A DNA stretch of 64,000 bases, taken from Apostichopus japonicus. Taxonomy: Eukaryota > Echinodermata > Holothuroidea > Aspidochirotida > Stichopodidae. Below are positions 1-64,000 of the stretch, piece after piece (the first letter of the stretch is position 1; each line of letters begins with the position of its first letter). Where the stretch lies: contig NC_092561.1 of NCBI RefSeq assembly GCF_037975245.1, positions 18,109,001-18,173,000 of the forward strand, written 5' to 3'. The notes under the pieces are model-generated. The model searched no databases, was not told the DNA's origin, and worked only from the letters and a program-made list of their open reading frames with translations. Both the position numbers and the translations under genes were made by a program.

Positions 1-3000
1 CCAACAGGGGTACAATCCTACTTTATTGCGACGGGACTGTCTTCCTTGGAACATCCTTTGTACAATGTACGCAATGTGCAATGAAGTAAGGAAACACTTT
101 TTTCCGTATACATAAAATGTAGCACACTGTTAAAGTTCTCTCTAACTAACTTGCATTATTACCCAATGAATCATTTATAAATTAACGGATATTGCAATAT
201 ATATAGCATTTCAGGTTCAATGTTGTAAGTATACCGTGGTTACAGATATCGATCATTAGTTGTTACTATTCAATCATACACTACAATGAAAACATCGGTA
301 TATGAAATTTGACCAGCTAAGGTAGTACGTTACATAATGAAGTTGACGCAAATCATTTTCAAATTTTCAAGTTTGCTCTTCGTTTGCGATTAGTAATTAA
401 TTATAGATCAAACGAAAATGTAATTATATGTTGACAAAAGAAAAAAGAATCCACGAAACACAAGGAAAATGTATCTTACTTTAAAATTTCAAATTGTCAT
501 CTTATTTGAAAGTAATTTCGAAATTAAAACTAAAGTCAATCAGTTGCGTTTATTTCCCTAGTCGAACACATCTAGATATGAAGAATGGTCCACGTAACCT
601 TTATTTATGTTCAGTTCAGCCGATACTCATAGTTAGTACAGTAACTACTGGTGACACATGTAACAAATATTGCTGTGTTAAGAACACAAAGTATTAATTA
701 CTGATACACAGTTGTGGTACACGAACAGTAGTAACATGTGTTACAGGCGGCACCAGTAGTTGCTGTACTACTTATTCGTTTGAAGTAAAAGAGGTACGGT
801 ACCGCTTGATTACACACCTCACTTTAAATTAAGACAATTCGTCATGCCGAGGATGAAAATGCCGGGTCATTGCGTCGCACTTAACTCGACAATACCTTAA
901 AACAAAAAATGGCAATATGTGTCCCATTGACAAGTTACGTGCTATGACTAACTCAACAATTCAACAGTTCAACAAAAATGTATTTTTGAGAATTCACGTT
1001 ACACTAAACATCCTAATTGATTACAATTCGACTGTCCAATCAGAACCACCATTTAAAATTTACAACATAGACCTGTAGGTTTTTTAATCGCGTATTAAAG
1101 AACTAGCACTCAATGGTTGGTACATCAGTTACTGTTCATGTCCCACAACCGTGCAACAGGAATTACTACTTTGTGTTCGTAAAATGTGTAACAGGACATG
1201 AACAGTAGTTACGGTACCAGCCATGAGTATAGATAGGGTGGTCAGTTACAACAGGTCATACAAGTAAGGGTAACTTTGTCATTCCAAATACACATATTAA
1301 CGATGAAACATTTGACAAGGAATGCTAAGATTCAATATTTAATACACCATTTGGAGTCATGTAATTATATCAGCATACTTTTTATTTTGGTGTATTTATT
1401 TCAGGTTTCGGAATTTCCCATTCGATACTCAGAGTTGCCAATTAGTTTTCAGTCCGGAGAACCAATCAAAACAACAAATCAACTTTACTGCCTCTGACCC
1501 GCGGATGCCGTCATCCATTGTAAGCAATGAATGGGATTTTGTGGGGTTTTCAAGCTACAATAATGAACATATCAATACGTTTGTGGAAAGTGATGAATCA
1601 AGTTATATAAGCACCTTTGGCATCTTCAGCTTTCAACTGAAGAGAGATCCAAACTATTACATCACAACAATTGTGATTCCATCTACCTTACTGTGTCTGA
1701 TGTCGTATGCGACGTTTTTAGCACCTCCTGACAGCGGTGAAAGGATCGGACTTGGTGTATCAATGGTCCTAGGTCTCACTGTGTTTCAACTACTGGTCAC
1801 CAATATACTACCAACTGCGAGCAAAAACGGTCCAATTATTTCAACTTATCTCTCAAATACCTTCGTCCTTTCGTGTCTCGCCGTACCTTTCTCTTTGTTC
1901 AACATCACCATCGCATACGGAGACAGCAAAATGACAATTTTGAAACATGGAAGAATTAGAATGTTCCTGTTGGAGTTGTTACCCAGAGTAATGTGCCTAC
2001 CAAGTTACCAGGAGAGGTTTGACGGTGAAAGAAATGACAACGCAAGAAGTCAGATTGTTAAAAAAGAAGGAGAAATGGTAACCATCTCACCAGTAGAAGT
2101 TATATCTAAAAATAAACTACAGCCTTGGAGTTCACCTGCAGTTACCGAAGCGGAAAGTCTTAGTACTTTGGAAAAGGTAAATATGTATGCAACATTACCG
2201 TTAATCACAACTTTGACAGACCTATCCAGTATTGTTTCAACTAAGATTACATTTATTAATCGATTTATACAAAATATGTTCGTTAAACCTTCTTTTAATA
2301 TTTTTTTTTCAAAATTTAGACTCGACATGTTTATTCCTACATTATTTCGGGCTTCCCGAACCAACCACTTGTTTAACTAAATTCAAACCTGCAATATTAG
2401 ATCAACCAGTTTGTAGACAATACAAATGATCTGCATTTAAAATGTTGATATTACATTTTGATTTAACATTTTGGGGTTTAAAACAAAATATAGTGAAATG
2501 AAAAATTATGATTATACGTAATATATGCAAAAATAAGTTAACCAAAGAGTATATAGAACAAGTAATGAACCTTTAAAATATTTAGGCATTTCTTGTTAAA
2601 TCTACTCTTCCACAACGAGGAAGCTTAAAATACCTATTTGCGTTTTGTCGCCGTTTCCCCACCCTTTTGACATGTCCATCGAGTAATTAAGGAAATTTAC
2701 AGATAATGAGTAAACAGTGTCTTCCAGCAAATTCCTCAATTAAAATTTATCGCAGGCAGTTCCCAAAACCCACTAGTTTGAATTCAACCAACAAGTGAAT
2801 AGCTAACAAGTTTATTTATGACCCTTGCTTAAAATAGATTCATTCACAGCAATCTCAGAAAGTTGCGTTGATATCACAGCCATACAAAATATACACAAAT
2901 AAATCATGGTGTCGTAGTACATATTGGTGTACAATGTTGCTATAGGAACGCCGGCAAAGTAACAATTATTTACCACATTATTCAATGACGTTCATAAAAT

Positions 3001-3549
3001 TGACATATTCATATTATACACGGGCTTTTTTGCGATCCTGACAGAAAATATATTCGAGAAAAACAACGTTCAAAGTTGTAGATTTTCGACTTTTATTCCA
3101 CAATTTGAAGTTAAATTTGAATAGACAAGCTAGTTTTGTATATCGTTATGGGATCGCGAGGTCAGCGAGGTTGAGAAAATCATAAAAAAAACGAAAATGC
3201 TGCTTTAACGAACACAACATCGAAGAGATTATATTGAAAAGTAACTATTCGTTAATTTTGTATTAAGTATCGAATGTAGGTAATATGGAGATTCAAAGTT
3301 CATGAAAGGGGTAATGGTATTACAAATGCCTTTAAATTTCCTTAAATTAGGAAACCGTTAAAATAGGAAATGTTTACTAAATTTGATTCGTGCCTATTTT
3401 AATGTTCTTTTACTCAGAGAAAGCTTGAAGCTCGCACGCTGGGTTTGGTGATGGACAGACTGGTATTACTGTGTTTCCTTGTGGCTTATACTATTATTGT
3501 TATCAACACCTTTGCAAGATTTTACCATTCTCCAGAAGAAGTAGCTTGA
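1..3549 (+). CDS. Cys-loop ligand-gated ion channel subunit, gene A (5' partial)
   Basis: Nicotinic-receptor-like pentameric channel subunit of the plasma membrane. Exons seen: <1-85, 1405-2176 and 3418-3549 (TGA 3547-3549); the N-terminal exons lie outside the window. The first piece encodes the NRGT..DGTVFLGTS strand leading into the Cys-loop. The exon 5/6 junction (GAA/GTAAGG to TTCAG/G) rebuilds C-x13-C with FPFDTQ inside. The second exon carries M1 (YYITTIVIPSTLLCLM), M2 (SGERIGLGVSMVLGLTVFQLL) and M3. It ends at EK/GTAAAT, and the last exon adds RKLEARTLGLVMDRL and M4. All three segments join in frame without stops. The pore has Glu at -1', expected of cation channels, but Gly at 2' where the paralogues have Ser. 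Loop B GSW is replaced by SPENQ and there is no loop C cysteine pair, so acetylcholine is not assured as ligand. It lies on the strand opposite to genes C-F. Confidence 0.88.
634..770. repeat. Foldback (inverted repeat) element in intron of gene A
   Basis: The left arm starting TAGTACAGTAACTACTGGTG pairs with a right arm ending CACCAGTAGTTGCTGTACTA. A second paired block is ACATGTAAC / GTAACATGT. It is a short MITE-like hairpin with no coding capacity. Confidence 0.65.
1108..1229. repeat. Second foldback element in the same intron
   Basis: The left arm ACTCAATGGTTGGTACATCA..CTGTTCATGTCC pairs with the right arm GGACATGAACAG..GGTACCAGCCATGAGT, with a spacer of about 55 bp. Its layout matches the 634-770 hairpin, but the arm sequence is different. 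Confidence 0.6.
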
Positions 3550-3791
3550 GCGTTCATTTGAAATAATCGTGCTTTCTTTACAATTACGTGGTTTAGCTTT
3601 TATGATTCCGAAAAAAAACCAGGTTTATTTTTGAGAACGACAAAGAAGATGAAAGAGAGGATTACATGAGATTGCCATTAACTTTATTGTCTACAGACAA
3701 CATTCAGCATATGGCCGTACGTGTTTCTATATAAATCTTGCTGCTTGTGATTGCAATTGTAACTTTCATATACATTTCAGTTATAAATCAA

Positions 3792-3797
3792 AATAAA
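3792..3797 (+). terminator. Candidate polyadenylation signal of gene A
   Basis: AATAAA lies about 240 bp after the stop codon of gene A. It fits a 3' end, but the sequence alone does not prove use. Confidence 0.4.
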
Positions 3798-4933
3798 ATG
3801 AAGTCGTTCGATGTACACTTAGTTTTATTTCCTTATTTTCATTGCTTTAGTTTAGATTAATTGGGTTTTTTCTTGTATGTTGTTTAAGGTTAAGCTGAGT
3901 TCTCACCAAGCATAGTGATAGTTCAAAGGTCGCCATTTGTCGTTAAGCCTTTTTTTAAGCTTCTCATTGATACAGCCATCAACCAGTTTGATACGGAGCC
4001 CTAAATTTAACACCATTTACCTTCATATATTCTTGACATTAAGGTAAATTCCGCAGTCGGTGAACATAGTTACAAGAACAAATGATTTATTTGTTATTCA
4101 ATCATTTCTTTATTTCGTTAATATTCATACATAATTGTCCAACCTATTCATGACTGCTTTTCGCCTACTTCAAATTTAAATGCATGCAAGACGTTTTTTG
4201 CTTAAATTCCTCCAAACTTGCAAAGTTAAAGTTTTGTCCATTTCATGGTAAGTAATTCTATATACTTTAAATATGTCAAATATGTCAATTTTTGATATAA
4301 CCTCTTCTTAAATGGCAAAAAATATTAATCATAAAAGCCGTCTAAATTCTTATTATTAAACTGGTTATTTTTGTTGTTGTAATTATCATAATTTAAGATT
4401 AATAATTAATGTAACAAATCCTATTTTACCAACATCCATGTGTATTCGTTGTTTAAAACATGACAATATGGATAGTTATTAATACAGCAGCATAATGCAT
4501 ACGATTGTGAATGAAGAAAAGTTGACTTAATTTCAAATGATGTAATCAGTAATCAAAATAAAATGTGGTCTTGAATTTAGTTAGAATTGAGTAACTTGTT
4601 GTAATACTTAACAAAACGTATACTAAATGATAAGATTAGCCCCCACCCCATCGTTTTAGGTTTGTATCTGTCTTTAAATGCCGCATTATGTATTTCATTT
4701 CATGAAGACAGTCTAAGCAGTGCAATCATTTCGCTAACAATGGCTATATAATCATGATGGTGTTTTTATGTTCGTAAAAATGTTGGGACATTTGTAGAGT
4801 TCGAGCAAATAAAAAAGCTTAATGTGAAAATGTTCTTACCGTCTCTCTGTCTACTTTTCTCGTTCTCAAAATACTCCATCCTGCTGCAAGACCATGTATT
4901 TGACATCTTCGTTCGTAACATTTAGCTATGTAC
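3798..4933. other. Intergenic, AT-rich, no gene seen
   Basis: No conserved exon is recognised between gene A and the SINE. An ATG-to-GTAAGT segment at 4184-4247 has first-exon length and phase, but it is not hydrophobic and is not accepted as exon 1 of pseudogene B. Confidence 0.6.
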
Positions 4934-5210
4934 TGTGCTGTGGCCGAGTGGATAAAGGCGGGGGCATCGGGAGGTTCCGGGTTCGATACCCCGGCCGGGT
5001 CATAGAAAGGTGGGTTTTTCATCCAAGAGGAATCTACGGTTTCCCCATCTGAAATGACTTTCTAAATTAAAAAGATTCCAAATTTGAGCTTAAATGTTGA
5101 ACTGGAAGCCACCCGACGTGTAAGGTTTAATCCATAAGCCCTTGCGGGTTTCTCCCACAGTTGTGGTCGCTAAAGCGTCGTTAAAAATAACTGCTGATTA
5201 TTATTATTAT
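4934..5210 (+). mobile_element. tRNA-derived SINE
   Basis: The head resembles tRNA, with a perfect A box TGGCCGAGTGG at 4941-4951 and B box GGTTCGATACC at 4980-4990. Both are internal RNA polymerase III promoter elements. About 200 bp of unrelated body follow, ending in an (ATT)n tail at about 5196-5210. The fused body and simple-repeat tail mark a SINE and not a working tRNA gene. It sits just upstream of the first recognisable exon of pseudogene B. Confidence 0.8.
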
Positions 5211-5463
5211 GATCTGTGTTGCGCCAAAATAGGTCAGATGTTTGACAACATGTATATTGTCATGGTTTTGTTATTATTTATTATCTATAGGTGACAAGAA
5301 AGTCCGGAAAGATGGTCAGCGGTTTGATAGAGTTTATAATGAAATGCATTATAACGGGACTTTTACTAATATTGTCTTGGGTTTGAGAAAGAATGTTCAA
5401 CTTGTTAGTTCATTTTCAATGAGCAATACATTAACATGACTTTTACAGCTTAAAACATTAATC

Positions 5464-5674
5464 TACTATCTATCTATATATCTATCTATCTATTTATCTA
5501 TCTATCCATCCATTCATTCATCCATTCATCCATCCATCCATCAATCCATCCATCCATCCATCCATCCATCGATCCATCCATCCATCCATCCATCCATCCA
5601 TCAATCCATCCATCCATCCATCCATCAATCCATCCATCCATCCTTCCATCCTTCCATCCATCCATCTATCTTTC
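5464..5674. repeat. (TATC/CATC)n microsatellite
   Basis: This is a tetranucleotide array of TATC changing to CATC, about 210 bp long with scattered variants. It lies just after exon 2 of pseudogene B. Confidence 0.95.
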
Positions 5675-6898
5675 TGGTTTAGAAAATATTAATACTTATA
5701 TGTAGCTGTCATGGAACTCTATTTTTCATTGAATTTTTCGATCATCATGGTTTTTATTTCCCTTTAATCAGAACACTCAACTTTAGAGGTATAAAAGTAT
5801 GTATGGATAGTTATATTCCTCATTTGATAACAAAAAGAATGTCACTTATAATTTTGATTATTTTCTATGACATGTAAAGATCTTATGCAGAGCAAAATAA
5901 CACATAATTACAATGACGTGCAAACATTAATGACTTTAAAATCAATTCCATTGCAGTTACTTGACAACCAGGACAATTAGCAATTTGCTTTTACTCACGT
6001 CATTTCCAAGAAAACGTACTTTCAGTCTTAAAGTGGGTGATGATCAATACATACAATTTAGGATGACGTCAATCTTAGCCGGGATCCATTATTTCAGGGT
6101 TTCTCAAGAACCACTTTGTTTGCTAAGCTTTTTTGCTAACAATGTACTAATTGAATGAAACTGGCTCTCTAATTAAAAGGTAATGTCTGAATATTCATAA
6201 GAGGGTAGGGAAATGAAACGCAGAAGGGAGCATACGTGATTACATATTAACTCATCGGAACCTTCACCTAAGCGACAGACCGGTACTCCATGCCAACAGA
6301 TCTGTTGACGTGATATACATGTTTCCTCTTTTCTTAAACTTCTGATACTTTTGGAACAATTGATTCAATGCAGAACGAGAAGGACCAAACACTTACCACT
6401 GCCTCTTGGTTGACTTTGGTAAGCTATCTTGATATTGCTGTGTTTGTAGCAAGTATAGTAGAACCCGCAACTGTCATGGTTTGTATGAAAACGTCCGGTG
6501 TAGTATAACTGTATTATTTGAATGCATTGCTTAGTATTTGAATAACAACGGTACTTTTATGGACAGCTTGTAATTTGTTGGAAAATTTGAACAATTCTGG
6601 AATATTTTGCTTAAGACTAGTTCTTACAAATATTGTATTATATGGTATTACAATATATTATGTAACCATTATCACGTTTCACTTTACTTTATTAAGGAAA
6701 CCCAAATTTTAAATGAATTATTATAATACATAATATTTATCGTGAATTTAATACAAACTATTTTCTCTTTAGTAAATACTACCTGTAGTAGTATACTACC
6801 TGTTAAATTACCTTTTAAATATTTGTTTAAACTTTGGTTGGTAGCTGTTTCATTTTTGTTTGTTTTAATACTCTTTTATGACTATGTAAAATGTATGG

Positions 6899-6952
<54 letters not shown>
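6899..6952. repeat. (CA)n(TA)n microsatellite
   Basis: A short CA run passes into a longer TA run. The weak open frame across it is an artefact of the repeat. Confidence 0.95.
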
Positions 6953-6956
<4 letters not shown>

Positions 6957-7892
6957 GCTTGTTTTAATATTAATTTCACATGTAACTAGCTACCATTATT
7001 AATAGCTATCATTACTTTGTAATTGTTTCTCCTTCATACAATGACATTACGAGTAACGTGATCAAAGACATTTGTTGTAGAATGCTCAAGGTATTCTGAA
7101 CAAAACTCCACCATTTTTCCATTAGCCTATTTCATAATTCATAAGCGATTCAAAATATCCAATTAGCAGGAAGCAAGGTTTGCAAACCACTATTGAGCCT
7201 TTCAACTAGTAGTAGTAAATAAAGAAGGGTAAATATGTTATCAATCTCCGTAGTATAGAACCGCACATACAATACGTGGGATATAACCACAGTATAGGTA
7301 AGCAGCACACTAGTCTTTATGCGCAGACAACATTGCGTGCATGCTAAACTCAAAGATGGACAGCTATGACCAAAGTTGCCCACCCCACAAAAGTAAGAGG
7401 GAAGCGAGAGCAACGTTATAAGTGAGAATCGGAAAGGAAATTGTCACATGGCAATCGTTAAAGCTGGCGAAAGGTTTTAGTTCTGACGTACACGTAGCAA
7501 CTGTACTTCCTGTCAGATTCGTAGCTAGGGTTAGGTTAATTTTGTGTCTGACCCTCTCTCTGACCTCGGCAGTGAATATTTATTGCTCACTAAACAGCGG
7601 AGCTAATGAGTTTGCAAGATTTGAACCACTTATGCCGTTACACTTGAGTTTTTGATAATTTCAATGGAAGTCAGTCATATTAACGACTTGATCAGGCATT
7701 AACGGTAATGTGTCATTGATTCACGTCAATTCAGTAATGGCTTGTACGTCCAAAATAAACCCTGATGCCAACTTTATATAGTTTTATACCATACATGTTG
7801 CGATTAGTGCAGATAAAGTATCCAACCCATACAGATTTAGTTGAACCCTTCAATCATTTATTAACCACCGTTTACGAGCATTGTTATTCCTT

Positions 7893-8054
7893 ATGATATA
7901 ATATGATAAGATATGATATGATATGATATGATACGATACGATAAGATAAGATACGATATGATATCATAGAATACCATATGATATCATATACTATTATATT
8001 TATCATATCATATATTATCATTGGATATCATATATTGTCATGTCATATCATATA
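7893..8054. repeat. Degenerate GATAT/GATAC pentamer array
   Basis: The array is built of five-base units such as GATAT, GATAC and GATAA, then decays into ATATC-rich sequence of opposite sense, giving partial palindromes. It lies just upstream of the exon 5 relic of pseudogene B. Confidence 0.85.
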
Positions 8055-9454
8055 AATAATGTAACATATATACTATAATATATATTCTTATTTGTTAGTA
8101 CTGATGCATTGGATGTTGTTAAAGAGGATCGGGGTACCATAATGCCCATGTAAACGAAAAGCTCGTTTTGGGGACATGGGTCATACAGTCCTTCCAGTGT
8201 CATATGATGTAAGTGTTTTAGGGACATCGGTTATACAGTCCACTTGTCATTTGGCATATGCTACTTGGCCTTATGAACGTCTATTTATAAATATGAAATT
8301 CAACACAGTTTGAATGATTCCAACAATATTGCAGTTACTCAAATCACTTTAAAAAATCTGGCAATTGGGGAAACAGTTTTCGAATTGATTTATATCTATT
8401 AATTATTGCATTCTCTCTTTTCGTGAAGTTAAATGAGTTTGCGATTAAGCGATATGCTTGGCAATTATATACACATCAGTGTTTATTTGGGTACGTCCAT
8501 GGTTGTTAGATATTGAAACATACTGGGTAAGGTAATTGTTATATTGATCAAGATCTGCTTGTTAATTGATAGAGTTAATGATGCATGTAATAGCTATCTA
8601 TAATTTTTAATTTGCCTTAATATGTAGACATGCTCTATTAACCACTCTTAGGCTGTAGGTCAGAAAGTGATTACTGCTAACCTGATCCATATTCACGATC
8701 AATATGCCCCTCTCCAAACATAACACTTTTGTTATTAATTTTTTAATTGCATTATTGCACAGACATTTATCCAAAGTGTTTGCATAATACCATATATTCT
8801 GTTGTAATATTGGTAAACATAATTACTAAGTTGTAATATCCGTTACTTTGACATACCTTAAACATCTCAGAGATTAAGATATCTTTGCCTTTGTTGGTAT
8901 ATAGTCTAAATTAGATATTTTTATTGTTCATTTTCATTCAGGATTCGATATTTTCCCTTTGACACCCAAATCTGCGATTATCGTTTTATGCGGAAAACCA
9001 AGAGGTTGACAAACTAAACCTCACATCTTCAGAAGTATCATATCCCTCTACCCTACTAAGTACTGAATAAGAATATATAAACACAACGATTTTGAACAAA
9101 CTCTATCCATTTGAGAATTATCTAGACGATGAAGATGCACTTAAAGTTTCATTCGCTACTGTTCATGTTATCCTCAAAAGGGATCCACGCTACTACATCA
9201 CTACTCTTATTATTCCATCAACTTTTCTTTGTCTCATGTCATTTGCCACGTTCCTGGCTCCTCCTGAAAGCGGAGAACGAATATCTCTTGGGGTTTCTAT
9301 GGTTCTTGGTCTGACAGTATTTCAGTTATTGGTTGCCAATACACTCCCGACAGCCAGCAAAAATCCACCAATCATAAGTTAATACCTTACAACGACTTTC
9401 ATCATGTCGTGTCTGGCTGTTCCCTTTTCTTTGTGCAATATAAACATCGCTTAC

Positions 9455-10703
9455 AAAGCAGTGTTCAATACAATAAATAAAATGCAGTCATGTCTAACCA
9501 GACATTTTATTCCGAAATTCAAAATCCGTTGTTTTTGTTTGAAGACCGACGATAGTGTCACTTTGATATATACCTGGTGCTGTTTTGTTTTTTTCCATGT
9601 CATCCTGATGTATGGTAACTGGTCCACTTCTGTTTATATTGAACAAAAACGATATCTGAACAGAAAATTCGAGTAGACATGTAAATATTGTTCTCCTATT
9701 CTATACCACTTTTTTTTAATTAATTATGTTTTATTAATGTGATCAAAGTCATGTTGTCTGACTTAATGTTAACATTGCCATTCACAACATGTGAGTAGTA
9801 CAGATACTTGTAGAAGAATCTCAGAAAGTACAGGATCTTCAATTTGAAAAGAGAACGTTTAATTATTACACACATTGAAATATGACCAACAATAGAACAT
9901 TCCACGTAATATATTAATATATGTACAGAAAGAATAAAACCAAAATCCAGAAATCATGCAATTGAACGATGTTCAAGCTAAACTGCTTCGTCATAGGTTC
10001 ATCACCAAAAATAATTACTTGTGATTTGATAGCATCCGAGCAGATAGGCTCTCAGCAACATACAACACGGTTTTACCTTGTTAACGAGTTCACATGAGAT
10101 TGCAAGGTGCAATTTGATTGATTTCCTTGTTCGTTTTCGAGAAACTGACGGAATTGGATTGCCATATCGTATCTTCAGTTTACAAAATTTACTGTGTCAT
10201 AACAATCATAATATAGAAACGATTTAAAATTACAATCTCGCTCTATGGTAGTTTTCTGTTTTCGATCTTTATAAATATAACATATGAACAGTTAATAAAA
10301 ACTCAATATTCTTTTCAATAAGAAAACCAGAAATGTTTACATTTTTAAATAAAGCATTACCAGCTTAACCAAGTCAGCTTATATTAACTATGTTGCTTTT
10401 ATAGTCGGATGGTTCCATTTACTATCTTTGTTTACAAAAACAAAGACATTTTACTCTGATTTCTACAACATCATAAAGACACTTTTGTACCCATTTCAAA
10501 TTGGTTTGCACTGAACAGGGTAAAAGATGATGTAAAAGTGCAACACAAAACATTTAAGAATTAAAACCCGTAGTAAAGAATCAAACAAAAATGCATAATC
10601 ACGGAAATAACGCCGACGTACCGTTACTGTTAATTGACTTTTGTTTTTAATGTATTATTCCGATTCTATTGTAACCTTATTGTGACGCTTAGTCGTGAAA
10701 CTT
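9455..10703. other. Convergent intergenic region, no gene seen
   Basis: This lies between the truncated end of pseudogene B (+) and the 3' end of gene C (-). No M4 exon for B was found and no other conserved coding sequence was recognised. Confidence 0.6.
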
Positions 10704-13700
10704 TTACATCATTTTGTCGAAAGATTGACAAATGTCACTCTGAGCTCCTGAATTTCCGCTGAAATCGATTAAGGTTTTAATAACGAGGACAGCAAATACA
10801 GTGATGAAAACTAGACTTACGAGTCGGTCCATTACCAGGGCAACAGTTCTAGCTTGAATCTTTGCCTGGTGATAAAAAATAAATAACATATTTTAGTTGA
10901 CGAAAGCAGTAATCGAATGAAATTTGTAAAATGAAATAAAAGCGATGGATGGACCAAATTTGACCTGTTTGATGAGATATGAATTTTTGTGCAATTTTTG
11001 GTAATCTACCCTAATTATTTTCGTTGCAACAGAATTTCAAATAAAGAACAAAATAGTGACCAAATCTTGAATTACGAGCCAAAAGTCGATGATGTTATAA
11101 AGTAAATATTGTTCTGTATTTTAAAGCAAACATATATTTGAAGACACGCCATGGTATCCACCTCCCCCCCCCCCTTCACTCACTTGGCAAAATAGAGGAA
11201 GAAATAATAGTGTTCCCTATAAAACCGTAATCCTCCTGTAAAATTTAATAATGTTCATATTACATTTTCGTTTTAAGCAAAGAGTTTCAAGATTCATGTA
11301 CTTAAAAAAAATGTGTTTTTTTTTTTAAGTTTGGTGATAAGCTGTGAATCACTCTATGTTAAAGGTGATCAGGATAACATGGGTAGTGTCAACAGACGCT
11401 AGATTAGGATTGCAATCAGAGAAACTTAATCCAGACAGAGAATGGGTGTGAACTATGGATGTAACGGAGACTATGAAGAGACTAAAGACGGAGCTCTTTG
11501 TAATCTGATCTTCGAACCACACGCCGATTCCGAATGAAAAGAATAGTTTGTTTCAAAATCAAGGCATAGCAGGGAAATGTACTACTTTATGCAATATCTT
11601 TAGTCTTTTTTTATAGTTCAGTTAGAGATCCTATTCTTGTTTACGTCTGTATTCGAGCTAAATTTGGTTCATGTTGGCTTATGTCTTATTTAAGAATCCA
11701 AAAATCAGTTACCATGTAACAGTTTAATTATCAAGGATCGTAAAAGAGTTCTTACAAATATGTAGACACACAATTGAGACTTACACAACCTTAACTTTCA
11801 GTAGCGTCACTGATCTTAAATTCCTCACGTGATTTTGCGGCAGATTAAAAACAAATACTTACCTTTTCAGCTTTACTAATATGTTTCCCCTCGCTCTCTA
11901 ATGAAATTTGTTTGGCTGAATCCAACTTTGGACCAATTCCATTAATGCTTGATGACCGCAACTCCGTTTGTGCAGTTTCCTCCATAAGAGTGCGTATTCT
12001 CTCACTATAAGAGGGAACCACCGTCATACGAGGTAGATATTCTAGAAATAACTTTCTCGAAAAGGTATACTTCAAAACAAGGATACTTCTATCACCATAA
12101 GCGATATTGATATTCAGCAAAGAAGCTGGTACAGCAAGACACGCTAAAACGAAGGTGGAGATGAGATATGAACTCAGTATTGGCCGCTCGTTTGTGCTGG
12201 GTAGGATATCAGCAACGAGAAGTTGAAAGACGGTTAGGCCAAGAACCATCGATACACCCAATGAGATTCTCTCTCCACTATCAGGGGGAGCAATGAACGT
12301 CGCAAACGCCATGATACAGAGGAGAGTTGATGGTAACATCAGTGTTAGGATGTAATTTTCTGGATTACGTTCCAGAATGAGGCACACTGCCGCTATTTTT
12401 ATATTTACCAGGGGTAAATGGTTGGCAAAATCAGGTTTCATTATGGTATAATTGTGGCTGGTAAGGTTGGAGAATTTCCAATCTGCAATTCAAGTGATGC
12501 CAAGACTGGTGACGTCTTTGTGGTTAAGATAAGTTTTTCTGAGTGTTGATTTTGAGGGAAGAAGAAAAATGGGCAAACTTGTGTATCGAATGGAAAATAG
12601 TAGATGCTGCAAAAAAGGGAAGAAAAGTAGAAAAAAACAGACTTTTAAATTAGTTATTAAGAATCTTATGCACGCTTCACAAAGAAATACATCTCGTATG
12701 CTGCTTATAATATACGCTACCTAAGTAAACTTCAGTGGTACGAATGGGCGCTTCTTAACTATCCCGACACTTACATGAGGTACGATACGGACTGGTACAA
12801 AGTTAGAAAAAAGATAAAGACATTTTACATACAAACAAATGCCGCCAGTTATGTTCTGAAACGGCATAGGATGTTATTTCTGACCATTAGTGGTACAATG
12901 GTATAGATTCAGTGTGCACAGTGCTGCCAGGGGAATTTATAGTTGGGTCCAGGAAGCGAAAACCGTAAAAGTAATGCATTTCTAAGATTGTTAGCATATT
13001 ATTATTATTATTGCAGGTGAATATCCAGTTATCTCCTGTCTCCTGTTGTGATAGCTGATGACCAAATGAATGCATACTACGTTCCTCATGATGATTATGA
13101 AGAAAATTTGACGCATTAGCTATAACGAATTTAATTAGGCAGTTTTATAATATACTATATAACAAAAAAACTCGATCAAAAGGAAAGTGAGCCTTTTGCG
13201 TTAACTCAAGTGCAGAGGCATTGAACGTATTCTTGTAAAATATACAATTTCTTTACTTTAAAATTACAGAGGTAACTTACAGAATTGGACACTGCGTTGA
13301 TAGTACAAGAGGCGTTCCAAGGCTGACAGAACCATCCGATGTCAACAAAATAGATCCTCGTTCTGGAGATATGATGCTCAAGGAGTCGATATCCAAACTG
13401 TAGACATAAATAATTAGTTGAACATGATAACTTACTTTCACATTAAAACATTTTATAATTTCATAATTACGTTATAATGTAAATAGTTACTTTATATTTA
13501 TTGCTATTGTCATCTTATGGTAAATATCACCGGCTGATTACATTTAATAGTTTCATGTCTCCGGATCTTTGTTTGACAGCTTATTATTTATTTGTTTTTG
13601 TATGATGTGGTTTGAGTAACTATAGATTTTACTGATTACGTATACCTAACTTATGGGCCAATAGGCAGAATGCAATTTCAAATTACTCACGCATTGCTGA

Positions 13701-15577
13701 TGAATAGCTTTGGAGTCCATATTTCATCAATAAATATGACTACTACATCTTCACCACCAAACTCAGATGTATTCCAAGAGAGGCGCTCATCAGTCCATCT
13801 CTACAGAAAGACCAAGTACAACTTTGAACAGACGACATGAATGTTTCATATATATACATATGCGTTCATGTAACATTATACTTACACAGACGTTCTTTGT
13901 AATATAAGACTAAATTAAGATATTTTATGTATGGAAATGAATGTTTTCTTATCTCTACAAATAGAATTGTATACATATTTTGCAAAGGAAACAACATGGA
14001 TCGCAAACTGGTTGAACAAATATAAATCGAGTATAAAAGCAATGATACGGTAAAGTCGTCGACACCTAATTCGTCCCAATATCAATAAAATACAAATGTA
14101 CTACAACATTGTTATAATATTGCGATGGTTGAGGCGTTTAGAAAAATTGCAGGTAATGACAAATACTGCTGAACTGTTTGCACATAGGTGGATGCATATA
14201 TGATCATTTTTGGAAAACTGTAAATTAAAAGGGAATGGTTTGAAGGTTTGATTCGCTTACCATATTCAACCATGATGCAGTTGTTATAACTTGATCGCGT
14301 TCATTCTGATAAAAAGATAACGAAACAATGGCAAAATTTAAATGAATTTACTTAAGTTATTAATATACAAAGGTATTTTCATGCAGTAAATAAAGCATAA
14401 AATATTTATGTTTCATGCGTGAGACGCTTTTTCTACTTTTATCATCAAATAGTACACACTTTGCAATGGTACCAAAGTAGTTAATCTAATGGAAGTAAGA
14501 TACTTTCAAGGACGTCATCGATTTGTTTGTAGGTATTTATGGATATAAATTACTTTTGTATTGTATTTACACAAACAATGAAACAAATACACGATCTATA
14601 TGAACATGTGCTCGTCATTAGAATTTATTCAAGTTACAAAACTTCAACAATAATTCTAGTTTATCCTCTTACCAAGTCCAGCATGGCATAAAATTGCAAC
14701 ATAATTTCAACATGGACAGATTCATCGGAGTCAAGAACGGGCCTCTCCCTTGCTGAGAAGTTGGCCTGATTGAGTAGGTAATCTCGAATTCGAGCCTCAT
14801 TACTCAGTGGATACCTGGCCTCTGCTACATCTGAAGGTTACGAAATGTGACAAAGATGTGATGCGACTTTTGCAGACTTTGCATGAGGCTGGGTTTGAAC
14901 AAACAAATCAGAAGTAAAATGATTTAATAAAAGAACGTGCATATATTGGGCCATTTGTTCACACTTCAAAACGTATAGATTGACAATTTGACTATTTTCA
15001 TAACTGTGCGTTGGTCCTATATATCTTGTGTTCGTTGGATCTGATGTGATACTACAATTATATCATTGTAAAGTTAATGAGAAAAGGGTGGCATGTGCTT
15101 TATTCAGTCGCAGACTACACAAAGGCTTTGTAGAACATTCGATAGTCCACGGATAGCTCACTGATGTCCACATGAGCCACACTAGGGTTCTCACCGGACG
15201 GTTCAAGTAGAACAGAGAAGGTTCTACAGAGGACACATAAATCTCACGGTGGGAAAAACGAAAAATTTGAGCAATCAATGTTGAAACTGATCAATACGTT
15301 CAATGTGTTCCTTAATGTCACTGACCTGTGAGCAAGGTATTCATTATTAACTTCACTGTGACTTCCATTGAGAAAATTAAAATTACTATTACGAAAGTAT
15401 TAACATTTAATATAATATTATAACTGACTTGTGTTCTTGTAAGGAAATTGCAAATGCACAGTCTTTATTCTAAGAACGGTCACCAAATTCTAATAACAAT
15501 AAAAATGTAGTCTTACCTTTGTTGAAAGCTAAAATAGTCACCACCACAAGCAGTAAATAACGCAAGAAATACTTCAT
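10704..15577 (-). CDS. Cys-loop receptor subunit, gene C, with one-base frameshift
   Basis: Exons in transcript order: 15577-15517, 14830-14673, 14305-14261, 13800-13691, 13397-13281, 12606-11863, 10865-10704 (lengths 61,158,45,110,117,744,162). The start ATG (15577-15575) opens a hydrophobic signal peptide, MKYFLRYLLLVVVTILAF. Loop D RWTDERLSW and loop A EIWTP are in exon 4. The Cys-loop is split by the exon 5/6 border, and M1-M3 are in exon 6 with pore SGERISLGVSMVLGLTVFQLL. The final exon has M4. One base is missing near 12484-12485, between LEL and DWKFSNLTSHN; gene D has one more base at the aligned point. The rest is clean and would give about 465 residues. It may be an early pseudogene, an allele or a read error. 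Loop B is FPQNQ in place of GSW, and there is no loop C cysteine pair. Confidence 0.88.
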
Positions 15578-16830
15578 GGTTGTTGGGAAGAGAGTTTTAA
15601 ATTAAAAACTAACTGTGACTCTCAGAAAAGATATTATCTTTCCTTGCGTTCTCGCTGATGTAAAGTTAATGAAATTTTCAACCGGAACTTACGCTTTCCT
15701 TGTTCCAATAACCATCTTCCTATCTTGATATTATACAACCAATGGTCTGCAAACAAGACGTCTTAAATGTTGCGATTCCATCAATTTAACAACCTACTTA
15801 CATTATTCAACTTTGGTTGAATCTCATTAGTAAGCTTGGAATATGTTACTAGCTGCAAAATCAATCGATCTAGGAATCTAAGAAGTCGCCATCATCCACG
15901 TGTTATTTTGGTATACTGAATATTATGTGCTAGGTTTGTTGAGAACCAATTAAATATTCATTATAAATACACCATCGAGAAACGGACGTTTTAAATTAGA
16001 AGATTACTTCAAGAGATTCCGTTTTTAAAATTTATGTTGCCGTTATTATAATCATACTTCATTAGAACTATTATTAATAGTTTAACGCTTGACGTAACAC
16101 TCTAGTTTGTTTACATTTGTTGGGCTAATGGTACAGGCATGACTCATGGCCTGCTAGGCGCTGTCCTTTAAAATTGCTACTGGTCACCCATTAATTTTAG
16201 TAGACTTAAGATTTTCTGTCATTATTTCACTTTTCGATTTTCCGGTTCGCTGGCAGTGTCCATTCCTGAAAATCAGGTTAAATGACCCAAAAGCTAATTT
16301 ATTTTTCATTTTATCATGTACTCTACTTGAAGTAATAGCTGCAGAGTAAACCTGTTTTTTGGTATTTAAAGAAAAAGAGATCATTTAAACTTGCAAGACT
16401 AAATCGGTGCATTGCTTCTTCACTGTTAAATCAACATAATTAATTTCTTACAAAAAGAGAATATTGTCTTTAGACGAATTGTTCTTGACAACAGACAACA
16501 GTTCCTCTAGTTATGTAATGAAATGTAATGAAACGAGTAGCTAAGTGGCAACTTGCAACTCGTTAGGTTAAGTAATTGCATTCGTCGTTTCTGAAAAAAA
16601 TTATGACGTAATAAATCATCACGCATATCAAATGTTCATCACATTTGGAATGATACGAATTTTTGCCTAAAATACCGCTACAATCGATACATTAAAATTT
16701 ATTTAAATCAGTTTTAAGAAAATTAAACAACGAATGTTTTACATGTATGATCGGAAATCCCGGATTTTCGCGAAAATCAACTATCGTTTTCACGAAAGAG
16801 TACTGTAAATGCAATAATGCATGCTTTGCA
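15578..16830. other. Upstream region of gene C, no gene seen
   Basis: This should contain the promoter of gene C (-), but I see no clear TATA box or other named element. Short open frames here have no recognisable features. Confidence 0.5.
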
Positions 16831-17400
16831 TATCAGTCGGTCCATGGTCAGATCAACCGCTCTGGCTTCTATCTCTCTCCGGTGATGAAGATAAGGAGAA
16901 GTGGAATTTAATGTAAAGCGAACGAGGAGTACTAAAAATACATGCAAACCAAATAATTAAAAGCACTCAATATCAATAACGAATATTGGCCACAAATTTG
17001 TGCTTAGGATATTAGCAACGAGAAGTTGAAAACGGTAAGACCAAGACCCATCGATACACTCAATGAGATTCTCTCTCCACTACCAAGGGGAGCAATGACG
17101 ACAAACGTTAAAATACAGAAAAGAGTTGATGGTATCACAAGTGTTTGGATGAAGTATGCTGGATTACGGTCCAAAAAGATGCATACCATCGCTGATGTTA
17201 CATTTGCGAGCGGCAAATTTAACAGGTATTGGCAAAGTTTTGTTAAGGGTCGTATGGCCGGAGAGATCCCACTCAGCATTTCCAAGAGTGGAAGGAGATA
17301 TTGGAGCTTTTGTAGATAAAACAAATTTTGTAGAGTGTTGATTTTAAGGAAAGAAAAGTAATGGGCACACTTGGGTGTCGAGTGGAAAATAGTGAATTAT
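16831..17400 (-). pseudogene. Receptor subunit pseudogene between genes C and D
   Basis: Two pieces remain. At about 17400-16983 is an exon 6 relic with HYFPLDTQVC, then a stop in the PxNQ motif (CAA changed to TAA) and a frameshift before LANVTSAMVCIFLDRNPAYF. M1 and SGERISLSVSMGLGLTVF follow, then another shift inside M2-M3. At about 16880-16831 is the start of an M4 exon (REIEARAVDLTMDRL), cut off after about 50 bp. Its acceptor AG has become GG, and the exon 6 acceptor is lost as well. The residues are closest to genes C and D, so it is a third member of that subgroup. The 17425 dispersed repeat starts about 25 bp beyond its 5' side. Confidence 0.88.
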
Positions 17401-17424
17401 GTTAAAAAACAAGGCAATATTTAG

Positions 17425-17543
17425 CCTCTGAAGAAGATCCTGCTAGGATCGAAACGTCGGGCCCTCTTACGTTTACACATTCTCTAACAAAGGCTCTAAA
17501 GTGGATAAGCAGTTTGGAAAAAGTTTTGATTTATTTTTAACTT
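17425..17543 (+). repeat. Dispersed repeat copy 1 with hammerhead-like core
   Basis: CTGAAGA (17428-17434) is followed by hairpin GATCC-TGCTA-GGATC (17436-17450), then GAAA (17451-17454). An ACGT/ACGT pair (17454-17457 and 17469-17472) encloses an 11-nt loop. This matches the CUGANGA / stem II / GAAA / stem III order of type I hammerhead ribozymes, apart from one extra A before stem II. The sequence to about 17543 is shared with copy 2. Confidence 0.6.
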
Positions 17544-18567
17544 AATCTGGAGTAATAATACCTCTACGTCTCACTCAATATGGAATGACGATAGATATTT
17601 TCAAATAACTTGATATGTTGTAAAGATACCTTTACATCTCACTGAATATGCCTTAGACACCCTCGATTCTACAAACACTGGCATTGAAACCGTACTGAAA
17701 ACAGGAAGAATGTACTCTATCACAATCATAGAACAAACTTCAGTCCACTAAATATAGTAAAGTTTCTCCCAAGATTGGAGATATTTAGAATCAACTAAGG
17801 AGTAGATATTTAACAGATCAAAATTTTCAAATTTAAGCTATGAGTAGGCTTATCATATATTGAAATAAATCATATGGATTTCTACCAGCTATTGGGCTAT
17901 TCAACTAACAATTCAATCAGTGTCGTAGTGCAAGGTATTTTTGGTAGGGTTACCTTAAGTATCATATGTGATATTTTGACCAGGGAAATAACATTTAAGT
18001 ACAGGCAATAAACTAATAGCTAAGACCAGCCATAAATAAATATGGATATACAGATTTACCTCAAACTCTCCTCCTGATGTGTTGCTATGGAAGCATTCCC
18101 ATAGAAGTGTAGTTTTGCCGTAAAATAATCATTACGTTTGTTATAATTTAACTTCAATTAACCTCATTTACTGATTAGTAATACATGTCGTTAATTTAAT
18201 AGTCCCTTGAATTTTGCGCACTTGTTTGGATTTAATTGTCACTTCTATATCACTATTTAATTGTTCCTTTTGGTTCACAAGAAAAGGAATGTGCCATTAT
18301 TCAACAAATAATTGTATGACCTGTTCCTTGATGGTGCAGAACTTTAACTGTCTGTCTATTAGAAATATAGACTACATTTGAAATTATGAACATTCTCTGG
18401 TTCTTATTATATATAATCAATATTATATTTGGTTCGAATAAATAAAACGTTGGTGTTGTAACGACCTTCAAACTACATGATTAAATATACACGTTATTTA
18501 AAAGGACACCGGGGTCATCAGTTGCGGTGAAACCATCCATCTTCTTCAGAAGCTGCATGTCAGTCAG
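17544..18567. other. Intergenic, no gene seen
   Basis: AT-rich sequence between two copies of the dispersed repeat. No receptor exon relic was recognised in either direction. Confidence 0.5.
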
Positions 18568-18683
18568 CGTCTGAAGTTCCTGCTAGGATCGAAACATCAG
18601 GCCCACTTACTTTTACACATTCTCTTAAACGGGCTCTTTAGTTAATAAGCAGTTTGCCCCAGTTTTTGTTTTGTTTTTAACTT
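18568..18683 (+). repeat. Dispersed repeat copy 2 (core damaged)
   Basis: It is alignable with 17425-17543 from CTGAAG..TGCTAGGATCGAAAC through TTACACATTCTC and AATAAGCAGTTTG. Bases are missing between CTGAAG and TTCC, and GAAACATC replaces GAAACGTC, so the ribozyme-like fold is broken. Confidence 0.75.
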
Positions 18684-19791
18684 TAACATTTGGTACCAAA
18701 GACTTTACGCGATTACAGACAACTAAAGAAGTTGATGAACAAAGTGTATAACAGATTGAATATTTATATATACGAGACATTGACGTAGTTACACAACCTA
18801 TGTTTCTGTAATGATTGTGTAAAATCAATAAATCATAACCAAGTAACATAATTATTAGTCAAAACATTGCAACGCTTACTAATAATGTGGTATATAAAAT
18901 TATTTACTCATTTACTTAATATGTAAAACGGGAAACAGTGAGCAAGTAATGATATAGTAGGGAGAAATCAAAATTTATAACGTAAATTAAAGGAAAGAGG
19001 TTAAACTAAAAGCTCACAGAACACAACTATATTACTTTTAGTGAGACATATTATACTTGTGAAATTTTGATCATTTTTCTTGGTGTCATCTTTTCTGATC
19101 TGAAACTCACTCTTGATACTAATATAAAGAGTTTGTGTAAGTTATGACATAAGATTAATGATTCCATCTATATCTCTGCTACATAATTGATGACAAATTT
19201 TACTTTAAAAATATTGAAATATCACAACTCATTCACTCGGTAGCAAGAAACAATTTAGTTTATTAAGATTGTAACTTCAAGGCACAAAGACATTTTATAC
19301 AGAAAATGAAAACCTACCTGAACTATTTCAATTCGTCTTATATATTTAAGCTTGTTATACCGGTATGTTGGATAAATTGGCATTTTCTAAATATTTTATT
19401 GACGTATTTATTAATAATGTTTCTCCCGCATAAAGACAAACATTTTACTAATTGTTGATGTTATTGTACCGAGAATTACACAGCGGTAAAGCAACATAGA
19501 ATACAGTTTTTTACATGCCAATATTAATTCACGTTAGAATTATCCTTTTAAATATGGAGTTATACAGTAACTTCTTGCCACTTTTAATTTCATATACACA
19601 ACTAATAACATCACATTGAACACTATTATAACGCAAGGAATCGATTTTTGCCATCAATACAATCAAAGTATATTTACATTGATCTTAAAAATTCTTACTA
19701 GATGCCTCCGTTATTGCTACCATTATTTTTTTAGTTTTTATTGAGATATTGATGCTGAAAGTTAATACAAGTGTGGCAATAGTTGAACAAA
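18684..19791. other. 3' flank of gene D, no gene seen
   Basis: No coding exon was recognised. A candidate polyadenylation signal for gene D lies at 19737-19742. Confidence 0.5.
19737..19742 (-). terminator. Candidate polyadenylation signal of gene D
   Basis: AATAAA on the minus strand lies about 50 bp after the stop codon of gene D, a plausible position for 3' end formation. Confidence 0.45.
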
Positions 19792-22700
19792 TCACACCAC
19801 GCCCGATTCACAGATATCATTCGGGAGTCCTTGGTTTCCGGTGAAATCGATGATAGTTTTGATGACAAGAACCAAAAATGCAATGCTAAAAATTGTTCCA
19901 ATCAACCGATCCATTACCAGAGCAACGGTTCTGGCCTCAATTTTTGTCTGGTGATGATTAAAACGAGAATTTATTATCAGTAAAAATAGCGAATAAAATA
20001 AAAAATATGAAGAATTAGATTCATAGATAATTGTTTCTCGAAAAGCTGAGAACATATTCAAGTTTAAGTCACATCAGTGGAACAATATGACTAAAGGTTA
20101 TTTTTGCTTTCATAATATAGCTTTAACATAATACTTGAGCTATTTTTAAGACAAGTTGAGGATTCAATAGTAGATAGCTGATCAGATTGGACAAAGTAAA
20201 GTAGCTTTGTGATAGTGAGGAACAACAACGTCACTCATGAATGACAAAGGTTAATACCTGCGATTAAGGTAACCTGTCGTAGCCACATAAAAGTATGTGC
20301 CAACGAATAATCAGGCTGATACAAGGTTATGTGTAATGTGCAGCTATTAAATGAATTGATGAATCGTAAGACACTGCAATATAAAGGTAATGTTATACTT
20401 GTCTCATAGGCTAATTTGCGTCTTTTAATTAACATCACAAGCTTCCATAATTCAGCAATTTCCACGATAAATGTAAAGAGAATAGCTCATACCTTCTCCG
20501 ATCGGCTGACAAGTTTCTCTAGGCTAGCAAATGAAACGCCTTCATCATTTCCATTAGGGCTTGACACCGCTAAATTCGTTGGTGCAATTTCGTCATGGAT
20601 GGTGCGAATCCTGTCACTGTAAGTGGGAACCGATGTCAATCGAGGTAGATAGTCTAAGAATAATTTCCTCGACCAACGATACTTTAAGGCCAGAATCGCA
20701 CTATCCCCGTAAGCAATGTTGATATTAACCAATGAGAAAGGTACAGTAGCACAGGCTAATACGAAAGTGAAGGTAAGGTATGCACTCAATATTGGTGATT
20801 GCTCGTTTGTTGCCGGTAAGATATCAGCCACTAGAAGCTGAAATACGGTAAGGCCAAGAACCATCGATACACTCAAGGAGATTCTCTCTCCACTATCAGG
20901 TGGAGCAACAAAAGTCACAAATGCCATGATGCAAAGGAGGGTCGAAGGTACCATAAGCGTTCTGATGTAGTAAGCTGGGTTACGTTCCAAAATGAGACAA
21001 ATTACCGGTACACTCACATTGGCAAGAGGAAGGTTCGTTGCGAAGTCAGGTATTTGGAACGTATGGTTATGGCTCGTTATGTTGAGAAACGTCCAATCAG
21101 TGCTTTGAAGGGGTTCAAATGAAGGTAACAACTTGCTATTATAAATCATTTTTTCAGTGTGTTGATTTTGAGGGAAGAAGACGAATTGGCAAGCTTGGGT
21201 GTCGAACGGAAAGTAGTAAATGCTGTGAAATAAGAAGAACGAATATGTTATCAAATATAAGTAAAACAATTGGCAAATGTACTAAATACCACCATTTTGA
21301 TAAGTGGAATTACTATTATGATAGAGTGACTCAGCTGGAGTGATTTTCATAGCTGCATGTTGGAACGTTATTGATTTGCTAAAAGTCCAATTATTGCTAG
21401 TAATTAGAGTAATAACTAGAGGTATAGTAACAAATTTTTAACATAAGTTTATAGTTAAGCGTTTCTTTGTATTTGAAATGCGATAGTAGTAATTCAAGCT
21501 AATATTTTTTTCTTTGGCATTTAAATCTGCCAGTTTCTCTCTTTCACTCTAATGTGTATAATACGTTTCACGTATCAAACGGCTTTGTACAAATATTATA
21601 GAGCAACATAGGCCGGTACAGCCTCAATAAGACCAATGCGGAAATAAAAATAAACTCATAAGCATAACTTACTTAATCGGACACTGTGTTGCCACTACAA
21701 GAGGAGTCCCAAGGCTAACGGAACCATCCGAGGTTAACAAAATTGATCCTCTTTCTGGAGAAATGATGCTCAGGGAATCAATATCGAGTCTGCAAATACA
21801 AATTCAAATTGAATAAACCTTGCATATTCACATTTAACCTTTATAACTTTATCAGTATTGTGCAGTATGACTGCAGTATACTAATCAAATACTCATTGAA
21901 ATTTTGTCGTTCAATTCTTGGTTTTTGATAAATGAATAGTAGAAGTAATAACATAACTAATATGAAATTACGAGATAAAACTTTTTTAAACGGGGTAAAA
22001 AGCGGGTTTTAGTTTCGAGACAAAAGTTACTTTTTCAAGGAAATTGTTCTAAAAGTAAGTTTTTAGATAAACAGTCGAAGTTTGGAGGTGCAATGTTTGC
22101 ATAATGTATTTCCCATTTGGCACACGGTAGCTTCTACTAAAGTAAATTGTTTTCTGGAAGATTCGCAAAAGGCCTGTGATGTCCCCTCCCCCGATTTTGT
22201 ATAGCTTCTTACGACAATGAACTAATTTGCTTCCAAGGCGATGAAGGGGAGGGAGGGATAGAACGAGGGACATTTTAAACTTAGTTTTGTATTCTTTTTA
22301 TTAATAATAATAAGCAAATATTTATAGAGCGCTTTATGCAAAGGCCTCAAAGCGCTTAATTGCATTAAGCTTTCATGGAGTGTTTTGTATCGGAATGTTT
22401 GCTCTTCCAATCCTGCAAACAGATCGACTCCCCTCGACCATATGCCCCCTCCCCCTTTTATGGTAATATCCATTAGGCGAGTGCCAATGCCTGTATATGG
22501 GAAGCACGTCTGTACTATGAATTCAGTCTCACATTTTGACTTTAACATTTCACAGGGAAAGATAACCCTTCATTTGAACGGTCTACAATACTCACACATT
22601 AGTGATGAAAACATTTGGTATCCATATTTCGTCCATAAAAATAATCACTATATCTTCACCGCCAAACTCAGATGCATTCCAGGAAAGTCGTTCGTCTGTC

Positions 22701-23247
22701 CATCTCTAAGCAGTAAAAAAAAATACTGTTAAACAAACGACGAGAATAGTTACTTACTACGGGCACAGCCAAATATTGAACTATATCTCATTGAGAATAC
22801 GTACCATTGGGTTTAATATAGACATGTTGGCCAAAACATGGCCACAGTGCCTTGTAGAACATAATTGTAATGTAACCGAAATAAAATATACGGAGTTGGA
22901 ATTTAAGAGATATCTCAAATACTGAAAGTAGAGAAGTGAAAAATAGCACAGCTTGTTACATGTTGCTGATATTTCCACCAGACACCAAAATATATCAAAC
23001 GATTCTCAATTACCATCGTCAACCATGATGCAGTCGTTATAACTTGATCTCGTTCATTCTGTAAAATGAAGATAAAACAAATCCTTGAAACAATAAAACA
23101 ATCAAATATTTGAAACAATGGTAAAATTTTACACCGAAAATTTCCCTATGTAAAGAAAAAATATAACAAAACAATGTTAAAAAGTGTTGAGAGCGTGTAC
23201 ATGTCATTCGGCAACATGATAATCTTTTCATAATAGTAAGGATTTAA

Positions 23248-23302
<55 letters not shown>

Positions 23303-24509
23303 TAGCGTAAGAAATCAATATAAACAAGATGCTCTTCGCCATTAAAGACAGTTTTCATCCCGAAGAGAGTCAACTAAAACGTGAAAATACAATTATAGGT
23401 GTGATCTTCACGTAAATGATTTATATTTGTGCTCACCAGGTCTAGCATTGCATAAAATTGCATCATCATTATTACATGAACAGGGTCATCGGAGTCAAGA
23501 ACAGGCCTCTCCCTTGCTGAGAAGTTGCCCTGGTTGAGTAGGTAATCTCGAATTCGAGCCTCATTACTCATTGGATATCTGGCCTCTGCTACATCTGAAG
23601 GTAGCGAAATGTGACAATGATGTGATTCGACCATTGCAAACTTTGCATAAGGCTGGGTTTGAACAAACTAATCGGAATTAAAATTATTTATCCAAAGAAC
23701 GCATAAATGTAGGGTCACTTGTTTTACCCTACGAAACATATAGATTTACGATTTGCGTGCTATTTTTATAAATTTGTTGTGGAATTGTGGAAGAAAGGCA
23801 AATGAGAAATGCATATATCACGGATTTATGTCTGACAAAAAGGTATTGCAATGATTTCAGAACGAAGCAGTGCTTTAGAATACCTATAAATCCACGCCTC
23901 ATTACATGAGATGGTGATATAGTCACGCCTCAAATTACATTCGGTAATGATAGATTCGCCTCATTACACGAGGTGGTGATATATTCTAGCCTCATTTAAC
24001 ATGAGGTAGTGACATATCTACTCCTCATTTTACATGAGGTAGTGATGATACTTTCACATTTGACATCCACAGATAAAGCCCCTCTCTTTACCTATAGTTA
24101 TTACAACCAAGCACTTGATATAGAGTGATGGTTTTAATTCATATACAGTGATACAGTGATGATGGATTCACATATCACATTATGTTGAGTGATGATATCT
24201 TAATGCCTGACTTAACATTAGGTTGAAGATACATTCACAGAGTGATTAGTCCGTTTTCATTGAAAATTGTCAATTTTATTAGTGAATGTTATGCATTCAC
24301 TTAATATAAAAAAATTTATACTAATGGAGAAACGTACCAAACTGACTCTGGTTCTAAGTAAACGAGCAACCGAAAACTGCGGTTGTCTTTCAATGTCTTA
24401 TCTTTTAACGTTAGTTTTAACGATAACAAAACGGTAGTAAAGCCTTACCTTGATTTAAAACAAAGATGATAGCAACCGCGCACAGCAAATAACATGAGAA
24501 ATACTTCAT
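19792..24509 (-). CDS. Cys-loop receptor subunit, gene D (intact, 458 aa)
   Basis: Exons: 24509-24449, 23594-23437, 23058-23014, 22705-22596, 21789-21673, 21222-20493, 19947-19792; total 1377 bp, open throughout. Signal peptide: residues 1-20. The ligand-binding domain has NERDQVITTASWL, loop D RWTDERLSW and loop A EIWIP. The Cys-loop is C161-C175 with FPFDTQ inside. M1 is about 249-270, M2 about 276-297 (E276 = -1', S279 = 2', L286 = 9', D297 = 20'), M3 about 309-331 and M4 about 419-441. The M3-M4 loop is about 80 residues. Glu at -1' and Leu at 9' are as in cation-selective nicotinic channels. FPQNQ replaces the loop B GSW motif and the loop C cysteine pair is absent, so a different ligand or an accessory role is likely. 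It is the closest intact paralogue of gene C. Confidence 0.93.
22303..22366. repeat. Fragment resembling a SINE/LINE tail
   Basis: It runs from an (ATA)n stretch into TTTATAGAGCGC..CAAAGCGCTT with a small palindrome. Such sequence is common in marine invertebrate interspersed repeats. It lies in an intron of gene D, and the family was not identified. Confidence 0.4.
23250..23299. repeat. (AT)n microsatellite
   Basis: A pure AT run in the intron between exons 2 and 3 of gene D. Confidence 0.95.
23896..24240. repeat. Degenerate minisatellite in intron 1 of gene D
   Basis: At least five units of about 31-35 bp start GCCTCATT or TCCTCATT, followed by ACATGAGG and GTAGTGA or GTGGTGATAT. CCTCAT and ATGAGG within a unit can pair, so each unit can form a small hairpin. 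Units decay after about 24065. Confidence 0.7.
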
Positions 24510-26633
24510 AGCTACTTAGAAGTAAACTTCAATATCAATTATGGTGTCAAGCCTTTGAATTACAGAGATTCCGCTCTGACAATGCCTACTGATGTGCATT
24601 GGTGAAAGGTTTTATCGGAAGTAGTTTTGCTGCCGCAATATTCATACCTAATCAAGCAAACTAGGCATTCACTTTCCATTTTTTCATCAATTTAATAATA
24701 TATTTTCATTTTTCAAACTTGATGAACTTTACAGAAGATTTTCTGCAAACAATGAGTCAGCTTTCTCTCTCTCGCCTGCATGCAATTGTCACAAGACGGT
24801 CCAATGTAAACTGTTTTATTATAAGAAATAAATCATTTTCGTTTTCAATTTCGACGAGTTTTGATAAAATAGAAAATAACTGTTTGATGAGAGATCAGTA
24901 AATACTTCCCATTAACACATTTTAGCTTTTTCAGGGTACAAATTCTCGATTTTAAATTCAAAGAGAAGTTGTGTAAGGTGTATCGGAGACAAACTGCAGT
25001 CTTTCGATATCAGTAACACTATTCACATACAACATATGGTTAGGCCTATATAATAACGGAGTCGTATTTACAAATTTACCTCCCTACATTTATCCACTAT
25101 GCAACCTCAGTTAACAATACTGAGAGTAACTTAAACCAAATAGTTATGATGGTCATCACATAGTTACTTGTCATTACATCATTTCTTCATGTTGGTGCTA
25201 AGAATCAACCATACCAGGTACCACAACAGCGTATCATTAGACGGTGAGTTTCTGGTAACAGCAAGGTGCTTATAAACATGTTATTTGTCACATTTGTACA
25301 GGGACGTTAAGTTCAAAAGGGATAGATTATTTGGCAAACTTTGCCAGTTTTGTCGTATTTTATGATAAATACAACTGGTTTTAACAGCGTCTGTTTGAAA
25401 ATGCTCTGCAACTAATTGTACGTGATTCGTAAAGTTTTTACAAATATAGTCAAATATTTGCGCAAACTGAATTCGTTTGTATCAATTTTAAAGGTGGCCG
25501 TGTTAGAATATGCTTTCAACAGGATTTTGAAGATTTCTGAAGAAACATCAGGTACTATTATAGTCTATTTTACCAGAAATAACCTCGCATGGAATTCGAC
25601 GGCGTACCCGTACTCCAGTATATTTTCGTGTACTCATATTATACTTGCAGTTATTGTACTCAGTGGAAATGTCAATAAACCACTCCTCGAATGTGTACTT
25701 GCTGTATACCTGTACTCGGAACGCTGAACTCGTACTTACAGGTTTGTTTTCAGACTGAAAGTATGGTAGATGGTTAACACCGGTGTTGGACTAATATTTC
25801 TCGCTAAAATATCAATCGTGTTAAAAAATTTTAAATTGTCATAATTGTGAAAGAAAGTTATTTCTTACAATAATCTTTATGACGTCATGATCATTGTAAT
25901 AGTTTACTGTTGCTGCGTCATGTATGATTAGAATCATAATACTCGGCCTTTCATCGATCAATGTATTCATTATCACGATCACTTCATTCCATTATGTGTG
26001 AACGCTTGGATTCTCATTATAACTTGTTTGCATCATCTCCAACTAAAATGTAATTTAGCAGGCATCATTTCCGGTCCGATGTAATTAACTGTCATTTTTT
26101 TTTTATTGAAATCGCAAAACACGGTAAGATCGTAAACAAATAAATCAGTTCACTGTAGCTACACCAAGGCCCAACCAAAGCTAACATCAATTGGATCTCA
26201 TAGACGAAAAAGATATACACTACTTTCGTTCAGCTACATGAGCCTTCCGAGCCATTACGTGATTTCTTTTATCAGCATGCAAACCGACCTTTATCTACTT
26301 TCTAGTAACTTATAATTTGCGTAATAAATAACAGACAATTCAACCGAAATGACCATGCAAACAATTTTACGGAAATAAGACGCCATATAATGGCTAAGAA
26401 GAAAAAAACAGCACAAAATTGTAAACGCAGGCTTCATTTTAATAATGCCAATAAAATCCTCATTTCAAACCTACCTTGTTTGACTTAGCTAAGTTGGTCA
26501 CCAGTATATGCATCACATACCACTATTAAATATACTTCATGGTTTGGCGATGAGAATTAATTACTAAGTGAGACTTTCAACAACGGATATGAGTCTTTGA
26601 CACCAAATCGCCTATGTAATTTTAAATATGCAC
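24510..26633. other. Upstream region of gene D, no gene seen
   Basis: No conserved coding sequence. A 103-codon open frame at 25416-25727 has no recognisable family features or splice context and is not called. Confidence 0.5.
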
Positions 26634-26937
26634 CCGATACACACAGAGAACACAGTTACCTCTGTTAAATTTTAAAGTTTTGTACCACAGTTAATACTGG
26701 ACCGTGATATAAATCGGTAGCATGTGCTATTAAGATTATAGTAAGAACTGAGGATATGTGTAATTCCAACAAATCAAGTTGTTGGGATTTGTTGGGATTA
26801 CACATATCTTCAGTTCTGACTGTAATCCTAATAGCACATGCTACCGATTTTTCAGATTTTTCAGCACGATCCAGTATTTACTGTGGTACAAAACTTTAAG
26901 TTTTACAGAAGTTACTGTAATTTCTGTGTGAATCGGC
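26634..26937. repeat. Long palindromic (foldback) element
   Basis: A left arm from about 26634 (CCGATACACACAG...) is the imperfect reverse complement of a right arm ending about 26937 (...CTGTGTGAATCGG). Inner blocks TTTTGTACCACAG, GTAGCATGTGCTATTA and TGTGTAAT pair with their partners around a short centre near 26785. It is a MITE-like element of about 300 bp with no open frame. Confidence 0.9.
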
Positions 26938-28912
26938 TGAAATATGACATCTAAAATTTGCCGTTCTCATAATCTTCATGACTTCTTCATAAATGAAAGT
27001 TCTGTTTGAAAACGTGATATTTATATATATATTTATTTGTTTAAATTTTCATCAATTTTGTAGTCTGATTTCATAATGCTCTCGTGAAGGTACGCAAAGT
27101 AATTTCGAGCAGTCTGTTGGAAGCGTTGCCCTAAGCATCTGTGGAGAAGCCCACTGTCAGTCAAAACACCAAGAAACCTTACTTGTCTGGCATTTCAACA
27201 GAACTATGTCGTCATATCAGAGAAGCAAGTATTCGTAAAGATAAGCTAAGGATGGCAATTGCAGATAAGGTCTGTGAGGAAGCAGCCGAAATAATGCACA
27301 AAAGAATATAAGAATAGTATAAGAGGAGTACTATGAGAAAGAAGGAAGGAAATTAAAGTTTGTTTTTTTGTATAACACTTGCAAAACTTGCCCTCAGGGT
27401 GGGCGGACTTTTTTCTTTTTCTTTTTTTTTGGGGTGGGGGAGGGGGAAGGAGGGTGGGGGGAACAGCTTCCTCTCAGTCTTATCGGCTATATTATGAATA
27501 GTAGCATGTAGTATTGTCAGTCTCTGAGTATAGGGCTCAGGGTGATTGTGATCGTTAACAAAGTAGGTAGATAATGCTTTAAGAAAAAATATCATATTTT
27601 TAAGTTTTAATAAAATTTAACGATGCATTTGCTTCTTAAAAAAGAACACATTAAATATTGGGCGCATGTTGCTGTTAGCATAGTTATGATCTGCTGCATA
27701 GACCCCAACTATAGCACGCTATCATGCAAAAGTTTCTTGAGGTTATGTATCGAACTGCCTTGGTCGTAAAATGACCTCTTTTTACCAATTAGTCTGCACC
27801 ACCTGCCACACGACACTTGCACCGTGCATGTTAAGAAGCGATAATTACACATTAATTATATAATTATACGTTCAATAGTTATGTCGCATGTCTTTTGTCG
27901 ACCCTTGGTTTCGAATCGGGTGATTTCTATGACGTACTACGTTGTAGGTTAAGGACAAGCATTTTCATACATGAAAGGAAATCATTTGGAGGGAATATTT
28001 CATAATACATAAAACGATACAATATTTTTGTTAGGTGTAAAGATCTACACTGTTGTTAATATGTTGTAATCAAACAAAATATGTGCACATTGAGCTTGCT
28101 TTTGTTTTGTTTTTTTGCTTTGTATTGCCATGTAATGTCAATTTCTTATTCTTGAGAAAACGAGAAAGAACAAATATTTATACCTAAAGTGAGGGAAGAT
28201 GAATTGTAAAGCACATTTCACGAATGAGCGATAAGGCATCAGGATTTTAATACTTATTTCTAACTTTCAATTTCTTCATGTAGTATATTTAATTTGAGTT
28301 TCACATTGTGATAGCATGATACCTTCTTATCATGTGATTGGAGTAACTTAATCTGAACCTAATTAATTTTAATTTTCACATGAATGGAGTAAGATGGGCA
28401 ATGCATATGATCATTCAAAACATAACATTCAATATTTTTCCATTTTTTTCTCAAAGCATTAAACTTCTCTTTTTCCACTCTCTTAATACGAACCTGCCAA
28501 CAATGGCACACATCTAAGACAAAATCCTGATTGAGTTGTATACAATTATTACAAATATCACATGTTATGATCAGAACATTAATTCGACTGAACATTTAGC
28601 TGGTCTAAAGTCTACGTAAAAAGACACGTTTACATCATACTACTGCATAAATATGCCTTAAAGATTACTAAGATGCAATGAGGCTAATGTGTTTAAATAT
28701 CGCGTTAATTTATTAGCTAGCTGATGTCGTACGTGAAAAAATTGACCACTCAGTCTTATTTGTAAGCAGACATGAACTTCCATTCATGAACTCGTTACAA
28801 CTATTACTATAAATGCATAATGTCATAAATACCAGTTGCTGTTATCACTGCGTACATGAACCATATCCAAAGTATAAGATCCGTTAAGATGCTCATTGTT
28901 TTACAGTTTATG
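26938..28912. other. Intergenic, no gene accepted
   Basis: Mostly low-complexity AT-rich sequence, with a G-rich run near 27420-27465. A short plus-strand frame at about 27140-27311 (VEKPTVSQNTKK...) ends in a stop and matches nothing I recognise. Confidence 0.45.
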
Positions 28913-28919
28913 TACTGTG

Positions 28920-29170
28920 TGGAGTGTTAGGAGTGTTAGCTCAGTGGTTAACGCCGGTACCTTCCAATCATAAGGTCCCCGGTTCGAGTCACTCCAAGAT
29001 CAATGTATGTCGTCCAGTTACAGAGTTGTTGACAATTGACAATTCATAATCATGGACGCTAAATATGAATGTAAGAGACTGACTTCGGTCAGCTTGCGGC
29101 TTTGATAAGCCAATGAGGCTTCTTCGCGAGTTCCTGCTTGCAGGAGGATCTAAAATACATACATACATAC
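28920..29170 (+). mobile_element. tRNA-derived SINE with (ATAC)n tail
   Basis: The head folds like tRNA: GGAGTG (28930-28935) pairs with CACTCC (28990-28995). The A box is TAGCTCAGTGG at 28937-28947 and the B box GGTTCGAGTCA at 28981-28991, one base from consensus. The body runs to an (ATAC)n tail at about 29153-29170. TACTGTG occurs at 28913-28919 and again at 29168-29174, a possible target-site duplication. The predicted anticodon loop has eight bases, so it is a SINE head and not a functional tRNA. Confidence 0.82.
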
Positions 29171-29174
29171 TGTG

Positions 29175-31382
29175 CTGGTATTTTACAATGCGACGCAATG
29201 AACCGAACGAAGGCCATTCTAAAACTGAAACAATTTTTGGGCCACACAACTTAACTCTCGATCGATAGCAGAAGAATATATCTTTTAAAACCTGACGAGG
29301 ACAATTACCTTGTCATTAATTTTAGTACTATCGAAAGTGGTTACCATCACATTTAAAGAACAACAGAGTCTGTTTTATGTAAGAGATAATTTAAAAATGA
29401 TTGATTATTACGTCTGCAGAGGCAGACTTACATTACATATATACTGTCGTATATCTGTACTATTGGTATTGTAATGGCATAGCACCAACCCCTATACGTT
29501 AAGAATGAGAACAGTTAATTAAAGAATTGGAGCACTCAATATAATAAAAGCAATATGCGTAAAGAGGACACGATATTAATGAACTGTTACTATATCAACA
29601 CGACGTAGAATTTCAATCATCAATAAACTGTTTTTCTTTTTCTTGTTGAGATTTTCGTCACGTGAATAAATTAAATAATGGTTTCTGCTAAATGTATTTT
29701 ACCGGTAGATGAGGATTTAAATACGTGAGGAGTTCATATATTCGCCTTAGAAAAAGATTAACAACCAAGTTTTGTAGATCATTGGTTTAGAAGCTTACAG
29801 ATTTAACGTAATGACAACGCCCTTAGTGTCGTATTTCAAAGCTGCAAGAAGGACATTTCGTCCTTATAAAGCAACGTTATTTACAGTAAAAGTGTGTCGC
29901 TTCATTTAACTCCTCCTACAATTTTGTTTTCAGTAACTGATTTTTTTTTTGAATATCCGTGTCCAACTGCTTGGGGTGGTTGTATGAAGTGATAAAATGA
30001 CTGGAAAACTTTCATGCAATCTAAGGTTTCAAGATAGCATTTGCATTTTGAAGCTGAACCGATTATATTCACAAGATCACTGACTGGAACCCTGATATGT
30101 CTTTAAATAAACAGATTTATCTTCAACATTGTACCTTTGTCTCATAATGTATCAACTTTGAGAAGTCATGTTATGCCCTGTAGGTCTAGTTTATATTCAT
30201 TTCTCTTTGAATTATCATTTGATGGCAAAAAGAGTGTCGTTGTAAATGGACGATTGTTTTCGAATTTTTGAAATCTTACATACTACTTTAAAAAGAATAT
30301 CTTTTAAGAAATTAATGCAGTGCACCCATTATATTTTAGGGATTTAAATTATGTTTACAATCATTAATGTCCAGGTAATGTGTACGGAAACCATAGAGAT
30401 ATAACGGTGACAACAGTATAGTTTAATTTGGCATATCATCAAACATTAAAGTTAATTTTGGAATATTGGTTGTGGATCTTGAATTTTCATATCTCGAAAG
30501 GTTACAATTGAAGCTACAGATATAAAGTTTATTTGTTGGATATAATTAATTGAAAGACAGATCTTCCCTCCCAAGTCATGAAAAGTACAATATTTCCAAT
30601 AAAAATAAGAAAGAAACCAAACATTGTAACACGAAATAAAAAGTGGCTTATCAAATTTTTATACTTTTTTCCAATTTCTCTCTCTCTCAAATAATTCATT
30701 GGCAAATAATACGGACATGTAACAAATAACATCGACAGAAAAATAATTTAAAAAAAACCCAGTTATCTTATCTTTATGTCGTATAGCTGTGAATTTCATA
30801 TGTGACGAGTGAACGGCGTATAGCCGTTGAGAGGAGCATAAAATAACACAAGATTGTGGTAGGAAATTTTATTTCTATTATTTATATGTCAAGTTTAAAT
30901 AATATTAGCTACCAATTTTCATCAAGCAATATAAGTAAACACAGTCCGTTTCTTGGGCCACTAGAAGTGCATTCAATTTACTGAAGCAGTCTGTAATTAT
31001 GATATGGATGTTTCTCGCCAAAAGATCAATTTGCCGATACGTGCCGCATGGAAGTAACTACTGATAGTTAAATTGCAACATTTTGAATTGAATTGAATTG
31101 AATTGAACATTCAACTGACATAGAAGGCCAATGTTACGTTTCAGTAAATCAACTTGTATGGTTATGTGTGTACAGGCTCATGTAAACGACATATTTATAT
31201 CATATTATAACATGCTCATATGCAGATATGGCTTGATTTTCCCATATAAAACTCAATTATATACAGAGCTCTTTACACCTTATACCAAACATAAATCGTA
31301 GGCATATGTTGAGGTTACAGTGAAGACAAAAGGATAGCGTACGACCAAGCACGCTAGGTGAAAAGTTTAGTTATTCTACTGT
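29175..31382. other. Intergenic 3' flank of gene E
   Basis: No coding exon recognised. It includes a short (TTGAA)n run at 31083-31107. Confidence 0.5.
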
Positions 31383-34300
31383 CTATTCTTGTTTACAATA
31401 ATCAGACAATATTTCAGGATTCCCGTTGAATTTGACCAATATCACGGTGAGCAAGATGAAGAAGCCTACGAGAAACACAGCGAACATAATCCTGTCTGAT
31501 ACCAGAGCAACAATGCGAGCCTCCAGTTTAATCTGCGGAAATGATAATAACATAGATACGTCATTGAACTGGCCCTTATGTGAGGATGTAGTAGACAGAA
31601 ATAACAACGGATTTTGTGTTTCACCAATGGTCTGGTGGCACCATGTATTTAAACATGAAATTAGATATAATTGGTAAAATCAAGAGGGCAGTGGGTAAGA
31701 CTCAAGAGAAACCCCCTGACACACTCCAAGTGTCAACAATGTGATTGTCCAAGTGCATCACATGTTCATTTATTACTTAGAACTCAAACTTTCGATAAAC
31801 TATTCGTGCTTGTTGATTCGTCTTGAAATATATAGTGTACACGCTAACTGAGCTATTCCCAGCTGGCTATATTTCGTAACACACAAGGACCCTTTGTTCG
31901 AGCCGGAAATGACTCATGGCTACTTGCCATGGAACGCACAGATTCCCTCACACTTACATGTTTAACTTGTAATACTTCAACAAGCGAGGTATTATTTTGC
32001 TTATTGTCCAAAGCAAAAACATCCATATTACCTCCTTAATTTCAACATTAAGCACTCTTTATTTAGTAATAGCATAGAATGGAATGGAATGGAATATACA
32101 TTACCTTTCCACAAATGAAAGTTATTAAATTGGCAATACTTGTATGATATTGCATTCTCACCGTTTTACCTCCAATTCATTCGTCCCAAGAGTATTAAAC
32201 GGATGCAAAAAACACATGTTGAAATGTTCAAATTGTTTGATCATTACTTCAATGTTTGAAATCGATAAATGAAGCAAATATGTTATTTTAATGTAGGATA
32301 GCACATAAATATAATATAAATGCCAATCATAAGATGTGTTTTAAGGTGCAACGTAAGTCACATAACATAACAACCTATAGCGTCATTTCTCAAACAAGAT
32401 TAATAATCACACACTCATAGATTCGCCATATATCAATATGTGCATACGGAGATCTAGAGAACAGGGCTGGATTCCTAATTTGTTTTAAATTCAAATACTC
32501 CATTGAATAATGATTTTAAATTTAAAATAATTTTTTTCTTTAGTAACCAATCAAAGGAGTTGAAATAAATTTAGATAACCTTAACAGTTTTGCAAACAAA
32601 TTTTAAACAATTCAACTACTTATTACCATACCTGTTCAACTGGGCTGATGTAAACATGTGAGTCATCCGTGGGTAGTATATGCGGAGTACTGCCATCTTT
32701 GACTTTAGGATCTTCAAGCTCTTTTCTGTGTCTTGAATTCTCATTTTGCACATTTCCAACTCTCTCACTGTATGATAGAACTCCAACGGCTTTCGGCAGA
32801 TATTGCAAGAACAACTTACGCAAAGTTGGGTATTTGAGGAACATGAGCCGTCTATCACCATAAGCAATATAAATATTCAATACAGATATCGGCATGGCCA
32901 AACAGGTCAAGCCAAAATTGAGAGACAGATAAAGACTGAGAATGGGTGACTGGTCACCGTAAGGTGGTAAAATATCGGCCACAAGCAGCTGAAATACGGT
33001 TAAGCCAAGTACCATTGACACCCCAAGAGAAATTCTTTCTCCGCTATCAGGGGGCGCTAGAAATGCCACAAAGGAAATGATGCAGAGTAGGGATGAAGGT
33101 ACCATCAACGTTTTCACATAGTAAGACGGTTCTCGTTGTAAGAACAGACAGAATACTCCCACGCTCGTGTTTGCAATAGGGATAGATGGTGAAAAGTCCC
33201 GAAACGCCAATGTCCAATTATGAGCTGTGATATTGGTTATTGACCACTGAAGACTAGAAATGTCGGACACATCGCGAGCCGGTAAAGTACTAAGATATAA
33301 AATGTCCGCGTACTGATTTGATGGCAAAAACCTGAAAGCGCAAACTTGTGTATCGAATGGAAAGTACTGAACCCTGAGATGGAAAGATAAGAAGAAAAAC
33401 ATACAGGAAGCGTGAGTTTTTGCAATATTTTTTTCTAGATGTCGATGATACTTGTAAGACAAGAAAGAGATTGGAGTTATTGGATTCGGATAACAGGAAA
33501 CAAAAATTTACGTGAATAGTTGTATTTTTGTATTATGTACATTTATTTTTACAAACATAAACATGATATAGTGCAGTATCACATCGTCTGATGCAACTGA
33601 TAGTACGCTGTCCGAAGCACCTTCCAACGCTACGTCATCTGCAACGTTCTCTAGAAATATCAACACTGTGACAAATGTAGTATTACTTTGTGGACGAAGT
33701 TTAATGTCAAGAAGATCTTGTTGAACCAGAATTCAATTGTAATTCAATTACTGCTTCCTTTAACGCAACAAATCTGAGCCAGTTTGTTACAATATAGTTT
33801 ACAGAAGTAACAGCGTAATTAATATTAAATATTCCAGTGGCGTAGGAAGGTACTTTTGAATGGAGGGGGGGAGGCTGAAGACTGATGGCCGGCCTGGGGG
33901 AGGGGTCTAAGGGAGGGGGTGTCCCCCTCCCCTTTGGATTCTTTTTGCATTTCCAGGTGGCCTCAGATGCAATTTGGTGCAATATAGCACACTTCAACTC
34001 TCACTCCATTTTGTAAAGAATTTTGCATTTTCACCTGGCCTTAAATGCAATTTGGTGCTCCAAATAAGATTTTTTTCTCATTTGGAAATGAAAAAGGGGT
34101 TTTCTGACTTGCGGAGCGGGGGGGGAAGTATCATTCCGCCCCCCATATTTTTCACTGGGGGATGGCGCCCCCCAGCCCCCCGGTTCCTACGCCCTTAAAA
34201 TATCCTAAACTATAGGAGCCTGAAATATCGCGTGTGCGAATTCTAATCTCAAAACGTACCGCTTCCGGTGAGCGGTTAGCTGCTCCCCGACCAAACTGTC

Positions 34301-37300
34301 AGGTAACAGTAGGAGTAACGAAGATTTCTGTGCCAAGAAATACAGTATCATGAGCCTAAGCTTATAAAACCTTTTCAAATTAAAAGTAAAATTGATTAAG
34401 AAGAATCTTACTTGAGTGGGCACAGCGTAGACATTATGAGAGGAGTTCCCAAGCTGACGATACCATTTGAATCTAATAGAACCCCTCCTCTCTCTGGTGA
34501 GATGATGTTTAATGATTGAGAATCTAATCTACCAACAAGAAAGATCAAATATATTTAGACGCATATGAACACTTTTCTAACCGACATAGAATTACAAGAC
34601 TGTTTGTATTAATTACAGTTTTCTCTTCCCATCAGCAGGACAGGTGCAAATCTCCTTCATTTTTTTTTTCGCTTAGTATAGAGGTCAAGTTTGTGAAAGG
34701 TACGACTTACCGTATACATATATAAGAATCTTGAAATCAACTTTCGTTACTAGAAAACATAACTGCAGACGGTAGGTCTAACAACGTTCCTTACATAAGT
34801 TCAATATTACAACAACATTAATTGTTAGATTTCTTCAAGTATTGATTGTTTAACTTACGTATTGCTTAAAAATATCATCGGTGTCCAGATCTCATTAATG
34901 GAGATTGGCATGACAGTTATATTTCCAAAGTCTTGTGGAATCCAAGAAAGTCTTTCGTCGCGCCATCTCTGAAAAGAATACGATTTAAAGCAGAAATGAC
35001 AATACGTGTTGAATGAATTACTTTGACGAATATTTATATCAAAGTTGCAATCCGATTTCCGGAACCTTTGAATGAATTTCTAAGCGCTAAAATTCACCTT
35101 TGAAAATAGGAATTGGCTGGCCACTCACAACTAGAGCCCAGCTCATTAACCTTTGTACCCGTGACGTGTTTTCGGTTCGCGTTAGTTACTACAAGCTGCA
35201 ACACACGATGTATCACACGCGCAAAGGAAAGATGAATGTTGACCTCTGGAGAATTTGATATGCAACCGCAACAATTTGAGCCAAAAGAAAATGATTATTA
35301 ACTAGTATGTATAGTCTTCCGATAAAGATGTATCAGACAATTATTTAACACCAGCAATACCGGGACGACTTGGGAACACGACGTGGTAGGTATGTTGTTT
35401 TCTTGTTTGTGCGACATGTGTAGTACAACTAGGCCTAGTACTAATGCGTACCACAATGCGGATGACTAAGCTAGGCCGTTTCTTACGTGGCTGCTTAAGG
35501 AAGATATATTTTGTTAAATATGTTGACCTAGCAAGCTTTATTAAGCTTTATTTTGTAAGTTTATTTACCTATGATATGCAAAGATAATTACTGAGCATTC
35601 AATATATTTTTATTGACAAATAATTGACTGGGTTGGTGGTAAACACAAAGTAACTGATAGCCTAGCCAGCTAGGCCATAGCCGCAGGGAATTATCAGAAC
35701 ATATCGTCGAATACTATGTAGGCTCGAAGTTTGTCCTCATCACCGCGTCCAAAACTGAGATTTTGGAGAGAAACAGAATCCTAAATTCCGACCATGATTG
35801 TTACCTCGACTTGTTGTATTACTACATCCAATGCTGCACAATACGGCTTTGTTTAGTGGTACAACAATAAGCTATGGTGAAGTATCAAACAAAACTAAAG
35901 TCTCAGAATCAATAATGGTTTTCGTACTAATAATAGAAAGGCTCGCGGTTGAAAAGAAGCTGAACAGCGATGCGACTCGAAATGAGGTCACGGGTCAATT
36001 TCTGCATACGAACCGGAAGTACTCTTAATTCGCTGTCACGAAATAACGATAAAATCAGCAAAATAACGTTAAGAATGGAAGGTGTGTGTTCTGTTATAAC
36101 CTAATATACACTTTATTAGTAAACAAAATGTCATTTCTGCTTTAAACAGTTGATAGGAATCGATAATGATAATAGCAAATTATGTTTAGATGTAGAGATT
36201 GTATGATTTTACAAGATTTCGCAATTATTCCTCCAGATGCAAATATCGAACTTTTTGCTATCGTTTACTACATTATTGACGAAAGTATACGTAAACAAAT
36301 AATTTTAAGAGTACTTTTTTTAACATAATCCCTTATCTAAGCCACAAGTTCATACCTATTCTTCATCAAGTCCAATCACATATGTTGACTTTTTAGATTA
36401 CAGTTTCTAGTATAGTTAATAGTTACAATATATGCATCTGTTTGATTCTGTGACTTAAGCCTGTAACTATAACTTTCAGTTTACATTTATTCAGTAATCT
36501 ATCAGTAGCCATTATTTCATTTTGTTTATAAGAAGAGTAGTATACTTAATATTACTGCATATAGTAATTTTTTTTTTCAATATGAAGAATATTTCACTGA
36601 ATGCAACACAATTTGTAAAAGTACAATTGTAAGCCATTAAATTTCTTCAATCCATGCATTTAATTTTATTCATATCTGAGAAAAGACACATGCGTGTCTA
36701 GCTAGTAAATATATTTGGAATAACATCCTCACCATATAAATCCATCCTGATGTGGTGATAACTTGATCTCTTTCGTTCTGTGTAAGAAATTTAAGATGGT
36801 AACAATGATGATTTCTACCTTGATAGTTCGAAAACCACAATGCTCGAAATTTCGTTTAAAAATTAGACAGAATGGTACAAGAAATAATTAGGTCAGTTGA
36901 TAACGTATTTAAAGTAAAAAAAGGTACCGTATTGTTTTAACAGAAGACTGATACATCCATTTATGTTATCGAAATATCAATCATTATTCAGTATGCTGGA
37001 TAATACCAACGAGCAATATTTCCCTTCTATGAAATGATTTGAAATAAAATTGTAAATTAAGGCGGATAATCCTTGAGATTGTCTTGATTGTGATTTAATG
37101 ATAAGCTTACCAAATCTAACATCGAAAATATCTGCAACGCTATCGTTACGTGTACTGTAGAAGCTGCTCCAGTGATAGGTCTTTCCATTGACGAATAATT
37201 GGCATGCTTTAGCAAGTATTCTCTTATTTGTCCTTCGTAACTCCTGGGGTATTTCGCCCTTATTTCTGTAAATAACAAATATACACAGTTTTCCTTGCAT

Positions 37301-38084
37301 CTTGCTAAACTACCTAACACCATTTAACTTTGTTGAAGAACGTATGGTATCAAAGTTAAACTTTGTTTGTATAATTTAAACAGTGCAATCATGGTGACAT
37401 ACTACAGATAAAATGTTGTGAGATGCTCCATGCTATAATAATTAGAGGATTACTTGGACAGATACAGATTGTCGGCTTTAAACACCCGGAATACCAACTC
37501 AATATTATCTGTGCGTTTAATTATACGAGTGGTTATGGAATTTGCTTCAGCCTGACTGGTTGTGCTAGAAAACCAAGTTTCTTTGAACCGACATCGAACC
37601 AGGACACGCTTCATTGTTATAACTTTTATGTCTTACAAACTTTATCAACATTTACCATTATTTACGACTGATTACCGATTTATCATTAAAACATTACGTT
37701 CTAATGCTACGTTACAACATGAAAGTAAATATTGAAAGAAAACATTATTAGACAGAAACGAAAATATTACTATCAACCAAAATTTCAAGTTGTTTGGTTC
37801 ATGTTTAAGATCACTATCAACGTGTATATTTTGCATAACGTTATCCCTAAGAGTGTGTTTAAATATCTATATGCGTTGAGCACCATTGAAGAGCTAGAAT
37901 GCTCATGGAGTATCGTTTACTTATCTTAACATGTAGACTTATGGAACCTTTACTAGAATCATAAACAGACCAGTCCAAATCCTCATGCAGATAAACATGA
38001 AATGAAGTCAAACGTAAAAGACACTTGCTGACCTCCAAACAGGCAATGTTGTATCACCAAAAGAAGCCACATATGGACATTCAT
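31383..38084 (-). CDS. Cys-loop receptor subunit, gene E (intact, 456 aa)
   Basis: Exons: 38084-38033, 37265-37111, 36777-36733, 34968-34859, 34528-34412, 33373-32632, 31532-31383; total 1371 bp, open throughout. The first exon encodes MNVHMWLLLVIQHCLFG, a short signal peptide that joins in phase 1 to EIRAKYPRSYEG. Conserved parts are NERDQVITTSGWI, loop D RWRDERLSW and loop A EIWTP. The Cys-loop is CPLKVQYFPFDTQVC. M1 is YYVKTLMVPSSLLCI and M2 SGERISLGVSMVLGLTVFQLL; the M4 exon starts IKLEARIVALVSDRI. Loop B reads FLPSNQ in place of GSW, and loop C lacks adjacent cysteines. VALVSDRI differs from VALVMDRL or VALVLDRI in other intact members. The exon 1 call rests on length, phase and hydrophobicity. 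Confidence 0.92.
33835..34197. mobile_element. Non-autonomous DNA transposon (MITE-like) in intron 5 of gene E
   Basis: It starts CAGTGGCGTAGGAA (33835-33848) and ends TTCCTACGCC (34184-34193), the reverse complement of the same end with a degraded tip. The inside is rich in G and C runs and has two imperfect copies of a GCATTT..CCTGG..TGCAATTTGGTGC block. There is no transposase frame. CAGTGGCGTAG-type ends are known from several DNA transposon families; I cannot say which one. Confidence 0.7.
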
Positions 38085-40000
38085 GTTGAGGTAATGTAGC
38101 ACAGCCACCTGTCCTTTGTAACAGTGCAATGTGTCCAATATGAAATATCACTTTCTGCCGTTATGAGACAACCAAAAAAGCGATCCGTTAATTTAACACA
38201 GAACCTTCGTAAGTTCAGAGTAAGATTAAATTGATGTTTAAAAAGCCAATCGGTTTTAAATGGATATTTTCTTAATTAAGCGATAGTACGGTGTCATTAT
38301 TAAATGCAGCGAATATCGGATTTCATTAAATGCACGTTCGATAGTGCTCGGGTATATTCATGCCACGGTTTTTTTTTTTTTTTTTAACACGAAAGAAATA
38401 GTCAAGCGTACTGCTGGCATTGTTCTGTTGAAGGACGTGTTTTATTGGTCGAAACAAACCACTTAACTGATGTCAAGCTAGGTACTTAACAACGGCAAGG
38501 TCCTTTTTTTGAAAATCACTGCATGACAAATACATTCTTTAACAAATATATTTTAAGAAGTTTCTCGGTAGATGAATGTAGATGGAAACGGAGGTTGAGA
38601 ACAACGATATTGATTTAGTGAACGAAAATGTCGTTGTGTGGAGAATTAAAGCTAGTGATAGGTAATATAGAAACTATTTGAAGTAAAGGTACTTTTATTT
38701 CCAATATGACGTGCAAATATGAAATAATTTATACATCGATTTTTACATGCATGGTTGAAACCGAGAAAGAGAAAAAGAACTGTAAGTGTCAGTCATTTTA
38801 GAAAATATTATCATGTAATCAATTTGCGAAACATTGATTTTGTATGCTACACTGTACACAAAGGTATTCTACGATAGAAAACTTAACAGAACACTAAAAT
38901 GTACCAGTCATGGAACGCGTAAAGATGTTCAAATGATTTTTTTAACACTTGATGTTATACACAGATTATGTATGTCAGTAGCAAAACGGCCACCCATTCA
39001 TGTTTTAACACAGATGCATATAAATGCGCAATATATTCAAGTCGAAAACGCTATTATAAGCAACTGTACAATTCGGTTCGGGTGAAACGGCAAATGTTCT
39101 CTTTGGGAACATAGGTGACTAAACAGGAGAATACTAGTGAAAAGATGAAAGAACACTGGATATTCAGTTTTTGAACACTAATGTTTATTGTAAAAAAAAA
39201 ACCATTACATGTCCAGTGTGAGAACACTAAAACGCGTCAATGCAAGTGAAACAAATATTTAACGCTAAATTGTCTTTAAAGATTTGAATATTAACACGAC
39301 TGTTAAATTATGACGACTCAACGTTGAAGCTTTGGACCATTTTAGTATGTTTGGCCTGAAATATGTTGTGATTCCCAGGCCTAGTATTAAGTGACAACAG
39401 CGCAAATCAATACAATTAATGTAAGCATAACACTGGTATTATAATTGCAAAAGATTTTCATTTACCACAGGAATCAAGGAACTTAACGACGGATAGATCT
39501 TTTCTGATTTTAGACGCCCAATGTTATAAGATGGTGCCAAAATAACTCCTTTTTGTGTTACCGAAACATGTTGTTTTCCCCATTATATCACTATTTTCTG
39601 AAATAAAATTGTTGAATACCATATCTGAATTGAAATTGGAAGCAACATTTACATAAAGTAAAATTGATGTATCCTTAAATAGAAAAAAGAAGTGGGTTTG
39701 CTAAAACAAAATATTTGGAAAACCTGGGCTTTTGGTGACTTTCCCATAACATTGTTGGCTTCATTCCATATCACATTTGCTGATGGGAGTTATGCATTCT
39801 TCTCAGATCTATTTCTACAGAGTAAGCCCTGTTTATGGCTGCTCTCATAGGTGACTCTTTGAATATAATATATATATATATATATATGTATATAATAATA
39901 ATTTAAATTTGATGCTGCTTTGACATACGTATAGGCCTACCTTGCGGACAGTGGAAATCTGTACCGAGTAGTGACTATCTTGTACTTGTACGATCGAATT
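38085..40000. other. Upstream region of gene E, no gene seen
   Basis: It holds a block at 39008-39083 shared with the intron of gene G, and a short (TA)n run near 39866-39893. No coding exon recognised. Confidence 0.5.
39008..39083. repeat. Dispersed repeat fragment, copy 1
   Basis: About 75 bp, from GATGCATATAAATGCGCAAT to TACAATTCGGTTCGGGTG, is almost identical to 57836-57909. Similarity fades on both sides, so both look like fragments of one mobile family. Confidence 0.8.
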
Positions 40001-40645
40001 ACATCTATGTGCATTTATGCGATACGCGTGAAGTTGTGAAAGACGTTGCGAGACATTTCCCAGCCGGTTCAAACCGGTACAGCCGACTCAAAGCCTATAT
40101 GTTGGCCCTAAAGACAGTACAGTATGTGTTCTTAAGTTATTAAGATGCGCAAAATAGAACACATCCATGTGCATATATGCGATACGCTTGAAGTTGTGAA
40201 AGACGTTCCGAGACATGTCCCAGCCGGTTCAAACCGGTACAGCCGGCTCAAAGCCTATATGTTGGCCCTAAAGACAGTACACTATGTGTTCTTAAGTTAT
40301 TAAGATGCGCAAAGTAGAACACATCTATGTGCATATATGCGATACGCGTGAAGTTGTGAAAGACGTTGCGAGACATGTCCCAGCCGGTTCAAACCGGTAC
40401 AGCCGGCTCAAAGCCTATATGTTGGCCCTAAAGACAGTACAGTATGTGTTCTTAAGTTATTAAGATGCGCAAAATAGAAAACATCCATGTGCATATATGC
40501 GATACGCGTGAAGTTGTGAACGACGTTGTGAGACATGTCCCAGCCGGTTCAAACCGGTATAGCTGGCTCAAAGCCTATATATTTTGGCACTAAAATTGAC
40601 AGTATGTGTCCTTGAGTTATTAAGATGCGCAAAAAGAGAACACAT
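40001..40645. repeat. 160-bp tandem repeat (four units)
   Basis: Units start near 40001, 40161, 40321 and 40481 with an exact 160-bp period and few differences; the last unit is the most diverged. Each holds CCGGTTCAAACCGG, a short palindrome, next to CAGCCGGCTCAAAG, and ends AAGTTATTAAGATGCGCAAA. There is no open frame. It is a small satellite or amplified element. Confidence 0.95.
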
Positions 40646-42106
40646 AATATTTTTGTCAATCGGTTGATATGAACATCGAGGGCTTCATAAATTCAGGTTG
40701 TTATACTATGTGTTCAGGAATTAGCATACTATGTGTTCATATCACATCACTACCTGTTCAAGGAAGGGCACCCTGTGTTGATCAAGTTATATCGTTTCCA
40801 TCGACTCCAGATTCTCCTTAAACACCTGTGTTATAATAAGAAACGTCTTACGCGTCTTAAGGGAACTCATAGAACACATTCAGACGCGTCATGCGTAGGA
40901 ATTGTTTACAGTGTAGAATTAAAACAATTAAAGACGATGGTAATAATGAAGTGAACTCACGTAACAACACAATAATGATTTAACAGTAAACAGTAATACA
41001 CCACGTCAATCGAATAGCAAATTCATGTATTTGAGTACAAATCACTGACGATGCTGTGATATATAAACGCCATTAATGTTCATACACTAATAACGGAATG
41101 CAACTATATATTCGGTTACACATCAAGTACCTCTAAGACTATTATCAATTAAATAATGACGGATACACAAATATAAGGAAAAACAAGAAGTTTGTGAAAC
41201 TTGTAAGTTGTTCCAATATTTTCTTTTCAAAGTTATTTAATGTTATTTGACCAAAATATTTGCATCTGAAAAAATACCCAATCAGTGATTATGAAAGTGA
41301 AAGTGTTTGAACAGTTTTTGAATTAAGGTAAGAAAACAATAAGTATCATGAACATGTAGGCGCATATGCTGTACTTGTTATGAGTGGAAATTAAGGAGTA
41401 GATGCATTAGCAAAAGACTTGAACGTCGATTAAATTGACGAACATAGAAACAATATTTGAAAAATATTACAGATATGTTACCTACGGTGCCTTTGGTGGT
41501 AAACCTTTGCGTAGTTACAATTCATCACGGTCCCTTTTGTATTTGTAATCTATAGTTTACATAGCTTACTAAGTAGCATTGACATTGTTAATCGATTATG
41601 GAACGTCTTCTCCCAACTTTAGTATCAATAAGAAACAAAGCACACGAAATAGTCGTTCTTATAAGCAATGTTTAGTACGCGTGACAGTTCAATGATATGA
41701 TGTAAATTAATGGATAGATATCCTAGAGGATGTAGAGGTTCGGTAAGGAATATGACATTTGCAAGCAGAAAAGATGTATAACACATATTTTGCGAGAACA
41801 TATCAAGCTATTTTAATGAAAAGTTTCTGAAAATTAAGCATTCCCAAACTTTGGAATAACTCAAAACATAATGTAATGTTCAATATAACTCGAATATTTA
41901 TATGTTTTTTATGAAACAGCTTTAAGTGATTGATTTGTCGTCTTTACATCCAACAATTGAAACTAGTCTCGCAAAACTTAAAGTGATTCGCTGGTGTTTC
42001 ATCTTTTCTTGCGCTAAAAGGGGGAAGATTCTCTGCAACGTTTGTACATATTACGTTCCTTCACATAGAGAAGACAGAAGCAAACTTCACTTTCAAGCTA
42101 ACATTC
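40646..42106. other. 3' flank of gene F, no gene seen
   Basis: AT-rich sequence without recognisable exons or repeats beyond short runs. Confidence 0.5.
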
Positions 42107-45100
42107 TCAGAGATTTTTTGCCGGCGGTTCTTCAATCTGAAATGTTTCTTCGCACAAAATTTGGGCTGGGCCATCGTTTCCATTGAAATCAACAATAACT
42201 TGTATCACAAGGAGGAGAAAAACGGAGAAGAAAATAATGGACGCAATCCTGTCGAGCACAAGAGCGACGGTGCGAGCTTCTATTTTAGTCTGAAAAGAAA
42301 AGAAGTAATTAAAGGAGGACTATAAAATTATATTATAATGAGATTCTTTTGTGATGTCATCGCATTAACTATTATAATGCACTCAATTGTCTTCATTTCT
42401 ATAATTGGATCTAAACATATCCTTTTATTTTGTCTGCAACTAGAATTGATAGTTACGGTAGTAGTTACCTCTCTAACATTTTTGATCATAATGTAATTGT
42501 TTGTAATCACGTGATAAGCTTGCTGTTCAGTTTGGGCCTAATTTCTGAACAATTGGGCACAAATAATGAAATTGTCATTTAATGAGTGAAATCGAATAAT
42601 CAGTTTCTATAATTTCGAACAATAATGTTAACTTTATAATACTATACTGAGATTCTTGTAAATCAATACAAATGTCACAAAGCACAAGCCATGACTGGTG
42701 GCTTGAACTGTGTGAATAACAAAAGCAATTTGCTAGAAATTGGCACTGATGATGGCCTAAGTATGGATATGAGGAAAAAGGAAACCGAAACATGATTTGC
42801 TTTGAGTGTGCTACTAGTTACGAATGAGGAGTAATTCCTTCCAAGCAGATAAAGTAAACTATTCATTCATTGGAAGATGAGCTTTTAAATCACACCGGGG
42901 TAGTGGTGGAAGGGGAGATGGGGGGTGCTAGTTTATAAATATATTACGTTGTTTTGCCGTTATGGAAGGTCAATTCTTTTTCTTTTCGTTTGATTTTCTA
43001 TCGTATTATTTACGCTGAAAGAATATGCATTGCCGTTTAAGTCCACTACCATTTCATGTTAAAACCGTCGCCATCTTGTCAAAACCATGGAAATTAAAAA
43101 GTCAGTAGGGGAATAAGAAACATACAATAAGATAGCATTTCTACAATAATGCCATTTGTAGACCCTTTGAGCTTTCTCTAATAGTATATGAAGGAACGTT
43201 GAAAACATGATATACAAACTTGCTTGCATTGTAGAGTGCTGTATCTTAACTTTACTTATCCAGCCCAATTCGCAATAGGAATCATAGGTTGGACATGACG
43301 TTGAAAGGTTTAAAAAATGCAGAAAATAAAATAAAACATTATTGTGTCAAACATGAAATGCATTTGGCAAATATTTTACTAACGTTGAGTTCAACGAAAT
43401 AAATAAAAATAGCCTTTGCCTTTGAAGAAGATCCTGTTAGGATCGAAACGTCAGGTCAACTTACTTTTACACATTGAATTAAACGATTAGTAATGTGTTA
43501 ATAAAAATTTGGTTTTTCCCCTACCCTCTTGCATATCTTAGTCAGAAAGAAAATTTACCGTAACTGTTACATTATAACTTGTCTGGATCAAACTGGAAAA
43601 AAAGAACATTCAAATAAAGAATTACTTCCCAAACAAACCTTTTCAGTCGTGTCTAAGTGACCATCCAAACTCTCTGATGTCTTGGTCTCCATGTCGCTGT
43701 TTTCAAGTTGATTCCTCCTCTTATTTGGCTTGTTCAAACAGTTTATCCTTTCACTATAGGACGGAACACCAAGAATCCGTGGTAAATATTCAATCAACAG
43801 TCGTCTCATGAACAAACACTTTAGAACAGTGAGTCTCTTATCACCATAAGCGATGTTAATATTCGACAATGATATCGGTACCGTACTGGAAGCAAGGACA
43901 AAATTAACTGTGAGATAATAACTAAGAATTGGAGAACCTTCGAGAGTTGTTGGCAAAATATCCGCTACAAGAAGTTGGAAAACGGTCAGACCAAGAACCA
44001 TAGATACGCTCAACGATATCCTTTCACCACTATCTGGGGGAGCAAAGAATGTTAGAAAAGACAAAATACAAAGAAGTGTAGACGGTATTAATAGTACCCT
44101 GATATAGTATGATGGATCTCGCTCAAGGTGCAAACAGAACACAGCCATACTCAAATTTCCACTATGAATATTTGGAGTAAAATCTGGGATGATTAGTTCT
44201 CCATCATAATTGGTAAGATTTGTAATTGTCCAGTCAAGGCTGCTGTAGGTGCCGAGTAGTCCTTGCGATCGTGTTAGTATCTTGACGAGGTCATTATGTT
44301 GGTTAGTGGGCAGAAAGTGGTATCGACATACTTGTTTATCGTAAGGAAAGTAGTGAATTCTGAAACCAAACAATAAATATCGATACAAAATAAGGAATAG
44401 CTAAGAAAGAAAAAAGTATAGTGTAGTCAGAGATATCAAGAGAAATGGTGGCATTGAAAAGATTGATATTTCTGTATATTTCAGGTAATCAACTAAATAG
44501 TTAATACTGGAATATATATGACGTGTCCATGCGTTGCACTTTGTTTCGGTGGAAGGACGGGGGAGGGGGTGTTGGATTCAACAAACAATTTCTCACTGTA
44601 TTCATTTTGTTTCATAAACTTTCATAAATATCGACGTGCTCAAATATCTTACGAGAGAGGACACTGTGTAGACAAGACGGCTGGGGTTCCCATAGTAGCC
44701 ACTCCATCCGAATCTAACAATATCATTCCTCTCTCTGGTGAGACGATAGACAAAGAATCACTATCCAATCTGTTGAGTAAAAGCAAATAATTTATACTTA
44801 ATATTATAGTTTAACTATAAAAAATAGAACTTCAGTATGGAAGTGGAAATATAACCATAATACATTTCATTGCTAATAAGCTTAAGAGGAGGTAAACTAA
44901 TATTTAGTTTTTCTTGAAGTTGACAAAATTTTGTCACACTCTGTCCTTGTAATTATATGCAATTGTCAACGACACAGCAGCCACCAGCGTGTATTAAATA
45001 TTTAGCTTTGTTTGTTCCTTCGTCGTGTTCGTTTAATAATTCCAACAACAATTGTTGATGACTTTATGTATTGCTAATAAACTAATACAAACTAAACGTA

Positions 45101-47939
45101 ATTTAGGTAAAAATTTGAAATTCCCAGTGACCTCTTCTGCAGAGAAAAGTTCCAGTTGAGAACGCAAGTTGGTTTACTGTTTCCATAGAATCCATTCCTT
45201 TATATATTTGTCCTTCCAAAATGTTTTCTTAACTTTCTTTACATAATATTATTTATATAAGCATATGATTGACTTAACTATCTTACTCCACCCCACACGC
45301 TCATTTCAACCCTGATTGGACTCTTATTAAATGTTAGTTTATATGTCATTTACGCGTTAGTGATGAAGATGCTCGGAGTCCATATTTCTTCCACGTACAC
45401 TGGCACGACTGTCACATCTCCAAACTCAGACGCATTCCAAGAAAGACGCAAGTCCTTCCATTGCTGGTTATAAGAAAATGGAAGAAATATTAGCAACTTT
45501 AGTAGACAGGTGAATGAAAATAAGTACTACTGTCTCGGTTATTTTTACTGAGGTAATGTCCCCCATTTAAATAACGGTAATGCACGCTAAGACACAAAGA
45601 ATTCTATACAATTGTATTATACTGTAACACTATAACGCTATCACCCTGTAACACAATACCACTGTATCACTTTACTGTAACCATGGCGCTATCCCAGTTT
45701 ATAGCTCCATGCTGTAACACTCTGTTTTCTGTTTCTGTTTTCAATCTCAATGAGAAATGTTAATATCTGCAAACAAACATTACTGAATATATATGATGGG
45801 ATATGATGGAAGGTTCCGAAACTTGATAAAGATATTCACAGTTTTAAATCATAGTAAACATTTAAAAAATATATGTATAATTAGATATACTGATCAATGA
45901 TGCCTCTGAAGAAGATCCTGCTAGGATCGAAACGTCAGGCCAACTTACTTTTACATGTTACAAATCTAGATTACTAAATCAGAGGTTTCTGGAAGATGAT
46001 TCGATGTGGTTGAGAGTGGGGATGGGGCACATTTTATGAGCGTCACGGGGGCTTGTGAGTTAAAGTGGAGCTAACTACAAAATTACATCACAACTACAAC
46101 TCAAAATGGATCCGCACGGTACACTCTGGACCACTAATTAATTAGTTAGAGTAAACATTTGAATATTTATATGTTTCATCTTCAAGAAGAAGACCACTTT
46201 TCATAACAAACTCTCCTTTTAGATATTAATGTTCTGGAATTTGTCAAAAAAGGGCAGTTTTGGAAATATTGTTTTCGACTTTTACTGAAGAGAGGGAACA
46301 ATTTTAGAATCTGGAAAGAAATTTACTTTTCATTAACATAGTCGCGCATTTGATATTTGTGAAAAGGGGTATAACATAACTCTAACAAAACTGGAGGAGG
46401 CATAAAATAGTGAGTGAGATATCTACCGAGACCAATTTCAATTATAAATCTCACCAGAGAAATCCAGACTGCTGTTGTAAGCACTTGGTCATGCTCATTC
46501 TGAAAGGAGAGTATAACGTTTCTATTATAACGTTTATATTTTATTAAAAAGTGAACATCAAATGGATCGGCGCTTAACTATTACATGAATCAAACTGAAG
46601 ATGATCTATTGAAAACGCTTATTATAGCTTGCGAACACGCCGGATGGGCTTGTATACAAATCTTCAAAAATTTGCTCTACAAAATTTCTTCATAAATAAT
46701 TACGAAGAAGATTTTTCTTTACCGTAATGATCTGCAGTCATATAATGCAGCTTGTCCAGTTTCGCGGAACTAGATTCTGGTTAATTTTTTGGCGAGTGAT
46801 CAATGTCTACAAGTTACCAATAACATAGCGTTGTGCATGACATCAATCTCACGAGCGACATGAAATGTTTTGACCAATCAACGTACCGCAAACCGAACAC
46901 GATGTACCAACTGACGAAAAATTGCTATATGTACATTTTCCCTGTGTTATGCGGCAAATCACTCATAGGCCGTAGGCCTTTAGAACTACATATCACTTAA
47001 ACTTTTGTTTTCCAGAGAGGAAACTATTGCAAATAATTGAACCAAAATAGAGACCTTGCGGTTCTGTAATGGGAAAGTTGGGTCAACACATTTTACGTAC
47101 TATGGCTTATACATGATCCCTGACAATATGTAGTTAATTAGTTTATAGTTTATTGTATGATCTTGCTATCAGGGATTAAGAGTAAGGGATTAAAAAAGAT
47201 AATAAAAGCACATTGAATAATTATATTGATCAATTACACTGTACTTTAGTTGCACCATTATAACTCGACTTCTATTGAAATATCTTTATCGAGTGTCTCC
47301 AATATGACAACTTCCAGATATTTTGATAAGTTTTGCTGAGTTTTACTCTCATTTGATCAGACTTATAATATCTCTGTAGAGATTATTTTCTACGGTATGT
47401 AAGTAACAAGGGATTAACTACTGATTCAAATTAAAAAATGTGGAAACGTGTTATAAAGTTATGTAATCTTTGTGTTAATTACCTTAACTACAGTTTAGAC
47501 CAGATTTTAATATAAGATGTTGCCTAAAATTTCGAAAATGGAATAAAACTGACTTACCAGATCTATCATCGCATGTATATGCATCTTCATATCAACTTGT
47601 ACAGTATCACTGGCATTAATAACTGGTCTTTCTCTAGACGAATAGTTGGCATTATTAAGTAATCTGTCTCGAATTTCACCCTCAAAACTTTTAGGAACCA
47701 TTCCTGACAGATAAAAAAACGGAAATAAATAAATATATTTATATTTTTTCAGGTTTGGACACTGTATTATAGTCCTAAAGAAGTAATAGAGATGCATATA
47801 TATATATATATACTTCAAGCGCTAGATCACAAATATTTGTGATAGAGATTGTTAAGATAAAAATTTAGCATACTTATAAATATATACCTGTCACAGTGGT
47901 AAGCGTCATGAACACAATTAACCAGACACGACAATCCAT
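42107..47939 (-). CDS. Cys-loop receptor subunit, gene F (intact, 457 aa)
   Basis: Exons: 47939-47888, 47703-47558, 46499-46455, 45463-45354, 44769-44653, 44359-43639, 42289-42107; total 1374 bp, open throughout. The chosen start opens MDCRVWLIVFMTLTTVTG, a signal peptide of family length; an in-frame ATG at 47969-47967 would add ten residues. Conserved parts are NEHDQVLTTAVWI, loop D QWKDLRLSW, loop A EIWTP and Cys-loop CPLSIHYFPYDKQVC. M2 is SGERISLSVSMVLGLTVFQLL, and TKIEARTVALVLDRI leads into M4. The C-terminal tail after M4 is longer than in the paralogues. The donor after exon 6 is GTTTGT, which is unusual, but the phase fits. Loop B is FLPTNQ and there is no loop C cysteine pair. Two copies of the hammerhead-like repeat lie in its introns. 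Confidence 0.92.
43417..43530 (+). repeat. Dispersed repeat copy 3
   Basis: It is similar to 17425-17543: TTGAAGA, GATCC-TGTTA-GGATC, GAAACGTC, then CTTACTTTTACACATT. The first core base is T, not C, which should disable a hammerhead. It lies in the last intron of gene F. Confidence 0.75.
45901..45958 (+). repeat. Dispersed repeat copy 4
   Basis: It has an intact CTGAAGA, GATCC-TGCTA-GGATC, GAAACGTC core, followed by CAGGCCAACTTACTTTTACA, after which similarity stops. It lies in an intron of gene F. Confidence 0.75.
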
Positions 47940-47969
47940 TTGGAAAGGTGAATTATATTTAAACTCCAT

Positions 47970-49998
47970 GTTATTCGATATGCAGGAAATTGATAACTAT
48001 ATATGTATATAAAATCTTTCCACGATAACTAATAACAAATTTCCTGCGTGGTTTTCTCGGTATAGCCTCGTATACTATCAATATTCTGTACGGTAAAACG
48101 CAGTGCACGAAAACACAAGTATCTTCCTCCTCACCCGCCTTATCTCTCAATGTATATCTACCTTCTGGCTGACGTTGTGAAATACACCGGTAATCTTTTA
48201 CAATTACAATTCAATCTTGGCCATCCCTTCTGATTTTAATATCAGTGAGATTACAGCCGTATTCATGTAATATATTTAAAATATAAATCTCCTCGTGACT
48301 GTGAACGTTATTAGTGAACGTTTTATATTATCAAATAGTGATTTTTATATTGTTTCTTGTTTTTTCTTCTTCTAACGACGAGTTGATATTTTAGCCGACG
48401 AAGCGTATATTAATTTATTAAAAGAACTCAAGCAAAGAGGCAATGCTTTCATTTCTTACGAGCAGTTGAAAGACTCATTTAGTAATTGCACTATACTGTT
48501 CATTTAATTACGATGCATCATGGTTTCTGTATGTACCTTTCCTTACTTGTGAATGGTTTTTGACCTTATTGTATTCAAACATGTTCGAATTGACACAAGA
48601 ATTTTACCAATAAAGATACCAAGCGTGGTAGAAAAAAAATATATATATAAAAAATATTAAAGTGGAAGATATGATGCATTAGTACACTTGATAAACGCAC
48701 TGCATACGAAACAGCTCGTTAAATCAGTCATTTAAAGGCTTATTTAGCAAGATAAAGAAGAAAAAAATTACAAAGGAAGGTGAATGACGGTTTCGTCATT
48801 GGTAAAATCTCTGTTATTTGATGTAGTTATTAATTTTGTGGTATTATTAGTTAAACTATATAAAAGCTGAATAATATATTACTGTTAATCTTCATATTTT
48901 TTTGTTTTACTTTTAGATTGGGACCACGAATTAACGTAAAGAAGAGTTGACTTGCAAAGAGAAGAAAACCATATGTTTATTTATGATAAAATATACAAAT
49001 TTCAAAAACATGAATCGAAGTTTATAATCGATCTGTTAGTATTTATTAGTACCGTCTTGATTTGACGAAAATAAGAGTAGATCACGCTGTGACAAAGCCA
49101 AAGCAAAAACGCAAATTAATATATCATGATAGAATATATACTAATATATTTTTATTACTACTTTAGGTATTTTATCGTCCACAGTTTGAAAATGGTTGCT
49201 CTTAGCTATACACGTACGAATGAGACGGTTATTTTGAGCGAGTAGAATGACATTTGAACCTGTTTAATCGAGGGATATTAAATCTTCATTTGTTCCACTG
49301 GGAGTAAACACCTAAGCTATAGCCCACCCGGTGACTGCCTCCCCCCACCCCTCGACGGCACAGTCCATCATATTGCATTAAGCCAAGAACATAAGGCATA
49401 TATTGACACAAACATTACTAAACCAAACCTTTTCTTTCTTCTTTTTAATATTTATGAATAATTAAAATCCATCCTGGTTGTTGTGCTTCTTGCGATTAAC
49501 GATGGATTATATTATCTGCATCACGATGTTATTGCGACTAATTTTAAATTACTATTTTATTTATTAATTAACGACATGAAATCTGATTAGGATCTGGTAA
49601 TAAGAATCAAGTTAATCTTCATATTATTTATTTCTATCTTCTTCTTTTTGTATTATTTAAGGCCCATCAATTTTATCGATAAACAATCAACCATGCTATA
49701 ACCGTTTCATCGTTAATATTGTTACTTTTGAATCCATATGAGTTGTTTGAAAAATAAAATCATATCCCAACTAACTCTGGTGCAATGTCAGTTTAGTGAT
49801 TCATGGTTCCTACAGTGTAAGTCGACGACTACGAAAGGAATATCAGAAGAGAGATATGGCACGGTACGGAATTATTCCAATAATACATTTTCAGTTGGAA
49901 ATTGTAAACTGGAGGAATAAAACGAAATGAAGAAATTGCGAAGAAAAAAGTTTGGACCTCTACAATTATTAAAAATGTATTTTTGTTCATATTTTCAG
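47970..49998. other. Upstream region of gene F, no gene seen
   Basis: A TATATA-rich stretch near 47998-48013 could serve as a core promoter for gene F (-), but it is weak evidence in AT-rich DNA. No other exon recognised. Confidence 0.4.
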
Positions 49999-50100
49999 TG
50001 GTAGATGACAGATTTCCTTTGAGTTCCGAGAGAAGAAATTCGTGACTTTTTTTATTAAACCAAACGAAGTTTTCATCAAGAAGCGTCCTCTATCTATGCA
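49999..50100 (+). pseudogene. Relic of receptor exon 2 on the plus strand
   Basis: After TTTTCAG (49992-49998) the frame reads VDDRFPLSSE, matching the exon 2 start VAEARYPLSNE of genes C and D in the same phase. Then a frameshift leads to a stretch readable as EEIRDF or LLNQTKFSSRSVL, compared with RIRDYLLNQANFSARERPVL. No donor or neighbouring exon was found. It points to a lost plus-strand subunit gene. Confidence 0.55.
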
Positions 50101-50749
50101 TCCCGATCAATTGAAGCTACTTTCTAAAGAAAGTATAGCCAGAAATATAATTTTGATACTAGTGATCTAATGAAGGCATTCAATTACTGCATGTAATTAC
50201 AAAAATCAGCAACGTTACATAACATTATGTATATTGGGGCTCCATATGATAAAAAAAGAAACTGGGATTTTACCCAAAAAGAGTCATTGAGAGGACGAGA
50301 GTAAAGAATGGATTTTGTAAATTTGGGAACTAATGTTCGTTTATTTACTTCCCCATCAGTATCTTTACCTAGAAATTTACATCAGACCCATTTCCTATCA
50401 CTGACAGATTTTAAATCAGCAAAGCGATTCGACGGTCAATAGTATAAATGGTCGATTGGAAATGTCAGTGAAGCGAGGGATGTTCCATTGCAGAGGAGGC
50501 TCTACCATCAACAAAACCCCCTTGTTTTGCATACGCAGTAATGACTAAGGTAAACCTTTGATATAAACCAGGAATTAACATGACTTTTATTCTATAGGTA
50601 ATTGATCGAATTCCAGAAACAAAGCAATTACAATTACTTAGAGCAAGAACCGCAAACTCCAAGTCTACGTTTACCATGATATTCATTTGTGTCTAAAGAT
50701 TATTGAATATTCATGATCTTTTTTAACATGTTTGGAGAAGAACCCACCA

Positions 50750-51680
50750 AGAACACAGTGTTCCAATCTATGTTCGATGTCACACCACAATAAGAACTTA
50801 TTCGCAAGATCATTGCCTCAAACGTTTCTTTTGGTTATATTAAGAATGAATTGAGTGTTGACTTTGCAATTAATACCATCCCATCTTTAAGTATTGGATG
50901 CTTGAGAAAGTGCTCCATTGGATAGAGTAGCATTAAAACTTATTGATTACCAAAAAAGGAATAACTCAAACGTTTACCTGTAACAAACAGGGTAATTACA
51001 AGAAGCACAGAACAATTCACTCGACGACAGCACGTCATTTGGCAAACATTTTCCCTCTCAGAATAATTGACTTCACTATTTACTTCAGACAATTGTCATC
51101 ATAACCGTTTAATGAATTATCCTACAGTATATTATTCTTGCGAGCGTTTGAACTATCGTGCGTATACGAAGTTTCAAATCTGATGAAAAGATGCAAAATT
51201 GCCAGCAGGGACGTATTAAGATTAATATGCCAAAATTAAACCATTACATTTATGATTTTTTTGAACATCATGTACCACACTTTCTCTCTCTATGAAGATC
51301 TTGAACACATACAATTGTTTTTATAATTGAGACAAAAGCCGCTATAATTGATACATGGAAATATTTCATTATGATACGATATGTATATTTCTTCTGTGTT
51401 TATATGACTTTATTGCACCAAAACACTTAAAATAAGAATGGAAATTTAGGATATAAATTTTGACATCATCATATGACAACACTAGTTAAGATTGACACTT
51501 TGTATGTACGTAACACTTCCAAGCTGGCACTGTTTCCTTTCATGGATTATATATTAATAATATTCTCATTAACGTTCGGCTTTCTCAAACACTAATATTA
51601 CGATAATTAACGAAGGAGGGATGTGAATATAATATTAATCCTGTCAATAGGAAAGAAATAATCAACACAGTGACAATAGA
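50750..51680. repeat. Diverged segmental duplication, copy 1
   Basis: Blocks align with 52690-53990, for example TTCGATGTCACA.., GACGTTTCTTTGGTTA-like sequence, the CGTTTACCTGT exon border, and AACACTTCCAAGCTGGC/CGATAATTAA.. near 51510-51630. The offset is about 1.9 kb at the left and 2.3 kb at the right, because insertions such as the AT run separate the copies. Confidence 0.7.
50978..51038 (-). other. Orphan receptor-type signal-peptide exon
   Basis: The minus strand reads ATG (51038-51036), then a 20-codon hydrophobic leader (MTCCRRVNCSVLLVITLFVT), and ends in phase 1 at G/GTAAAC. Its 61-bp length and phase equal exon 1 of genes C and D. No matching exon 2 lies near it on this strand. It may be an alternative first exon of gene F, 3 kb downstream, or the remnant of a lost gene. 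Confidence 0.55.
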
Positions 51681-51733
51681 AAACAAAGTCATAAATCAAC
51701 GAACAGATTAGTAAAGTGATTTATTTAAATGGC

Positions 51734-51833
<100 letters not shown>

Positions 51834-52689
51834 CTCCTTTTCTAAAGTTCGATAAAAGTAAATCTATGTGTTACTTTGACATGTTTAACCAAATTACCCA
51901 GTGAAACTCCCTTTATAATGCGTTAGAGAAATAATGTTTCACATTGTAGCTGGAACTGATCAACAAGCTAGGAAAGTTTGGCGACGATTAACAAGGAAGA
52001 TCTGTAATCGTATGAAATGTTTTTTGGCTCCATCTGTCTATAATTATGCAAATATTAATGAAAGATAAATGTAAATATGTTTGCTTTAAATTGATTATCT
52101 TGTGGTAAGGCATAGTTAAAATGATGCAAGAAGCTAAGAACACAGAGACTTACAACTAACAAGAGCATCCCATCATTTTATTGAACACTCTTTTGCTGTT
52201 TATTAAATCCCATGTTTTCAATGACTACTCTATTGCTTGGATTTGGAAGTTAACTCGAAATAATCCATGACTGGGTGGAACTAGGAGACAAACAATTAGA
52301 GAACCGAGCCATATGATTATCACATTACACTGTTTTAAATAGTGTAAAAGTTATTCTGAACAGTGACCATATCATCACATCACTAGCTAATGTAACGCTC
52401 AGTCTATGCCATTTCAACTTGGAAGACATTCATTAGGAATATTACAGAAATATCCGAATAATCACGAAAAGTATCCTGCCACACACGTCCCCAGCACCGG
52501 CCACATGCAGCACCGGTAAATGATTGAATTTGAGAGTGGAAAACCATATAAACCAAATTAATTAAGATATTACCATAACTAATTAATAAAACTTATAACA
52601 AAACCTATTAAACACAACGCTTGCGTTTACCTCGACAGTCTTCCATTAATCTCGAATCTTAGTGATATCCTAAAGAAGTTTATAAGTTT

Positions 52690-53990
52690 AACCTAGGCTA
52701 CTGTGCAAAATAGTATTCGATGTCACAACAGAGTAAAAAACATATTTTGCAAGCAGAATGCCGTGACGTTTCTTTGGTTACATGCAACAAGAATTAAGTG
52801 TTGAATTTGTAATTAACTGTCTTCCAAGAAGTGGATGTTCTATTGGATACAATAGAACTCAAACAATATTGATAGCTAACGAAAGCTAAAAAAATAAATA
52901 AAACGTTTACCTGTGTTATGCAATGTACACACTATTGAACCAAGGACCATTTACGCAACGACGGCACTTTTATTGGTAGCCAATGTCCCAGCACAGAGTA
53001 AAGGACTTCGCTATTTACTTAAGACGAGTGACAAAATTATAGAAAAAAAATGCTATTGTACTTTCGTGCAGATTCGAACGAAGTTTGTAGAATGTTTAAT
53101 ATGTAGATGAATTTCAGAGGGGATTTATGTCACCAAATCATTGTCATTGGTGGAATTGTCAACATTATTTACTTCCCTTTAACTTCCCCGTAACTTCCCT
53201 TTTCCGTCTCAATTATGGTGGGAATGTGTGTTGTTGGCAATTATAAAGAAGAACGATTGCTGATATTTCCCATTCAATGAGTATTTCATGGTCAAGTGTG
53301 ATAAATGGCATCATTTTGCAAGGTCGTGTTTAGCTTCTGGACGTCAGATCACGTTTTAACGTTACTAACATCATATCAGGTTGCTAGATTAAGAAATTAT
53401 TAAAAATAAAATAACATATGGTAATATGGTAAATAATAATTCTTTTTATTTTCACCGTTATCTTTTCCTGTCGATAGTTCATGCCCCACCCCCAAAAAAC
53501 GACCTTATAGTCATTCGAAAAATGTTGTCCGTAGCTGCTAGACCTGCATCTTCATGTCGTGAAGATGTCCTTCATTAGTACAGATGAATTCATTATAATT
53601 GGCATGTTGTTCTTAAGATCGCTATGACTCTGGAGTTGAAATTATTACCGCAAATCACTTTGCATTTTTTCAATAACATAAGATATAGAAATATATGTTC
53701 CAGCAAACACTGCAAATATATACCAATGAAAAGTCACATTAGCACATAACATTTAACTGATTATATGCCAGCTCTTATTAAAAGCTTTAAACTGTAAAAA
53801 AATCGACAATTTGCATTTACTTAACACATCCAAGCTAGCGGCGTGACCTTGTGGTGTGTTTTATATGATCACATAAGGACATTACATTCGGCTTTCGCAA
53901 GCAATAAAGTTTGTATTACAAACATAGTTTTGCGATAATTAAGGGACGGATGTTATGTTATCGGATCCCGTCAATAGAATGGAAATGACC
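52690..53990. repeat. Diverged segmental duplication, copy 2
   Basis: Partner of 50750-51680. Conserved blocks surround the exon-like piece at 52911-52972 and the AACACATCCAAGCTAGC..GATAATTAAGGGACGGATG block near 53822-53950. Confidence 0.7.
52911..52972 (-). pseudogene. Decayed copy of the orphan signal-peptide exon
   Basis: It aligns with 50978-51038, with a shared donor CAG/GTAAACG and CCGTCGTTGCGTAAATGG compared with TCGTCGAGTGAATTG. The start codon is lost (ATGACG to ATAAAA) and the frame is disrupted. Confidence 0.6.
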
Positions 53991-54679
53991 AACAAAGTTG
54001 TCAAAGGATTACTAATTAAATACATCAAGAGACGCACTTGTTAACTGATTGATTTTAATGAGCCATTAAAAGCTTTAATGTGCATAAAATGGTGATCTAT
54101 TATAGGTTAGTATATTGATTAGTACGTTTAAAGTTAGTTTCAATTTGCGAAAATTCTCCCTGTTTGCTTGTCATATTTGAATTGTAATGGTGAATTCTGA
54201 AAGTCTGCACACATACATTGATTAACTTTAGTCAGCAAGGTAATATATTACATCACTCCCGGTGACCACTGAGGTTATTGCATTGTCATTCTCTGAATAC
54301 CTGGGTAACATGCGGTTTTACTCTAAAATGGATATTCTAACAAGGATATAAGAGAGAGTTGGACCACTGACACAACAGCTATGTTCAGCTCTAAATTGCT
54401 TCCCAGTTATGGAATTGTACCGTATTTTAATGATTGCGTATATTAGTATGTGAAGTGTTTGGCTTTCTTGTGAAATGTTCTGCGCCTTTAACTACAGCTT
54501 ATATATGTATATATGATATCTGAAGCTTAATTAGTATCATCTGAATAGTATCATTAGAATTAGTATCCATAGAACAAACTACTACCCAAGATATATGTAA
54601 TAGTTGTACTCGTGGAGTTAATCTAGAAATCAAGCAACCACGATTCCAAATATAACCCCCACCCACTTGTCTGGCTCTA

Positions 54680-57600
54680 TTATTTTATTTCTAAATATTC
54701 AGGACTCTGTTTTAAGTTCTTATCGCACTCAGCAGTTGCAGTTTCTTCATTCACTGTGATAGTTGTCGTATATTGCGTTGGGTCGTAGTTATTGCTGTCG
54801 AATTCCGATTTGTTTACGATGTTTATGGTTCTTCGGATCGATGGAAGGGGTCGATTTACATTATTACTAGAATTAGATAATCCTTCGGATGATGGTAAGC
54901 CCTCTCTAAAACGCAACATCAATCCAATAACAACAACTGTAATTGTTACCAGTACACATCCAGTAAGAGAAAGCCCAAGTTCTAATGGCCTTGACGCTGT
55001 TTGAAAGAAAAATGGCCAAAGAGCTGATTTAATCAAATTTATCCAAAATAGTAAAGATATTAGAGAACTAATGGTTATTCGATATTTTCATTTTAATCTA
55101 TCCAACGAAATAAAATAAAAAGAAAAATACGCAAAGAACTCTACAAGATTTCGTTGTTTTGTAGCTATTAATGTTGATGTACCAGTCGATTTAGAGACGG
55201 AAAATGCACTAGACCATAAGAAATATATTCTGTACACTATACTTGTTTAACGTTTAGCCTAGTAGTTTTGATAGGTGAATACCATAACTAATTTGTTAAA
55301 TGACTGAACGTGAGGAGACAATTCGTCTCGTTTGTCAAGTGTCTTATACATTTTATATTTACTTATGTTTGATAAATATCACCACAAGTAAGCATGTTTA
55401 TGATATTTGATTACAGCAATGAAAGACATGATTAAGACAAAAGCAAAAAAAAAACTAATTATCCAATTGCCAATCGTTGTTACTTACTCTTATTGCTCAT
55501 CATACTTACATTTGGCAACTGTAACTCGAAAATCACATGAACGTCTTTGTTGACCAAAAGTATTATTGCAGGAACATGAAACATGTAACATTTGGTGGTC
55601 TTTGCAAATTGTGGAAGGATGTGGCAAACATTGAGAAGCGAACGATCCAATTGTGGAATCCTTACAGGTTGGCGGCTCCCAAATACCTGGTGCAATCTTG
55701 TCAAATTTACAATCACGATCAGGGTTCACAGAAATATCGTTAGGACAGATTGGACCTGTAAGATATAAATCTCTCTTAGAATTTATTGCAACCTTCATGT
55801 AGAAAAGTTTTGGACTATTTTAATTGCAATTTGGTATCAAATAATGCCCACATTAATATAAAAAAACAGCTAAAAAACTTTAAGAAATAAAACGGTAACA
55901 GGAAATATGTAAACATCAGATTTTAATGCATATTCCACTCGATCGCACTATAAGGTGTGATTTGGTCATTTGTTGACGAAGTGATTCGACTCACTCTTAC
56001 TAACAGTGATATCATAACATGATATAAGGAACATGACATAAACTTAGAAAGGACTGTTTATAGAAAAAAAATGGTTATTTTGAATTGGAATAACGGCAAG
56101 TTACTTACCGCATAGGAATGGTGTTTCGTCTTCTCCACGAGGGCAGTCACTAAATTGGTCGCACTGGTAATGACGTGGGACACACGATCCATCGTCACAC
56201 AAGATATCACTTTCTGTACATTCTGTAAACAGATCAGTATTGTTACTATCACTTTGTGTATAAAAAAAATCCTCTATAGCATCTTATTATATCAAGTTGT
56301 GTTGACACATGAATGGAGGAAATATTGAACACTAGTTCAGAAACATTTGAATATCGGCTCTGTAACAACAATTTCATACAAACAGAACTAAACCTAACTT
56401 TCAAGAATTCTGTTGTTTATTGGAACAAATTACGTTAGTTTGATGCAAATGTGGTAAAAGTGTATAACGTAGAAAATATAGAGTTCGGAAATGTAAGCAA
56501 TAACATTGTGGCGTAATTTATGTACGAGTTTATGTACAATGAACATGAACGAAATATCTGGTCATGTAAGAACTCCCCCATGGTAATGACGTGGGACACA
56601 CGATCCATCGTCACACAAGATATCACTTTCTGTACATTCTGTAAACAGATCAGTATTGTTACTATCACTTTGAGTATAAAAAAAAAATCCTCTATAGCAT
56701 CTTATTATATCAAGTTGTGTTGACACATGAATGGAGGAAATATTGAACACTAGTTCAGAAACATTTGAATATCGGCTCTGTAACAACAATTTCATACAAA
56801 CAGAACTAAACCTAACTTTCAAGAATTCTGTTGTTTATTGGAACAAATTACGTTAGTTTGATGCAAATGTGGTAAAAGTGGATAACGTAGAAAATATAGA
56901 GTTCGGAAATGTAAGCAATAACAGTGTGGCGTAATTTATGTACGAGTTTATGTACAATGAACATGAACGCAATATCTGGTCATGTAAGAACTCCCCCATC
57001 GTGCCACCATCTTATTTTAAATTCTGTCGGTGTTAGAAAGTTTTTTTGTTGTGTTTTGGGTATGGCAACTGTCCACACCAACCCAGATTTGCAGACGTTT
57101 TGACCAATAAACTTAATATATTGTTTGACTCACATATTTATATATGCTTGGTCATGTTCATTGAAAGAGGTAGAGCACTGGTTGTCACATGCAAGGTTGA
57201 GAATTGAAATCATTATGTCCACCAGTTTGTGAGAATGTTGCGTCTTAAATGGTGAACATATTACGTTATGTTACAACAGTATGGGTATTAAGGGCTAACA
57301 TATAATCCAGTTCAGTTACCACAAGTTTGGTGTTCATCTTCCCCGTCAGAACAGTCTTCTATACCATTGCACTCATACTCGTTATTGATACAAGTACCAT
57401 CATTGCATTGGAATCCGGTTAGGCATGCTGTAAAGAAGCATAGTGAGGTAATGTAGAAGTAATCATATAGTATCACATATATATTCTGTTGTAATTCAAT
57501 TTTTAACTGAAACGCTCATTGAATGACCACCCAAGCCGAAAAGGTGTGAGCTTATATTTGTTCTTAACGTGTAGCATATTATGCATTTATATGCCAGGGT

Positions 57601-60600
57601 GTTATAACACACTAACACGTGTTATGTTATGGGAGTATGCGAGAGCTAGATATGTCAAAGATACAATACAGTAAATCGTAGTGGTATTATATATATATAT
57701 TTATTTTTTTTATATATAATATAAAATATTTCTATATTTTATATTTTTTATATTTTTTTATATTTTTATATTTTTTTAACACAAGCCGCAATAAAATGTG
57801 CCTCTAGCATAACACGTGTTATCATGTTATAACATAGATGCATATAAATGCGCAATATATTCAAGTCGAAAACGCTATTATAAGCAACTGTACAATTCGG
57901 TTCGGGTGGAATGACTCACCGCACAGTTCGTGTTCATCTTTTCCGAATGGACAATCTCTGAAACCATCACACTCCCATGAACTGTCGATGCATGAGGAGT
58001 CCAAGCAAGTAAATTGTCCACCACAGTCGTCTGTAAACGTAAAGTGAGCAGAATACAATAACACTTATTATTATATATGATAAACGATATTGAAGTTTTA
58101 TCTTCTCTTTTTATAAAAGACTCGGTCATGACGATGTACGTATAATACATGTAGATTATCAAATTTGAAATATGTATGTCATAAATATGAGATACAGCTT
58201 TACAGTGTCGACATTCGAAGAAATGATGAGAAGTGAATATTTTGATATATTGAGCGTCCAATACCAATGTTCGTGTATGTCTAAGTGTATATGTTGATGA
58301 AAACGTTACATAAAGTGAGACAATGTTTTCAATATAAATGAAACATAGGGACAGTGATTAAAGAAACTAACCAATCCGTTATGATGCAAAGTTAGATGAA
58401 ATTGGCATCTCAGCCCTTTGACGAATTTTCGGCCTTTTTAACTACTACCGACCTAATAATATGACTTATGTAAAACATAAAATGACTATTTATCTAAGTA
58501 TTTTGTTGACTAATTACTTACTTGAGCACCCCTTATGTTCGTCATCAAGAAAAATGCAATCTGCAGAGCCGTCGCATTCAAACGACGCTGGTATGCAAGA
58601 TCCAGCGAGACATCTAAACCACAATGGAGGTGTGCATGCTGTAAAGAGGCAACGTAATTCGATAACGTGATCATGTTCTGCCTACCGCTTTAACATACAT
58701 CGACGACCAACCTCATTTAACAACTTTATTTCTTACATAATTTATCATAACATTCGTCTCCTGTAGATGATAGTTCACCTCTAGTAAAACAAACAAAGAT
58801 CATGTTTTTATCTTACAGCAGTTTTGGTGTTCATCTTCCCCATCAAGACAATCGTTCTCATCATCGCATTCCCATATTGCTGGTATACAACGGCCATCGT
58901 CACATTGAAAGGACTCTTCACCACAAGCTGAAACAGAAAAATGAGTCACTTCTAGATGTTGCCAATAATTAATTAAATAAATAATTAAAGAAACTAAGAT
59001 GGAAAGATCTCAGTGAATGTTATACCCGTCTTTTCTTTGATTCATTTAGTAGGTTTACAAAAGTACTTTTTAAGAAAAAGTCGCCCAGGAAAGAATCTGG
59101 GCACGAAAACCAAACTACCGAACGACTGATCCGCTCTCAACCCCAGTCCCCTTCCCCTTGCATCGGGACTGTGACTGTGTGATCATCGTCGGGTGTGCAT
59201 CACCATTCCTCTCGAAAGGGAACAAATACTACGCATGACCATAGCCAAAAGGCCGAGAAGCGATTTACAAAGGTAGTCTTCAACTTATATAGACAACGCA
59301 TGCCATTTGGTGGAGTATATAAGAATAGGAAGAAGTAATAACAACTTTATTACCACCAAATAGTGAACTTCCGATATTTTCCTTAATGTTAACTGTCATG
59401 TCGGATCTAATTACTCTCATGGTCGATGAGGTTTGGTGACATTCAAAGTCACATTAACGGCAGATAAAGTCAGAGTTAGCATACTATTGGTTATATTATA
59501 GTTTTTTATTCTTCTGATATCTTTGATTAAGTCGATATTGTCCTCGTATGTAAATGAAATTGTATCTGTAAATTAAATATGCCCTCAAAATTAAAATAGA
59601 CCAAATCACTTATGTATGTTCTTCAGATTTGTGATTTTCAATATAATTGGATCGTATTACATGTTGCAGATTCTATAACGGATATAGTTTAGACATCGAA
59701 ACAACATATCGACAATTTGGTCATATAAAACAGCACCATAGATGTAACAGTGGATAAGAATATTTCCAAGTGGCTGATAAATCAGGTGTTTGTTATGTTG
59801 AGTTTAATCACAGGTACAATAAATTCCATGGCGTATAAACAACAGTACCATATTATATACTGACTTTAAACACTTATAGAATTACCTTCAATACTAAGGT
59901 GAAACACTGATGCCACACACTAAAGTTGAAACAAGGTATCATGTACATACTTTACTGATTGTCAGAAATAGTACGTCATGCTGCACTGGGTTTAAATTGC
60001 ATCACTTAGATAACCTACGTTGACACACTGATATCACATACTTTACTGAGTTTTACTATAAAATATATCTTACTATACTACATCATGCATACTTCATGCA
60101 CCTAAAAACACAGTGGCTTTATAACTGAGCCTCAAACAGAGAGTTAACACGAACGTATAAGTGCATGTTTTTGAATATTTACAGAATATCTCAGAACCTT
60201 TTTAATACTGGTATATACGTTATGCCAAGAGGTATGATCAATAAATTGTATTTGAAACTCATATCAGATTAGGTAAAACAAGTTTAATAAAAAGTACGTA
60301 TTTCACAAGCTGTCCGATGAGGATCGTCCGCATCGTTGCCACAGTTCGGCTCGAGGTCACATTCAGATTCTCTGGAAAGGCACACTCCATTGCCACAGTT
60401 AAAGTAATCACCAAGACAGAGAAAATCTGGGGAGAAATATTTCAACTTTAATCTCAAATGTAAGAGATAACCTATGGTCTTCTAGGGCTAAAAAATAACG
60501 ATTGCAACAAACCCATTAGTTCAAATGAACAATATTATTTTTAAAAATGTGATCCCAGTTTGTTGAATAAATTTATACAAAGCGTTATGCTGTCATATTT

Positions 60601-63511
60601 TAGCAATAATTTTGCATGTATTTTAGTTCACACGCGGAATAAGTGTGGCTAACGTTCAAATTTGGCCGGCTAGGTTTTCACCACCTAAGAATGCTATCGG
60701 AATAACATTGTTAAACCCTTCATAAAGTTAGCGTGTATACTTTTGAAATATAACACTGTATTTCAACATGTCAATATAGGCAATGTTATGTAGACATTTC
60801 TCATAGGTTCACCTCCATATAATACAGCTTTTCTATGGTTATACGAAAGTAGGTACATCTTTAAGTGTTAATGTCTGTGGATGAGATGTCTGTGGATGTC
60901 TATGAAATGAATTCTTGTCCGAACAAGGCTTAAAAGCATTTAAAGTAGCTAAATTTTTCTATGTAGAATTACCATTTTGAGATAGAGAGCTTATTTCTAC
61001 TCTACCAAGAAATCCTGTCCGGTTGACAGAGAAGTCGGTAGCAAATTTGACGACTATATCGTTATCTTCAGAATGCACTGATGGGGTGTCAATCGTTGGT
61101 CCACCAGACCATGTGAGCAACGCTGGGGAGTCAATTTCTTCTTCCACAGTTATATAGTCATAATGTTCTTCAGTGTCAAGGTAATCGAATGTAACAAGCA
61201 AACGGAAACGTCTGGCGGTGATGAATGTCCAAATGTACCGTATATCGTTTGGGTAGACATTCGGAAAATTTGGTGAAGAAAAGTTAGCACCTTTTAATCC
61301 AACAAATACATCCTCTGAAAGTCGAAATGAATATTTTTAACACAAAAGAGAAAGTACTTTGAAAGTACAATGTTTGTAATAGCAGTAACATATAGCAGTT
61401 TAGATATTTAATTCAATATGTATGGATGTTTTCTGATATAAGGACTGAATTTTCAAAACGAACTACACAGTGCAGTCGTTTTCAGTAAACTAATTGAAGA
61501 AACTAAGTTGTAACTGGCATATTCATTTAAGAAAAACCTATCCTAAAGTTATAAAATGCTAAAAAGAGCAAATTCAACATACCTATCGCTGTGTTTTTTA
61601 TAAAGTTTCAAACTTTTTGTACTTACCTTGTATAGTATCCTAAAAGGGTCAACCTTTTCTCATTGGGAAATATGTTTATGTTGCTTCTTGCGTTAAATAT
61701 TCAATGAGGGCATATACTATGCAGTGAGGGCATGGTATTAATGACACTTTGAGATCTCCCGTGATCCCACGCGATGGGCAAACCATGAATATATTTTCAA
61801 GAATGCGATTATAATGTTTAACTTTCAGCTAATGTTATTGAAGAATTTGTCGTAAGTTCTGTTTACGAATAAATATAAATTGAAGAAAATTTTAGCCGTG
61901 ATATTAATGATGTTAGTCAAATTGCAATCGCTGTTTTGATACACACTTTTAATATCCAATGTGACTTTATAAGTGCTGTTGTAAGACGGTAGCTTCCGGA
62001 TTTAGTGAAATCCTTTCGCTTGCATTATAACATTAAAGCAGCTATTGTTGAGCCATCCTGTCAATCAATAAACATATCAGGATGAAATAATTGAAAAGTA
62101 ACCGTAAATAAGGTTGAATAGGAAAGTGAAATATGAATGGTTAAGAGAGGTTTTTGTTTCTCATACAGGTAACATTTTTATTATCGTATTTACTCGTCAA
62201 GAAAAGATTTCAATAAAAGTCATTGTCCATTCAGAAGATACAAACTAACGATAAAGTATCCACATTACGAAACCAAATTGATATACCTTTTATGACAAAG
62301 ACCTCATATAGAAGTTTTGTAATACCAAAATGTCTGCTGCCCAATACCCCGTATATGCAACATATCTAGTTTATGCCATATTACGTTGAATTCCTTGGTT
62401 TAATCGGTCCAGAGTATATTCCAGTTGCATAGTATTTATTACGTAAGATAAATGTTGAAGACATTTCATTCGAAACAAGAGTTCAAACAGGGGACTATGT
62501 GCGTCAAGAAAGATGGCATTATCGGAATTGATTAAGACAATATCATTAGATGCATGTTAAACAAATGTACAAAAGGATCAGTTCCCACCTGCACTTGAAG
62601 AACTTCATCATCTAATCAAATAAAACTCACTATATATACATAGTGTATTCATTCATGAAATTATCACTAGTATGATTGTTAATAAAGAGATGCGACTAAT
62701 TAAATTTACAAGTTTCAAAAATCATTTTCTTCAACTTATAGCATAAATTTAAAAAATATTTATTAAAAAAACACGCTTTTTTGACAATTAGTATTCTTTT
62801 TCTATGGAAAATCATTACCTCAATATGTCCAGTATTATACATTATTTTGTACTAGACGAACTTTTTAAGTGACAAAATAACAAAAAAATAGACAATTTTT
62901 CCCGGAAGATTATGTTTAATTTATCTTTTCATCAACACTACATTAACTATATTTTAACTATATTTTATCATTTCCGTAGCATTTTTCGACACATCCGTAT
63001 TAAATTACTGCATTGTTAGCAATATTCAATTTAACTTGTCCAAAGGAAAGAGCAACGCGAGTGAAAGTGTAATAACAAGTCCCTAATGATCAATGAAATG
63101 ATTACTATTTTGCCTGATAATAAGGTATATTACTGTAAAACTTTATATGCTTTCGGCATACAGTGAAATGATTACTATTTTGGCTGATAATAAGGTATAT
63201 TACTGTAAAACTTCAGATGCTTTCGGCATACAGTGCCATATAATAACTGTTTATGTGATAAATTGAATAATTATAAGATAACTTAAACTGTACTCAGTTG
63301 CAATATTTTCTTAGAAATATTCAACATGGAAAAAATGTCACTTTGCTAAAGGGAACTGCATGTGTAAGTCACAATGAGTCCTTAAATTAAAACTTACAAT
63401 GTAATATTACTTACCAATGTAGGTTTCAGCTTCTGCTATATTGATACACATAGTAAATAGGCATACCATGGACACGAACGCACTTGTAAGTAATGATGTA
63501 ATTTTCGCCAT
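54680..63511 (-). CDS. CUB-LDLa(6)-HYR single-pass membrane protein, gene G (563 aa)
   Basis: Ten exons: 63511-63415, 61314-60973, 60426-60298, 58927-58817, 58638-58522, 58030-57920, 57427-57320, 56222-56109, 55755-55510, 54996-54680; total 1692 bp, open throughout, every junction in phase 1. Signal peptide: residues 1-27. CUB about 33-146 ([24 protein letters not shown]), without any cysteine. Six LDLa modules, about 147-376, each have six cysteines and acidic Ca-binding ends such as [12 protein letters not shown]; module 1 is atypical ([14 protein letters not shown]). A HYR-like domain, about 377-458, runs from [10 protein letters not shown] and WEPPTC to CDFRVTVAK with extra cysteines. The membrane helix is about 465-486, followed by a 77-residue tail ending in YLEIK, where YLEI fits a Yxx-hydrophobic sorting signal. 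It is likely a cell-surface binding or endocytic receptor, ligand unknown. The exon 3 donor GTACTT is weak but is the one that keeps phase. Confidence 0.92.
56165..56996. repeat. 416-bp tandem duplication cutting through an LDLa exon
   Basis: 56165-56580 and 56581-56996 are nearly identical, differing at a few bases. The breakpoint lies inside the sixth LDLa exon, so the second copy holds only its acceptor and about 57 coding bases (about 56581-56638), followed by unrelated sequence and no donor. In transcript order the broken copy is met before the intact exon. Confidence 0.95.
57690..57785. repeat. AT-rich low-complexity tract
   Basis: Runs of ATAT and TATTTTT, in the intron between LDLa exons 6 and 7 of gene G. 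Confidence 0.85.
57836..57909. repeat. Dispersed repeat fragment, copy 2
   Basis: Near-identical to 39008-39083. It ends about 10 bp from the donor of the fourth LDLa exon of gene G, so the insertion lies against a splice site. Confidence 0.8.
63094..63233. repeat. 70-bp direct tandem duplication in intron 1 of gene G
   Basis: Two 70-bp units start TGAAATGATTACTATTTTG and end GCTTTCGGCATACAG, with only a few differences. The duplication looks recent. Confidence 0.95.
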
Positions 63512-64000
63512 GACTAACACTCTCAGTACCGAGGATATTTGTATTTAATATGCTGAGGAAAAATCTTGTGAACAACAATCACCTGCCAGCTTATCATTAA
63601 ACAACGATTCCAAACATATCCTTGTGAATTACGGTTGAGCTGAGTATCACGTCACTCAATTCGTCTTTCATGTACGTGTACAAAGACACTTGTAAAGTAT
63701 TTCATCTCTTATATGAAATTGATACGAGTTGTTCGGATTTTAATGTTGTAATTTAATATGTTCATTATGACAAGAATCAAAGAAAAGGACAAAGATATTT
63801 CATTTCACTAAAGGGGAAGTCATTTTCCTGACACTTTAAAGCATGTAATGTCATATTTTCATTATAACAAGAACCAAGAAAAATACAAGATATTTCATTT
63901 CAACAAAGGGGAAGTTCCTTTTTTTGACGATTAAAGCATGTTAAATTTTGCCCTAGGGCCTATATGAACGTGAAAAATTAACAAGCGCATTTGTTAGACT
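63512..64000. other. Upstream region of gene G
   Basis: It should contain the gene G promoter. I see no convincing TATA box. It holds the 97-bp direct repeat at 63758-63953. Confidence 0.45.
63758..63953. repeat. 97-bp tandem duplication upstream of gene G
   Basis: Two units share TTCATTAT.ACAAGAA, GATATTTCATTTCA, AAAGGGGAAGT and TTAAAGCATGT at a spacing of about 97 bp, with more divergence than the 63094 pair. Confidence 0.8.

Follow-up and report, generated by a model that had tools for sequence, protein, structure and literature searches.

The window (the whole 64,000-nucleotide stretch of Apostichopus japonicus DNA analysed here, positions being counted from its first letter) contains the end of a tandem array, more than 300 kb in length, of Cys-loop receptor genes that lack the Trp of loop B. 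As read from the predicted proteins, the array genes are Cys-loop subunits of the cation-channel type with the channel and gating motifs intact, and the principal-face acetylcholine site of these subunits is dismantled. The array receptors probably sense something other than acetylcholine, or serve only as partner subunits. Our best reading, in which we place about half of our confidence, is that they are cation channels of non-cholinergic type whose pocket wall is diversifying.

Genes of the window and of the array

A total of 21 array regions were modelled with a script that required GT-AG exon ends, and 15 of the 21 gave models without stops or frameshifts (hereafter, the intact models); the array survey leaves out the 60 kb stretch C1:18030001-18090000. 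All 15 intact models are composed of six coding exons, including one of 45 bp and one of 110 bp. Two of them, g10 and g11, carry small in-frame deletions, located in the Cys-loop and M1. The genes and gene fragments of the window are as follows.

Upstream of the window, G000:C1:18107160-18107981: gene A, N-terminal, loop D and loop A exons
Ending at 85 and beginning 32 bases upstream of the window, plus strand: gene A, loop E exon
1405..2140, plus strand: gene A, main exon (Cys-loop, loop B, loop C, M1-M3)
1454-1465, plus strand: gene A, PENQ
3418-3549, plus strand: gene A, M4 exon
6223..9541, plus strand: gene B, broken copy, AENQ replacing PxNQ
10704..14821, minus strand: gene C, broken copy
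14673-14821, 14261-14305 and 13691-13800, minus strand: gene C, N, loop D and loop A exons
13281-13397, about 11863-12606 and 10704-10865, minus strand: gene C, loop E, main and M4 exons
12546-12557, minus strand: gene C, PQNQ, with the frameshift after the motif
16723..17412, minus strand: fragment G, pseudogene, FP*NQ with a stop at the codon of the loop B Trp position
19792..24509, minus strand: gene D, no stop or frameshift
24449-24509, minus strand: gene D, signal exon, MKYFSCYLLCAVAIIFVLNQ
23437-23585, 23014-23058 (45 bp) and 22596-22705 (110 bp), minus strand: gene D, N, loop D and loop A exons
21673-21789, 20493-21222 and 19792-19947, minus strand: gene D, loop E, main and M4 exons
21162-21173, minus strand: gene D, PQNQ
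31383..37265, minus strand: gene E, no stop or frameshift
37111-37265, 36733-36777 and 34859-34968, minus strand: gene E, N, loop D and loop A exons
34412-34528, 32632-33373 and 31383-31532, minus strand: gene E, loop E, main and M4 exons
33313-33324, minus strand: gene E, PSNQ
42107..47703, minus strand: gene F, no stop or frameshift
47558-47703, 46455-46499 and 45354-45463, minus strand: gene F, N, loop D and loop A exons
44653-44769, 43639-44359 and 42107-42289, minus strand: gene F, loop E, main and M4 exons
44299-44310, minus strand: gene F, PTNQ

Gene A has six exons and is stop-free. Gene B changes frame in its Cys-loop region and has in-frame stops; the Cys-loop frame of gene C continues for about 34 residues beyond PQNQ to two stop codons, the remainder of the exon being in another frame. 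The first-pass annotation had described a set of five receptor genes, A, C, D, E and F, within 11863..44769; four of these are free of stops and frameshifts, but gene C is frameshifted, and that span excludes gene A (1405-3549) as well as three exons of gene F (loop A, loop D and N, to 47703). A near-identical copy of the gene D signal exon is present at paralogue g07, and a signal exon was looked for but not found for genes E and F. Rfam gave no match.

Membership in the Cys-loop family was supported by matches to both PF02931 and PF02932, the LBD and TM models of neurotransmitter-gated channels in Pfam, in 10/10 scanned members (E<=0.001). NCBIfam TIGR00860 also matched all 10, the first member falling under the curated cut-off (174.9 vs 280.2 bits). 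Both Cys-loop cysteines, FP[FY]D and the pre-M1 Arg are present in 15/15 intact models, the Cys-loop spacing being 13 residues except for g10, in which it is one residue shorter. The Glu at position -1' of M2, which marks the cation-selective branch, is present in 14 models, the exception being g04 (Lys). Among ten representatives the mean identity is 79% in the M2 region versus 27% in the loop C region.

Loop B and other ligand-site residues

The loop B Trp segment, read in the DNA, is PENQ in gene A, PQNQ in C and D, PSNQ in E and PTNQ in F, and the motifs SPENQ, FPQNQ, FPQNQ, LPSNQ and LPTNQ quoted earlier for A, C, D, E and F were all found. A HMMER profile built from genes A, D, E and F aligns gap-free to alpha7 CKLKFGSWSY, with the x of PxNQ at the loop B Trp. 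Since this alignment is ungapped, the Trp is absent rather than displaced, which answers the alpha7 alignment check proposed in the first pass. In genes A, D, E and F the stretch from the second Cys-loop cysteine to the conserved beta-9 Trp contains no other Trp, and with delta also aligning ungapped, a displaced loop B Trp was ruled out for these four genes.

The loop B Trp is kept in 0/15 intact models, the column containing E in nine, Q in two, T in two, S in one and D in one. Exact PxNQ is found in 10/15, and the other five read PETM (two models), PENL, PDNL and AQNQ. The motif described earlier as shared is indeed present in all five genes and constrained, but an invariant PxNQ was ruled out by these exceptions. 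Columns P157, x158, N159 and Q160 showed P(omega=1) no higher than 0.07 within a fast-evolving region, and the nearby positions 153, 155 and 163 are likewise constrained, as in an ordinary beta-strand. Because the genes are tandem duplicates, the motif is most simply explained by one ancestral change kept by descent, not by five independent events; given the support of 100/100 for the array clade, convergence in five genes was ruled out in favour of common descent. A conserved glycosylation site at PxNQ was also ruled out, N-Q-S being found only in A, g09 and g14.

Outside the array, Cys-loop genes of the same genome were sampled as Pfam LBD matches, with 42 loci aimed at loop B (L001-L008 and L032-L065). 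Except for L048, L049 and L063, which have no readable loop B, 39 of the 42 loci were readable, L055 and L056 being near-identical copies. In these 39 non-array stretches the loop B Trp position is W in 32, Y in three, F in two and C in two, aromatic in 37/39, and PxNQ is found in none.

In loop A, the Tyr column is aromatic in 0/15 intact models, with S, T, G or P in its place, and the Asp of W-x-P-D is found in 0/15; W-x-P-D-I/V is the loop A signature of the cation-selective branch (PMC4006026). The loop D Trp and W-x-P are present in 15/15 each, as noted in the first pass, but both are conserved across all Cys-loop receptors (PMC4006026) and thus give no evidence about acetylcholine. The earlier statement on the loop A W-x-P stands, but the ligand-contacting Tyr and the Asp are lost. 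The adjacent cysteines of loop C, already reported as missing, were detected in 0/15 intact models versus 8/8 canonical genes. Canonical alpha-type genes with both the loop B Trp and adjacent Cys are present in the genome (8/8 top matches).

In loop E, where beta4 and delta have W-L-P-P, the array genes read x-L-G-T-P or similar; W is found in 0/15 models versus 8/8 canonical genes, Gly replaces Leu in 14/15, and position 126 of this loop is hypervariable among the paralogues. Paralogue g09 has a Trp in loop F, at position 173. Acidic residues recur at two places, Glu or Asp at the loop B Trp position in 10/15 intact models and an acid-aromatic pair [DE][FY] of loop C in 10/15, with P(omega=1) of 0.01 and 0.10 for its two positions. 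Both features are present in 5/15, and at least one of the two in 15/15.

Selection, nearest relatives and possible roles

Five independent young pairs, D-g07, g10-g11, g09-g14, F-g04 and g01-g02, were pooled. From loop B to loop C, 90 non-synonymous and 28 synonymous changes were counted. The corresponding ratios are 31:35 for M1-M3 (p=9e-5) and 82:63 for the remainder of the extracellular domain (p=0.001). The excess rests on D-g07 (25:7), g10-g11 (34:9) and g09-g14 (28:10); F-g04 (2:1) and g01-g02 (1:1) have few changes there and no excess. Whole-gene omega is 0.41-0.55 in the five pairs and M0 omega 0.22 over the array. The mean for the omega=1 class is 0.70 in loop F and 0.61 in loop C, and 0.37 or less in the other scored regions. 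The test of M2a over M1a gave 2dlnL of 11.2, with P>0.8 reached by sites 173-174 alone, which lie in loop F, where the alignment is poor. Positive selection on the array is weak and its strong form is not claimed, so the fast loops may be relaxed, not diversifying.

The array forms one clade in a tree of 25 rows (support 100/100) and is placed on its own branch in both trees, with stems of 1.83 and 1.74; long branches meet in both, limiting the placement between nAChR and 5-HT3, and beta4 was the only non-alpha nAChR row from PDB, delta not being included. The nominally best PDB match of the family profile is nAChR delta 9dmg_D (203.4 bits), followed by beta2 (201.7) and alpha7 (200.6). The delta match is not specific, because gene D alone prefers beta4 and the four main exons prefer a nAChR beta chain.

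Based on these observations, the array represents one deeply diverged, monophyletic family of cation-type subunits, whose loop B has become a constrained turn that usually reads P-[E/Q/S/T]-N-Q. We infer that the subunits assemble into pentamers and that one or more non-cholinergic ligands gate them at the usual site between subunits. The floor of the pocket would be fixed, built from the loop D Trp and the polar turn of loop B, and specificity would be set by loop C, loop F and position 126 of loop E, which differ between paralogues, a pattern suggestive of a chemoreceptor-like repertoire generated by local duplication.

The main alternative, possible but more doubtful, is that the array subunits are complementary or play a purely structural part, as beta, gamma, delta and epsilon do in muscle; they would lend a (-) face or fill heteropentamers with canonical alphas while their own (+) face binds no agonist. 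The delta chain, aligned without gaps, has lost and kept the same residues, with Leu in place of the loop B Trp, Glu in place of the loop A Tyr and the loop D Trp retained. Tyr is found at loop B in two nAChR beta chains (4aq5_B and 9avu_E), the canonical alpha-type genes could provide the partners, and a relaxed loop C would suit an unused (+) face. However, the delta match lacks specificity, and the altered loop E, with its hypervariable position 126, indicates that the (-) face of the array is not the standard acetylcholine face; a structural role would also hardly call for 15 or more intact paralogues whose loop B is constrained. Either option of the first-pass annotation, a conserved but different binding chemistry or purely structural subunits, may hold. 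The site proved to be dismantled beyond what had been seen and its replacement conserved.

A rather unlikely variant is an independently evolved chemoreceptor-like repertoire with a polar, acid-bearing site beside the loop D Trp, not an aromatic cage, and with loops C and F tuned for each paralogue. Amines, polyamines or metal ions would fit this site better than acetylcholine or greasy ligands; the variant is given lower weight because both acidic features co-occur in so few models. It is improbable that the locus is simply decaying, a group of lineage-specific duplicates under relaxed constraint, without important function and inflated by pseudogenes. The broken B, C, G and several other fragments, the omega of the young pairs, the Lys of g04 and the deletions of g10 and g11 agree with decay, but the 15 six-exon models free of stops and frameshifts, the low M0 omega, the near-invariant M2 and the constrained loop B do not. 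That the channels still answer acetylcholine or choline through a rearranged pocket is very improbable: C. elegans channels activated by either ligand do lack the adjacent cysteines, but those described in PMC9962794 have aromatics in the putative binding regions, in shifted positions for the choline-gated ones, whereas the loop A Tyr and loop B Trp columns of the array are non-aromatic in 15/15, with no substitute Trp in loop B.

Many members of the invertebrate nicotinic-like expansions have no known ligand. The array, as one monophyletic family with a clean, conserved swap at a central ligand residue, many intact variants and variation focused in loops C and F, would offer a natural mutant series for testing how Cys-loop receptors switch ligand class, and could test whether subunits without the loop B Trp are receptors or merely partners.

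Comparison with known receptors

The likeness to the non-alpha subunit delta includes the Cys-loop fold, the cation-type M2, the kept loop D Trp and the loss of both the loop B Trp and the loop A Tyr, the array being also without adjacent Cys. It differs from delta in the PxNQ of loop B and the x-L-G-T-P of loop E, and has neither Asp nor Glu after W-x-P, where delta has Glu. 5-HT3A is likewise a cation Cys-loop receptor without adjacent Cys, with a similar phmmer score to gene D (7e-42), and carries Asn where the loop A Tyr would stand; unlike the array, it retains the loop B Trp (TSW) and W-x-P-D. Another receptor for comparison is Alpo4, which we take to be PDB entry 8bx5. This nAChR-like orphan of Alvinella has no adjacent Cys and, according to PMC10338036, no evidence of acetylcholine or serotonin binding, but it retains the loop B Trp and the key aromatic ligand residues that the array has lost.

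The lophotrochozoan nAChR-like expansions, e.g. in oyster, are massive and largely tandem, and in C. gigas 33 of 132 genes have the two characteristic cysteines, 13 of these 33 with a complete principal site (PMC6896357, in part). The expanded molluscan genes are often intronless; an expansion of this retroposed type (intronless or with one or two introns) was rejected for the array, in which the intact models have six coding exons, and the portion of that account used here makes no mention of a PxNQ family. The 60 best-scoring of 387 PDB rows include no chain named as a chemotactile receptor. The chemotactile receptors of octopus and squid, as presented in PMC11526382, are nicotinic-derived products of a lineage-specific expansion, with as many as 26 in one octopus, and are activated by hydrophobic molecules and not by acetylcholine. 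Their positively selected sites gather in the ligand pocket, whereas positive selection in the array is weak at most. The array resembles them, as they are described there, in its divergence from nicotinic receptors and in its expansion.

The receptor array and its gene models

Seven Cys-loop receptor loci (A to G) were located in the window (G000:C1:18109001-18173000) by tblastn with exon seeds, and the array to which they belong was found to extend upstream. In the assembly (671.6 Mb, 35 contigs), it runs for over 300 kb and comprises 21 or more related receptor loci, in both orientations and several of them broken, and the window holds its end.

Tandem receptor array and the loci within the window
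G000:C1:17846000-18157000, both strands: tandem array (genome loci L010-L028, L030 and L031, plus window 1-47703)
Window, + strand: receptor loci A and B (tblastn of exon seeds)
Window, - strand: receptor loci C, G, D, E and F (tblastn of exon seeds)

The flanks covered were 17.83-18.03 Mb and 18.09-18.109 Mb upstream and 18.173-18.183 Mb downstream. No additional receptor exon was detected in the downstream flank, and none was found in the window past 47.7 kb. Beyond gene F, open frames at window 60959-61336 and 54680-55819 (both - strand) resemble by eye a CUB domain and a membrane protein. Segments were copied recently within the array, for instance 17969021-17973513 and 18023027-18027500, which are 94% identical. 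Self-comparison also revealed tandem repeats with a unit of about 220 bases (17927265-17931263) amid the receptor cluster and, a few kb from them, an inverted stretch, the whole region being G000:C1:17922250-17931263.

A six-exon chain was obtained for 16 of the 21 modelled gene regions; the array also holds fragments outside these 21. The chain of gene C bypasses its own frameshifted stretch, and thus 15 models were counted as intact, that is, free of stop and frameshift: A, D, E, F and the upstream paralogues g01-g04, g06-g11 and g14. Small deletions that keep the reading frame occur in two of these, g10 and g11, affecting the Cys-loop and M1. The exons are ordered as N, loop D (45 bp), loop A (110 bp), loop E (117 bp; one codon less in g10), a long exon from the Cys-loop to M3, and M4, with GT-AG ends imposed as a modelling requirement. 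The search for a start exon in 10 models gave one common to D and g07, unshared candidates in g03 and g09, and none for A, E, F, g01, g06 and g08.

Residues of the ligand site and the channel

The loop B sequences PENQ, PQNQ, PQNQ, PSNQ and PTNQ, assigned by the first-pass annotation to A, C, D, E and F, are present in the DNA exactly where it placed them. Gene C is frameshifted past the motif and then runs into stops. Loci B and G are broken too, the stop codon of G falling precisely on the loop B Trp position. In profile alignments with alpha7 and delta, the x of PxNQ lies on this Trp without gaps, indicating that the Trp is absent rather than displaced. The motif had been described as common to the receptor set; it is exact in 10 of the 15 intact models, while the other five read PETM (twice), PENL, PDNL and AQNQ. 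The Trp column is occupied by Glu (9), Gln (2), Thr (2), Ser (1) or Asp (1). The adjacent loop C cysteines, also reported missing, are found in none of the 15.

Three further changes had escaped the annotation. The loop A Tyr following W-x-P-D is replaced by Ser, Thr, Gly or Pro and the Asp of W-x-P-D is lost, both in 15/15, and in loop E an x-L-G-T-P-like sequence stands in place of W-L-P-P (Trp 0/15, Gly for Leu 14/15). Loop A Tyr, loop B Trp and the disulphide of loop C are therefore all missing from the principal face, and the changes extend to the complementary face as well. Loss of the loop A Tyr by itself is not unusual, since 5-HT3A has Asn in this column. The loop A Asp is reported to have been credited initially with hydrogen-bonding to loop B, and later to have been regarded as one member of a redundant network. 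In 10/15 models the conserved beta-9 Trp is followed by an N-x-T glycosylation sequon (positions 187-189 of D), near the base of loop C.

The channel part is retained: all intact models have FP[FY]D and the pre-M1 Arg, and 14 of 15 have the M2 -1' Glu. The exception is g04 (G000:C1:17884472-17885192), closely paralogous to F, whose Lys at this position (GKRISL) could alter ion selectivity. Pfam ligand-binding (LBD) and transmembrane domains were matched in 10/10 members scanned; of four main exons scanned by themselves, only that of A was matched by the LBD model, as expected for partial domains. By prediction, the array subunits should be working cation-type channels.

Conservation and change along the receptors

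The array forms a single clade (100/100) with a long stem, recovered in two trees. Ten representatives share on average 79% identity over the M2 region and 27% over that of loop C. In five independent young pairs (D-g07, F-g04, g01-g02, g10-g11 and g09-g14), the pooled differences between loop B and loop C were 90 non-synonymous and 28 synonymous, against 31 and 35 in M1-M3 (Fisher p=9e-5) and 82 and 63 in the remaining extracellular domain (p=0.001). Three pairs carry this excess; F-g04 and g01-g02, where the loop stretch differs by only 2:1 and 1:1 changes, lack it.

A custom codon site model (350 codons, intracellular loop excluded; M0 -11272.36 versus -11272.44 by IQ-TREE) assigned omega 0.15 to 77% of sites and omega 1 to the others. 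Mean membership of the omega=1 class was 0.70 in loop F, 0.61 in loop C, 0.37 in M4, 0.33 between the Cys-loop and loop B, and at most 0.22 in the remainder. M2a fits better (2dlnL 11.2), but P exceeded 0.8 at only two sites, both in loop F, and positive selection is therefore not claimed.

Within this fast-evolving stretch the PxNQ motif is conserved rather than decayed, because P(omega=1) is 0.00 at P157, 0.07 at x158, 0.00 at N159 and 0.00 at Q160, amid values of 0.93-1.00 at positions 150, 152, 154, 156, 161 and 162. Positions 153, 155 and 163 are constrained like the motif columns, and the usual in-out alternation of a beta strand may account for some of the contrast. Loop C carries an acidic residue (12/15) followed by Phe or Tyr (11/15; the pair together in 10/15) in constrained columns, P(omega=1) 0.01 and 0.10, cross-clade alignment of loop C being uncertain.

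Possible role and comparison with other receptors

In the favoured reading, to which we give about an even chance, the subunits form pentamers opened by a non-cholinergic ligand at the usual interface. The pocket would have a floor made by the Trp of loop D together with the polar turn of loop B, and a variable wall made by loops C and F and by loop E position 126. The acetylcholine residues are lost, the replacement is conserved, the channel motifs are intact and the loops change fast; assembly, gating and the class of ligand we infer.

The strongest rival, that the array genes encode complementary or structural subunits, is possible though doubtful. With a ten-member profile the top match was the nAChR delta subunit (4.4e-59), which outscored beta2 and alpha7 by no more than 2-3 bits. 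Delta carries Leu in place of the loop B Trp and Glu in place of the loop A Tyr, yet retains the loop D Trp. Gene D by itself, however, matches beta4 best. A plain acetylcholine-complementary role also sits poorly with the changes in loop E and with how many of the paralogues are intact. A locus in decay is improbable, being disfavoured by the omega values and the intact gene models. Retained gating by acetylcholine or choline is at least as improbable; it has a precedent among nematode channels that lack the adjacent cysteines, where aromatic residues are found, though at shifted sites (PMC9962794).

Elsewhere in the genome, the eight best LBD matches outside the array all have GSW and the adjacent cysteines. 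At 39 readable non-array loci of 42 targeted (drawn from the Pfam hits rather than from the genome as a whole, and including some near-identical copies), the loop B column holds Trp (32), Tyr (3), Phe (2) or Cys (2), and PxNQ occurs at none of the 39. Another Cys-loop type has FTTW at loop B (L043, L045, L046, L051, L054, L062 and L064, on contigs C20, C13, C18 and C16). Pfam LBD matches are also clustered on C13, C16 and C20, and so the genome seemingly holds several separate expansions.

A loop B PxNQ family was not found described in literature titles and abstract openings, a coverage with few subscription journals. Expanded nicotinic-like families with binding residues lost are already known. 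In oyster, the two characteristic cysteines occur in 33 of 132, with a complete principal site in 13 of those 33 (PMC6896357); the orphan receptor Alpo4 lacks the cysteines and keeps the loop B Trp (PMC10338036); and the octopus chemotactile receptors, of nicotinic receptor origin, have positively selected sites concentrated in the pocket (PMC11526382).
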